Assembly (NCBI GenBank): GCA_033807695.1
Contig: CM066311.1
Coordinates: 2,542,001-2,606,000 of the forward strand
DNA from: Daedaleopsis sinensis
Taxonomy: Eukaryota > Basidiomycota > Agaricomycetes > Polyporales > Polyporaceae
Length of the DNA: 64,000 nucleotides
Reading direction: 5' to 3'
Shown here: in pieces, positions 1-64,000 of the stretch
Layout of the letters: each line of letters begins with the position of its first letter
Numbering within the stretch: position 1 is the first letter of the stretch
Position numbers and translations under genes: made by a program
Notes under the pieces: generated by a model
What the model was told of the DNA's origin: nothing
What the model saw: the letters and a program-made list of their open reading frames with translations, nothing else
The model's database searches: none

Positions 1-60
1 GCTCGGCCGGTGCAGGTGAGCTCGGCCGGTGCAGGTGAACTCGGCCGGTGTGCAGGTGAG
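1..60. repeat. short tandem repeat, about 20-bp unit
   Basis: Three imperfect head-to-tail copies of a unit reading roughly CTCGGCCGGTGCAGGTGA. Related GTGCAGGTGAGC.CGG fragments continue to about 240. It may be the edge of a larger GC-rich array that begins outside the window. No convincing gene is seen here. Confidence 0.6.
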
Positions 61-344
61 CCGGGCGGGTGCGCGAAAGGAGTCCCTTGCACGCGGCGAG
101 GCCCATTGAGGTGCTCCGGGAGAGACCCTCGCGCGCTGATGATGCACTCTTTGCATCATTTGACGTGCACCCGACGGTGCACCCTTTGCATCCTTTGGCG
201 TGCGCAGGTGAGCCCGGTCGGTGCGCGAAAGACTCCCTTGTACACAGCCGGGCTCGAGAGATTCTTTGACTGAGCTCCAATGGCGGGGGGCCTTTTGTGT
301 GCAGCAGGCCTTCGACGCCGTGCACCATGTCATTCGCCCTGAGC

Positions 345-655
345 TCGAAGGTCCTTGACACTGCGCACCACGTCGCTCGCGCCGCGCTCGGAGTGCTGTA
401 CACTGCGCACCATGTCAATCGCGCCGCGCTCGGAGGTCCTCAACACTGCGCACCACGTCGCTCGCGCCGCGCTCGGAGTGCTGTACACTGCGCACCATGT
501 CAATCGCGCCGCGCTCGGAGTGCTGGACACTGCGCACCATGTCAATCGCGCCGCGCTCGGAGTGCTGGACACTGCGCACCACGTCGTTCGCGCTGTGCTC
601 GGAGTGCTGGACACTGCGCACCATGTCGTTCGCGCTGCACTCGGAGTCTTTGACA
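345..655. repeat. 42-bp tandem repeat array (about 7 copies)
   Basis: Units begin CTGCGCACCAYGTC, contain GCGCCGCGCTCGGAG and end GTGCTGKACA. Period is 42 bp, with one unit of 43. Because 42 is a multiple of three and the unit lacks stops, long open frames appear on both strands. I treat them as repeat artefacts rather than genes. Confidence 0.85.
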
Positions 656-659
656 CTGA

Positions 660-1320
660 GCTCGAAGTGCTAGACGCTGTGTGCTGATTGTATAACTATG
701 AGTACACCGTCTATGACGCTTACCGCTCGCACACAGCGTCTGCCTTGGAAAGAGACTTGAAACATTTCCTTTAGTGGTACACACCCAGCTCTGTCGACCA
801 TGAGGAAATTCTAGGAGTTTATAAAAAGTTCTTTCAAATTCCGGACGTATGCTGCAAGAACATTTCACAGTAGAGTCATGTAACGTACCATAAGAATGTC
901 ATTAGAATTTCCTTTGGTCAGGCAGCTGTTAGCCATTGTCAAGAAACATCCCCTATTTCCATGGTCAGGCTTTGGTGAGACTTACGAAATTTCCTAAGAA
1001 TTTCCCTGGAGTACCCTCGTGGCGATCTACAAAAGATATGCAGTCAAGGGACATTGTTGCGGCTGACAATGGGAAATCTAGACCGTCCGCACAGGTGGTA
1101 GCCTGATGGACGTTGTGGGAATTATTGTGTGTCACAAGAGTGTCTCAAGTATTTCCCTTCGACCAGATTTCACCGTTGCCCGTCGTGCAAATGCCCTATC
1201 TACACTTCTCAGGTTTTCGATTTTTGATATCTCTATTGTGTTCGAAGTTATAAGCCATTTTCGAACAGCCACAACTGCTTAGTCAGCGGATTATGTACGA
1301 AAATAGAAGCATGGTTGAAC
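660..1320. other. intergenic stretch without recognisable gene
   Basis: AT-richer than its surroundings, with several AAATTTCCTWAG/GAATTTCC-type words between 760 and 1000, which give a faintly repetitive look. I see no open frame with splice signals, RNA gene or terminal repeat. Confidence 0.4.
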
Positions 1321-1335
1321 TTTGGTTGATTCCTG

Positions 1336-1971
1336 TACCATCACCACACCTTGGTCAAGAGGAAGCGCAGTGCAGCAAGTTCTATTGCAAATCTTGGGGC
1401 ATTTGCAAAGAAGAAGTTCAAAATCCCTTGGCCAATCCCTTCAAAGGGTAAAGAGAATGTATGTGCTGTCAATATGGGCTATGACACTGATGGTTAGCAC
1501 TAACTAACTCTACAGCGCTCTCCACCCCCTAGCAATACCAATAGGAATCCTTCTCCCTCTCTTGCTTCCTTATCCTCTCTTCCCCTCCCTCGCCTTACTC
1601 CTCAGCAAGTCCAAGAGCATTCTGCTCAGACCTTAAAGGAGATCTCAGCATCTACCTGGTCATTGGATTATCACCCCGGTGAGAGTATTCTGTTGACCTC
1701 GTCTCAGGCTATTTCTTCTACTTGTGCCCCTGCTGGTGCTAGTCATCAATGTGACATTACCGTTCCATTGGAGACCAGCACCGGTTCAGATGCTACTGCA
1801 GCACAAGTGTCAGATTCAGACGATGACTCTGATGACGACGACTTGGGTAAACCGAATACTGGTAAACCAGACGTCAGCAGTGTTACGATTGATGAGTATA
1901 CGAAGAAATCGTCCTTTATGGACGACACTTCCTGCCAAAAATGTAACGCGAACCTGAGCCCGTGGGAATAA
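1336..1971 (+). pseudogene. weak two-exon gene fragment, unknown
   Basis: A possible exon ends at a GTAAAG donor near 1449, and an acceptor CTCTACAG lies at about 1515. The second exon reads open to a stop at 1969-1971 and encodes a Ser/Pro-rich stretch, an acidic run (SDSDDDSDDDD), then TIDEYTKKSSF and a CxxC pair (CQKC). The more protein-like first-exon frame (KRKR, FAKKKFKIPWP) does not join the second exon in frame with the obvious splice sites, so the locus may be broken. The acidic stretch followed by a basic/CxxC segment resembles the N-terminal part of fungal transposase genes, but no transposase core follows. Its 3' end overlaps a dispersed repeat also present at 37.8 kb. Confidence 0.3.
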
Positions 1972-2066
1972 TGTTTAATGTCCGAAAGGAAGCTGTAAGT
2001 GATTATGTAAGACATGTAAGTCCAGTGTAAGTAACTTTTCTATTAGATAAACCCTAGCCTAGGGTT
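1880..2066 (+). repeat. dispersed repeat, copy 1 (inverted copy at 37778-37935)
   Basis: Starts with TTACGATTGATGAG, continues ACGAAGAAATCGTCC and TTTATGG, and ends in the palindrome AACCCTAG-C-CTAGGGTT (2050-2066). The reverse complement of 37778-37935 carries the same blocks in the same order, with diverged sequence between, including CGTGGGAA and a run of GTAAGTA-like words. CCCTAG/CTAGGG is telomere-like but too short to be telomeric. Confidence 0.6.
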
Positions 2067-2099
2067 GGCCTGGCTCGCGCGGGAAAGTTATAAGCGCCC

Positions 2100-2340
2100 T
2101 GCACCGCCACAGGCTCCTACCTACTGCTCGCTCTCAATTGTCCTTCGTCCCCATCTTCTACCTCATCACCTCTCTCTTGCCTTCAACCGGCACTGTCTAC
2201 TACGTTTGACGTGGTATTGAGTGCTGTATAGCTGCTGGATCTTCACTAAAGAGCTCTTCTGCTTACTCTCACGTCCTCTGCTGCTCCCTCTCAGTCTCCA
2301 TCACAAGTGGTGTACGGTCGTAAGGTAAGTAGTCGAAACC
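2100..2340 (+). promoter_or_regulatory. CT-rich fungal promoter/leader region
   Basis: Pyrimidine-rich plus-strand stretch (TCTACCTCATCACCTCTCTC and similar) followed by a GTAAGTAG donor near 2324, typical of a basidiomycete transcription start with a leader intron. It probably serves the cysteine-cluster gene starting near 2774. A similar CGTTTGACGNGGT word occurs at 38.01 kb upstream of another start. Confidence 0.3.
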
Positions 2341-2773
2341 AGGTAAAGTCCCATACATTTTTTTGCTTTGGCCCTGTAGTTAGACTAGACACTCACTTTA
2401 CTGTGCAATACTATACCCTGCTGGACGTGTGGTGAATAACTGAGTGTACTGCAAGTCCTAACGAGTACGCAAAAAAGCTACTGTCATCGACGAGCCCAGA
2501 TACTTAGTAGACAAGCCTGAAACCAGTTATCACATGAAAGAGTAGAAGCATTGTACATGTCTCAGATATACAGAACGGTTGTATGAAGCAGAACAGTCGT
2601 ACGAAGCCTTTGCAGAAGTGTGGATAGGGCAGCATCGTGCTCTGGTCAGGTGGCAATATACGGCGCAAGATCCGCCAAGCTAGTTCCAGATACTTCCGCT
2701 AATGTCTGTTTTTTTTTCGCATCAATATTCAGCGCCTGCATCTCACCTCCTATGTCCCACATTTGCTTGTCTC

Positions 2774-4351
2774 ATGAAGGAAGAAGACACATTGGAAGAT
2801 GCGGAAAGAAGTCGAAGGGTTCAGGCTATCGGACTCCGGATTGTAGCTGCGGGTGAAAAACAGGCCCCTGAGGTTAAGGAGGAGCAGGACGATGAGATCC
2901 CCGATGATCCTGAACCCGATGCACGGTCATTATCAGCCCCCATGAAAATCGATGAGGACGCAGCGGGTACTCCGGTATGCATCGTCGCATGTAATCGTTA
3001 GGCATCTCTCATCTCTTCCCAGACCGTCTCAGCCTCACCGCCAGTTCATGATCAGTCCGCTCCACTTCCACACACCTCACAGTCTATCCCCTTGTTGCTG
3101 CCAGCACGATTACGAACACACACCCTGCCATCAAATTACATCGACATTCTGAGAAACATATGCTCAAAATCCTGCTCGTACTGCCGTTCCAAAGGCTACG
3201 AGTGTGTTCAAGAGGACCAAGGCCGACACACCTGGAAGTGTCTGAAGTGTTCTCATCGTGGGCGGTCGTACTGTGATTGGATGACTGGTGCGCCGTTCTC
3301 GTCTTACTATGTGTCGTTCTTACTGACGATTGCCATAGAGTGCAACAGATATGGGCTCCAATTGATACCCAGTCTGCTCCGCAAGCACGAGCTATCAACG
3401 GCACTGGGTAGCGGCATTCACAGCACAGATGGTGGTAGCTCCATATACATGTCAATCACACATTCAAGCACTCCCCTCCGACGCTCGTCTCGTATTTCCG
3501 GCTCTTCAAGGTCTGCTTCTGTGCATAATGTCACTCCCTCCCCTTTACATGTTGAGCCACATACTTCTGCTGCTCTGTCCAGAAGTCATGTCCAATGGCG
3601 CTCATCTACCGCTCTGTCTGTCACCGCTCCCGTCGAGCCACATTTGGTCGCTCGAGCCTCTGCCTCTCGCACTGGGTTCCACGCGCGCATAGATCACCCG
3701 GGCCACAATCACGTCGAGTTGCGCCTGCCTGCAGCTCTCTCCAGCAGCACTCACGTCGAGTCGCGCCGGTCTGCCGGTCTGTCCAGCCTCCATACCGCCT
3801 TACACTCATCCACCACTCCGTCCTCCACCGCTCAGTCCCACCTCGAGTCGCACATGTCTGCCCGAGCCTCCACCTCTCACATCAAGTCACACCCCCTCGC
3901 AGTTCCGTCCACCGGCACCTCCGTCGAGATGAGCCAGCCCGCAGCTCTGTTCGCCCCCATTCATGTTGAGCCTCGCCAGCCTGCTACCCTGCTCGCCGCT
4001 ACTCGCTTCGAGCTGAACCAGCCGGACGCTCTGTTTGCCACAACTCATGTCAATCCAAATCAGCTCGCTGCTTCAACTACTACGCAGCGTCTGATTTGTG
4101 ATCAGTCTGACACGAGCATGGCAGGCTCGACCCACTCTCATTCACGCCCCACAATTGCATCTACCAGTCCTATAGAATTGGCGGTTGAGGGACTGTGTCG
4201 TGACATTCAAGCTGCTAGGGAAGAACAGCGTGGTCGTTTCGACAATGTCATGCGAGCACTTCAAGATCTCACAGAGTATGTACAGAGCGTACAGTCAGAA
4301 CTGTCGAGCAGCGAAGGTACAAGCAGAAAGGGGAAGGAGAGAGCCCACTAG
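2774..4351 (+). CDS. cysteine-cluster protein with degenerate HVE-type repeats and C-terminal coiled coil
   Basis: Best model: start ATG 2774 (MKEEDTLEDAERSRR); intron 2975-3022 (GTATGC..CCCAG) preserves frame; a likely second intron 3288-3338 has a TACTGAC branch site and is 51 bp, so the frame stays open even unspliced. The protein has an acidic N-terminus, then a cysteine cluster (CSYCRSKGYEC ... CLKCSHRGRSYC, a CxxCx6C motif twice), which looks zinc-binding. A low-complexity region of about 15-19-residue units follows (HVEPRQPATLLAA, FELNQPDALFATT, and others), then a C-terminal helix (IELAVEGLCRDIQAAREEQ, DNVMRALQDL) likely to be a coiled coil, and a basic end. Stop TAG is 4349-4351. Twin CxxCx6C clusters recall Zn2Cys6 DNA-binding domains, but spacing is atypical and I do not assign a function. 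It may have one more 5' exon. Confidence 0.5.
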
Positions 4352-6485
4352 ATATGTCCCTGCGAGTAAGTCGATGTAGATGGGTATTCTATAGTGCAAT
4401 ACTCTGACGGTTGACCTCTTACGACGTTCTTTTAGATGTTCGGTATAACACTAGCGCACAGGATACCAAGCACAAGAAGATTCAGCTTCTGACTTTTAGA
4501 CTTAGACTATGAGTCTAGAGGTTCTCTGCTCTGTATCGTGTTGTCTTTTACCTATACTAGTACTACGATAGAGTACCCAGTGTACCCACTGCTATTGCAA
4601 TACATCTATTCAATTCACCTGGCATCTGGATACAAATTGAAGAGTCTGGCAAAGTATCTATGTCGCAATCCGCTCAGCGTTGGGTTCACAGTAAGTACTC
4701 CTGAATAATGCTAGTTATCGCGGTGTCTGCTGCATTTGCCAGCTTTGCACAAGGCCGATATTGTCCCAGTAACAAACACCATTGTCAAACTTTCAGAGGG
4801 ACTGCGATACCGCGTCTGATCTCCAGCAGCCTACTCTGAAACCACTCCTCGTTTCTCGGTGTCCAGATCCCAGTATACATCCCTGACGTTCGCCATATCG
4901 ACGGCTTGGGCCACCAAGAAATCTCTTCCTTCTGGTTGTATTGTTCTATAGCTGCACTGTTAGTAAGTTAATCAAGACGGTAATACTGGTAGTACTACTT
5001 ACGAGTGTACACCATTGTAACACCGCTGATCATTGCTAGCTCCTGCTCTGACAGCCTATCATCGACGAGGGTGACACTGTCCAGTCTTCCAATGACCTCA
5101 TGATGGTTCTCATTGTCCGTCGGCCCGAGTGAGGCATAAGAGCGGGTCAGCTCTACGATACCGTCGCTACTCCCGCTGAATTCGGTCACGAGGCGCCACA
5201 CAATACCTCCGTGCAATAGAGCGGCTCTAGCATGTGGGCCTGAGCGCAAGAAGTCGAGGACCCGTTGTGAATACTGCCTGTAGTCAAGAAAACTATGCAC
5301 ATAGTTGTCCAGACGGTAGGAGGGAAGCAAACGATGTCGGTAGTACGGGATGGAAGGGTGGATCTTGCCAGCCTCCTGTGGTCCATCGTGGTATATAGGA
5401 GCAGCGGTCATGAATGGAGCACCGATTTGAGTTAGTTCAAATGCAGCGTCGACACTGTCCATGACAGTAGGGAGAAGGTGCAAGAGAATCACAAGCACAC
5501 AGCTATTCACGACAAGGGTCCATCCAAGGTCGGCACTATCTGCAACATAGTTGATGGCGTACAGTGTAACTCCGTCTTCGTCTGTGGTGACCATCTTGAC
5601 ACTCAGAGGCTTTCTCCACTCGCCAGGCTTGAACAGAAAGTGTGGACTGTCCCGCGCCATATCCCAGCATGCCCATGCTGCAGACGATCCATTCGCATCA
5701 TTCAGCAGAGCCCATGCCCATCCCGCGTATGCCTGCATGTCGCTTGCACGGAAAGATATGTTACCGCAGTCGTTGGGAAAGCCGAAGACCGCAAACATTT
5801 TGTCTCCGGAGTAGACCTTGTAGTCGATGCTGATATCCACCTCCGAGTGGTCTGGATACAGCCCGTATCGCTCCCGTAAGTACTTCGTCTCCAAGTACCA
5901 CTTGCTGAAGTCAACGATGGGATATTCCGGCGGACTAGCTTCGTGATACAAAGTATCGTGTTCAGCTGCGAACAGCGCAGCACAGCCCTGGTCCCGGTTA
6001 GATTGTGCCGACCGGTTCTCGCGAGACCTAGGGGAGAAAGCGATGGGATCGGGTATATCGAAGGCATGGTCTTCTCTCTCTGTAGGTAAACCTTCCCCTG
6101 CGTCGAAGATCTGTTCAAAGGGGTGGACTTGGACCTCGGATTCGTCGGACCAGAGATCCCATTCATCAAAGAGCGCGGTGTACGACCGGTTCAGCGGCCC
6201 ATATGCATGCCATAAGCCAGGCACCGCAGCTGAATGGACTTCCGCACGGAATTCGAGGTCCTTGAAGACGTCTGGTAGATCCGGCTTGACAAGTCGAGCG
6301 TTGATCCAAAGGTATACACGGCTATAAGCCTTCGGAAGTTGTCCACTCATCGCATACGCCTCACGATCTAACCGACGCGCTCGTTGAGCTGCTCCTTCAC
6401 GTGCAATGCTCTGCTCCTCCCGTCTTTTCATACGCGCTAAGAAGTCTCTTCGACTCTCACCAGGCAACTGGAAAGGTCCGTGTGG

Positions 6486-6489
6486 CCGG
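6486..6489. repeat. target site duplication CCGG, left
   Basis: CCGG directly precedes the TG of the left LTR and is matched by CCGG at 11753-11756. It lies inside the family E coding exon. Confidence 0.85.
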
Positions 6490-7529
6490 TGATGTGTCTA
6501 CTGTAGATCTAAGGCTGTACCCAACCAAAAGACCACAGGAAAACAAAAGAAGGAGGGAGTCCAGCTGATTCCCAACCAGGGCAACGCACCAGGCAAGCAT
6601 CGAACCATTGACGAAGAGTGCGAAGAGCGCCGAAAGGACACTGGCGAGCCCTGCGGGGAGTGCGTCGGGGAACGTGTCGGGGAGTGTGTCGGGGAACGTG
6701 TCGGGGAGTGCGTCGGGGAACATATCAGGGAGTGCATTGGGGCGAGCATCGGGGGAACCATCGGGGAAAGCGTCGGGGGAACCATCGGGGAAAGCGTCGG
6801 GGAAAGCGTCGGGGGAACCATCGGGGAAAGCGTCGGGGAAAGTGTCGGGGGAAGTGTCGGGGGAAGTGTCGGGGGAAGCGTCGGGGAAGGGATGGCAGTA
6901 TGTGAAATAAAGAGTCAGGCATAAGAAGAGCGCCGATAAGCGCACAGTGTCGGCGAGTGGAAACCCGATGTCGGCGAGTGGAAACCCGATGTCGGCGATG
7001 GGAAAGGCATCGGCAAGAAGTCTAGACCCTGCTAGCATCACTGAGAACTGAACCCTGCCGGGGCCAAGGGGGAGGCTCGATTCCTGAGGCACCTACTCTA
7101 AAGATATACAGACCACAACTAAGCTACTGATCTCCGATGCCTCGGCATACCGCCGAACACGTGATACTGCTGGAGATACTGGGCCGAGACCCAGAGGCCT
7201 GTGTCTAATAGCTCTAGACCCATAGTGGCTGTGCCCTGCACATCGCCGAACAGCCCTCGGCCGAGTTGTCTGCGCAGACCGCCGAACCTGTCTGGAGGGT
7301 GCCGATGTCGGTGATACTACTGTAGGCCACTGAATCTCGGTGCTGCGCCGATGCAAGGGGAGCGTCGGGGGTGCACTGCTGGTAGACCGTGTGGATAGGA
7401 ATAGGAGGGGAAGGTGTGTGAAGTGAGGTTTATCGGGCTGCTGTCGGCGATGGTGTCGGCGATGTACCGGTGTGATGTCGGGGGTGTAATAGAGCTCCGT
7501 GCATGCTTGGGCCGAGAGGAGGCCCAACA
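6490..7529 (-). repeat. 3' LTR (minus-strand element)
   Basis: 1040 bp, TG...CA on the plus strand (TGATGTGTCTAC ... GGCCCAACA). The only substitution I spotted against the other LTR is A at 6707 versus G at 10930. It contains a G-rich GTCGGGG array at about 6655-6890. Confidence 0.93.
6655..6892 (+). repeat. G-rich GTCGGGG array inside LTR
   Basis: About 25 GGGG-containing units (GCGTCGGGGAA, GTGTCGGGGGA and similar), repeated identically in the other LTR near 10878-11115. On the minus strand it could encode [20 protein letters not shown] repeats, but its LTR location argues for a non-coding role. The density of spaced G-runs gives clear G-quadruplex potential. Confidence 0.75.
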
Positions 7530-7542
7530 CCTCCTCCCCACC
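7530..7542 (-). other. polypurine tract
   Basis: Minus-strand sequence GGTGGGGAGGAGG abuts the TGTTGG start of the 3' LTR, the expected site for plus-strand priming. It lies about 20 bp after the gag stop. Confidence 0.8.
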
Positions 7543-7562
7543 ATGAAATGTTGACTCCCTAG

Positions 7563-10500
7563 TCAACCTCTGACCAGGCTGCCAGTCATGGAGAGGATGT
7601 CGCCAACAACTGTTGAGCGCCGACAAAGGCCTCTTGGTGAGTTCGGCGATGTGTCGGCAGATTGATGAAAGAGGTGTGAAGGAATGACATGTGATGGGCA
7701 GAAAGACAGTGGTGTGTAGGTTGTAAATGTCGGCGGTGTGTGAACCATCGGTGTCAGCGTTGTGTACATTGCCGGGAAAGTCGACGACCTCGGCGGCATG
7801 GAAGTAATCGGCGGGGCACAAGCGGTCAATGTCGGCATGGGAGCATTCGGCGGGGTGTAAGCGGTCGGGAGAGTCGACGATTCCGGCGGTATGGAAGTGT
7901 TCGGCGATGAGTAAATCGTCGGGAGAGCCGGCAACACAGGCCTAAAGGGTGCGTTCGGCGGTGAGCCAGTCATTGGGAAAGTCGTCGATGTCGGCGGTAT
8001 GGGAGCGTTCGGCGATGCGTAAGTCATTGGGAGAGCTGGCAACACTGGCCGAAAGGGGACATTCGGCGATGCGTAAGTTGTCGGGGAAGTTGTCAATGTC
8101 GGCAGCAAGGGTGCGATCGGCGATGTGTAATTTATCGGAAAAGTCGGTGACCTCGGTGGTATGGAGATGATCGGCGGGGTGCAAGTCGTCGGGCAAGCTG
8201 TCGGCCACGAGGAAGCATTCGGCGGTGTGTGAGTCGTCGGGGAAGCCATCAATTTCGGCGGCATGGGAGTGTTCGGCGATGAGCAAATCGTCGGGAGAGC
8301 TGGCAACACTGGCCGAAAGGGTGCGTTCGGCAGTGCGCAAGTCGTCGGGAGAGTCGTCGATGTCGGCAGTATGGAAGTGATCGGCGGGGCACAAGCAGTC
8401 AATGTCGGCAGGGGAGCATTCGGGGGGGTGTAAGCAGTCGGGAGAGTCGATGATTTCGGCGGTACGGGAGTGTTCGGCGATGTGTAAGCCGTCGGGAGTG
8501 CGTTCGGCGATGCGTAAGCTGTCGGGAGTGCTGGCCTAAAGGACTGCTTGTATGGTAGGCCGAAGGGGTCCCCCTCGCCAAGGCAGTAGATAATCGCTTC
8601 GTGAACCTCCTCCATTCTGTAGGGATCACCGGGGGCCCTGGTGACCTTGTAGCTCAGATGAGCCTGGACCCGCTGAGAAAGCCTGCCGTCGAGGACCGCC
8701 ACCATCAAACTTGTCACATCGCGCTCTGTAAGGTCTGGCAGGGCCTTGTTCCGGGCAAGGTAAAGGGCAATGGGGTAGAGTCGGCGATAGAACACAAAAT
8801 ACTCGGGAAGAGAAGTGATATTGTGCTTCTGGTAGTCGCCAACGAGGGTCATGTACTCCGAGAGAGTCCAGCGTGTACCGTCCGCAAAACCGGGAAAAAA
8901 AGCGAGCATCGTGCACTTGAGGTCATCGTAGGTCCTCGATGGGTCGACATAGCTGGGGTTTGACTCGAAGATGCGTGCAAGATCGATGGGGACGTACATG
9001 ACCAATGCCTTCTTCTTTAACTCCTCGTCCGTGACCTGGAAGCGACGAAGAACTCTGTCCGTGTCGGCGTAAAAGCGGAGGACTGATGTCTTTGTTGGGC
9101 TTGACAAGGTCTCCCAGACAGGGGCCCCCCTTTGGTTGCGCATCGGCAAGGCGTCGAAGCCGCCCAAGGTCTTCGGCACTGCGGGGGAGCCTGTCTTTGG
9201 TGCTGCGGGGGATGTCGTCGGTGCAGTGGGAGGTATTGTCAGCGCTGCGTGGAAGGTCATCGGCGCTGCGGGGGACGTCGTCGGCGCTGTGAGAGACGTC
9301 ATCGGTGCTGTGGGGGACATCGAGGCCTTCGGCACTGTAGGGGATGTCGTCGGCACGGCGGGGGACGGCTTCGGCGCTGTGAGGAACGTCGTCGGCACGA
9401 TGGGAGACGTCGTCGGCTCTGCAGGGGACATCATCGAGGCCTTCGGCGCTGCAGGGGACATCGTCGAGGCCTTCGGCGCTGCACGGAAGGTCATCGGCGC
9501 TGCGGGGGACGTCGTCGGCACTGTGAGAGACGTCATCGGTGCTGTGGGGGACATCGAGGCCTTCGGCACTGTAGGGGATGTCGTCGGCACGGCGGGGGAC
9601 GGCTTCGGCGCTGTGAGGAACGTCGTCGGCACGATGGGAGACGTCGTCGGCTCTGCAGGGGACATCGTCGAGGCCTTCGGCTCTGCAGGGGACATCGTCG
9701 AGGCCTTCGGCGCTGCAGGGGACATCGTCGAGGCCTTCGGCGCTGCGCGGAAGGTCATCGGCGCTGCGGGGGACGTCGTCGGCACTGTGAGAGACGTCAT
9801 CGGTGCTGTGGGGGACATCGAGGCCTTCGGCGCTGTAGGGGATGTCGTCGGCACGGCGGGGGACGTCTTCGGCGCTGTGAGGAACGTCGTCGGCACGATG
9901 GGAGACGTCGTCGGCTCTGCAGGGGACATCGTCGAGGCCGTCGGCGCTGCAGGGGACATCGTCGAGGCCTTCGGCGCTGAAGTCGGCGCTGCGCGGAAGG
10001 TCGTCGGCGCTGCGGGGGACATCGTCGGCACTGTGAGAGACATCATCGGTGCTGTGGGGGACATCGAGGCCTTCGGCGCTGTAGGGGATGTCGTCGGCAC
10101 GGCGGGGGACGGCTTCGGCGCTGTGAGGAACATCGTCGGCACGATGGGAGACGTCGTCGGCGCTGCCGGGGTCGTCGGGGCTGTGAGGAACGTCGTCGAC
10201 ACGATGGGAGACGTTGTCGGCGCTGCCGGCTCTGCAGGGGACATCGTCGAGGCCTTCGGCGCTGCAGGGGACATCGTCGAGGCCTTCGGCGCTGAAGTCG
10301 GCGCTGCGCGGAAGGTCATCGGCACTGCGGGGGACATCGTCGGCACTGTGAGAGACATCATCGGTGCTGTGGGGGACATCGAGGCCTTCGGCGCTGTAGG
10401 GGATGTCGTCGGCACGGCGGGGGACGGCTTCGGCGCTGTGAGGAACATCGTCGGCACGATGGGAGACGTCGTCGGCGCTGCCGGGGTCGTCGGGGCTGTG

Positions 10501-10640
10501 AGGAACGTCGTCGACACGATGGGAGACGTTGTCGGCGCTGCCGGGGATGTCGTCGAGGCCTTCGGCGCTGCAGGGGCGGGGAGCTGTGTCCATACCGGGA
10601 AAAAACAGTGGTGGAATGGCAACACAAGTCGGCACCACAT
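7563..10640 (-). CDS. gag-like protein with very long tandem-repeat N-terminus
   Basis: First in-frame ATG downstream of the LTR and primer-binding site is at 10640 (MWCRLVLP), giving about 1025 aa; the open frame runs back into the LTR, but that part is probably untranslated leader. Residues about 20-490 are degenerate repeats of the type PTTSPAAPKAS / PTAPMTSLTVP. The core (about 9175-8545) contains LGGFDALPMRNQRGAP, FYADTDRVLRRFQ, KKKALVMYVPIDLARIF, AFFPGFADGTRWTLSEY and LSQRVQAHLSYK, a helical Gag-like region of the kind found in mushroom LTR elements. The C-terminal 270 residues are Pro/Thr-rich repeats (PTAYTPPNAP). There is no CCHC knuckle and no downstream pol. It presumably assembles into particles with, or competes with, Gag of an autonomous relative. 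Assignment rests on position and fold-like pattern, not on a named domain match. Confidence 0.7.
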   Translation of the reverse strand: MWCRLVLPFHHCFFPVWTQLPAPAAPKASTTSPAAPTTSPIVSTTFLTAPTTPAAPTTSPIVPTMFLTAPKPSPAVPTTSPTAPKASMSPTAPMMSLTVPTMSPAVPMTFRAAPTSAPKASTMSPAAPKASTMSPAEPAAPTTSPIVSTTFLTAPTTPAAPTTSPIVPTMFLTAPKPSPAVPTTSPTAPKASMSPTAPMMSLTVPTMSPAAPTTFRAAPTSAPKASTMSPAAPTASTMSPAEPTTSPIVPTTFLTAPKTSPAVPTTSPTAPKASMSPTAPMTSLTVPTTSPAAPMTFRAAPKASTMSPAAPKASTMSPAEPKASTMSPAEPTTSPIVPTTFLTAPKPSPAVPTTSPTVPKASMSPTAPMTSLTVPTTSPAAPMTFRAAPKASTMSPAAPKASMMSPAEPTTSPIVPTTFLTAPKPSPAVPTTSPTVPKASMSPTAPMTSLTAPTTSPAAPMTFHAALTIPPTAPTTSPAAPKTGSPAVPKTLGGFDALPMRNQRGAPVWETLSSPTKTSVLRFYADTDRVLRRFQVTDEELKKKALVMYVPIDLARIFESNPSYVDPSRTYDDLKCTMLAFFPGFADGTRWTLSEYMTLVGDYQKHNITSLPEYFVFYRRLYPIALYLARNKALPDLTERDVTSLMVAVLDGRLSQRVQAHLSYKVTRAPGDPYRMEEVHEAIIYCLGEGDPFGLPYKQSFRPALPTAYASPNALPTAYTSPNTPVPPKSSTLPTAYTPPNAPLPTLTACAPPITSILPTSTTLPTTCALPNAPFRPVLPALPTICSSPNTPMPPKLMASPTTHTPPNASSWPTACPTTCTPPIISIPPRSPTFPINYTSPIAPLLPTLTTSPTTYASPNVPFRPVLPALPMTYASPNAPIPPTSTTFPMTGSPPNAPFRPVLPALPTIYSSPNTSIPPESSTLPTAYTPPNAPMPTLTACAPPITSMPPRSSTFPAMYTTLTPMVHTPPTFTTYTPLSFCPSHVIPSHLFHQSADTSPNSPRGLCRRSTVVGDILSMTGSLVRG
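7700..8540 (-). repeat. Pro/Thr-coding tandem repeats in the 3' part of gag
   Basis: Imperfect repeats of roughly 60 bp, recognisable by CGGCGGTATGGAAGTG and GCGTAAG.C.TCGG words on the plus strand and PTAYTPPNAP-type peptides on the minus strand. Copies are more diverged than in the 9.2-10.6 kb array. Confidence 0.6.
9175..10590 (-). repeat. hierarchical tandem-repeat array in the 5' part of gag
   Basis: Basic units of about 27-30 bp around TCGGCRCTGYGRGGGACRTC are arranged in higher-order blocks of about 235-320 bp. The marker GCCTTCGGC(A/G)CTGTAGGGG appears five times (near 9329, 9560, 9821, 10069, 10382). Unit lengths are mostly multiples of three and lack stops, leaving three overlapping open frames (gag and a second frame on minus, one on plus). 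Confidence 0.85.
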
Positions 10641-10691
10641 CAGGCAGCTTGCTGGCAACGAAGCCCTGGCTGGAGGTGGTCGGCTGTGAAA

Positions 10692-10709
10692 CCCTCGCGG
10701 TGGGCTCCA
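10692..10709 (-). other. primer-binding site
   Basis: Minus-strand TGGAGCCCACCGCGAGGG starts three bases downstream of the 5' LTR end. TGG complements a tRNA 3'-CCA, as required for a tRNA primer. I cannot name the tRNA with confidence. Confidence 0.65.
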
Positions 10710-10712
10710 AAA

Positions 10713-11752
10713 TGATGTGTCTACTGTAGATCTAAGGCTGTACCCAACCAAAAGACCACAGGAAAACAAAAGAAGGAGGGAGTCCAGCTGATTCCCAACC
10801 AGGGCAACGCACCAGGCAAGCATCGAACCATTGACGAAGAGTGCGAAGAGCGCCGAAAGGACACTGGCGAGCCCTGCGGGGAGTGCGTCGGGGAACGTGT
10901 CGGGGAGTGTGTCGGGGAACGTGTCGGGGGGTGCGTCGGGGAACATATCAGGGAGTGCATTGGGGCGAGCATCGGGGGAACCATCGGGGAAAGCGTCGGG
11001 GGAACCATCGGGGAAAGCGTCGGGGAAAGCGTCGGGGGAACCATCGGGGAAAGCGTCGGGGAAAGTGTCGGGGGAAGTGTCGGGGGAAGTGTCGGGGGAA
11101 GCGTCGGGGAAGGGATGGCAGTATGTGAAATAAAGAGTCAGGCATAAGAAGAGCGCCGATAAGCGCACAGTGTCGGCGAGTGGAAACCCGATGTCGGCGA
11201 GTGGAAACCCGATGTCGGCGATGGGAAAGGCATCGGCAAGAAGTCTAGACCCTGCTAGCATCACTGAGAACTGAACCCTGCCGGGGCCAAGGGGGAGGCT
11301 CGATTCCTGAGGCACCTACTCTAAAGATATACAGACCACAACTAAGCTACTGATCTCCGATGCCTCGGCATACCGCCGAACACGTGATACTGCTGGAGAT
11401 ACTGGGCCGAGACCCAGAGGCCTGTGTCTAATAGCTCTAGACCCATAGTGGCTGTGCCCTGCACATCGCCGAACAGCCCTCGGCCGAGTTGTCTGCGCAG
11501 ACCGCCGAACCTGTCTGGAGGGTGCCGATGTCGGTGATACTACTGTAGGCCACTGAATCTCGGTGCTGCGCCGATGCAAGGGGAGCGTCGGGGGTGCACT
11601 GCTGGTAGACCGTGTGGATAGGAATAGGAGGGGAAGGTGTGTGAAGTGAGGTTTATCGGGCTGCTGTCGGCGATGGTGTCGGCGATGTACCGGTGTGATG
11701 TCGGGGGTGTAATAGAGCTCCGTGCATGCTTGGGCCGAGAGGAGGCCCAACA
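10713..11752 (-). repeat. 5' LTR (minus-strand element)
   Basis: 1040 bp, same length and ends as 6490-7529. As the upstream LTR for the minus-strand gag it should carry the promoter. Confidence 0.93.
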
Positions 11753-11756
11753 CCGG
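11753..11756. repeat. target site duplication CCGG, right
   Basis: CCGG immediately follows the CA of the right LTR and continues into the family E coding frame. Confidence 0.85.
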
Positions 11757-12789
11757 GGATAGAGACGCTCCTCAATCTTCTTGATATATGGATGCGGTTG
11801 TCCTTCACCGTTCAGGTACAGTTTATAAATGTACGGTGCTTCGGGCCTCGGGGGGGTTGTCAGAGCAAGCTTACAGTCTGTTGTCGCTTCAGGCGCAAAG
11901 GGGCGTAGGAAAGGATATTGCTGGCACAGAGAGTGAATGGCACGCTCATTACCCCACCGGATTGTCAGCGGGACCTTCGCTTGTCGGATGATGGGGAGGT
12001 GATCAAGCCATCTGCAGGATGTAGGGTCCACGATAGCTCCTACCCGGAGCCCATGTGAGAAGTTTGCGATTAGGGAGCTGTTCAGCACGTCGATCAACGA
12101 GGATGGTATCCCTTCTTTCTCCAGTAGCGGCACCCAAGGCGGCACACCGGTGGGATTCGACATTGTAATCGGCGACGTCGCGATGCACACAGCTAACGCC
12201 AGGGAACAGCGCACGGCTAGTATCATCATTGCTTCTCGGGACCTCCTGATGGCTGCAAGGGCTCTGGGCCTGGACAAGTGCATGTCGAGGTACCTGTAAT
12301 ATGACGGGTAGGGCCATGGCTCATGCATATTGATGGACGAAGCAGCACGGCTGTTTTGTAGGAGAAGGAGGCGGTCGGAAGCAGCAGCTAGAAGGGTTTC
12401 TAACTGCTTCCATGATCGGCGCAGCTCAAGAGGTAGGGCCCATGTGCCGTTATCGTGTTGAACTGGATGGAGGGTATGGCTCTCACAGCACAACCGGCTC
12501 AGTAAGGGATCGTGCAGAGGTGGGGTTCGCAGGAGGTAGGCAAGTTCCGGAGCTTCCACAGTTGCGTACTGTGGCCTGAGCAGGTCTCGAAGAGATTTTG
12601 TATCGATTGGATTGGTGTCGACGTAGGCCGGTAAGTGAATGGCATCTGGAACATTGGTTACGGTGTAGAGACTCCTGCTGCTGTCGGTAAATGTGTAGGT
12701 GCGTTCCCTCCTAATTCGATTTATCAATTAGTGTGATTCGATTCCAAAGAGATGCTATGATACATGCCAAACATCGTCTCGCTTGCTGT

Positions 12790-13609
12790 GGTTCATCTGG
12801 CTGACCTGTGTGAAGACAGTGTCAATAAGATCGCCCCAAACTCTGTGGCATAGCCTGCACAGTTCAATCATGAAACTGTTCGTCGGGGACTTACCTCCAT
12901 GAACACGGCTTTGCGAATGTTATACGGACCAGACCAGAAGCAGATAGTATATTCACTGTGTGCAAGAAATATATCGGTCGGAGTTGGTTTACAAGAGAAC
13001 AACATAGTGTATGTTTCTTAATCGACAATGTCGCTTACCTTGGATTCTTACTTCTATGAAACCAGATTTAGAACCAGCGGAGACCACAGATGTCGTGCAG
13101 ATATTTCAACTGCCTTTATGGTCAGATTACATGGGTGATTCGCCTGTCACATGGACAGTGTATGTTCTAATACTGACCGGGTGTGCGAGGTATGCCTTCA
13201 GAACCTCTAAGTCTTAATACCAGCGCATTGACAGTGTCTAAAGCTCACTTATTGATCTTTGACAATGTCTTACTACAGTATAGCAGTAGCTTACAGTGAT
13301 TCGAGTGACTCTACACCTCGTCAAATGAGATGGAGAGCACCGGTGCGATGGTGGTAAGATGCAAAGGACGTGAGCAAAGAGCGAGAAGTCCGAGGCATCT
13401 ATAAAGGGTATGCTGTGCAGGGACACCACGTGCTCAGAGAACCCCACGTGCTGTGTAGAGACGCTCAAGTGCTGTGCATAGACGCCAACTGCCTTACTTG
13501 GTTTGGAGTGGGCCATTCCTGGCAAGGACGATTGATGAGGATGGGGGGACTGAGGAGCTGATATGTTAGATGATAGATAGTAATAATAAATTATAAGATG
13601 TAATATAAC
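12790..13609. other. intergenic region between family E (left) and the left Helitron gene
   Basis: No convincing gene. At 13424-13490 there are about three imperfect copies of a 20-bp unit (CACGTGCTGTGTAGAGACGC). This stretch should contain the 3' end of the Helitron if the helicase gene is close to its terminus, but I could not fix a CTRR end with hairpin. Confidence 0.4.
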
Positions 13610-16600
13610 CTAAAGCTTAGTATACAGTAGAATGCTCATCTTATACTTACCGGCCTCCTGCAATTTTTTCCCTGACCAGTTGACAATATTACCGTAGTAC
13701 AGAACCTTCCCATCATTTTCTGCACCATCGTGGTACCAGACATCTCCTGACTTGTCAATAAACCTGCAGACAAAGTGAGAAGGAGTAAAGTAGATTATAC
13801 CACACAGCCGGTACATCTGGTCAATATCAGGCCATACAATCTGAGACTCTACTGTTATTTTCTGCTGTGCACGAATAGCTATAATGTTAGGTGAGTCGGT
13901 ATAAGATAATGACCTGTGCATTTGACGCTTGCATTGTGGGCATTTCTTCTCAGATTTCTGGGAGAGCAAAGCACTGATCCATTGTGTGACTGTTTTCCCT
14001 TGATATCTACCGGATGTGGCTGGACTATTTTTCCACACATAGTCATCACAAATCCATACTGCTTCAGCTTTGCTATTAGCAGGGCCATCATGGTCACATG
14101 CTCGGCATTTGTAGCACTGCTGTAGAATAGGGATGTCAATCTTGATAATGTTCTCTAATAAGAGATATATATCAGTAGGCTCGCTCCCCCGAGGTCCTAG
14201 GTCAGGATGTGACACAGCCAATCTATTTCTCAATGTATCCCGTGCTCTCTGCAAAGTCATTGACTTGTTGTCCGGAAGAGTACCATCAAACAATACACCT
14301 AAGTCCGTGAGAATTTGACTTTGCTCTGGCATGTGATGTATCCATGCCTCACGGCAGTCAGTATACAGGGTGAGCAACACAGTAAGCAGACTATCATATG
14401 CACAACTGTGGTTGACAGAATCCCATGGAAAGCCTGCAAACATCTTGCCTGCTGGAGGTTTGGTTACTTTGATTCTCTTAGCTGGCTGAGGCTTTGTGGT
14501 CTGTTCAATCTCAGTCTCCTCATCCCGCTTACGCTTAGTAGCATTAGTTCTTGTAACATTGCTGACAGTCTGTAATGCTTGTGACCCCTGTGCGGATACA
14601 AATGCAGTCCTATCCCTTTTGACTTGCGGCTTTTCAACTTTCTCCTTGGTGCCGCTGTCAGCCTTGTCGGCCTTGCTGGATGACTGGTCTTTGGAAATTT
14701 TCACCAAAGTCCAGGGAGTATCTTCGGTCACCTTTTGAATTGGGAAAGGATCACTAGCAGTCCACTTCAGAGCACTGTGGATAGTCTTGGGTACAAATTT
14801 TTCACCTTTCCATTGGCGGAAAGAATGAATAAGTTCATTTCTTGTAATTCCCGATACTTCGGGTGATATAGTACCAAGGTACCGCATTTTTGTGATTTCA
14901 TCCAGCAACTCTAGCTCTCTAAACTCTTGCCTCAATGAGCCTGCAATACCTCCTGTCAATTTCCCGCTGTCAAATGACTGGACAATGATAGTTCCCTCAA
15001 GAGTTGAACCCCGTGACAAGCAAGTGTATACAGACTGGTGTGTTTGACAATTCTGCAGGTCACACACATTACTGGGCCTTGTACGTCCCTGTGAAGCAAA
15101 GTCTGTCATAGCAAAGTTGGGTACTACCGGTACTTGGTCACGGTTTATTTCTAGTAGCATTCCATTGGGGAGTTTGCACTTCACTTTCTTGTTTACATGC
15201 GAAAGTGGGACAACATTCTCTGGAAGACCAGGGAGTTTTATCGGAGTGGGAGCAGCTGTGAGCTTGACAAAAAGTGTCTCTAATGCAAATTTATCCTCAG
15301 TGATAGGCCGTGATGTCCATCCTACTACTATTCCTTCCGCACCATTGGTAACTGAGCACTCCGTAGCTTCATTGACTTTGATCATCACCGGCAGTCCAAT
15401 GCATATACTCAACTGCCCGGGGTGATGCTCAGTAAGTTCATGGGATAAATCCCATAGCCGGGTCTGCAATTCTTCATTGACAATATTGGTAGAACGATGC
15501 GGGTTGACCTTCTTCTTGCGCTGATGTTTAGGCAGGTTCTTGTCATCGGACTCCGATGCTAGTTTGTCAACAGAGTAGAATGTATGCAACGCCTGGTTAT
15601 TCTCCCTAGCAAATCGCTTTGACCCCAGTCTATTGATAGCATCTCTGTAGGAATTATATGTGGTAATTACCGATACATTTCTGAACCTAGGCTGATTAAT
15701 TTTGGGATGCTTCTTGCCTTTACCAGCCACCCGTGATTGGATTAGCTTAATATCAGCCTCAGTACATGCTCTATATCTCAGATTCTCTAGTGCAGTTCTC
15801 AACTTTGCATCCTCGGGTTTTTGTGACCGCTGCCGCATATTTTCCCTAAGGATAACTACTGTAGTAAACTGGTGCCAAAGTGCCTTACCAATAGAGGACT
15901 TCTGCTTCTTGTGATCATGTGTTTTGTGAATAACTCTTCCGACTTCATGCGAGTATAGTGGCTTTGCTTGGACTGCTGGTGGTAATTGAGCAAAATCTCC
16001 AGCACAAATAATATTTATACCACCAAATGGAGTTCCATCATTCTTGAGAGCAGCACACATTTTCGCACAAATGTTGTACATACTGAAGCAGTCCAGCATA
16101 CTGATCTCATCGATGAATATATACTCCACATTCATAAGTCGACTTCGCACTTGCATCACATTAGCCACTGACTCGGTTGAATCAGCTTTGCTAAACCCTA
16201 GCATCGAATGATAAGTAGATCCACCTATCAGGGAGGCAGCTGAACCGGTTGGGGCCAGACACATGAACCTATAGGATTCATTTCTCTCTCCAAAGAAGTG
16301 GGTCAATGCTTTGATTACTTGTGATTTTCCAGTACCAGCCATCCCTCCAAGGTACATTTTGAGATGTTCTCCACAAGAGTCTATAGCATGATTGGCTACA
16401 ATTCTAAATGCTCGCTCTTGAGCCTCATTCAAACTGAACTTGACTACCGTATTCTCAATAAGTTCCTTGGCCTGAGGGTCGGTAGCTTGGAAATTCTTGT
16501 CCATGAAGTATTGTTTATCAACCAGTTTGACGGAGTCAATCTCATGATTTACAGGCAGTGCATTTGTAATATTCTTTGGAGGTTTGCTCTTAGCTTCTGC

Positions 16601-19600
16601 ATCTCGGGCGTCTAATATCTTCTGTCGAGCTTCAGTGAGTACTTGACGCCATTCTGATGCTGACTTGTCCTCAGGTACGGTCAATCTCTTTGGAATATTC
16701 GACAGATTGACCAACTTATCCTTATCCTGCTGCATTTTATCCATCCATCCCGCTTCCATCATTATATTCTCTGCTTTACCACTGCGTGCTAATCGGATTA
16801 TCTCTGACCGGCTGATATCTTTCCACTCCTTACTGTTTACTATATCATCTTCTCTATCTTGTACCGAAGAAGTAGTATCAAATGTATAGTGTTGGACTTC
16901 CATCTCATCCAAGTCATCACGGCTCATGTGGTACGAGCCAGACCCTTTCTCTAACTGTTTCCGCATAGCTGAGAAATCATCACGGGCATCATTGCACTCG
17001 TATCTAATGTGGAAAAACCTCATAATTTCCTCCTGCCTGTCTGTGAACTGATGAGCTCTGAATGCCTCATCCCATAGCATCTCAGCACTGTGTCGTAAGT
17101 CTGATCCTGATCTCCATGGCTTGAATAGTGTAAGCATTGTCATACAATATTCCTCTCTGCTGCCCTGATCTTTCCGTGGCAGTGGTCCTCCCACAAAGTT
17201 GGGCACAAATGAATCCTCTTCATTCTGCAAGCATACTTCATGACTACGGCACTGCGGGTGCTCAGCATGGAAAATAAAGTATGAAGGGGTCTTGGACTTT
17301 GGAGTTATCTCAGAGATATAATCTTTCTCAAGCGCCTTAGCTGTGGTCGCAGTGGCTGTGGTAAGTAATAGTTCATCTTCAGATTCCTCTACCTCTGCTG
17401 GAAGGGTCCGTGTGCTTCGCACAGGCTTGGGAGAAGATGACAGCAGCAGCTCATCCTCAGAATCTTCCTCTTCTTCTTGAGCTAAGGAAGGTCTGCCACC
17501 ACCGCGTAAACTTGGATGTCTGCTAGTACTCTTCGAAGTGGATTCATAACCGCTATCATCATCCTCATCTACATGTGCATGCACTGGTGACTCATCAATG
17601 GTATAGTTGTTCTCAAACTCATCATCACTATCATTTACCATTAACTTTTGAGGGACAGCAAACTTCCTACGCCGCTTTGGAATTGGTCTCTTATGATATT
17701 TTCTTACCCAATCATATATGCACACATTCTCATGCTCCAGCGGTCTATACATATAATCTAATACAGGAGAAATAGGCACAATACGAGTCTTTCCTTGACC
17801 TGCTTGTTCGTGATCCAAACCTAAAACTACAGTAGTCTTCCCATCCTCTACAATATTTTTAGAATCATCCCATGCTCGCATTACCTCATAAACATAACCC
17901 CTCCAGAAGCAAGTTCTAAACTGGTGTCCCGTGTAGTGATCAGGGTGTTTTAGCAGGTACATAGCTGCCATAGGCCCTCCTATCTCTGATGCAGCAGTCA
18001 ATGCATTAACCATCTTAGTCATGATGCTACGTGCTTTACTCTTATCAGCCTTGATATTTCCAACTATCTCTGGGTTGCGGTCAAATACATTTTGAATGGA
18101 TTGAAACATAACATGAGTTTTCAGTGGAGTCTTCGTAATGTAGTCAGCAACATATGCAATGACAGATTTGATGGCTGTTCCAGACATCAAACTGGTCACA
18201 TCATGGTTGCACCGGAGAAGGTATGACACTGCAGGTGTGAATGTATTCAGCCATGCCTCGCCTTTTTTCAGTATTAATGCACCGGTCTCAGGGTCAACCT
18301 GAGTAGTAGGAAAGGTGTCTCGAGGAAATCTTGCTTTGCACACCTTTGTGATAGGGTCTGTGCAGCCTCGATTATCCACCTCATTCATGCCACTATTTTT
18401 GGCTCCCTGAGGTACCTTGGAACCTTTGCTCCGTGACACGCAGCGATGTACATTAGACAAGTATAGAATCTCGTTGACTTCTTTGCAGTAGTTGCTCCAC
18501 CAATTCTTATACTCAATACATTGGGTGCAATCGGGCTGCTCTTCTTCATGAGAACACTTATCTGGAGGTGGTTGTGGTAAAGTCTCAGTAGGAGGGATGC
18601 GGAATGGATTTTTCTCATTAATCTCCTTTAGTTCAGCTGCAACTGTCTCCATATCACTGTCTAGGAACTCTCCTTTGTGAGCACTCTCAAGATACTCTAC
18701 CATGGCTTTCTGGAAGTCTGAGCCAGGATCCATAATCTTATCTCTTACTTCCTGTGGCGTCAAAGAGTTTTTAATCCATAGTAGCATATGAAGATGCAGT
18801 GTGAGTCGACCCTGTTGTTCCACAGTACCGTAATATCCTGAAGTCTCTCCGTACAGTCCAGGACGGTCCAAACCCACACCTAGAACATGCTTTACAAATA
18901 AGTCAACCATTGCCTTAAAGAATCTCGCCCCTGCAACAGGATTATTTGCAATGAGATTCATACGTTCATCTTTATCACGGAATTTGGGGACAAATGTTTC
19001 ATTGGTGTCTGCAAAGTAGAGAGCTAGTGGGTGCTTGACATCAGCTGGTGCAAATGTGATAAACCATGATGGCGCTCCAAGGTATGACACTAAGGACCAT
19101 ATCTCATTTCTCATGTACTTTTTACTCGTAATAGATCCTTGAACTTTGTAGTTTACGTGGTCAAGATCATTAAGTATCTTGAAGCAAGCTTTCTCTTCGT
19201 CTGTTTCGGGCTTGACTGGACCATTCTTCAAGCGCTCCACAATCTCTGTCAGTGTCTGATGGCTTAGATTTGCGATACGGTCAGCAATCTCATTGAACTT
19301 GCTTTTGTCAGCTAGTAAGTAGCCTGCGGTAGTCGCTTTCTTAATCTGCTCATGATTTAGTGCGACTAGAGGGAATAAAGGCTCTAATTGGAACCGTTTA
19401 TCATGATACATCAGCAACTGCTGCTTCCGCTTTTCCTCTGAAACAGTTTTATAACCCATTACATTACGAAGCCCTCCAAGTCCATAGGGGAAAAGCCAAG
19501 GAAACATTTGAGGATATAGTTGGGGATTGTCATAAATACTCTCTGGCTGCTCAGCTTGACCGATACCAAGCACTTTGCCACCTGACTTGAAGTACTCCAC

Positions 19601-21637
19601 TGCACGAGCAGTAATCTCATGAGGACGGCTATGTCCAAGTCTTTCAAGATTACTACCAGTTAGACCATGCACAATGAATAGACAGTCACCCTTGTCAGTA
19701 CCGTCATCCTCTTCCGTGTCATTTACCGCTGTGGACTTGGGGTCTTTGTTAGACTTCATACTCTGTGTATAATTGACAATCACAGGTGGTTCATCTTCAG
19801 GGTATTCTTCAAGATTTCATAAAAAATATCTAGATCGGTATAGTCAGAGTGATTTAATTTCAGCCACTCTAATGCACGCGCAACTTTGTTACGGCGTACC
19901 AACATAGGAGTGCGTCTAAACTCCTTCAGTGTTGGAACATTAGGTCCTATATATAAGAATGCCAATACTTGATCTAACTCATCTCTCGGTGGCGGCAATG
20001 CATTATAAATCTTGGGCATTGGCAGGGAGTGACTAACTACATTTGCCTTCATCTTGGACATTCCCGACACATGGACCTTTACTATGCACAAGTTATGCTT
20101 CACCCGTGAAATGATCATTTTCTCGGTCCAACTGAGATCTTTCAACTCATCAGGAATCTCTCCAATCCATAGCCCATTTGCAAGAGCATCAATCGGTTTT
20201 TTTCCATCTTTTAGTGACTCAGAACACGAAGGACAAATATCATTACAGCCTGATAGAAGAACTGGCCCTGGTATAGGGCGGATAGCCTCATCAATAGATT
20301 GTCTCTCTACTCTGGTGACAGGTTCATCGGAGCATAACAACTCTCGGTCAAATGATATTGACTCTATATTGCATAGGCTGGCTTTCGGTGTCAATAAGCC
20401 ACACACGGCACATGCAGACTCAAGAAAGTTTGATACCTGTAATCCATTTGCAAATCCAGTAATTGTCTCATGTAGCAAAGCTGTTCCAATAGGAACAGGC
20501 GGGAAGGATGACTTAGATTGTGTAGTAGAAATACTTGATCTACGTGACGAAACAGCCACACGCTCTCTCTGACACTGCTTTCTTTGCTGGGTTGTTTTTG
20601 GTTTGTCAATTGGAGAGAATACAGCAAGGAACTGCGGACAACCATTACATTGATGCTCAATTAATGTTCGCAAAATACGATCTCTTGACATTCGACTATT
20701 GACTCCTGTAATATTGTGACATATGGCAATGTTGAGCATCTGCGGTTTAGTCAACCTATAACTGATAATAGACAAGGGAAGCTTAACAGCAACATCATCA
20801 TGTATATCGCCCTGCATAGTTGACAGAATGTACTGCGAGTAAATATATGACTTGGCATCTTGACATATACCCCGGGTTAGATACGGTCTCAACTCAGTAT
20901 CCAGCCACACTTTTGCTTGATTCTTAGTCTTTGGTAATTGAGCTCCACCATATAACTTATCATTAGGTTCATCTAAGATGATATCAACCATCCGTGAATT
21001 ACGGTATTGAACTGAAGTCCGTGATGACTCTAGACCACGTATCTTTACAAGATAATCATGGGAGAAATAAAGATTCTGGATACACTGGAGAAAAGCCAGT
21101 TGGACAATAATTCTAATGTTTTCTGTCATGGTCAAAAGGCTGGTACTCAAGTCCACATATACTGGGTACGTCACAGGTTGAATAGTAATCGGGTGTATGC
21201 GAGATGAGCTTGTTGTGAGGGTGCTCTCTAAAACCCTGCCCGTGTCGGGCACAGAACTTGTCATGAGGGTGTCTGTCATAACCCTGCCCATGATGGGCAC
21301 AGAACTTGTCACAAGGGTGTCTGTCATAACCCTGCCCATGATGGGCACAGAACTTGTAACGAAGGTGTCTGTCATAACCTTGTCCATCGTGGACCGTGTA
21401 TTGGCATTAGATGCACAGGGCAATGGCAAGAGGGGTGCTAGAGTATCACATATAGTTCCTAGATATATTGTAAGCGGTTCTGTTCACTGACAAGTACTCA
21501 AGAAGAGACGTACCTCTTATCTGAACACTGCTACTTGTATTGGTGACAGTGATAGGTATCATGTTGGCAGCGTGTAGCATAGATGTGCTCCATCCATATA
21601 GGAGGAGAATAGATGACCATGTTAAGATATCGGGCAT
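13610..21637 (-). pseudogene. Helitron Rep-helicase, left copy, one-base frameshift
   Basis: Start ATG 21637 gives a hydrophobic leader (ILTWSSILLLYGWSTSMLHA); an intron (GTACGT donor near 21532, acceptor ATCTAG near 21471) joins it to the long frame. Order: leader; 16-residue repeats; Cys-rich region (CAVCGLL, CNDICPSC) like the DUF6570 region of fungal Helitrons; Helitron-like Rep with HUH motif HLHML (about 18785-18805) and twin-Tyr YVADYITK (about 18132-18158); PIF1 helicase with Walker A GMAGTGKS (about 16321-16350), Walker B FIDEISMLD and GDFAQLPP; and a C-terminal NHSCAYDS ... SHFVCRFID segment like a cysteine protease. Near 19800-19830 one base is missing relative to the right copy, so the frame breaks into 549 and 2057 codons. 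It would act as a rolling-circle replication initiator and helicase in the nucleus. If the frameshift is real this copy is inactive. Confidence 0.9.
21240..21400 (-). repeat. 48-bp coding tandem repeat in the Helitron leader
   Basis: About 3.3 copies encode VMTDTLVTSSVPIMGR-type 16-residue units. The right Helitron has a degenerate equivalent (RLTSTAPLAGRVLGGTLLTS) at the same place. Confidence 0.8.
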
Positions 21638-21736
21638 TTTGTCAGGGAGTGCAGCAAGGTAGGGCTAACAGATTGAGGGAGAGAGGTTGAAAGATGTGAT
21701 CGATGTCAGCGTCTACAAAGTTGAACATCCAGTCAC

Positions 21737-22024
21737 GTGGCTGGGAACATTATCCCATCAGATGCACGTGATCATATCAAGTTCGTTTTCCCTAAGTCCA
21801 CACTCTTAGTTGCCCAAGTTGATCATGCAGAGAAGTTTGTCAACGTTGCTGTTATCATTATAGGAAAGTCACCATACAAACTACACGACGTTGAGCTACT
21901 CAGAATGCAGGGAAATACCATAGATGCGACCTGTCAAAGATGCTACAGAACATGGGTGCTCTGCGATGAAGAGTGGGACTTGAAGCAAGAGTTGCCGTGC
22001 AACAACGGAGCAAGGTGGAAGTAA
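21737..22024 (+). CDS. possible small ORF, unknown
   Basis: Open frame of 95 codons in the gap between the left Helitron start and the end of gene D, on the opposite strand to both. It contains a hydrophobic stretch (VNVAVIIIGK) and CQRCYRTWVLC. It has no ATG at its 5' end (GTG only), no equivalent in the right copy and no visible splice signals. It may be chance or a relic. Confidence 0.2.
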   Translation: MAGNIIPSDARDHIKFVFPKSTLLVAQVDHAEKFVNVAVIIIGKSPYKLHDVELLRMQGNTIDATCQRCYRTWVLCDEEWDLKQELPCNNGARWK

Positions 22025-22072
22025 AGGAGGGGGGGAGGGGTGGGATACCAGTGATAATGTAGTAAAGACTCT

Positions 22073-25000
22073 TCAGACGCCAGAAGCAATAGAGACAGCA
22101 CCGTAGAGGTTCAGGCTGAGACCATGGACAGCGTCAGGGTGGATGTTCTTGGAAGCAGGGAAAGTGGAGGCGCTATAGTAGATTATAGCGACTTCCCCAA
22201 ACTCCAACTCCCGCTTGAGACGGGGCAGGGATGCAACCGTGTCATGAGAGAACTTAATACTCGGGTTACGACCCTGCTTGAAGAGGTGTCTAGCATCCCA
22301 CAAGGAGACTAAAAGATGGAGTCAGTGTCTCTAATAACACCTGATACAAAAGAACGACTCACTGTCATCAGTGATCTGCCACGTCGTCTTGTCCCTCATC
22401 TCGATGAGAGACCGTCCAGGCATCGAGGCAGGGGTGCGACCCTTCTTCGGTGTGGCCGCACCCATCCCAGGAAGAAGCCGAGCTAGTGAAGTAGAATATT
22501 AGATGTATACATCAATGGTGAACAAATGACATACCATTGCCAGACATTGTTCCGGCGCTGCTTGGGAAGGTACGAAACGACAAGCCGTTGATCCGGCCGT
22601 TGCCATCGACCATCTGGACACCAAAGGTAGGCACTCCCAAGCACTCGCTCCCAAATATGCCAGCCATCCAGGCCAAACTGCGCTCATACTCCCCACGAAG
22701 AGGACTCAGCAGGATCTGCTTTGCCTTCTTCTGAGCAAACGGAGCAGGAGTGATGACGTTACAGCCCAGCACCACCCCAACGGACCACAAGATGGCACGG
22801 TGAGGGCCAATAGGGGAGGGGATCGAGATGACTGGATACGATGAGCCAGTGGTGGAGTACACATGAGCTGTGGCAAGACCGGGAGGTGCACGAGCAGGGT
22901 TTAACACCCCAGGGTGGCCTATCGGGCCCCCGTGGCTGTGAAGAACAAGCTCCAATAGAGCGCTAGGTAAGCAGTTAGACGATATGTTAAAAGCTCATCA
23001 GGAGGTATATAGACTTACTCCTTGTCCACGGAGTAGCCGGGCTGATCGATAATCCCCTCTGACAGCAGAATTGTCGTCAGCGGGTACGGTCCCGAGTCAG
23101 GATAATGATCCCTGTCACAACGGATTAGCAACAGATATATAAAGAACAACAACATCATGCTTACTTCAAGGACGGGAGGAAAGGATACGTGTCTTTTAAT
23201 AAGACATCGGTAGCATCGTCATCCTGCAAGTCAACACCAGGACCATAGCCGACAGCATGCATAGTTGGAATACGTCCAGTGGAGTCAGTCAAAGAGACCA
23301 GAGGATCTAATCTGACATTAGCAGTGCACAGGATGTGGGAGAAATCATAGCACATACAGGTGTCCATGGTATCCTCCTCAGCATCGTCATTGTCCATCTC
23401 CATGTCCCACATAGGAGAACTAGGCCTGGTGATCGGCTCTTCGACCGGAGAAGTGTCGGGAATGTCAACAGTTTCCCTGTGACAATCGTCAATATATAAC
23501 TAGAACGGGTACGGACTTCTCACTTACTTGGAGATGCGGACACGGCGAGGAGAGCGGGGGTCATTCTTGACCTGAACGTCACCCCTGAAGATATTGTACA
23601 GAGTGTTAGAGTCATAAGCTGGAAACAGTAACACAATACATACTTAGCAACCGAGATCTTCTCCAGCTTGATGTCGTCGAGCCTATAGCACACATGTCAA
23701 AGAAGGGTGACACACGTCTATATTAAAGGGGACATACACTTGATGCAACTGGTCAAAGTTCTCCGTGGAAGACATGTCCTTACGGAAAAGAGCGGTCTGG
23801 GTATGGTAACTGGAGAGAGTGTGAGGATAGGATTAAGGGTTGAAGTATAAATGAGCTAGTACGTTTCAGAATCAACCTCTGTGGGGTTGAAGACTTCCTC
23901 GGCGGAGCTAGGGACAGATGTTAATGTAGTAGCGAGAGTGGAGCAGCATAGACGACGTACTCAGGGACCTTGCCACGACGGCGTGCCGCAGGGGTAACCT
24001 TTCGGTCAGCAGCCTTGCCAGCAGCCTTCGGGGTGGCGGTCTTAGCTCTGGCCTTCGTAGCAGCCTTTGCACTTGGGGTCGCCTTGGCAGGAGCCTTAAG
24101 AGCAGCAGGCAAAACAGGCTCGGCAGGGGCCTGAGTACGGGCACTGTTGCGACGAGGCAGAGGGGGCACGGCCTTCTTGGGAGGGGGAACAGGTGCTTCA
24201 ACAACATCCCAGTCTTCATCGGTGTTCTCCTTGGCCACTTTTACTTGCCTATGATCAACGACATTTAGCACAATGAACAAAGCAGACTAGAGAGTGAGGA
24301 CATACCGGGTGGAGGTGCGAGTCTTCTTCACAGGACTTTCCCTGATGGACAAAACGGTAAGCATAAAGTACTGAGTGATAAGGCAGTAGACACGTACTCT
24401 TCCTGATCATCAGAGTCCTCCTCCTTGGCCCGCTTCCCTGGGGTACGACGGAAAACAGTGTTCGTAGTACCCTTTCGGCGAGAGGGAGTGGTAGCTCCTG
24501 CTTTCACAGGAGTAGGTGCTCCGCTGCTTTTGCTACAGTATAGTCATTGTTAGCACATGCAAGGATAGGAGCATGAGTAGACTGAGGACGTACACGGGCG
24601 AGGGACTACCGGGGCTAATAGCATCAGCGTCATCAGCCTTACGGCCACGCCTGGAAGGTTTGGTGAGGAATATGCAGATAAATGATGGATGATTGGTACA
24701 TACCGAGTAGCCCTTGGAGTCCTCTCAACATCAGGACGGGTATCAGGCTCATCCTTCTCAGAGGCGAGGACCGTATCAGAAGACTGGTCATTTTGAGTGG
24801 TCGCCGAGTCACCATCATCGACGGAGAGCTCTTCGTCGCTGAAGAGAGCTATAACGATGGAGAATGGAAGAGTATAATATGATGCGCACCTTTCAATGTT
24901 GTGTGAAGACATCAACTCTGAATTCTCCCGGTCGTTTGCATCCATCACATCTTCATCTAACTCCTCTTCATTGTTGTCAACCTCCTCTGCCTCAGAGTCA

Positions 25001-25382
25001 ACGTAGTCACTAGGTAGACGTTGAGTAAGAACAACATAGAGGTTAATGTGAGACGAACATATGTCTTGATAGCCTTGCCTCTAGGGCGGCGACCTCCGGT
25101 GCTCATGCTGAGAGATGAGACACATTCAGGGAAATACTCTAAGATGACTGCCAAGATACTCACCACGGAGTGCGTGTTGCCTTCTCAGGAGAGGGCTTTG
25201 GAGGGGTAGGCTTGGCAGGAGGCTTACGAGCCCCACCCACCCTCCGAGCGACAGCAGCACCCTTGGTCCTTGAGAAGTATAAGGTCAAAGGTTGTAGAAG
25301 AGGTAGAGCATAGTAGAAACACATACTTGGCAGCCTGAGCGGCAGCAGTAGTGGCAGAGGATGTGTTGCGACGAGGAGCCAT
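22073..25382 (-). CDS. cassette protein D, left copy (basic H1-like tail plus globular C-terminus)
   Basis: Start ATG 25382 (MAPRRNTSSATTAAAQAAK); at least a dozen short exons with GT..AG introns; stop 22075-22073. N-terminal half is Lys/Ala/Pro-rich (KPPAKPTPPKPSPEKATRTP; KATPSAKAATKARAKTATPK; RRRGK) with acidic patches, like a histone H1 tail or other chromatin linker. C-terminal half is globular: HRAILWSVGVVLGCNVITPAP, SPLRGEYERSLAWMAGIFG, LGVPTFGVQM, then EMRDKTTW and a last exon WDARHLFK..VASLPRLKRELEFGEVAIIYY..LSLNLYGAVS. The same order and motifs occur in the right copy. No catalytic signature seen. It lies 435 bp upstream of the Helitron on the same strand and divergent from C. Likely nuclear and DNA-binding; function unknown. 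Confidence 0.75.
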
Positions 25383-26103
25383 AGCAATGAAGCAGTATGG
25401 ATACTGTAGTATATGAGTGCTGAAGGGTGAAGAGAGAGAGAAGGGGGGAGGAGCGAGCAGGGGTTGGTCCAGGGAGAGATGTGGGGGGTTCGAAGAGACG
25501 CAGAACTCTGAGTCCAAGTCCCCATCAGGCTAGGTATTTAACAATCTCGCCTGTGACATGTTTGGTCCTTGTTTGTTCACTCCCAGAGTCCTGGAGAGAC
25601 TAAGGCGGGCCACGATGCTTGAAAATATCCTGCAAGCGATATTGGTGTTGCAACGGTGTGATACCCGTCGGTAGTTCAGGACTGCACAAATCTGTCCATC
25701 CAGTGTTTCTCTCAAGCCTGTGGAAGACGGTGATGCTATGAGGTCTGTCAATGAGCTTTCGTGTCGCAGTTCTGCAGCAATAGAAGTGGCAGTTCAAGAG
25801 CGAAGAGACAGTGTTCAAGTCTGGAGTGAGAACCTCGCTCGGCTATTAGACCAAAGCCAGATGTTAGGCGAGGTCGCATACCCTCCACATGTCAATCGGT
25901 CGCCTGGCTGGGCTGCCCTGAAACGTTGCATACGTGTACACCATTGCAAAGTGTCGGAGCAGAACGACAGAGTTGGCCATCACATATACTGCAGGGGCCT
26001 TCGGCAATATTCAACACCTTTCCCCCCACTTTTGCAGCACTCAGTTTATTGTTGCAGACTTGTTTCGTCATTGAAGTTGAACCTCTGCCTCTGATAGGCA
26101 GCT
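25383..26103. promoter_or_regulatory. divergent promoter region between D and C, left copy
   Basis: About 720 bp separate the start codons of D (minus) and C (plus). The first 100 bp upstream of D are CT-rich on the minus strand, as in fungal promoters. The equivalent region in the right copy (45897-46687) has the same polarity and similar length. No gene is seen inside. Confidence 0.5.
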
Positions 26104-27336
26104 ATGTCCTATCTCACTCAACTCCGTCAAGATGCAGAAAGGTACCGTGAGTATATGGAATATATTTTCAATTAAACGACGTACCCATGTCCCGACAGAG
26201 AAGCTGCTCCAAGACTATATGGAAAGCTTGGTGGATAGTAAAGTCCCTTTAGAATGGAGCAGGTACTTCAGATCTTCGTGACCTCAATATTCTTCTGCTC
26301 AATGTTCTTGCAGATGAATAACCCCTCAACCATGGCCGAGCTGTGCGAAAGGAACAACGGGAGGACGATGCTACTCATTTATCCAAGGAGGGGGGGGGAT
26401 GAGATTGAGGAAGTCATCTTGAAGGTTCAGGGATACTTGCTGGACTATAAGCTTCCACCAATTCGCCGCACAGAGTGAGTCTTCACTGCATACCTTGTGA
26501 TCATCAGACCTTGAGCTGTGAATACTGCCAGCATTCCCCAAAACACAAAATGTCTCAACACGTCACTTTGAGCGGTCTTGGGGCTTCACGTTTCGATCAA
26601 GCTGTTCGTGGTGTGGGTGCTGTGTACCAAATGTTCAATGCAGAGCTCCAACAACATGGATGTGAGCTTCGGCCATGGATGCCAAGCAGGGATGCAAACC
26701 ATCTAGCACTCACCTTCTCTAACCGATACCTCACATCGATCAAAGCTGCAGACGGGGAGCCGCCCATCGATCTTCACAGCACCATAGACCCCTTGGATGT
26801 GGTCTCTCCTCTCCTTCGTGGTGAGGTACACATTTTAGAGAATGTTGTTGAGTACTGGATGCAATCAGAGAGCCAGCCGTGAGTGCATTCAAGAAGCTAT
26901 CGGTCTTCCCACCTCTAATGCAAAGGTTCATTTAGGCACAGGTACTCAGTCATCAAGCCAGAGATGCTGTACCACAGCAACATAGTGAAGGTCCAGGTGG
27001 CCTTTCACGCCATCCGAGTCGGTCGCCAAGAATATCTATTCCTTCCGAAGCTGCGGGCAATCTGTCTGTTGAACTGAGTAGTGGAACGTGTGAGTGGTAG
27101 ACCTTGAAGAATTTTTGAGACTTTTGACTGACACTTATGCTTCTCAGGAATATAATGCCGCTGCTATTTGAGCTCTCAGTAACCACATTGTGTCACCACT
27201 CAAGAAGATCAAGCGCAAGGTGGGATATGGTCACTCAAGCGACAACTCTCAGGCAGAAGAAGAGAATGTACCGCAAAACGAGATGAAGCGGCTCTGCATC
27301 ACTCCGGCAGCCAACGCAAATAGCCTGATGTCTTAG
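26104..27336 (+). pseudogene. cassette protein C, left copy, with two in-frame stops
   Basis: Start ATG 26104 (MSYLTQLRQDAERYR) matches the right copy (MSYLTQLRADPLKYR). Exons encode EKLLQDYMESLVDSKVPLEW, LIYPRRGGDEIEEVILKVQGYLL, then the core (HVTLSGLGASRFDQAVRGVGA..LRPWMP..LALTFSNRYLTSI..LDVVSPLLRGEVHILENVVEYW), VKVQVAFHAIRVGRQEYLFLPKLRAICLL and a basic tail (PLKKIKRKVGYG). A TGA stands where the right copy has Arg (CLLHRTAEV) and a second TGA interrupts AAI.A, both in the last third. Unless hidden introns remove both, this copy is truncated. It is convergent with AB, whose stop is about 100 bp away. No known domain recognised. Confidence 0.7.
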
Positions 27337-27439
27337 AGATATGGTGATCAACATAGCAGTCACAGTAGGATACTCAATCGATCTAATATATTCAACTTTT
27401 GTATGCCATTACAACAACACAAATCAAATATCCCTAAGC

Positions 27440-30400
27440 TTAGACTTGCTTGGCTCTGCCCTTGCCCTTGCCCTTGCCTTTGCCTTTCGCTCCGCTCCCC
27501 GGTGTCTCCAACTCCTCTAAGTCATCCATGCTACTCTCACCGACGCGACGCTGGACCCTTTGATACTTACATAGCAGATGCTCCACCATAATACCGTCAA
27601 ACGTGATTAACGTCTTCTCCTCGGCCGTCAACTCCCTGTCAAGAAACGCATAGACCTGCTTGAAGGCAACAATAGTGTCGGCCTCGGAGGATGATGGACC
27701 GCAGTGGGGAGAGAGGACTGCAAGACAGCGTCGTGAGCCAAGGTTGTTTGAGTGGATGATGCTTCCGAGTTCGTGCAAGGTAGGTTTAGCAACCTTCCCT
27801 GCATAAACAAGGTCTGCGGTGAGGAGGTAGGACGTCAGGACACCAAAGAGGGGGAGGATCTTCAATGTCTTCCGAGAGCCGGATGGTGTGAGGACTTTCT
27901 TGCTGGACTGCAGCCACTGAAGGCAGGAGGCGAATGAGACTTGGCTGGATGGACACTCGGCACAGAACCGAGCCCACAGCTCTTCACTCTCGAAGAATGG
28001 AACGACCTTATCGAGGGTGGTGACTCGCTGGGCTTGAGCGGTGCCATAGCAGGCCATGTTGACCATCCATGCGACAGATTTAGTTGTACCGTCGTAGCCG
28101 CCGTTCTCAAGGAACGTATCCCAAGCAGCGACATCTTCGAAGTACCCGAGGGTATGGCCTCCGTGTAGAGCTGGCGAGTCGAAGAGATAAGCACGGGACA
28201 GAGCTTGACTAGCAAAAGCCCCCGATGCGTTGACAAGAGTGGAATGGAAAGGCCCGCCTTCTCCAGTTAGAGTGCGACGTGAAGGGGCGTGCTCGCGAAA
28301 GGGGAGGTAATGGTCAAGATGAGACGCAACAAGTGTCTGGACAGCGCTGTGCGTGGCGGTTGGGTCGTCAAGAAGTGGGATGAGTTGACGCACAAAAGCA
28401 AGCAGGGAGCGCAAGGAGCGAGAGGGGATGACGTCTTCATTGCCGGTTGCGATGGAGGGGCCGTGCACGGAAGAGACTGCCGGGGGTGCGCGCGAGTAGC
28501 GGAGAGCTAAGGAGATGGCAGGTATGACTGGACAGCCACTGCTGATCTGCAGTTGTTGAGCGACGAGGGTGTTGAATGCCTCCATGGCCAGGCTACAACT
28601 GTTGATGGTGTGGGATATCGCTTGAAGGACCTCAGCTTCAATGCTAAGTGGATTGCTGGCAGAACATGAACGAAGGGAGTCGAGGAACGGATTGAGCATG
28701 GAGATCTTCAAAGAGTTATGCCTTTGATTGGGTGTACCAAGCAAGCGGGCCTTGATGTTTTGGTGAACTCGCCATACGTCGGGGAAGAGAAGGATGTCGA
28801 CGTTCTGGAGGGTTCTGACCATATATACGACAAAGTAAGCCGCCAAGAGGTAGGTGTTGGAGGGGAAGGACAGCCAGCAGCGTATGATTCGGACGACTTC
28901 GGCAGTGAGCTCTTGCACAACAGCCTCCCCGCTCATGGAGTAGTTTGACGATCGGAAGACGCGAGCAGTAGCCTGAGTAACGGTGACGTTTGGAAGGTAG
29001 CGAGAGACGTTCAGATCGCCAGCCCTGCGCTGAGACCAGAGGATGTAGACGTCCTCGATGAGCATAGTGAGCCAATCAGCGTCGACGGCTGCAGTGATAC
29101 CCTTCTGGAGGGATGTGATGACATTGCGAGCACGAACAACGCAATCTTGAGTAAGCCACATCCATGCAGCTGCGTTGGAGACCATGAGTCTTCTACGCTC
29201 CAGTGCGATCGTGAACTCCGAGACGTCCACGAGTTCGGCATGTGATTGCCAGACACGCCAGAGATCAGCCACATCATGGGCGAAAGCGACTGTCTCGCGC
29301 GGTGTGTCGGCCAGACTCCTGAAGAATGTGTCGATCGCTCCCGAACCATCCACAAGTTGGACATTTGCTAATGCTGCAGCAAAGCGTTCAGACCGCTCAA
29401 GCTCCCTGCTGAGATTTGGAAGTGCGACGATGTCGAGGACATTTTCAAAGGCTACACAGTGGTAAGTATCCCAATGTTATAAACACAGACGGGAACATAC
29501 TCTGAAGGTTTCCCTCTGAGGGTGAAAGGCCATTGGAAGAGTCCGGCTCGCTATCAGCTAGAACAAGGACTAGTCAATCCCAAGGGCATGTATAAACGTA
29601 AGATAAAGAGACTTACACAGTAACGGGCCGCTCAAATCGTCCTCTGCAAAGATGTTGACCACGCTGTTGCCAAAGTCGCTATTGTCCTCAAACGTTGCAG
29701 CAATCGAGCAAATCTGAGCATTCTCGTTCACGACGCTGCACGCTGGCAGGCAACTTGTTAGTATTCCACTACTCTATACACTGTTAACGTGATCTACGAA
29801 CAGGACGGAGCAGACCGGGGCACAGACGCTGTATCAGTGACGCTAAGCGGCTGAAGCTGTTTGGCAAGCTGGCCTACAGCCTCCTCGTCCGAGTCTTCAG
29901 AGGGGTTGTCGCTCTGAACGTCGGCTGTACAGCACATTAGTTAGCATTACAACACCGAGATAGTAGTACAGAGTAAACGAACATTGAAGAGCCCCGCCTT
30001 GGATGCGTAAACGTTTCGATCGTCGGACTCCAGGCTCCTCAACAGCATAAGACGACCCTGAGCTGCTAGCCTGTGCATTAGATGGTTGGATTGATGGCTG
30101 GGGGTCCTCCAGGGCCTTGCGCTTGCGTGAGCTTTTGCGCATCGTAGCACCCGACGCATCATCGCGGTTGGATCCCCCAGAAGACTTGTCTGTTGGATAT
30201 GAGTTAGCGAGAACCTGTATAACAAATGTAAGAAGCGCACTAGAACGGTTCTCGGTGAATACAAAATGAGGCAGGAAACGACCGTGCTTGATCTTGTGCT
30301 CGCTCCACTTCGCAACGCTATCCTGGCGTGTGCAGCCAAAGTCTGAAGAAGTGTGAGTAGATCCAGGGTGCAAGTCCCAGGCCGTAGGGCTAATACGACG

Positions 30401-32210
30401 TCCATTCTCGTCTTCGAGGGACATGGCCGCGCGAAGGTGCTCGAAGTCAAGTTGGAAGTTCAGCTCGTCAGGGATCTGCTTCGTAAGGTAGTGCAGCAGC
30501 TCCCCAGACGCACGATACACAAAGTCGAGGTACGCTTGGCGAGTAGTCAACCAAGGGCCGTCTGCGATCCAGCTGGCGTTATTCGTCCTCGCCTCCACGT
30601 TGTCGTAGCTATGAGGGCTGTTAGTCAATACCAGCCTGCACACTACTTGGATTCAGCACGTACAACGGGTCTTTCATCTCTGGAGTGATTGCAAGGAGTT
30701 CGCCCTTCGGTAGTGCAGCGAGAGCGACAAGGGCAGAGCCATCGAGCATAGGCGACGAGGGGTAGGCAACCCCAACAAACCGATAGGAGCGCTTGGAAGG
30801 CTGGACGCCAGGAGGGGATGTGGGAGGGAAGCCGCCGTGGTAGCGTAGTCCAGAGAAGCAGCAACTAACGAGTCCTTTGAGGACTATACAGCAATATATT
30901 GAGTACATACAACTACAACGCAGACAAAACAACAGGATAGTCCGCACCGATGGCCACACCGAGCTCTGCGATCATGAAGTATCCGGGGTTGTCCTTGGGC
31001 TCGAGGTCGCTCATGGCGATCATGCAAGTGTACCCACCAGCCGAGTCATGCTGGTCGACATGTTTTCCAGCGAACTGACCAAGGTCACTCTTGAACTGCG
31101 ACGCTGGAATAAAAAGTGAGCAATGATATGTAAACAATGCGCGTTGAACGTACCAGCAAGAGTGTCAGCGGGCTTCGTGGCAGCGATGTTGAGCTGCATC
31201 GTAGGGAATGCGTAATTGCCCTCATAGCCCACTCGCGGGAGGTTGGTGACCTCAGCCTGGAGGCGGAGCACATCCGCTATCTCTTTCGGACCTGTCTCGA
31301 CACTAGCGATGGCAATGGGAGCCATAGCCTACATGGAACGAGGTGAGAAGACATGGCTAGGGGTAGCATGTGTAGCGAACGAGCTTACCTGCAAGGTCTG
31401 AAGGCGGAGCTCATGGTGCTCAGTCGCCTGTCCACCCAGGACCTTTGCACCAACGGTAGGACCAGCCAGGTTCTTCTGAACCTGGTAGCTCTGAGCCAGG
31501 CTGTACGCACGGTCCGAATTCGCGATATGGACGGCATTGACGTGCCGCTCCCAGGCGATACCACCAGCGTACTCGCCGTCGATGATGACAGGCTTGCCCG
31601 GGGTACGGTCTTCAGGCTGCCCCAAGATGGCGTCACGAGCAGCGGCAATTCCAGCTTCATGATCGGCAGAGAGGGCGCCCCTAAGCCCAAGGAATGCAAC
31701 GTTGATAGGTGATTTCAAGAGACAAACAAGGAAACTTACTGTGGGGTCACCCACACCTGCACAACGTCGTCCATGGCCATGCCTGAGCCCCACATATCTC
31801 TGGCAAAGATGTAGTCGCCAGGAAATAGCTCCAGGTAGCCTGTAACCAGTTAGCTCTGACACATAACGTCGGTGAAGACCAACTACTCACCAGCAGCTTG
31901 CACAGCCTCTTGAGTACCGTCGGGAAGGACCACCTCCTTAACAAAGTCCAAGTATTCGAGCATTGCACTCTTGTCGGTGTTCTCCATGTACACATAGACA
32001 TTCTGAGTCGTCTTGACATGGGCAAGAAGGGGGTGAGAGTTGATGCGGTACAGGAGAGGGAAGCGAGCATCGCGACCGGCGAGGACAATCTCCTCTGCCC
32101 CAGAAGGTGGGTGTAAGGGCTGACGAAGAGGGGCTACAACAGACGTCAATGTACCAGACTCTGTTGAGGCCACTGGCATAGAACGTACTGGCACCTGGGG
32201 CTTCAGACAT
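27440..32210 (-). CDS. cassette protein AB, left copy: TET/JBP-like 2OG-Fe(II) dioxygenase fused to a large C-terminal domain
   Basis: Start ATG 32210; resolved exons 32210-32189, 32133-31891, 31839-31740, 31680-31389, 31328-31154, 31103 to about 30972, 30883-30664, 30608 onward, then further short exons and a long last exon ending 27440. The N-terminal domain has GYLELFPGDYIFARDMWG, GPT..AQSYQVQKNLAGPT, an HxD site (GKHVDQHDSAGGYT) followed by MSDLEPKDNPGYF and LGVAI, then GLRYHGGFPP with the distal His, and MLDGSALVALAALP..LLAITPEM. This matches the fungal TET/JBP-type oxygenase pattern (iron-binding HxD...H). Substrate would be 5-methylcytosine in DNA by family analogy. A Lys/Arg-rich linker (RKSSRKRKALED) leads to a helical C-terminal region of about 650 aa (RRRLMVSNAAAWMWLTQD; LDHYLPFREHAPSRR; GPFHSTLVNASGAFAS) with a GKGKGK tail. 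That domain is not recognised. The frame appears intact. Confidence 0.78.
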
Positions 32211-32641
32211 AGTGACCAGGGCTGAGCGATGCAAAGGAGGAGCGTAGTAGCTGAGAGAGGCACACACAAGGGCAAGCAGGTAAGAGAGAGTTGCAGGAGC
32301 GAAAACCGGGGGGGTGAAATCGTCAGCAGAGCAAGAAGTGGTCTTATCTTGCAAAAGAGGCAGGGACACTAGGTGAGTCAGAGCGATGAGACAAACGATC
32401 GGGAAATGCTTAGGCCTGTACCTGGCTCCATACTTACTTGAAGGATATTGAGCAGCGTCTTTTATATATCACAAGTAGAACGCCAGTCACCAACTGAACT
32501 AGCAATACGGCACACAAAGTTAGCATTTAGACATACTAGAGAGAACGCTGCAGCTTAAGTTGCAGATGTACAAGGGTTTGTTAAGTAGACGTTTCAGCTG
32601 GGAGCCTCATGATTGGCTGCTTCAGCGATCACATGATCAGA

Positions 32642-32695
32642 GTCCAAACCAAATGTCGTCGATGCAATTTTCCATCGACGACATTTGGTTTGGAC
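32642..32695. repeat. perfect 23-bp inverted repeat with 8-nt loop (hairpin)
   Basis: Arms 32642-32664 and 32673-32695 are exact reverse complements (core CCAAATGTCGTCGATG), loop CAATTTTC. It lies about 430 bp upstream of the left AB start, near the axis between the two cassettes. It could be a Helitron-type terminal hairpin, a small MITE core or a cruciform site. On the minus strand CTGA-T follows one base after the arm. Confidence 0.9.
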
Positions 32696-32936
32696 ATTAA
32701 AAATATCTGGGCTAGGCCCCAAGAAGAGATACTACCAGGCCCAGCCCCACCCAGTACTTACCTGGCCAAGCTGGTCTAAGTTTGTAAGTTTGACGGTTTT
32801 CCTACAGGTCGTCAAAGAGGTCGAACACTTATCGTATTTTAATCAGTACCCATTATCTGTGAGGCTGATATTTACAAAGTACAATACACCGTCTCGGATA
32901 GACGTACTCTACATAATCATTATGGACTAGAAGGCG

Positions 32937-33022
32937 TGCACCCCCCTGTCTATACAGCGGGTGGTAATGCCAAACGTATGTGCACCCCTCTACACCACGG
33001 GTGTGCCAGCCCAACATGTACA
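32937..33022. repeat. imperfect 42-bp direct repeat
   Basis: Two adjacent copies of GTGCACCCCYCTN5..CGGGTGNTR..CCNAACRTA. Short and diverged; no coding potential. Confidence 0.5.
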
Positions 33023-33190
33023 CAATGATAACAAGGGGGGCGAGTCTTGCACGAATCGCGGGGATAGAGAACGAGACAGGGAAGCGACTTACCTGATCGC
33101 TACAGCCCTTATCCTGCATGTACTCACCTTCCCTCTACAGATACGGCACTCCACGGAGCAAGGCGTAGTCGCACAGCAGCAGAGACGAGA

Positions 33191-34330
33191 GTGAGGGGAG
33201 AGTCGAGGGCGACAGCAGCGATGTCGAAGAGGGTGGGGGCAAGGACGATGGCGGCGACGGGGACGACAACGTTGCGGGGTCGGCGGCGAGGACGACGGCG
33301 GCGGCGAGGACGACGGTTGGTGGCGAGGACGACGGCGGCGGCGAGGACGACGGCGGCAGCGAGGACGACGGTTGGTGGCGAGGACGACGGCGGCAGCGAG
33401 GACGACGGTTGGTGGCGAGGACGACGGCGGCGGCGAGGACGACGGTTGGTGGCGAGGACGACGGCGGCGGCGAGGACGACGGTTGGTGGCGAGGACGACG
33501 GCGGCGGCGAGGACGACGGCGGCGTTGAGGATGACGGTGTCGAGGAGGGGGTCGCAACTCTCGGGCCGTTTAACGCACCCGAGGTGGACGGAGGAGGAGG
33601 AGGTGGTGGTGGTAAGAAGACAAGAAGGGTGTCGGACTTCGCCGCAGAAGTCCAGGCCAGCCTGCCCGGAACTGGCCACGTGGGTCATGACGTAGCGTCC
33701 GGCCCCAGGCCCGGGCTCCCCGTAGCGCCTGCACAGCCACAGCCATGTGCGATGCACATGGCTCCCACGTGGCCCGGACTTGTGCGACCGTCCGGCCCCA
33801 GGCCCAGGCTCCCCGTAGCGCCTGCACAGCCACAGCCATGTGCGATGCACATGGCTCCCACGTGGCCCGCTGGACTTGTGCGACCAAGTCAGTCGCCTCT
33901 CTTGTTCTACTACCACCACCTCCTCCTCCTCCTCCTCCGTCCACCTCGGGTGCGTTAAACGACCCGAGCGTCAACGCCTCTCCTCCTCGACACCGTCTCC
34001 ACCGTCTCTACCGTCGTCCTCGACACCGCCGTCGTCCTCACCGCCGTCGTCCTCGCCGCCGTCGTCCTCGCCGCCGTCGTCCTCGCCGCCGTCGTCCTCG
34101 CCGCCCTCGCCGCCCCTCCCCACCACTCCGGTAGTCCCCGCCGCCGCCGCCGTCCTCGCGACCAACCCCGCTACCGCTGTCGCCCCTGCCGCCGCTGTCG
34201 TCTCCACCGCCGCCGTCGTCCCCGCCGCCGCCGTCGTCCCTGCCGCCGCCGTCATCCCTGCCGCCACTGTCGTCCTTGCCGCCGCCACCGTTTGGACCAC
34301 TCCCTCCCCGCTTACTCACGCTCTACGGTG
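33191..34330. repeat. GC-rich palindromic low-complexity block
   Basis: The left half (33230-33540) is an array of GAGGACGACGGCGGCGGC / GGTTGGTGGC units; the right half (33975-34300) is the same array on the opposite strand. Clear inverted arms are 33561-33623 and 33900-33967 (TTTAACGCACCCGAGGTGGA then GAGGAGG and GGTGGTGG runs). Each half, read outward-in, opens with an MSKR-like start (33221 on plus, 34319 on minus). The long stop-free frames on both strands are a by-product of triplet repeats. It sits between the left AB (ends 32210) and right E (starts 34849). Confidence 0.8.
33697..33885. repeat. two tandem copies of a 93-bp unit at the palindrome centre
   Basis: Both copies start GTCCGGCCCCAGGC and contain GTAGCGCCTGCACAGCC and the small palindrome CATGTGC-GAT-GCACATG. 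They fill the loop between the inverted arms. Confidence 0.85.
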
Positions 34331-34848
34331 TGTATAAACAGCCATAGAACGTTTGTATAGCTGTAAGCCCGCGTCACTACCCGTCCGACTTCAAAGCCTG
34401 GCCCGGTTTCTACCTCCTTCCCTTTCCTTGGGCGACATCTGGTCTGTTTGGTAAACATTCAAAGGGTAAGTTGGTAGATAGTGCATTGTTATAGATATAT
34501 AGGTTGTGATTAAATGTGATAGCCTTATAACTAACTCGTAGGTTTAGAATTTGAAGCTCGAACACTACAAGGTAAGGACGGCACGGTAATAATAAGCACT
34601 TAATCGACCTGGCACACTAGATCTTTGAACGCACCAAGACCTCGGTAAGTCATCTGCAAGGCTACACTGTTGAACGCGCAGACTCGTGGGTAAGTAATGT
34701 GAGTAAGTTTTTGTGAACGAACGAAACATAACTTGAATGACTTAGGTGATTTGAACGAACGTCCGGCCCCTTTGTGTGAGATTCTATATTGCAATGATTG
34801 AATTGATCTTATAACACTTTCAATAGAGCAATCCCGCATTGAATCACA
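34331..34848 (+). promoter_or_regulatory. upstream region of right family E gene
   Basis: About 500 bp without a gene. Several words of the type TTTGAACGCAC..GGTAAGT and TTGAACGCGCAG..GGGTAAGTAA recur at about 60-70 bp spacing between 34540 and 34740, suggesting a decayed tandem repeat or a leader with cryptic splice sites. The start codon of E follows at 34849. Confidence 0.35.
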
Positions 34849-37536
34849 ATGGCTGCAGTGTCTATTAACCCGTCGACTGAGCAATGGTAAGACTTTGTGT
34901 ATAGTTTAATGACTGTTTTATAACATAAGGTTAGGCGAGAGCGCGTGTACACGTTCAGCGACGCCGAGAAAGCCGTCTACACTGTCGTGAACGTCCCAGA
35001 TCGTATATATCTGCCAACCAGGGTTGAGAGAAACCCGATAGATATGGCAACACTGCGCAACCTGCTGCAGCCTCAATACTCCGTGCATCAGGTACCAGAG
35101 GCTCCATACCTTCTCAAAGTAAACACAGCGAACGACTGCCTGCTCTCCTTCCTCGCTCTCAATTCAAGTGCCTTGGAGCCAGTGGAGTACGCGCGCTTGG
35201 AGTGGGGACTCTCTCTAGGTGTGCGCAAATCATGGAGAAGGCTCGAGCAAGCATTAGGGAAAATTGCAGACGAGCTACTGCTGTTTGCCAACCCAAACGC
35301 TGAATGGGGAATCATGGCGCGCTGGTCGCACTGGCCTGACCCTGAGCAATTCGGCTACCTCAAATTTCACGGCACACGTAACGCCGCGAAAGCTGCAATT
35401 CTTCAATCCCGGGACGCCTTCGCTTTTCTCGCTGCCCGCTGCACTCTCGCGATCGCGCTATGGAGCAGGGGCCCTAATCCGTATGCATGGATCCCGCACC
35501 TCGCGAAGTTGAACGTACACCCATCATGGATAGATGGGATCCAATCCTCCGTCATCTCGCAGTTTGCCCACTCGCTTCGCGTCGGTACAGTCATTGATCC
35601 CTTCGAATACGGTGCCCTCTCCCACATCACCGCCCTCCGCAGAGCAAAAGTGCCAGTCTTTGTACGATGGGGTCACAAAAAAGCTAACGTCGACAACGTG
35701 TGTGCCCAGTATCCCTTCATGGCCGAATTTAGTCCAATTGGACGAGATGGTGCGAACGCCGCTGTGAATCCTCCCCTCCCCCATGCTCTGCATCATTACC
35801 TTCTGTGGCACAACAACGTCTCCCGAATGCACCCTTTCAAGGCAGGGATTGGCTTACGGAAACCTACGGGTCCTTTCCAGCAGCCCGGAGAGAGCGGCGC
35901 GCATTTTGTGACGCGTATGCGTGCCCGTGCACAGGCTGCTATGGCGAACGAGTCTGAAGCTCAGCGAGCGCGTCGTCTCAGACGGGAGCAAGTAGCTGCA
36001 AGCGGGGATTTGCCTCCACCATGGGTGCCCGTCCACGTGTGGCTCAAAGCAAGCGATCTCGACCAGGACATCCGTCCGGATTGGGCCGACCTCGACATCC
36101 GGGTGCGTGTAGACAGCAGCGCAGTCCCTGGCCTCTGGAGCACTCACGGCACCGCTCACCGGTTCTACAACTGGTACTTTGACGAATGGGATCTCGGCGC
36201 TCAAGACCAGACAGATACAGCTCCCATGCACGCCAACGCTGTCGAGAACCTCCAGGACTTTAACTGGCAGCCTGTCAATCTTGCAGACATGATGTCTGAT
36301 GCTCTCCCCTTCCTTTTCCATCCTCAGCTGCCGCATTCTGGATCGTCGACGTTGGTGCACGTCTCTGAGTCGTTCATCGAGGAGTACTACGGCCTCGTCC
36401 CCTCACATGCTCTGCTGGACGCCGACTGCAAGGAGTATCTCCCCCATGTTCATAAGGTCCTCGGGCTGGAGCCAGATGACCCTCGGGTTACAGACAGGGT
36501 CGCACGGAAAACCTACGCAGGGTTCATCTGGGCAGTTCTGAATGGGCAGCTCGGTCGCGAGGGAGTACAGCACTGTTGGGATCTAGACAGCCGCTCGGCG
36601 GGTTACCTGCTCAACCAGCCAGGGCTACAGGAGCGAGTCGGACGAATCACAGCAGCTCCAGTCACTGAACGTGCAAAAACAGCGCTGTTCTTCGTGCAGT
36701 TCAAGGCCGACCCTCATAATCTCGGCTGGATTCTAGCCGCTGATGCCCGGGTCGTACTATACCTGCTTCGCAGAGTCACCATAGCGACCAGTGCAGATGC
36801 CGCGACTGCTCTTGTGGCCGCAGGCCTCCCATTTCATACCCTCAGGCTCTCGGCGTCCTCCGGTGAACCGTCTTATGCCGTCACCCTCTTTGGCTACATC
36901 TCCCCGTTCATCTTCCGTCGCCAGAGCTACAGACACACCCCTGCAGACTACGAGAGCTATGAGCTCAGGGTGCTCCGGCTGCTCCAACGGCACCATATAC
37001 GTGCTGTTCTCATGGCCGGGGGTATAATCTGGCGGATTGCAATGGAGGTGATCGGCTATGGGGGCGAAGATCTGCGAGAGAGAATGCTGCAAAGCGTCCT
37101 CTCTGGGCCATCCGATGCAGATGAGCACCATGCAGCGTTCGTCCGTGTACAGCCAGACATGTTCTACATGGACGACAGCCTGGACACAGACGCTGAGAAT
37201 GTCTTCAGCGGTCTCTGTAAGCTCTACACAGGTATGCAGCCTGAGTAGCCTCATTCCATATATTTTAATACTAAATGGTATACAGAGCAAGGAGACCAGA
37301 CAGAGGATACGTCATGGTGGCCAAAGCAGTCTCATTGGATAGGCTCTGGTATGGACACCGGGATCTGGTCGCCTTGGAATGAGGCATGGTTTCAACGCAG
37401 ATTGAGGGACATTCGGGCTGGACGCGCAGGGATGGTGAATGCTGGCAAATGGAGATCAATGTTGACTATGTATCGGGCTGCAAATCATGTAGCAAAGGAC
37501 CTCAGACGTGCAAGTGAATCTTTCTTACTTGTGTAG
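34849..37536 (+). CDS. family E protein, right copy, intact (about 861 aa, unknown function)
   Basis: Three exons: 34849-34886, 34935-37231, 37286-37536; introns 48 and 54 bp with GT..AG. The first exon gives MAAVSINPSTEQW and joins RERVYTFSDAEK. Conserved blocks against the left copy: PDRIYLP..NPIDMATLRNLLQPQY; FAHSLRVGTVIDP; RAKVPVFVRWG; TGPFQQPGES..RMRARAQ..QRARRLRREQ (basic helix); SSAVPGLWSTHG..FDEWDL; and the last-exon block SWWPKQSHWIGSGMDTGIWS..NEAWFQRRLRDIRAGRAG. No catalytic motif or membrane segment is recognised. The W-rich last-exon block resembles one I recall in many unannotated mushroom proteins. Splice phases agree with the left copy, which supports the model. It lies directly upstream of AB on the same strand. 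Confidence 0.85.
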
Positions 37537-37777
37537 CAATTTTTTACATAGCTACTAAGTGTATCTATCTGTCTATTGGACTTGTATATTAGATTAGTCC
37601 CAACTGTATTGATGCTAAGTACTGCAGCTGTGCAATGCCTACGTAGACTGAGTGCCTTAGACTTGATATCTGTTGGAATTGTATATGAGATTAGTTTCAA
37701 TTATGCTAATGGTAAGTACAGCGGCTGTGCAAAGTATATGTGGAATGGGCGCTTGTGTAGCCCTAGAGTGGGACCCT

Positions 37778-37935
37778 AACCCTAGGCTAGGGTTCAAACA
37801 GTAAGTAAATTACTTACCTGTGCTTATGTAACCATAAGCAGAAAGTAAGCGGTGTTTGAAATTTTTTCCCACGTACACGAAGTATCGTGACAAGCGCTGG
37901 GCCGAATCTCGACCATAAAGGACGATTTCTTCGTT
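37778..37935 (-). repeat. dispersed repeat, copy 2 (inverted relative to 1880-2066)
   Basis: Palindrome AACCCTAG-G-CTAGGGTT at 37778-37794, then on the minus strand CGTGGGAAAAAATTT and, further on, ACGAAGAAATCGTCC followed by TTTATGG. It lies about 240 bp after the stop of right E; the left copy lies downstream of left E, though 2.7 kb away with another gene between. Confidence 0.6.
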
Positions 37936-38073
37936 CCTCATCAATCGTAATGGGGCGATGCCATCCAGCGCCTACTAACACAACCTTCTTCCTTCTTGAC
38001 CTCCATCTCGTTTGACGAGGTGTAGTGTCTCTCCCAGCTAGTACCTATACTATGTACCTCCTACAAGACCAAC

Positions 38074-39000
38074 ATGGCGACTTACACGGCTGCAAACTCA
38101 AATTCTGCCTCGGCTTCTAGTACAGGTACGTTTCCAAACATCTTATAGGTGAGTGCTTCGATACCGTAGTATCTACATACGTTGTAGTAGTCAGTAGAAC
38201 AATCTTGTTAATGCACGATGTCTAGTAGCCTACTGTACTGTGTAGCTCGTCTGACTCTGGGTATATGAACTCGCGCCATGCATGATACTGATATTTTGGG
38301 ATATCGCTGACCAGGTAAGCGTGTCTCCAGTACACAGTATATATTGAACCCTTGGAATAGGCGACGGCAGAATTTGATGCTCTACAGTTGTGTAGAGTAG
38401 TATACTCACAGCGACTATGTGTCCTACTTCCCATAGGTATGTGCCGCTGGTTGGCATTCGACACCAAGGGCCTGCATTATCCAATCAGAGGGGTCTACAA
38501 TCATTATCTCTTGGCTCCTGGAGTTTCGGCCAAAATCATGTGCTGAGCCTGCCCCGACAGCGGCAGGGCAGCCTCAGCACGCTCCTTCGGCCAAGCACCG
38601 GGTCCCGAGGTCCTTACCTCGCCGGTCTTTCTCTCCGCCATATCTGCTCTAAGTCCTGCCCCTGCTCTATTCTGGGACCCCAGTAACGTCCGCTTCTCAT
38701 ACTCTGCTATCGTCAAAGCCTACCTACACCTCTCCTGTCTCCCAGTACGCGCGAACTGTGGAAACTGTATCTTGGGTGGCAGTTTTTTCGACATCGCTCT
38801 CCTCAGAAGAAAATTGTTTGTCAAGGAGGTGTGTAGTTGGTCTCGTTCTTTTCCCTTCTACACCTTCCTTCATTCGCCCCAATCTTGGTCGTAATGGACA
38901 CTTGCCATCTTCTGGCTATTGTAGACTGAAAAAAAAGTGTTCGCCGCCGACTGGTGCCCTGTGCCCATGCTTTTCGAGCTGACGACGACTGTTATATACA
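38074..39000 (+). pseudogene. unresolved locus: clear first exon, no continuing gene
   Basis: A CT-rich leader (37980-38040) precedes ATG 38074, which gives MATYTAANSNSASASSTG up to a GTACGT donor at 38126. Downstream there are open Pro/Ser-rich patches (about 38520-38760) but no continuous spliced frame that I can support. It may be a degraded gene or only the leader of the AB gene that starts at 39091. Confidence 0.25.
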
Positions 39001-39090
39001 CACTTCTCGGTATACGTTCTCGCAGATACTGACTGCTCATAGCTCGACTGTCCCCTTCAACATCGACTTTCAAGCTGTTCGTCTCAAATC

Positions 39091-42000
39091 ATGTTGCCTC
39101 GATCTTCAATCGCCCGCGCGGCCAAGTCCAAGGCTGCCCGGAACAAAGAACCAGGGCCCGTATTGATGGACGAACAGTTTCCAAGTAAGTCATGCCATTG
39201 AATCACGGTGTATTCTGTCCTCCATCTCTGGCATAGAGTGCCCACGCCCGAATGGCGAAGTCGTCGACATCCCGAATCGTGACCCCAGGTTTCCGTGCCT
39301 GTACCTCCTTAAGTCGCATGCGAAGGTCAAGCTTTCCTGGAGAGCGAAACGTGTATTCGTTTATCTTCAAGATACATCTGCGGCAGCCATGAAGGAGTAC
39401 TATGAGTTCCTCGAAGCTATGAAGTTCCCAACAGGGACCGATGAAGCTATCGAGGAAGGAGGTATGTCTCGGTGATCCACGATCTGTTCTGGACCAATAT
39501 CGACCTATTTACAGGCTTCTTCTTCCTTGAGCCTGGCGACTACGTGTTCTGCCGTGATATCAGCGGCTCTCACAAAGAAGAAGATGACGTGCTTCAACTC
39601 TGGATTCCTTCCAGGTGGGTAGTATACTTGTCGATCTGTCGAGTACGTTGTTGAGAGATAGCTTCAGTGCCATAGTGACCGAAGAGCATGTAAAACGCAT
39701 AAAACACGCTCGAGACCTCGCACTTGGTCACTGGGATTTCCGGACACCGACGAAAGCAACCGAAGATAACACCTCTCCTACAGGATACAATGACGGTGTG
39801 CTGTACGAGCACTCAAATCGGGCGATGAACATCGGGAACGCTCCTCGCTGCTACTCTCTCGTCCAATCCTACCATATCCCACGGAACCTCGCTGGGCCGA
39901 CCGCATCCACCAAGATTCGCATGGGAGAAGAGCCTGATGAGCATCTCCGCAACCGTCAGTACATCGTCGAGGTCAGTCCGAGGTCACTTTTGTCATATAC
40001 GCTTCAGAGTTCAAATTGTCCTCTTCAAGGCCGCTACACGTCTCAGTATCGCTTGCATGGAAGCAGCTCCTGACGAGATCAGTGACACTCTGAAGCTGCA
40101 GGCTGAGGTCACAAATCTGCCTCCAGTAGGCTTCGATGGCAACTACGCACATCCCACATTGCAGGCAAACTTCGCTGCTGCGCAACCTGCAGAGGCCCTT
40201 GAAGGTACTTTGTATTGACATGCAGTGTTACTGTTCTAACAATCTCGATTAGGAAACAATCTCAAGGAAGAGTTCGGAAACTTCGGTGGGAAACACCTGG
40301 ACGATAGGGATAGTGAGGGCGGTTACACGTCGATGGTCACATGCAGCGACATTGCTCCGGATGAGCACCCCGGTTCATTTCTTGTTGGTGATCTGGGCTG
40401 TGCCGTCCGTAAGTACTGAACATGTGCGAGCTCTTGTTCAGTCGACTGATCATATCACTTCTCTAGGTCTTGGAGGTGTCGTCGTAATTAACTTCTGTGG
40501 GCTACGCTTTCATGGCGGCTATCCCCCGACTGCAGCGCCCGGGAATACACCAAAGCCCTGGTCCTACTGCTTTACAGTCGTATGCTACCCTCCCCGCGCA
40601 ATGCTAGATGGGACCGCTCGGCTCGGGTTCGCCGTGCTACCCGGCAAACAGCTGCTCGCGTTGCCACCGGAGTTCATCGACCCGGCGTGAGTGCACCTTC
40701 TCTTATACACTTGTACTTGCTAGTCACACTGCTCGTACTCTTCCAGATTTGATAACAGCCACATCACCACGAACATCGGGAACTGGTTGAGCTCCGGTCT
40801 GTGTCTCACAACTCCGTCAGCGTTTCTTCAGTTCTACTATCAGGCATTCTGCCAGATGGCGCATCACTTCAGATGCCAGGTTCCTTGTGGTGCGACCATC
40901 AACGTCGATTACCGCAAGCTTGCAGAATGCTTCACACTTGTCAAGGACGACAAGACTGAGCTTCACCCAACATTCTGGGAGCTTCATCCAGGTTCTGACA
41001 TCAAATCAAGCAAATTCGACTGCACGCGTCAAGAGTCTGTCGAACGATGGAAGAAGCACAAGGAGAAACATGCACGACTAATGCCTGCGGTCGTTCGTGC
41101 TGCACAGCAAGGTATGTATATCTCCAGTTGTATCTGTGCATTCTAACCTTATCTACTACTCAAATAGCGGCGGAAAAGGCCGCCGAGAAGGCACGGAGAG
41201 CTGCAAACCCTTCAAAACCACGCAAACCGAGGAAGCGTAAGGCTGATGCTAGTGGCGACAGTGGTATGGCGCAGTCTCTCAGACTCTGGTTAATACATCG
41301 CTTACCGTAGTCTCATCATTGCAGGGCCTACAGCGAAGAAGACCAAGAGCGGTGACGATGCACAGACCTCCAATAAAGGTGTGTAGGTCGTGTATTAGAT
41401 GCAGGCTGTTCTCATGATCGCGCTCTTAGCATCTAAGGGAAAGCGGTCTCGTGAAGATGACGCGGATGAAGACTACAGCGCGGACGTTGAGGATGCTGAC
41501 AGCAACTACGAAGGTAGCTACTTCAGCAATTTTCATGTGGTACTAAGTGTCTAAGTTATCTATAGCAGAGTGCCATCGTACTCGTAAGCGGGCCAAGTTT
41601 ACGAAGACTCAAGATTCTAGTACTACTGGCAGTACTAGCAGCGTGATTCGGCGGAGTTGTCGGTTACTGGATGTTCAGCCGCATGCAAGTGAGTATTAAG
41701 GACCACTTGCACATACGTTGACCTCTCATCATTGTCTTTTCAAGCTGCTTCCTTCGAGACCTCCGAAAGTGAAGAAGAGCAGCCGTCAAACGCAGATCTT
41801 ATGCAGTTGTTCGGTGAAGTTGGCACGCTCGACTTTCTCGATGGCGACGCTATTGAGCATACCTTGAGCGAGGAACAAGGTATTGCTAAGCATTGATATT
41901 AGACATTCTACATCTTCTAAATAGTTCACACTCTAGACGCTCCTGAGGGTCTGGCTTCCTCGCCTCAGCCGGTTCAGAGTGTTCGCAAACGCAAGGAGCG

Positions 42001-44328
42001 TGCTATAGAACCCCAGGCCATTCCCGACACTCTCGATCAATCCTCTTCTGCTGAATCCCCCCGTGCTGAGAACGAGCGTCCAGGTATGTGACCTCTCGTG
42101 ACCCTTGCGCGTGTCTTCACCCTGATTTTGGGCCTGTAGTATATGCAAAAGTGTTGGACCTGTTCTCGCTGAATGCCATAAAGGCAGAACTTGTTCATCT
42201 CTGTGAAGTTGAACATCTCCTTGCACGCACATCTTCCCCATCACAAACCGAAGAGCGAGGCCTTGAGGATTTCATGAAGGTCTCCCAGAGCGGGCGGGTT
42301 TCTGCCTTGCCATCAACGTCTCTAGCACATGCCATCGCCCAGATGTGGCCCAAGTACGAGGGACAGAAGGCGAACACCGACATCGCGGAGCTCCATCTCG
42401 GGGCCCATCGACGCCGCTTGATGCTCTGTAACGCAGCCGCGTGGTACTGGCTGAACGGCGAGATCGCGACACGGTGTCGTGAGATCGTTGCTACTCTGGC
42501 CAAGGGTCCTCTACAGTTCAGCCGATCTTGTCACTGGTTGGAGACGTTGTGTGCGCACGTCTACTCCGACGTTCGAGGGCGCAGGAAAGGCACGTACGAC
42601 CCTAGCAAATACCTTCCCGATCTCCCTGGACGGCCTGAAGTAGGTTACGTCGAACGCCCTCGCAAGCTTGAAGACGACCTCGCTCCTCGTGTATGCGCAA
42701 ATGTCATCGCTATGCTACGCATGTGGCTGCGCTTCCCAAACAATACTGAGATGCTGGCCGGGCACTTTGTGCTGCACATCATCAAGGCATTCAAGACCTC
42801 TGATATCCTCTTACTTCCTGGGGTGTGGACGACATATCGATCAGTCGTCTCTTCGCTTCTAAGGCAGAAGAAGAAGGCCACTTCACTATCTGTCTCCATG
42901 CTCGCTCCATTCACCGCAGCTCTCTACCAGCTCCCTCTCGCACAGGGAGACCCACAGCATGCTGCAGCCCTCCAGGAGCTCTCAGAGACAGCAGAACGCT
43001 GCATGCCAGGAGTACGCGCTTGGACAGAAACCTTCACCACCCAGATCGATGGCGATATGTCACTCCTCCCTCAGCAACAGAAGAGCTTGACTACAACACC
43101 AAATCCATCATGTCAATTACCCTCGTCTCAGCCTTCCCACTCGTCCCGACCGTCTAACCCATCTCGAACGTCCCGCTCTTCCACACAAACCTCTACGGTT
43201 GAGTCCACCGTGCCATTGTCCTCAGCCGCACCGTCGTCTTCAGCCCTGCCGTCGTCCTCTGCTGCGCCGTCGTCCTCTGCTACGCCGTCGTCCTCTGCTG
43301 CGCCGTCATCCTCCGCCGTCCCACCACCACCTTCTATAATGTCCACTTCGTCCGTTCTTCCAGCCCTATCTTCAACCGCCCAGTCTCTAACACCAAAGAT
43401 ACTGGATGGGTTAAACGAGCTCACCAGATATGCACTACACGTCCTTCCGGTCTGTCTCGGAGAACGAGTTTCTCACCCGACTCGTCTCCAAATGATCACG
43501 GAGGAAAATCTGGACCACTACTCGCCCTATCGGGAGCTAGCTCCTTGTCGTCAGCGTGCGACGAGTGTAGAAGGACCATTCCATCCCAGCATGATCGACC
43601 AAGACGGTGCTTTCGCCAGCACAGTCATCTTCCACGCGTTGCTCTTCGAATCGCCCGTCATGCGCGAGACCACTTGCTGCTACTTCCCCACTTACGAGGC
43701 ATGGACAGCGTTTCTGGAGGCTGAGGGACACGACATGGACAATTCCGAGTCTCTTGATCGTTTCTTCAATCTGAATTGCTACGGAAGTGCTCAGAAGGAC
43801 CGTCGAGACGGGAAGACCATCGCCGAGGAGTACTACAAGATGGAGCCCAAGTGGACGGCACTTCTCGCGCAACATGACGGCGGTCCGATTCCATTCAAGA
43901 CGGTGTACCTCTGGCTTCAGGGCAAGCGGGAGAGGGATAAGGGCGACAAGAGGAGGGGCCTTCAGACCGTCAAGGGCATGAATCTGCCCAATGTTGGTCC
44001 GCTCACTGCTTATCTCCTTGCAGCAGACCTATCGTATACCGGCAAGGTCTCCACACCTACGGAGGAAGACATTGCATTCGTCATCCATCGGAACGGCCTG
44101 GGTTCTCTTCGCGGACTTCAGCTCGCTCATCAAGTCCCAGACCTCGGCAAGAAGATCAAACCGGATAGCTCTCTCGTCAAGGAGGCATTCGAATGGGTGT
44201 GGAATCACCTACGAGCGACGATTCCAGTCGAGGCACAAGAGCGAGCAGGTTTGGACTTGATCACTGTCGAACATCTGTTATGTAAATTCTCCCGAACCTA
44301 CAAGGTCGACCGTAGTGTACCCTTGTAA
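39091..44328 (+). CDS. cassette protein AB, right copy: TET/JBP-like 2OG-Fe(II) dioxygenase fused to a large C-terminal domain
   Basis: Start ATG 39091 (MLPRSSIARAAKSKAARNK). First exons 39091-39184, 39237-39461, 39515-39614, 39662 onward; about a dozen in all; last long exon ends with stop 44326-44328. Oxygenase domain: GFFFLEPGDYVFCRD, YSLVQSYHIPRNLAGPT, iron-site HxD in GGKHLDDRDSEGGYTSM, SDIAPDEHPGSF, DLGCAV, VVVINFCGLRFHGGYPP with the distal His, MLDGTARLGFAVLP. An acidic/basic linker (PRKPRKRKADASGD; SKGKRSREDDADEDY) follows. The C-terminal region shares RRRLMLCNAAAWYWLNGE, LDHYSPYRELAPCRQ and GPFHPSMIDQDGAFAS with the left copy and carries an inserted PSSSA repeat run (about 43190-43340). 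No frame lesion seen. By family knowledge it should oxidise methylated cytosine; the role of the C-terminal domain is unknown. Confidence 0.8.
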
Positions 44329-44581
44329 TAGTATGTAGATTCTGGTATACTTCTACGATCACCACAATGTATCTTCAAAGCTCTTATGGCATGAGGACTC
44401 TGAATCTGCAGTATAGCGTAGTATAAGCAGATTCAGTGTCTGTGCTGGCGCTCCTAGGTACAAATTGGATGGACGGTATGTGTATGAGATACTGTGCAGG
44501 AACTGCTGTACCATTAAGCATGTATTGCTATAGAATATGTCAAAGACTACGATAAGAAAGAAGCAAAGTAAGTAAGTAAAT

Positions 44582-45896
44582 CTAAGTAGAAAGAACACCC
44601 ATGGGATGATCGTGGGAGTTGTCGGATTCCTGAAGGCAAAGGCGCTTGAGAGCAGTCGGTGGAGAGTTGCTGTCCTCCTCATCCTCCTCATCACCTTGCT
44701 GGTAGCCAATCTTTCGCTTGACCTTCTTCATCGGAGACACGGAGGCTCTAGCAATTGCCTCAATCGCTGCAATATTGTAGTCCTGCACAGGGTGGGCATT
44801 AGAAAGCTGAGGGGGTCTCCAGTAACAGTGAGTACATACCACTTCAGCTGTACGATGGAGGAGACACATTGCTCGAAGCTTGGGAATGAAGACGTAGTCG
44901 TGCCGAGCAACTCGGATAACCTGGAAGCTGACCTGCACTTCAACCATGTTGCTCAGGTTGAAGAACTCCGGCTTGTAGCGGTCGAACCTTGCACTAGGAG
45001 ATAGAGAAGGTGAGTTGAATGAATCAGGGTTACGGAGGGAGAACAAGAACTCACGGGCTACTCTCAATGTCATTGCGTCTATGAAGAGTACGGTTCCAAT
45101 ACTCAACGTGGTTCTCCATCGTGTGGACCTCGGAGCGAAGGAGGGGACGCAAGATGTTAAAGGGATCGACCACATCCTCCAAGCTGTACTCTCTCTCGCC
45201 TTCAGCATCCTTGGCCATGGTGAGGATGCGGTTGGAGAACGACAAGGTGAGACTCTCTCCTCCATCACAGCCCGGTGCCCATGAACGAAGATGACCACCC
45301 CGGCTACCTAGATACATCTTGAAGGCATGGTACATCGCACCCACACCACGTACACCAGCGTGAAACTGCTCAGAAGCCAAGCCTGTAAGCGTAACCGACT
45401 GCTTGAGATCAATGAGCCGGTTCTGGTTGCGAGGAAGACTTGGCAGATGGATGAGCAATCTCAGGCAAGTTAGAGAGCCTTGACAACGTACTTGTGTTGA
45501 CGGATGGGTGGTAATGTAGCACTCAACAAATACCCCTGCAAGTTCAGAACCACCTCTTCGATGTCTCCCACCCGCTCGGGCTCAGTGTAGATCAGAATCA
45601 ACTGACGACTGCCTCGCTGCTCTCGGACCTGAGCAAACTTGGGGAAGTCAACATCCTGCAAAGCATGACGGGTAAGTGAACCTCCAAGAATTGTAAGTGC
45701 ATGATGATGTACTCACCCCACCTATGCTTGCCAGCTCTCTGTATGCTGGACCATCATCATGCCTTAACGAATCCTTCATCTCCTGGTCAAGGAGCATGCC
45801 TAGAAGAGTGATCAGTCTTCTAAGAGCAGAGTATTGGAAGGTAGGGAACGCACGGTACTTTAGAGGGTCTGCACGAAGCTGAGTGAGATAGGACAT
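44582..45896 (-). CDS. cassette protein C, right copy
   Basis: Start ATG 45896 (MSYLTQLRADPLKYR), about six exons, stop 44584-44582. Segments: LDQEMKDSLRHDDGPAYREL; LILIYTEPERVGDIEEVVLN; core SVTLTGLASEQFHAGVRGVG..LRSWAPGCDGGESLTLSFSN..VVDPFNILRPLLRSEVHTMEN; MVEVQVSFQVIRVARHDYVF; and a basic/acidic tail (SPMKKVKRKIGYQQGDEEDE). About 300 aa. Intact, unlike the left copy. Convergent with AB (stops 253 bp apart) and divergent from D. I recognise no domain; the KKVKRK tail suggests a nuclear protein. Confidence 0.75.
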
Positions 45897-46687
45897 TGTA
45901 ACAGGTCAGAGAAGGAACTTGGCGGCAGAGCGAGAGGGTGATGAAGATGGGCTGGGGGAGGGAGCTAAGTCCTTCCCCTGTCTCCTCAGTATATGTGATG
46001 GGATGCATGCCTCGGATGCGGGCGCCGTCGCCGGGCTGCATCTGCATCGCTCAGGTCAGCATTGCCGTTCGGACACCGTTTCATGCCAAACATGCTGACG
46101 GTCTACGCAGTTACACGGCCGCTTGGCTCTAAACTTGTGCCAGAACAGACAGGCAGGCGCATGCCCCGGTCAGTTACCCGACTCGCTTATTTGGGAAGAC
46201 GGGTTGCTCTGTCCAGGCTTGCAGCGTACTCTTTAAGCTCTCTTCTTCTCCACATTTCCTTCTCCCCTTTAACTTAATCTGTACAGGCTTATACATACTA
46301 GAGCACCTGAGATAAATTGAAGAACTTGCGCTGCAGCATATTCGTGAAGAGGCTTGCAGGTCATTGCTGTGCATTCCATCAGCTCATATCGGGTAGCAGA
46401 GTCTCTAGCGGGCCGCGCCCTCGCATATTTTGAGGTCTGCACTAGCGGGTTGCCTATGTGCACGCACTCCTGGCACCGCAGGTGGCTGAAGGTGTTCTGG
46501 GTCTTGGTTTTGGGCTATATAAGCCCTGCCTGACCCGCTGTTGCCTTAGAGTCCATCGTTCTTGAACTCTACCTACACAGTCTTCCGCCTCCTTGCTCTC
46601 CGTGCTCTCTCCTCATCCCATTTCCCTCATCACTCTCATCTCGCCTCATTTCCCTTCTTGTTGCTTACTGCACTCTTTGCCTCTATC
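45897..46687. promoter_or_regulatory. divergent promoter region between C and D, right copy
   Basis: About 790 bp between start codons. On the D side a TATATAA-like element (GGCTATATAAGCCC near 46513-46526) is followed by a CT-rich stretch (46580-46680), a good fungal core promoter. On the C side the minus strand is CT-rich close to the start. Confidence 0.6.
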
Positions 46688-49589
46688 ATGTCTTCTCGTG
46701 CTGCTCGTACTCGCACTCCCTCTGGCCGGGCTGCTGCCGCCAAGCCGACCCCCGTCAAGGGTACACCCACCAAGGCTGCCGCTGTCAAGACCACGACAGC
46801 AAAGGCTGCTGCGACCAAGGCTGCAGCCAAGCCTGCTACCAAGACTTCCAAGGCTGCTCCAAAGCCTACTCCTACGTGCGTATTCATTATTCATGTCTAA
46901 GTAACCTCAACCTTACAAATGTTCCATAGGGCGAAGCCCAAGGCTCGAGGACGCTCCGTGGTCAAGAAGCCCATCACGTACGTGTCTCCTCTTTGTAGAT
47001 CTCCACTCTCGCTGACTTACATCCACCGCAGTCCTGAGATTGTTGAAGATGAGGCTGAGGAGGTTGACGAGGAGGAGGCAGCCAAGGAGGAGGAGGACCA
47101 TGGGGAGGAAGATAACACTGAGGAGAGGTCGGGTGTGGACATTACTTCGTAAGTGCATTCTAAAATTGGTGTTTATCCATGCACCAACATCTTTCAGCGA
47201 TGACGATGTCAGCTATGTCTCTGTTGCCAGCAACGAAGATGACGAGGACTACCAGGAGGAAATCCAGGCCGTCGAGCAGGCCATTAAGAAAGTCACTACT
47301 GGCCGCAAGCTGGTCGCTCGCAAGGCCTCCACTCCGGAGAGTCCTAAGATCCGGTAAGTGAATATCTCCACACCCTCAGCCCTCCCCTGATGTCTGTCTC
47401 TAGTCGCTCTCTCAAGAAGGGTGAGGTGCCAGTTAGTCAAGAGAGCCCCTCCCCCAAGTACGTTCACATATACCTGACTTGTCTGTGTACTGACCGGTCT
47501 ACAGGAAGCCCAAGAATACCCTCACGAGGAAGCCCACTTTTGCTGTGGCGCCAGCCAGCACTCCTAGCAGGAAGCGCACCAAGGAGTAAGTCTACAGCGG
47601 CCTCCACTCTAACATTGTACTAACCTCTACTCGTAGATCCTACTCAGATGAGGACTCTGAAGAGGAGTGAGTCTTATGACTTACAGTGCTCATTTACTTT
47701 ATACTGACAACTCGATCTGTAGGGCTTCACCTGCCAAGAAGGTCAGAGAGGAGTAAGTGTCATGCCCCTTATAGCGCCACTTATCTGACATTCAGATCAG
47801 AACTCCTGTTTCCAACGAGGACGAGGATGTTGAGATGGTCGAGTACGTGTCTACAGATTCCCCATGCTACCCATTCTATGCTGACCCAGATGGTTATGTA
47901 GGGCCACCCCCAAACGCAACCGCCGAGGTGTCGAGATGGTTGACAAGAAGGTTCAGACCGCACCTCCTCTTCCCCGCGGTAACTCTGCTGCCAAGGCTGC
48001 TGTTCGGGGCACTCCAAGGAAGGTCAAGGACACTAAGGCTCCTAAGTGAGACTACAAAACACGTCCATCATCTTCTGCTTCTAACTGCGGGCAATAGCTC
48101 TGCAGATGCATTTTTCAATCCCTCTGACATTGACCGCTCCTCCGACACGTAATGCTCCCCTTACTTTACATCGTTTTCTCTTCTCATATTCTTAGATATC
48201 GCCGGCAGTCGAAGTTGTTTACCGATGCTTTGGATGAGTCTGCTAAGGGCGATGTTGCCCATGTTACGGAAGCGTATGTGTCACTTTTAATACATGTTGC
48301 ACGTTCTCTATCTCAACCGAGTGCTTTCTCCAGGATGCAGGACGTCCACATTGAAGAGAATATGAACGAGGGTATCCTTGACTTTGAGACTCCTGGGGCG
48401 ATGTGCGATCTCTTGCGGGAGTCGTACAAGTCTCTTCCGGTATTGCAGTAAGTATTTGGATCTTAAGTTAAGCTTTAGAGGTCGTCTAATATTTCCCGTA
48501 GGCCCTGCGCAATAGATACTGGCAGCAGCATTATGAGTTCTGCACTTCTTTACGACCACATCATCGATGGTCCCTATGATGTACACCCTCAGTGAGTCTC
48601 TACATTGTGAAGCTGTGGAAATTGCTCATTCTTATGTACTCGTAGGGCGCTAGAAGACCTGGTGAAGTTCAGTCACGACGGCAAGGCGGACGACCCGTTT
48701 GTCATCAACGCTGCTCGTGCCGATCCTACTCTTGCCAAAGCGTACCAGTACAACAACTCACGGGCCTTCTGCTTAGCTGCCAACGTCAACAGCCCTACTC
48801 CTCCCCGCCTGATCTGTGCCACCATGGTCGTGTGCCTTGGTTGTCACATGATTGAACCCGCTCAGATGTCCACCGCCCCTGTGCGTACAATCAAGGAGTT
48901 CTTGGGGGTCCCGCTGCGGGGGGAACTGGAGCGTTCTATTGCATTCTACGGCACTATCTTTGGCCGAGAGGTACTTGGAGTTCAGAACTTTGGGGCTGGA
49001 ATTGGAGAGCACCGTCAAATTGGTTTAGTTTTCCGCACATACCCCGATACCCCTGGCATGAAGCCCAACCCCGGTATGTTTGCGATGTTCGCTTTGGAGT
49101 ACTTATGCTGACAACGGTTCATGAAGGACGGTCTCTTGGTGGAATGGGGGCCAGCCCGGCCATGCTCCGCAAGGCTCAGACCCCCAAGCGAACTGCAGCA
49201 GGCCCAGCACACTCTCTACTTGACATGCGGGACAAGACCAGCTGGAGCTCCACTGAGAACTGTGCGTTGCTGCTGTGCTTATATTGTCTTCAGAGTCTAA
49301 CCAATGCCCAGTCGCTATCTGGGATGCTCGAGAGTACTTTACTCTTGACAAGGACGAAGGGCTGCAGTACTTGCACGAAAATGTGGCCTCTCTTCCTCGT
49401 CTTCAGCAGGATCTGGAGTTTGGTGACCTCGCCATTGTCTATCACAGCGTCAGTACCTTTGACTTTGTCCGTCAGGGCGGGGGGTCATCCAGTGACAAGC
49501 CTCCTGCTCACAACGAGGCTGACACGGTGCTGTCGATGAACTTGTATGGCGCTGCTTTGGTGTCCAAGTACGGTAGCAAGAGCGTGTAG
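46688..49589 (+). CDS. cassette protein D, right copy (H1-like tail plus globular C-terminus)
   Basis: Start ATG 46688 (MSSRAARTRTPSGRAAAAKP), 15 or more very short exons, stop 49587-49589. N-terminal region is Ala/Lys/Pro/Thr-rich (KAAAVKTTTAKAAATKAAAK) like histone H1, then acidic segments (EDEAEEVDEEEAAKEEED). Mid region: YRRQSKLFTDALDESAKGD, MNEGILDFETPGAM. Globular C-terminus: RLICATMVVCLGCHMIEPAQ, VPLRGELERSIAFYGTIFGR, LGVQNFGAGIG, LLDMRDKTSW, IWDAREYF..VASLPRLQQDLEFGDLAIVYH..VLSMNLYGAA. All these blocks align with the left copy. A nuclear chromatin-associated role is suggested by composition only. The Helitron start follows 418 bp downstream on the same strand. Confidence 0.75.
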
Positions 49590-50007
49590 ATTTTTTCCAC
49601 TTTCTATGTCTCCTTCCGGTCATGTTCATCCCATCTCCGCCATCTTCAATGGCAGACGTCTACTCTGGTATTTTGCTCCCTCCTGCTCTTATCGCCTTTG
49701 CTCCCTATCATACGTTTCCGGTGCAGTATTTTGGTAGTGTTGTGTTGACAGTGTATGGACTTCCTAATAGTCTCCCACATGTAATCTGTTCGCAGTTTAC
49801 TTATACCAGAGATTTGGAAGCATCGCATTTGGTCTGCTTCAACAGGACTGCTTCTTAAACTGGAGTCTGGGAAAGACGCGCATCCTTTATCAAGAAAACA
49901 CGGTCACATGACTTTTCATGCAAGCGAGCATGTTGAAGTTGAAGTTGCCCCCTAGCATTTCTGTCTCTTCAACAACCTCTATCCTGCACGTCATCAGACC
50001 GACCAAC

Positions 50008-53000
50008 ATGTCTCAATACTCAAAGATGACCTCGTTATCATGGCTACAGAAGGCTGTCTTTATGCTCTGCATAATCGCAGCAGTTATATCTCATGCTCGA
50101 GCACTTTGCACATCTCTTTCCTGGCCGATCAAAACTTACAACTTAGAAGTCTACTGTGACGTTCAAGGAGGTAAGTGCAAGTAGTAAACTGCAAATGAAT
50201 AGCCCTCTCTAACTTTCCCCTCTAGCTCTATCCTCTACCCCTATAGAACACCATTGTACCGCTGTGCGGCCGATCTACAATACCTATTATTATGAGTTGC
50301 CAGCCAGCACTCCGGGTTTTGCAGACACCCGCTTGACAAGTACTGCGCCCCTTGCGGGCAGGGTTTTGGGAGGCACCCTCTTGACAAGCACTCCCATTGA
50401 TTATTATATCCCTGTCTATGGGAACAGAGACATGGTAGAAACATATTATGACTTGAGCAAGTCTTACTACAGCTCATTGAGCCAGCTCAGTACTTATCAA
50501 ACACGGTCTACACAGAGGATTATATCTCAAACACGATGGTGAGATTCTACGACTAAAGATCATCTATAATCATTCTCGTAGCTTGCATACCCATGGGATG
50601 CCAAACTACTGCCGTCTGTCTGCTGCGAAGGAGACTCTGACATGCTATGGAGGTGAACGTCCTGCTGCTCGTAGGAACAACGGTGGTAAAGGCACTACCA
50701 GATCATGGTCGATGGCGGAATTGTCTGAGTATCCTGCACTTGGAGACTTACAACCAAATGCCCAGTTCCGTTTCTTATCGTATAATCTAAAGGACACATT
50801 TACCGGAAACAACACCGCTGTTGGGATTGATTTACCTCTCCGGGTATTAGTGCCCCGATTGACCAAACCTGCCCTGCTGGATGTTGCATTAAAGCATAAT
50901 ATATCTGACATTAGCATGCATCACTCAAAAGAGATCATCTTAGAGAAAATCAAAGACCATGAGTGTTCGGTATGCCCAAAATATATTGCGGTCTTTGGAT
51001 TGATCGGACCGGTGAAGACGTCTCGGGAGCGGGTTCAAGCACATAGACAGCGTATTGCAAAGCAATGCGACAACATGAACTTTCCACGAAAACCCTTAAC
51101 AAAAGAACTGGAGGAAAATATAGTCAAAGGGTATGCCGAGGACATAACAATTGATAACTTTCTAGAGTCTGCATGTTGTGTCTGTGGTTTACTTACGCCT
51201 TGTTCAGAACTGCAGAATGTACATGATTCAAATATTGATCTGCGTCCCCTGGTCCCTGATGGGCCGGTAACCCGCAAAGAACGGCATTCCAGCGATGATG
51301 CAATTGTTGAGATACCCGGGCCCGTACTATTGCCTAACTGCAATGACTTGTGTCAAAACTGTACAAAGGATCTGCGCCAAGGGAAGATACCAATTGATAG
51401 CCTTGCGAACGGTTTATGGATGGGAGAGATTCCTTCTCAATTAAAAGGCCTCAGTTGGACGGAAAAGATGCTTATCTCCAGAGTCAAGCATAATATATGT
51501 ATAGTCAAAGTTCATGTCTCCGGAATGTCGAAAATGAAAGCCAATGTGGTCAGTCACTCTTTACCTATGCCAAAAATATATAGCGTGCTACCCCCTGCCC
51601 GTGAAGACTTGGATGAAGTGCTGGCATTTATGTATATTGGGCCCAATGTACCTACTCATAAAGAGTTCAAACATACGCCCATGCTTGTACGTAGGAATAA
51701 GGTGAAAGACGCACTTGAATGGTTGAAATTGAACCATTCAGACTACGCAGATTTAGCTATCTCTTACTCAAACTTGGACCAATACTCCGAGGAGGAACCT
51801 CCGGTCATCGTTAACTACACCCAAAGTATGGAGTCAAACAGAGATCCTGAGGCTACCGCAGTCAATGATACTGAAGAAGACGATGGGATAGAGGAAGGCG
51901 ACTGCCCATTTGTAGTCCACGGACTTACTGGAGCTAACTTAAACTCTCTTGCCGACTCACGCCCTTATGAGATCACAGCGCGGGCAGTCGAGCATTTCAA
52001 GTCTAATGGGAAAGCATTAGGGATAGGACAGGCCAAGCAGCCGGAGAGCATATACGATAATCCGCAGTTATATCCACAAATGTTTCCCTGGTTATTCCCT
52101 TACGGTCTTGGAGGACTCAACAACATGTGCAGTCATGGGACCAAGGTTGTATCTGAGGAGCGACGTAAACAACAGCTGCTCATGTATCATGACAAACATT
52201 TCCAACTAGAGCCACTGTTCCCTCTTGTAGCCCTGAATCATGAACAAATCAAGAAGTCTACAACGGGAGGTTATATCTTGGTAGACCGGCATAAATTCCA
52301 GGATATTGCGAGTCGGATACTTAGTATTAACTTACCTACGCTGCGTGATCTTGTGGAGAGAATGAAGTCGGGACCGGTGAAAGCTGAGACAGAGGCAGAG
52401 AAGGAGTGCTTTAAAGTGCTAAACGACCTGGATCATGTCAATCATCGTGTGCAAGGTTCAATTACTAGCAAAAAGTATATGCGGAATGAAATATGGTCCA
52501 TGGTCTCATACTTAGGAGCACCATCTTGGTTTATCACATTCGCTCCTGCTGATGTGAAACACCCCCTTGCATTATATATGGCAGATACCAATCAGACATA
52601 TGTACCCAAGTTTAGGGCTCAAGATGAGCGAATGCGCCTCATTGCTAGTAATCCTGTGGCCGGAGCTCGATTCTTCAATGTAATGGTGCAGTTATTTCTA
52701 AAACATGTCTTAGGTGAAGGCCTTGACAGGCCGGGCCTGTATGGCGATACTGCTGGATATTATGGAACTGTGGAGCAGCAGGGACGGCTAACTCTACACC
52801 TACATATGCTAGTATGGATCAAAAACAGTCTAACTCCTCAAGAAATTCGTGAACGCATTATGGATCCTGAGTCCACATTCCAAAAGGAGATGGTTGAGTA
52901 CTTGGAGAGCGTACACAAGGGGGAATTCTTACAAGGTGATATGGAATCGGTAGGTGAAAGACTTGAGAATGCCAAGGTGAAGAATCCATTCTGTGTACCT

Positions 53001-56000
53001 GCCACAGAAAGATTACCCCAAGTACCCCCTGTACAATGTACTCATGTTTGCAGAGCAGATTGCAATGGCTGTACCGCATATCATAAGTGGAGGTCAGAGT
53101 ATGAGGATGAGATTGATGAAATCCTATATACGTCTAATGTTCACAAGTGTACTACAAGAAACCGGAAAGATTATATATCCAAAGGTGCTCAGAATGGATT
53201 GCAAGAAGTGGATAATCGCGGTTGCACAGACCCTGTAACTAAAGTCTGTAAAGCACGGTTCCCTCGAGACACTTTTACTGAAACTGCAGTAGATCCTGAG
53301 TCGGGAGCCCTTATTATGAAGAAGGGAGAGCCTTGGCTGAATACATTTACCCCATCAGCCGCATATCTACTGAGATGTAATCACGATGTGACAAGTTTAC
53401 TATCAGGAACTGCCATCAAGTCAGTTATTGCTTATGTAGCTGACTATATTACTAAAACACCATTGAAAACCCCTGTCATGTTCCAATCTATCCAAAAGGT
53501 TTTTGAGAGAAATGTGGAGTTAATTGGTGGTGACCGAAGTTCCAAAGACAAAGCACGTTTGCTGGTCACTAAGATGGTTAATGCATTGACAGCGGCATCG
53601 GAGATAGGCGGACCTATGGCTGCTATGTATCTACTCAAACATCCAGACCATTATACTGCTCACAAGTTTTGGGCATGCTTTTGGAGAGGATACATGCTGG
53701 AGATTATGCAAGCATGGGAAGATTCAAAGGATGTATCGCAGGAGGGTAGATCCACAGTGGTCGTAGATTGTGAAAAGAGTAATACCGAAGGCCCAAAGCG
53801 TATTGTGGCGTTATCGCCGGTCAATGACTATATGAATAGACCTATTGAGTTTGAACACTTAAATGTATACGACTGGGTCCGTCGGTATCACAAGAGACCT
53901 GTTCCCAAGCGGCGCCGCAAGACCATCTTCTTACAGCAAGATCTAAATAATGCCTATGAATCTGATGAATTTGAAGACAACTATCATGTGGACGAGGGAA
54001 TTCCAAGAAATACAGCAACGGGCAATGGTAATCAACTAGAAGAAGAGGAACCTGACATTGCTGGAAATAGCGAGGATGACATTTCAGATAATGAAGAGAC
54101 AATGTGCTATGGCGGAGGGAAACTAATGCTCGCTGTACCAGATGATGACTCTGACGATGAGTTATTGCTTACATCCAAGACTAATGCCAAGCTTGAACGT
54201 GAAGTCCGCATCGCCATGGATAATCAAACCAAGGCCAATACGCCCTCGTACTTTAACTTCTCAGCCAAACATCCACAGGCAAGAACACATGAGGTATGCC
54301 TGCTTGACGAGAAGGAGTCATTTGTACCCAACTTTATTGGTGGAGCAATACCTAGAAAAGATGCCGGAAGTAGAGAGGAGTATTGCATGACAATGTTGAC
54401 TCTATTTAAGCCTTGGAGGTCTGGTAGAGACCTGCGACCGAACTCTGAGACTTCATGGAGTAATGTTTTCGAAAGTCATATATTCACCAAACGAGAAAAA
54501 GAGGTTATGAAATTCTTTCACATTAGATATGAGTGCAATGATGCAAGAGATGACTTCTCCGCCCAACGTAAACAAGCAGAGAAAGGAGGCACCAACCCGA
54601 TGTATATGAGCAATGGTGACATGGATGAGATAGACACTCAAGCTATTGTGTTTGATGCGGCCAATAGGGAGGATGATATAGTGAACGCAGAAGATTGGGA
54701 TCAAGACAGCACAGCAGAGATTTTGAGAAAATCCCGCATGGCTACAGCTGAGAATGTAATGAAGATGTCAGGATGGATGGACCGCATAGATGGTGCTTCG
54801 GATGAGCAAAAATCTAGGCTGCCTAGCAGATTGAGGCCAGATAAGCCTGCTACGGACTGGAAAACACTGTTGGACAATTTGAGAAAAGATATCCTAGATG
54901 CAAGAGCTGCTGAAGCGAGTAAGAAGAAAGACAACCCTGGGGACCAGTTACCTGAGAACGATGTGGTAAATCAAGTAAAATTGGTGGACAAGCAGTACTT
55001 TTTGTCTAAAGAGTTTGAGGGCCGGGACCCGCAAGCTAAGGAACTGATTGACCGTACGGTGGCTTCATTCAGTTTGAACAAGGAGCAAGAAAGAGCATTT
55101 CGTATTGTTGCGAACCATGCTGTACAATCTTGTGGTGAACACTTGAAGATGTACTTGGGGGGAATGGCAGGGACGGGTAAATCCCAAGTGATCAAAGCTC
55201 TATCCCATTTCTTTGCAGAGAGACAGGAGAGCTACCGGTTTATGTGTCTAGCACCAACTGGGTCAGCAGCAGCATTGATTGGTGGATCGACCTATCACTC
55301 CATGCTGGGGTTCCGATCTAAAGACTCTACCGAGTCCATTTCATCCATTCAACAAGTTAGAGATTGACTAAGATTAGTGCAATACATATTTGTGGATGAG
55401 GTTAGCATGGTAGACTGTGGCAGTCTATATAATATATGTGCCAAAATGTGTGCTGCAATACAAAATGATGGTGCACCCTTTGGAGGGATCAATATGATCT
55501 TTGCTGGTGATTTTGCTCAACTTCCTCCGGCCATGTGTGGGAAAGCGTTATATGCTCATGACGTAGGGCGTGTAATCCATCGAACACATGATCATAACAA
55601 GCAAAAGGCATCTATTGGAAAAGCATTATGGCATCAGTTTACTACCGTAGTCATCCTTAGACAGAACATGAGACAGTGTTCTCAAACTCCTGAAGATGCC
55701 AAGTTGCGGACGGCATTAGAAAATCTTAGGTACCGGGCATGTACCAAGGATGATATTCAACTACTGAAGTCTAGAGTGGCTGGGAGAGGTCCAAACAGTC
55801 CCAAGTTAAATCAACCCAAGTTCCGCAATGTTTCCGTCATTACTTCGTGGAACTCTTATAGAGATAAGATTAATGAACTTGGATGTAAGAGATTTGCAAG
55901 GGAGAATAGAACAGCTTTGAAGTCATTCTACTCAATTGACAAACTTACTTCAGAGACTGACCCATCAGAGCTCACCAAAAAGGTTCGTGCCAAGCGGGTA

Positions 56001-57893
56001 AATCCTAAGAGGAAGAATAACATTGTAAATGAGAAACTTCAGGAGACCTTATGGGGACTGTCTCATCATCTGACAGAGCATCATCCTGGCATACTTGAGC
56101 TTTGCGTTGGGATGCCTGTTATGATCAAAGTCAACGAAGCTACAGAATGTTGCGTTACTAATGGTGCAGAAGCAGTAGTGGTGGGATGGACTACCAGACC
56201 TATCCCAAACACTGAGGATAAGTTTGGATTGGACACCCTATTTGTCAAGTTGACCGCTGCACCTACAACCGTCAAAGTAGATGGACTGCCTGAGAATGTG
56301 GTTCCTTTGACCCACTCTAAGCGCAAAGTCAAATGCAAAATGCCGAATGGACGTATTCTTGAGATTGAGAGAGACCAGGTCCCGGTTGTACCCAATTTTG
56401 CAATGACTGACTTTGCTTCACAAGGACGTACAAGGCCATTCAATGTGTGTGATCTACAAAACTGCAGATCCCACCAGTCGGTCTATACTTGTCTCTCTCG
56501 GGGCTCAATGCTTGATGGAACTATTATTGTTCAAGCATTTGACTCAAACAAACTGACTGGGGGAATAGCAGGTAGTCTTAGGCAAGAGTTCCGAGAGTTA
56601 GAGCTACTTGATGAGATCACCAAGCTACGATACTTGGGTAGAATTCCCCCACGTGTGGTCGGTATAACTCGCAATGAACTTATCCATTCATTCAGGCGTT
56701 GGAAGGGAGAAAAGTTTGTGCCTAAGAATATGCATAGTGCCATTCAGTGGAGTAACAAGGATCCATTCCCATTGAACCCAGTAACAGAGGATAGCCCATG
56801 GACTTTAATTAAACAATCCAAGGCAGATGCAGATGCAAGCAAGAAAGCGGCCGTGAAACGTGATACAACAAACTTTGTCAGCGCAAAAGGAACTCAAGCA
56901 TTAAATAATGTCAGCAATGCAGCAACCAAGCAGACTGCCAAACGTAAACGTTCTATGGAAGAGGATGAGATAGACAATACTTCAAAGAAAAAAGTTAGAC
57001 AAGTCAAAGCTGTACCGCCACCTAAGGGCAAAACCTTTAGAGGAATCCCTTGGGACAAGGACAATTGGAGTTGTGCGTATGATAGCATGTTGACTATACT
57101 CTTATCAGTATACACAGAGTGTCCTGATGCTTGGAAGGCAGAGGCATCACCACAAAGCGATGTACTTCTCAAGCTAGAGCAGGTGTTCCAACAATCTCTA
57201 GCCACACCGGCGACAATGACCATCATTCAGGCTAGAAATCAAATCAGAGATATGCTGGGTTGTGAGAATCCTGAGTTGGCTGCACGAGGGAAGGCTTATA
57301 CTGATCTCTATGAGCTAGCTGAGAGACTACTAGCAGTAGATAAAGACATTCTAACTAAAACAAACATTTGCCGCCGCTGTGATTCTAAGTCTAGTGAGAG
57401 CTATTCATCACAAGTAATGTGGACATGTACCGAGAACACATGGAAGAATAATCCAGAGAAGTTGGGTACATATAGAGGGAAGACAACATCAAAATGGATA
57501 CATGCATTGAGAACCCAGCAGAGAGAAACTCCTTGCCCACAATGCCGTTATCCCATGCTGCGATACAGGGAGTACAATGCTCGACCTCCTTTTATCTCAT
57601 TCATCATTGATGGGCACAAGATGCGCTTGGACTATCAGATTGTTTTCCCTGAAGTAGACCAGATGTATAGACTCTGTGGGATAGTATACATCTCCACTGG
57701 AGAGCTCACAAAACACTTTGTGTGTAAAATAATTGACAAATCGGGAGGAGTATGGTTTCACGATGGTGCTCTTCCGGGTAATATGGGTGAGAATGTTACA
57801 TACAGTGATAACATCATTCACCTACCTTATCAAAAGCTACAAGCTATCAAGAAGGAGTATGTGATGACTCTGGCGATCTATACTAGATTGTAA
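50008..57893 (+). pseudogene. Helitron Rep-helicase, right copy, single nonsense codon
   Basis: Exons 50008-50170, 50226-50538, 50582-57893, about 2595 codons. The leader MSQYSKMTSLSWLQKAVFML.. is strongly signal-peptide-like (hydrophobic to about residue 26). Next: degenerate TSTP repeats; Cys-rich N-region (CCVCGLLTPCSE, CNDLCQNC); Rep with HLHML (about 52792-52812) and YVADYITK (about 53425-53455); PIF1 helicase Walker A GMAGTGKS (about 55161-55185), Walker B FVDEVSMVD (about 55383-55415), GDFAQLPP; and C-terminal NWSCAYDS with HFVCKIIDKSGG. The only lesion seen is an in-frame TGA at 55365-55367, between Walker A and B, where the left copy has Arg (CGA to TGA transition). The frame reopens at once. 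By eye this gene is far closer to its left counterpart than AB, C or D are to theirs. Confidence 0.9.
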
Positions 57894-58024
57894 TATATCA
57901 TTTATATATACATACAAGAACTATTGCATTTTAATGAACTCGCCCACTATACTCATCAATCGTACCGTGCCAGACCTGGCCTCCTTCTCCACAAGTTCGT
58001 ACTGCACTTAAAGATATTTCTATC

Positions 58025-59764
58025 TTGCTGCGTCCTCCACGGCCTAATGGAAAGGGTCATCTCCCGTTCAAAGGAGATGATCAGCTTCAGCGGCGCCTTG
58101 AGATGATACAATCTCTTTATTCTAATTATATTGAGAATGGAGATTGGATCAAATCATCTGAACTCGTCGCAAAATTCTTCATGTACAAGCCAGGCAAAGC
58201 TCGCCGTCTTCGCCGCTGGGCACGGGCATATGTTGATAATAGGGCATTGCCCTATCAACTGTATGGCTTGCACAAGAAGTGCCTTTTGGACGATGAGGAA
58301 TTTAAGGCAGAGCTTTGCACATATCTTCAAAGTGTTGGGAAGTATGTGTGCGCTAAGGATATTGTAAAATATCTTGAGGATAATGATGTGCAGGAGCGTT
58401 ATGGTTTAAAAAAAACCATCTCACTCTCAGCAGCAAAGAAGTGGATGAGCCGCCTTGAGTACCGCTGGGGCAAGGGTCCAAAGGGTCAGTACGTCGATGG
58501 CCATGAGAGACAGGATGTAGTCGACTACCGTCAGACTAAGTTTCTCCCCTTTTTTGCTGCTCGTGATTCATCTGTTCGTAAATGGGCAAGTGATGGTTCC
58601 AATGAACACAGTGACAATTCCAGCAGTGGAAAGGCCACTGTGTATTGGTATCACGATGAATCTATCTTTGCTGCCAATGATCGTCGTAAAGTCTTTTGGG
58701 TTTTGAGCACTGCGAAGGCAACACCACAGCCTAAGGGAGAGGGAGCAACCATAATGGTATCTGATTTTGTATCAGCTGATTATGGTTGGCTCTGCTCCCC
58801 TGATGGTACTGAGTCCACACGGGTTCTATTCCGTCCAGGGAAGAATCGTGATGGGTACTTTGACAACAGTGACATTATTAAGACAGCTACTGCTGCAATG
58901 GATATCCTTGAGAAGCATTTCCCTGATGAGAATCATGTCTTTGTCTTTGACAATGCTCCTACTCATCTCAAGCGTGCTGAGGATGCCTTGTCAGCACGTA
59001 AAATGTCAAAGAGTACCACTGCACCTGGTAAACCAATGTTTGGAGTTGATGCTCCAGTTCGTGACTCAACCACAGGTAATCCTGTCTATGGGCCTGACGG
59101 CAAAGTCTTGAAGCAGCATATTCATATGACGGATGCGCAACTTCCAGATGGAAGCCCTCAGCCACTTTACTTCCCAGAGGGTCATGAGCGTGCGGGGGTT
59201 TTCAAGGGAATGTTAGAAATTCTTGTGGAGCGGGGATATGAGCGGGGCGCTATTCAGAAGTTGCGTGCTGAATGTCCCAAGTTTGAGTGCCCTCCAGTTC
59301 CCCCTTCTAACAAAATTAACCTGACTTTGCGGGTGTTGAGTCAGTGCTTCAGACGTTCTGCAAAGCAAGAGGCTTTGAAGTTGTTTTTCTACCCAAATTT
59401 CACTGCGAGCTGAATCCTATTGAACAGTGTTGGGGATTTGCGAAGCGGATCTACCGGGAGCTTCCCCTCGTGACGGGAAAATCAGCAGAAGCAAAACTTG
59501 AGAAGAATGTCATTCAATCACTGGACTCCATTCCATTAGTATCTATCAGAAGGTATAGTCACTAGTAACTTCTCTGCGTGATTTATGCTAATTATACGCA
59601 TTTTTCCTAGGTTTTTCACAAGAACACAGAGGTTTATGGATGCGTACCGGAGGGGACTTAGTGGGAAACAAGCAGCATGGGCAAGCAAGAAGTATCGGGG
59701 GCACCGTGTGCTGCCAGAGAAGATCTTGGAGGAGCTTGATGCGAAGGGGATCACACGGGAATAG
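58025..59764 (+). pseudogene. basidiomycete DDE transposase relic
   Basis: N-terminal helical region (LEMIQSLYSNYIENGDWIKS, KAKKWM-like SAAKKWMSRLEYRWGKGPKG) followed by the DDE core: YWYHDESIFAANDRRK (first Asp), FVFDNAPTHLKRAEDAL (second Asp), and FLPKFHCELNPIEQCWGFAKR (Glu). Between the second and third acidic residues the frame shifts (near 59315-59335). The upstream frame ends at 59413, whereas PDFAGVESVLQTFCKARG continues in another frame, suggesting loss of a short segment that in relatives I recall is Cys/Arg-rich. An intron (GTATAG..CCTAG, about 59556-59610) precedes the last exon RFFTRTQRFMDAYRRGLSGK, stop 59762-59764. The start is uncertain: the frame is open upstream of 58025 and the first in-frame ATG is near 58102. 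It begins about 130 bp after the Helitron stop. No terminal inverted repeats found. Confidence 0.75.
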
Positions 59765-59935
59765 ATATTGCAATTGAATTTCATTCGATAACTGATTCGA
59801 TAACATATAAGCGCCCAAAGTCATGTGACCGGACCCCTTTACACATTTTGAGGTGGCCCTATCTTATCTGTTTATGATATAGTTATTGAAGACGTTATTT
59901 GCCACAATACGATCTCTTGGAGGTGGGAGTACACC

Positions 59936-60167
59936 TTGCTTGACGGGCACGGTGATAGTGCTAGCTTCGAGGAATATCTCAAAATGAGCGCCCTGTTGCT
60001 TTTCAACTTCTTGCAAAAGGTTTACTTCTGTCTTGCCTGTAAAGACTCTGGTGAGATTACTAAAAGTTACGCTGAACTAAAGTGCATACTGAGAACTGGA
60101 GGAAGACCTGGCAATACCCGCATTGTTGAAAATATGAACTTGACGGCACAAGCCAAGCCTGAGGCAG
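59936..60167 (+). other. short open stretch, no gene assigned
   Basis: An open frame (SASFEEYLKMSALLLFNFLQ) without recognisable homology or splice sites; probably chance. Confidence 0.2.
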
Positions 60168-60363
60168 CTATCAGGAGAAGTCTTCGCAGGGGTGTCCCCT
60201 TTGGGAAGTGCAACTGTGACAAAGTGATGTTACTGTCATAACATGCCTGCTACTAACTGTCACATGGGGTGGCTATCAGGAGAAGTCTTTGTCTCCGCAG
60301 GGGTGTCCCCTTTGGGAAGTGCAACTGTGACAACATGATGTTACTGTCATAACATGCCTGCCA
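60168..60363. repeat. tandem duplication of about 100 bp
   Basis: GGCTATCAGGAGAAGTCTT..CGCAGGGGTGTCCCC..GGGAAGTGCAACTGTGACAA.. and ..TGATGTTACTGTCATAACATG occur at 60170-60250 and again at 60273-60360 with a few differences. Confidence 0.85.
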
Positions 60364-62290
60364 CATGGACAGGTGCTTGGTTCAAAGACGCTCAGAACCA
60401 TCACGTGGACAGGGGCTTTCTATATGGAGCGCTCAAGAGGACGACAATTGGCACTTCAAGCCTGGCAGGCTGTGTGGCAGCCCAACTACTAAGTAGCAGC
60501 TGAAGCTCTGATTTGGAGACTTGAGATGCTGGTATGACATGACCACTCGCTAGGTCCCTCTCAAGAGCAGAGTTTAAGATGTGAAACTTGGCTGCTACCT
60601 GTTGGCTATCTCGGGAGCCCAGAATTTTGTCTTGGTTCTTTTCCCTCAGAAAACCTAGCGCTCTGTCTTATTGAGCGTGGTTCTAAGAACCGAAGACATG
60701 AATAACTTATCTAGAAAACGCTGATCTAAGCCACACCTTGCGAGCTCTGGCCTTCCCTTGAAGTTGCTCCCTTCTTGTCTTCGCGGGATGATATATGAGT
60801 CCTCCTTTTCTCCCCTTATCATGATTATCAGATCTGAAAAATCTGCCTACTGGGAGGGGGCCCCTCTCCTCTCTGGGCTTCCAGAGCAGTCTACTCAAGA
60901 GTTGTAAGTCTATTGAAGACAAACAAAGACGACAAGCAAAGACTTGTAAGTGTTCAATAATAAGAGGATAAACCTGGTGAAATCAGCAGAGTATCTTGAA
61001 AAGCGGCTCCAATACTAGATCAACCCTTGATTTGGAGATTCGCCATCTCTTCTCTTTCGGTAAGATCCTTCCCTTTTTGGTTAGAATAATGAATTTAATT
61101 GTTTATTTCCCAGTTGCATAAATAGAAGGAAACAATCTGGAGCATATTGGAAGAGAGCAGGGAGTCTGGAAGAAACTTTTCAAAGAGGCAGCCTTGGAGG
61201 GATCCTGAAAGAGGTCATAGTTCAAAAGTTTATCTTTAGCTTAGACCCTGAGGATTTACCAAGACCAGGCCATGTTTCCCTTCATAAGGACATAATGCGC
61301 TTCTGTCGGAGTTGACGTCCACTGATATATAAGGTTCTGTCTTGTGAAAGTTCAATTTGTTCGTTTTGGACCAAACAAAGACAAGTTGTAAACTCCCCTA
61401 CAAGCAAACTCTTTTTTGAAGAGAAAGCCAGGATATATGCAATAACTGGAAGCGAGCAGCAGCGGTGGAAGAGCCTCAGGTACCTTGTAATAAAGTAGCG
61501 CAGACTGTGCTGACAGGTGCCAAGAAAGTCTTGGGTTTACTACAGCTGGCAAGCTTCTTTCATACTTTGTTAGCTGTCAAAAAGGGGGGACATCCTCGAG
61601 AGTGTGGCAATTTGATGGAGATTACTTCGGTGAGAGACCGGGATATTTCCGAGCGCTGAATTGTGGGGGCATCTGGACTATCCATATTTGAACGAAGGTT
61701 TCGGCAAATCTTTACGTTACGAATCAGTTTGGATTCTCACGCTCTCTAAGTTGGCAAAAGTGGTCTATATTAGGATGAGGTTTCTTGGGCAAACCTCTGC
61801 TTCGTGTTGTGTCTGGGGATTTCTCTTCAGGTCTCCCTTCTTTAAAGTTTTCCGTCTCTAGATGCTGCTCCCAGTTATTGCTTTGGTCCCTGTACAGGTA
61901 TTGCAAGCTGGGATCCAACCTTGAGAACACAACTACAAAGGAGAATGACGTCTTTAAGGAGGTTGCGTGCAGTCCTCAGTTTCTTTCCCCCTTCCGACAG
62001 CCTCTGCCCTCCCTTAGTGCGGGCGTGGGGTCCTCAGTTTCTATCCCCTCCCGGTGGCCTGCCCCGTCCTTTTACTGCTTACCCATAACTAGACCCTCTC
62101 GAGCTCTCTCTCTGTGCCGCTACGGAGATTCTGCTTTTCCCCTCTAGTGTTCGGCTCCTATGCAAGGTAAGGTGTCATTTAGGTCTCCGTTGCAACTGAA
62201 CTCACTGCTTTCAAGGTTCGCAAGACCACGTAGGACATACACCAGGACCCCTTGGCAATAGTAAGCAAAGTTAACCTTTTGCACTACTCA
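60364..62290. other. gene-poor stretch
   Basis: No supported gene, RNA gene or terminal repeat. Short open patches exist on both strands but none has splice signals or a recognisable motif. It may be old transposon debris. Confidence 0.4.
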
Positions 62291-62876
62291 ACAGTACTAA
62301 CAACAGAGATTTAGGCGATGTGCTTGACGTCTCTGGTATTAGTCTATTCTTGGTATATCTTGCCCCTCCTCAAGGACTGTCTCCAGAGTTCTACCGTGGA
62401 CGTGCACTACCAGTTGCTCCAACGGGCCCTCTTGAAAGTTGGGGAACACCTAGGGAGAGAGGTGTGACCACTCTTTCTTTCTTATGTATTCACTCTCACG
62501 GAGAAATACATCGCAGTACTAGATGCACAGCATGCGCAGCGCCCTCTACCAGCCATAGACCATAGACGAGGTGTGGATATATTCTCTATCTGTTTAACCT
62601 TACCTTAGGGGCCTTACCTTAGGTCACCTTATCGGAGGCCCTTTCCCGCCGATGCCTTCTCCTCCTAGTGACATCCCCCCTGTCCCTAACCAAGGTGTGC
62701 CCTTTGTTGACATGCATATGATGTTTCGTGATCCCTGTTACACTGTAGCAGAAGATGTGGACATCCCTCCCATGCCAACACCTTCTAATACAAGCGAGGC
62801 TCTCTAAAGGTACACACTATCTCTTGTTGTCCCCTTCTCAACCTATATGCTATTATGGAAGATACCACACTCCCTC

Positions 62877-62946
62877 TACCTCTTAAGCAACATCATCCCG
62901 TCCACGTTCAGCCTGTTCAACAATGTAAGACCTCTACCTGAATGTA
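62877..62946 (+). repeat. duplicated exon-intron segment, copy 1
   Basis: CCTCTTAAGCAACATCATCC through GTAAGACCTCTACCTGAATG recurs at 63068-63137 with a single visible difference (CCG to CCA). It includes a coding patch and the start of the following intron, so the duplication is at DNA level and recent. Confidence 0.9.
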
Positions 62947-63067
62947 GCATGCCGCTCGTCCTCTTCCCTCTCAAGCTGGATCTGTTCTGCAAGGTGAGTG
63001 CTCTGTCCGTGGTGTTCGATCGTGGCTGATCAGAATATATTCCTGATTCCAGGTATGGCGTCCCCTC

Positions 63068-63137
63068 AACCTCTTAAGCAACATCATCCCATCCACGTTC
63101 AGCCTGTTCAACAATGTAAGACCTCTACCTGAATGTA
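63068..63137 (+). repeat. duplicated exon-intron segment, copy 2
   Basis: Second copy of 62877-62946, about 190 bp downstream; sequences diverge abruptly after GAATGTA. Confidence 0.9.
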
Positions 63138-64000
63138 CGCTGCCGTTTCTGACCAGAGAGTACGCTACAACAGCTTGGAATGCTACTTGTCCTCCCATGG
63201 TTTTGGGTCCTCCACCCTCTGAACCTCAATTGGTTCCACAAGGTGAGCACTCTGTCTCTAGCTGTCTGATCTCTGCTAATTCTATCTAGGCGCTACACTA
63301 GATTCTCTTCCACCGCTGTCTCCTGTTCATCGGGCTCCTAGTCCTCGGAAGATCAAGCCAATCCAACGAGGTAATACCTCTATCTCAATTTAATCTAAGC
63401 TGCCTAATCTAGGTCTACATAGCAGGCCAAGCTCTCTATTGTTCTCTTCAATCCTTGCTAGTAGCAGCTTATGCTGCTGTTCGACGGACCAAGCGGCAAA
63501 GAGCTCAGCCTAGTTCTGTGGAAGCTTGCCCAGTTCGGTTAGGTGTGCTCTGTTGTAAACACATCTATCTCTGGTTTAGTCTGCTAATCAACTTTCCCCG
63601 ACATATGTCTGTCTATGTGTACCCTGGAGAAGACAGCGAGGGAAGCCCTCCTCTTCCTGTGCTTCATATTACTGGTGAGACACAGCGTGTTTCAGAATCT
63701 GAAGGTTCGTACTTGTCTCTAGTTGTAATGTGCCTCAGTTGTTTATTTACTAAATGTTTGTCTTGTATGGCTGGAAGAAGATCCTCAACATTTATTGCGG
63801 CTTAGACCCCCCCCTCCTCTACCTAGATCTTCCGAGGAGTGTTCTAGCAAGGATCAAAGTGAAGGAAATATAGGAATTCCCAGGGGCTCTCCTCCTCCTC
63901 CGTACCATACTCTTTGCTAACACATTTATGTTCTCATGTGCCGTCCTATCTTGACATGTATTCTGATTACCTACTTCTTGGAAATATCTTTCTTGCTGTT

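What the first reader, a model, noticed from the sequence alone, without database searches (positions are those of the whole stretch)
13610..57893. A TET-like oxygenase / C / D / Helitron cassette present twice in opposite orientation
Seen: AB, C, D and a giant Helitron gene recur with the same order, relative strand and spacing (AB-C convergent; C-D divergent with about 720/790 bp; D-Helitron 435/418 bp), and AB shares its early splice positions, though AB, C and D proteins are well diverged. Known: mushroom TET/JBP genes are expanded together with DNA transposons (described for KDZ elements). Inference: the four genes form one co-inherited unit, possibly a composite Helitron carrying a DNA-demethylation and chromatin toolkit, which I have not seen described in this form.
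Basis: partly seen in the sequence, partly recalled or inferred. Interest (0 to 1): 0.92.

Follow-up and report, generated by a model that had tools for sequence, protein, structure and literature searches.

The report
Giant Helitron carrying DNA-modifying genes
The twice-seen gene set is the fixed cargo of a 24-27 kb jumping-gene (Helitron) family, present about 17 times in this fungal genome, whose cargo includes a fused enzyme that looks able to oxidise DNA bases and then act on the oxidised base in the way some bacterial viruses do.

The parts
1883..57995 (+). Copy 2 of the element, whole span; contains copy 1 and a 5.26-kb insertion
   Evidence: 5' end by pattern; both ends and body against the C3 relative, pieces 95-99% identical
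13497..37950 (-). Copy 1 of the element, nested in copy 2; 24.45 kb
   Evidence: Aligns to the C7 copy from end to end of the element in pieces (91.5% at the 5' side, 92.4% at the 3' side, AB region diverged); uninterrupted empty site in the C3 relative, 116 bp at 99.1%, no gap
1883..1912 (+). Copy 2 5' terminus TTACGATTGATGAGTATACGAAGAAATCGT
57952..57995 (+). Copy 2 3' terminus: inverted repeat CTCATCAATCGTA, GCCA...TGGC stem, end CAAG
37921..37950 (-). Copy 1 5' terminus
13497..13540 (-). Copy 1 3' terminus: inverted repeat, GCCA...TGGC, CCAAG end
34924..37248 (+). Gene E, copy 1 (774-aa ORF; minus in element orientation), no known domain
   Evidence: matched in all 9 elements held; 42-100% aa in seven, 31-41% in copy 2 and the C3 relative; genome-wide
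11753..12727 (-). Gene E, copy 2, first part (interrupted by 6494-11752)
4995..6493 (-). Gene E, copy 2, second part
39091..44328 (+). Gene AB, copy 2, 15 exons: dioxygenase-like domain A, basic/acidic linker, domain B (43354-44328)
   Evidence: open spliced frame; junctions of the first 8 exons read by eye, those of the last 7 printed as GT/AG; Pfam HMUDK_hel
27440..32210 (-). Gene AB, copy 1 (A exons about 32210-30200, B exon 27440-29455; limits by eye)
44582..45896 (-). Gene C, copy 2, 5 exons, 360 aa
26104..27336 (+). Gene C, copy 1 (premature stop in exon 4; probably decayed)
46688..49589 (+). Gene D, copy 2, 17 exons, 687 aa, histone-H1-like Lys/Ala-rich N-terminal tail
22073..25382 (-). 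Gene D, copy 1 (end approximate)
50481..57893 (+). RepHel gene, copy 2, in-frame stop ending at 55367
13610..21483 (-). RepHel gene, copy 1 (DUF6570, Helitron_like_N, PIF1, C-terminal Cys-protease-like region); frame change near 19780-19816

Best explanation
The finding is a large Helitron2-like rolling-circle transposon family with a constant five-gene layout (E, AB, C, D, RepHel); full-length RepHel frames exist in 5 of the 9 copies read. RepHel (HUH nuclease with two tyrosines plus PIF1 helicase) nicks and peels the element and inserts it between a purine and T without target duplication. AB is a two-domain DNA-base enzyme. Domain A, an Fe(II)/2-oxoglutarate dioxygenase of TET/JBP-like layout, would oxidise the methyl group of a pyrimidine (5mC or T). 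Domain B, of the amino-acid:DNA transferase / helix-hairpin-helix glycosylase superfamily, would act on the oxidised base in the same polypeptide, most likely conjugating a small group to it as phages do to 5-hydroxymethyl-dU, so that the element's DNA is no longer read as methylated. C, D and E are accessory, D probably a DNA-coating protein. Shown: element, ends, nesting, copy number, order, mostly purifying selection, module exchange, fold similarity of B. Inferred: transposition mechanism (from the family), chemistry of A and B, and the anti-silencing purpose.
Against: Domain A has no Pfam or PDB match, the profile comparison with this genome's own Tet_JBP proteins found nothing, and its model is unreliable. 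Foldseek alone gives no match to B at E<=0.001. Middling Z for helical models can be coincidental by the tool's own note. Only 3 of 10 B sequences match HMUDK_hel at E<=1, only copy 2 above the cut-off, copy 1 not at all. No kinase that would activate 5hmU was recognised (Pfam on C, D, E; Walker A looked for in E only). Five comparisons gave omega of 0.67-1.17: E of copy 2 against C3 with two queries, B of C4 against C2 with the copy 2 query, the DUF6570 part of C4-C2 and of copy 2-C3. CpG depletion means that any protection is incomplete, and other Helitron loci vary from 0.67 to 1.18. Nine clusters hold cassette fragments without a clade I Rep.
Confidence: 0.6

Rival explanations
1. Oxidise and excise: B is a DNA glycosylase that removes the base oxidised by A, making AB a single-chain active demethylase (TET plus TDG in one protein).
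Against: Best structural match and the only Pfam match above cut-off are phage hypermodification proteins. Abasic sites in a rolling-circle element would be risky (inference).
Confidence: 0.28
2. B is a non-catalytic DNA reader that targets A to modified or element DNA; AB is simply a TET-like demethylase.
For: No activity is shown for any family member with this architecture.
Against: B keeps a dense set of polar residues (N139, C142, Y143, Q147, R150, D225, E306, H307, C310, K311) with at most one exception among the 17 sequences, gaps aside, more typical of an active site.
Confidence: 0.17
3. Recent segmental inversion-duplication of a host gene cluster, not a transposon.
For: Two inverted copies lie in the window.
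Against: Exact empty site, shared termini and 17 complete sets on 10 contigs.
Confidence: 0.01
4. Passenger genes captured by chance, without function for the element.
For: Helitrons are known to capture genes (PMC4289320, abstract and two sections read). Some comparisons show omega near 0.7-1.2.
Against: Same five genes, order and strand in 17 sets despite saturated divergence, with omega mostly below 0.45.
Confidence: 0.04

Closest known systems
TET+ Helitrons of fungi (Kojima 2025, PMC12730594; abstract, three sections, legends and passages read)
   Same: Helitrons carrying a TET/JBP-type dioxygenase gene; Helitron2 case in Agaricus bisporus, Helitron1 in Puccinia graminis and Pezizales
   Different: There the PE-type enzymes bear HxE (here HxD); the paper states that TET+ transposons encode no further modifying protein; for Polyporales it reports TET+ Kyakuja only. 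No five-gene cargo or fused B domain appears in the sections read
KDZ (Kyakuja) transposons with canonical TET/JBP
   Same: Fungal DNA transposons coupled to a dioxygenase; present in this same genome
Helitron2-type elements of Fusarium (FoHeli, PMC5148889; passages read)
   Same: Asymmetric terminal inverted repeat, 3' repeat 20-40 bp inside the end, terminal hairpins in some
   Different: About 5-11 kb; other insertion preference; no such cargo in the passages read
HELPO1/HELPO2 of Pleurotus (PMC4289320; abstract and two sections read)
   Same: Basidiomycete Helitrons, HELPO1 with extra genes, A-T insertion
   Different: 1.5-13.7 kb; cap genes differ between subfamilies and lie downstream of RepHel
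Phage thymidine hypermodification enzymes (5-HMUDK, amino acid:DNA transferase, PUGT 8z2n)
   Same: Predicted fold and weak profile match of domain B
   Different: Phage enzymes act after a kinase; here the domain is fused to a dioxygenase-like domain in a eukaryotic transposon

Membership tests
Helitron superfamily | HUH Rep domain (PF14214) with two tyrosines and PIF1-type helicase in one protein | tested here: met
Helitron superfamily | Insertion without target-site duplication, between A and T | tested here: met
   Empty site of copy 1; R|T in 9 of 9, A in 5 of 9. One T is shared, so a 1-bp duplication cannot be told from an R|T joint
Canonical Helitron1 | 5'-TC and CTRR-3' ends | tested here: not met
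   Ends are TT and CAAG
Helitron2 / Helentron | Asymmetric terminal inverted repeat | tested here: met
   ACGATTGATGAG near the 5' end, CTCATCAATCGT 31-32 bp inside the 3' end
Helitron2 / Helentron | Terminal hairpins | tested here: inconclusive
   GCCA...TGGC stem by eye in 9 of 9 3' ends; energy folding shows it in copy 2 but prefers another pairing in copy 1, and shows no clear simple 5' hairpin
Helitron2 / Helentron | Phylogenetic grouping of RepHel with Helitron2 | not tested
   No reference set available
Helentron | Insertion in a TT dinucleotide | tested here: not met
   5' neighbour is A or G in 9 of 9, if the first T belongs to the element
TET/JBP dioxygenases | HxD...H metal triad and downstream 2OG-binding Arg | tested here: met
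   11 of 11 for the triad, 10 of 11 for Arg
TET/JBP dioxygenases | Match to Tet_JBP profile PF12851 | tested here: not met
   No match for the A domain; none of the genome's 22 hits lies in the cassette
TET/JBP dioxygenases | Double-stranded beta-helix fold close to CcTET/NgTET | tested here: inconclusive
   Model pLDDT under 50 in nearly all of the A region
PE-type TET (Kojima) | HxE instead of HxD | tested here: not met
   HxD in 11 of 11
HMUDK_hel / amino acid:DNA transferase superfamily (domain B) | Profile match above curated cut-off | tested here: met
   27.4 against 25 bits for copy 2 only; 3 of 10 members at E<=1
HMUDK_hel / amino acid:DNA transferase superfamily (domain B) | Same fold | tested here: met
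HMUDK_hel / amino acid:DNA transferase superfamily (domain B) | Transfer of an amino acid to 5-phosphomethyl-dU | not testable with these tools
   Needs biochemistry
KDZ transposon | KDZ transposase in the element | tested here: not met

The most novel reading that the evidence does not exclude
A eukaryotic transposon makes its own hypermodified DNA base: AB oxidises a methyl-pyrimidine and its phage-type transferase domain attaches an amino acid or similar group, giving a third class of hypermodified base in eukaryotic DNA after base J and 5gmC, used to hide the element from methylation-based silencing. The AB modules are traded between elements like phage cassettes.
Probability: 0.25. Interest if true: 0.95.

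Novelty: new variant of a known kind. Interest (0 to 1): 0.8.

Why it matters
It links three fields. A Helitron with a fixed multi-gene cargo under mostly purifying selection is shown here with ends, empty site and 17 complete sets. It gives a concrete candidate for the step after TET-type oxidation in fungi (excision or conjugation), a gap that the literature names openly (PMC8889193). The abrupt cargo swaps between elements with almost identical RepHel look like phage-style modular evolution in a eukaryotic rolling-circle transposon. All of this is testable with one recombinant protein and a mass spectrometer.

Tried and rejected
Segmental inversion-duplication: rejected by the empty site. 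KDZ as the carrier: rejected, since KDZ sits with another TET type in this genome. Filing A as TET/JBP by profile: no Pfam match at E<=10 and no PDB sequence match at E<=10 for the copy 2 A domain; hhalign of 12 A sequences against 8 local Tet_JBP exons gave probability 0.1, but both profiles are shallow. Gene E: no Pfam match for copy 1 and for element C4, one weak match below cut-off for element C9a (STPRs, E 0.024), and no homologue at E<=0.001 among the 7996 candidates scored in the protein database. Foldseek gave no significant PDB match for either model, and the whole-AB model is poor in the A region. PHROGs gave B only weak matches to families of unknown function, best 0.015. Profile searches of the PDB with B alignments gave nothing better than E 0.95. 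Cross-species co-localisation in other Agaricomycetes could not be run (no fungal collection among the tools); AB homologues in Earliella, Cerioporus and Polyporus came without context. Iyer 2013 and Iyer 2014 are not held, so an earlier mention of fungal members of the B superfamily or of such fusions cannot be excluded.
Full report
WHAT IS THERE. The window is C12:2542001-2606000 of an unnamed 51.6-Mb fungal genome in 24 contigs. Comparing the two arms by translated search shows collinear homology of AB, C, D and the Helitron gene on opposite strands. Gene models for copy 2 are open: AB has 15 exons, C has 5 exons and 360 aa, D has 17 exons and 687 aa. The Helitron gene carries DUF6570, Helitron_like_N (3.7e-33) and PIF1 (6.7e-24), with the HUH motif LHLHM and the two-tyrosine motif Y..DY..K in 9 of 9 elements.

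ENDS AND NESTING. I fetched seven further elements and compared near-identical pairs. Similarity stops at the same points and leaves elements of 24.3-24.5 kb, 27.3 kb in the C3 relative. Nine 5' ends read TTACGATTGATGAG...AAGAAATCGT. The nine 3' ends carry CTCATCAATCGT, a GCCA/TGGC pair and a CAAG end. The base before the element is A or G in 9 of 9, and the base after it is T in 9 of 9. With these ends copy 1 is 13497-37950 (minus) and copy 2 is 1883-57995 (plus). A close relative of copy 2 on contig C3 runs straight through the point where copy 1 sits: 116 bp match at 99.1% without a gap across the junction. So copy 1 inserted into copy 2 between gene E and AB. The same comparison shows a 5.26-kb insertion with an 8-bp overlap at 6494-11752, which interrupts gene E of copy 2. 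Genome-wide, the 3' pattern of the copy 2 type occurs 11 times (reversed control 0): 8 lie 5.8 kb beyond the start of a clade I Rep domain, one 6.7 kb, one 14 kb, and one has no Rep near (by eye).

A FIFTH GENE. The 774-aa ORF 34924-37248 is inside copy 1 and is matched in all nine elements held: 42-100% identity in seven, 31-41% in copy 2 and the C3 relative. I call it E. It runs against RepHel and lies next to the 5' end. Copy 1 E has no Pfam match and no database homologue.

GENOME-WIDE CO-LOCALISATION. Exon-level searches of the whole genome with B, C, D, E, A and the Rep profile (all lower bounds by the tool's note) were clustered by position, gaps up to 13 kb. Of 39 clusters, 16 hold all six segments; one of these holds both window copies, giving 17 complete sets on 10 contigs, all E-, AB+, C-, D+, RepHel+. 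Complete means all segments present, not intact. To define the Helitron clade without reference to cargo I searched with the Rep domain of copy 1 (73 rows). A gap separates clade I (64-100% identity, 26 loci plus a short fragment at C12:2478k) from clade II (46-51%, 13 loci) and clade III (30-37%, 27 loci). In clade I, 17 of 26 loci have the complete set. Seven have part of it (C9:1522k, C10:3084k, C3:1736k, C8:2761k, C9:1667k, C3:2517k, C10:948k, the last two with D 17-19 kb away). Two (C5:1056k, C5:2394k), both with truncated Rep frames, have none. By eye no clade II or III locus lies inside a cassette; one clade III locus (C9:1546k) is about 10 kb from one. C shares a cluster with B in 22 of 23 places, and D lies in a cluster with Rep or other cassette genes in 23 of 25. 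Nine clusters hold cassette fragments without clade I Rep (C2:1684k, C4:2169k, C4:2186k, C4:2221k, C7:2193k, C7:2215k, C8:4081k, C11:1199k, C12:2492k).

AB OUTSIDE THE HELITRON. Three AB genes (C8:3393-3398k, C4:3880-3885k, C9:430-435k; C8 and C9 99.8% alike over 3339 bp) have no C, D, E or Rep. At C8 and C4 a Plavaka transposase lies about 4 kb away, and at C9 about 17 kb. So the AB fusion has probably moved between transposon types, as Kojima reports for TET genes generally. The canonical Tet_JBP genes of this genome are another story: 22 loci, 21 within 5 kb of a KDZ transposase by comparison, none in the Helitron cassette.

SELECTION AND MODULE EXCHANGE. Nei-Gojobori estimates on single-exon parts, where dS is not zero or saturated, show mostly purifying selection: B 0.16-0.39, C 0.04-0.44, D 0.08-0.22, E 0.11-0.25, RepHel 0.06-0.38. 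Exceptions: E between copy 2 and C3 0.69 and 1.17 (two queries), the DUF6570 part of C4-C2 0.67 and of copy 2-C3 0.77, and B of C4-C2 0.86 when the copy 2 exon is the query (0.32 with the copy 1 exon). Divergence is strikingly uneven along the element. Copy 1 against C7a: RepHel dS 0.076, E 0.064, D 0.13, C 0.24, but B 1.17. C9a against C9b: C and D zero, RepHel 0.046 (954 codons), but E 1.08 and B 0.63 (0.38 over 302 codons with the other query). Copy 1 against C4: RepHel dS 0.027, DUF6570 part 0.59, D 0.64, while B, C and E are saturated. Window-wise identity shows the same with sharp steps, for example 69-83% to 96-100% at about 17-18 kb between copy 1 and C4. The search tables agree: among the 11 elements whose Rep is at least 96% identical to copy 1, E is 97-100% identical in 5 and 43-45% in 6. 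Unequal selection cannot do this to synonymous sites; exchange of modules between elements can. AB is involved in each of the five mosaic pairs compared. Nine of the 17 complete elements were available for DNA comparison.

MECHANISM. I think the order is: A oxidises a methyl-pyrimidine and B acts on the product, more likely by conjugation (0.45) than by excision (0.28). In phages the hydroxymethyl group is phosphorylated by a kinase first (PMC6449724, passages); no activating kinase was recognised in the element, which is the main gap of the conjugation reading; the host or C, D or E might supply it. The purpose would be escape from methylation-based silencing, in line with Kojima's argument. 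The elements' CpG depletion (0.72-0.81 in the 8 elements held uninterrupted, against 0.90-1.22 in 10 flanks) suggests that they have been methylated. Helitron loci of other clades vary (0.67-1.18 in L001-L008), so this is a hint only.

NOVELTY. TET-bearing Helitrons are known since December 2025 (PMC12730594: abstract, sections 18, 23, 26, figure legends and passages read). That paper says that such transposons encode no additional modifying protein, and for Polyporales lists Kyakuja only. In the held library, listings of searches for JBP with Helitron, for JBP, thymine, glycosylase, basidiomycete and transposon, for hypermodified, JBP, fungi, transposon and thymine and for the phage enzyme names showed no paper announcing the fused enzyme or the five-gene Helitron. 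Two likely sources (Iyer 2013, Iyer 2014) are not held. Base J is called the first and 5gmC another hypermodified base in eukaryotic DNA in PMC11065753 (passages).

LIMITS. 

Noticed in passing
window 6494-11752: 5.26-kb insertion in gene E of copy 2, flanked by an 8-bp overlap in the comparison with C3; no terminal inverted repeats seen; contains long tandem-repeat ORFs and a 300-bp direct repeat (6490-6789 and 10713-11012 identical).
   Followed up: partly
window 3002-4351 (+): 449-aa ORF between the 5' end and E, matched only in copy 2 and the C3 relative among elements held (97% identical), no Pfam family: a sixth, subfamily-specific gene candidate.
   Followed up: partly
window 57998-59413 (+): ORF directly behind the copy 2 3' end that by eye reads like a DDE-type transposase into which copy 2 may have jumped; no Pfam hit above cut-off.
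   Followed up: partly
RepHel C-terminus, window 13613-14512 (-) and 56799-57893 (+): Conserved SCAYDS Cys box and later His region that by eye resemble a ubiquitin-specific cysteine protease; no Pfam match above cut-off.
   Followed up: partly
G000 C8:3393-3403k, C4:3875-3885k, C9:412-435k: AB genes near Plavaka transposases without C, D, E: the same fusion in a second transposon type.
   Followed up: partly
G000 C4:3428151, C4:3463792, C4:3542804, C6:4349669, C8:2805536, C12:2522807: Six further 5' ends of a third subtype (TTTACG) that are not at complete elements; possible non-autonomous derivatives.
   Followed up: no
window 40467-40686 (+): Copy 2 A domain has Cys where the other 10 sequences compared have the predicted 2OG-binding Arg, so this copy may be inactive.
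   Followed up: yes
L021:4248-6554 (-): Weak STPR (DNA-binding peptide repeat) match in gene E of element C9a, E 0.024, below cut-off; a hint that E binds DNA.
   Followed up: no
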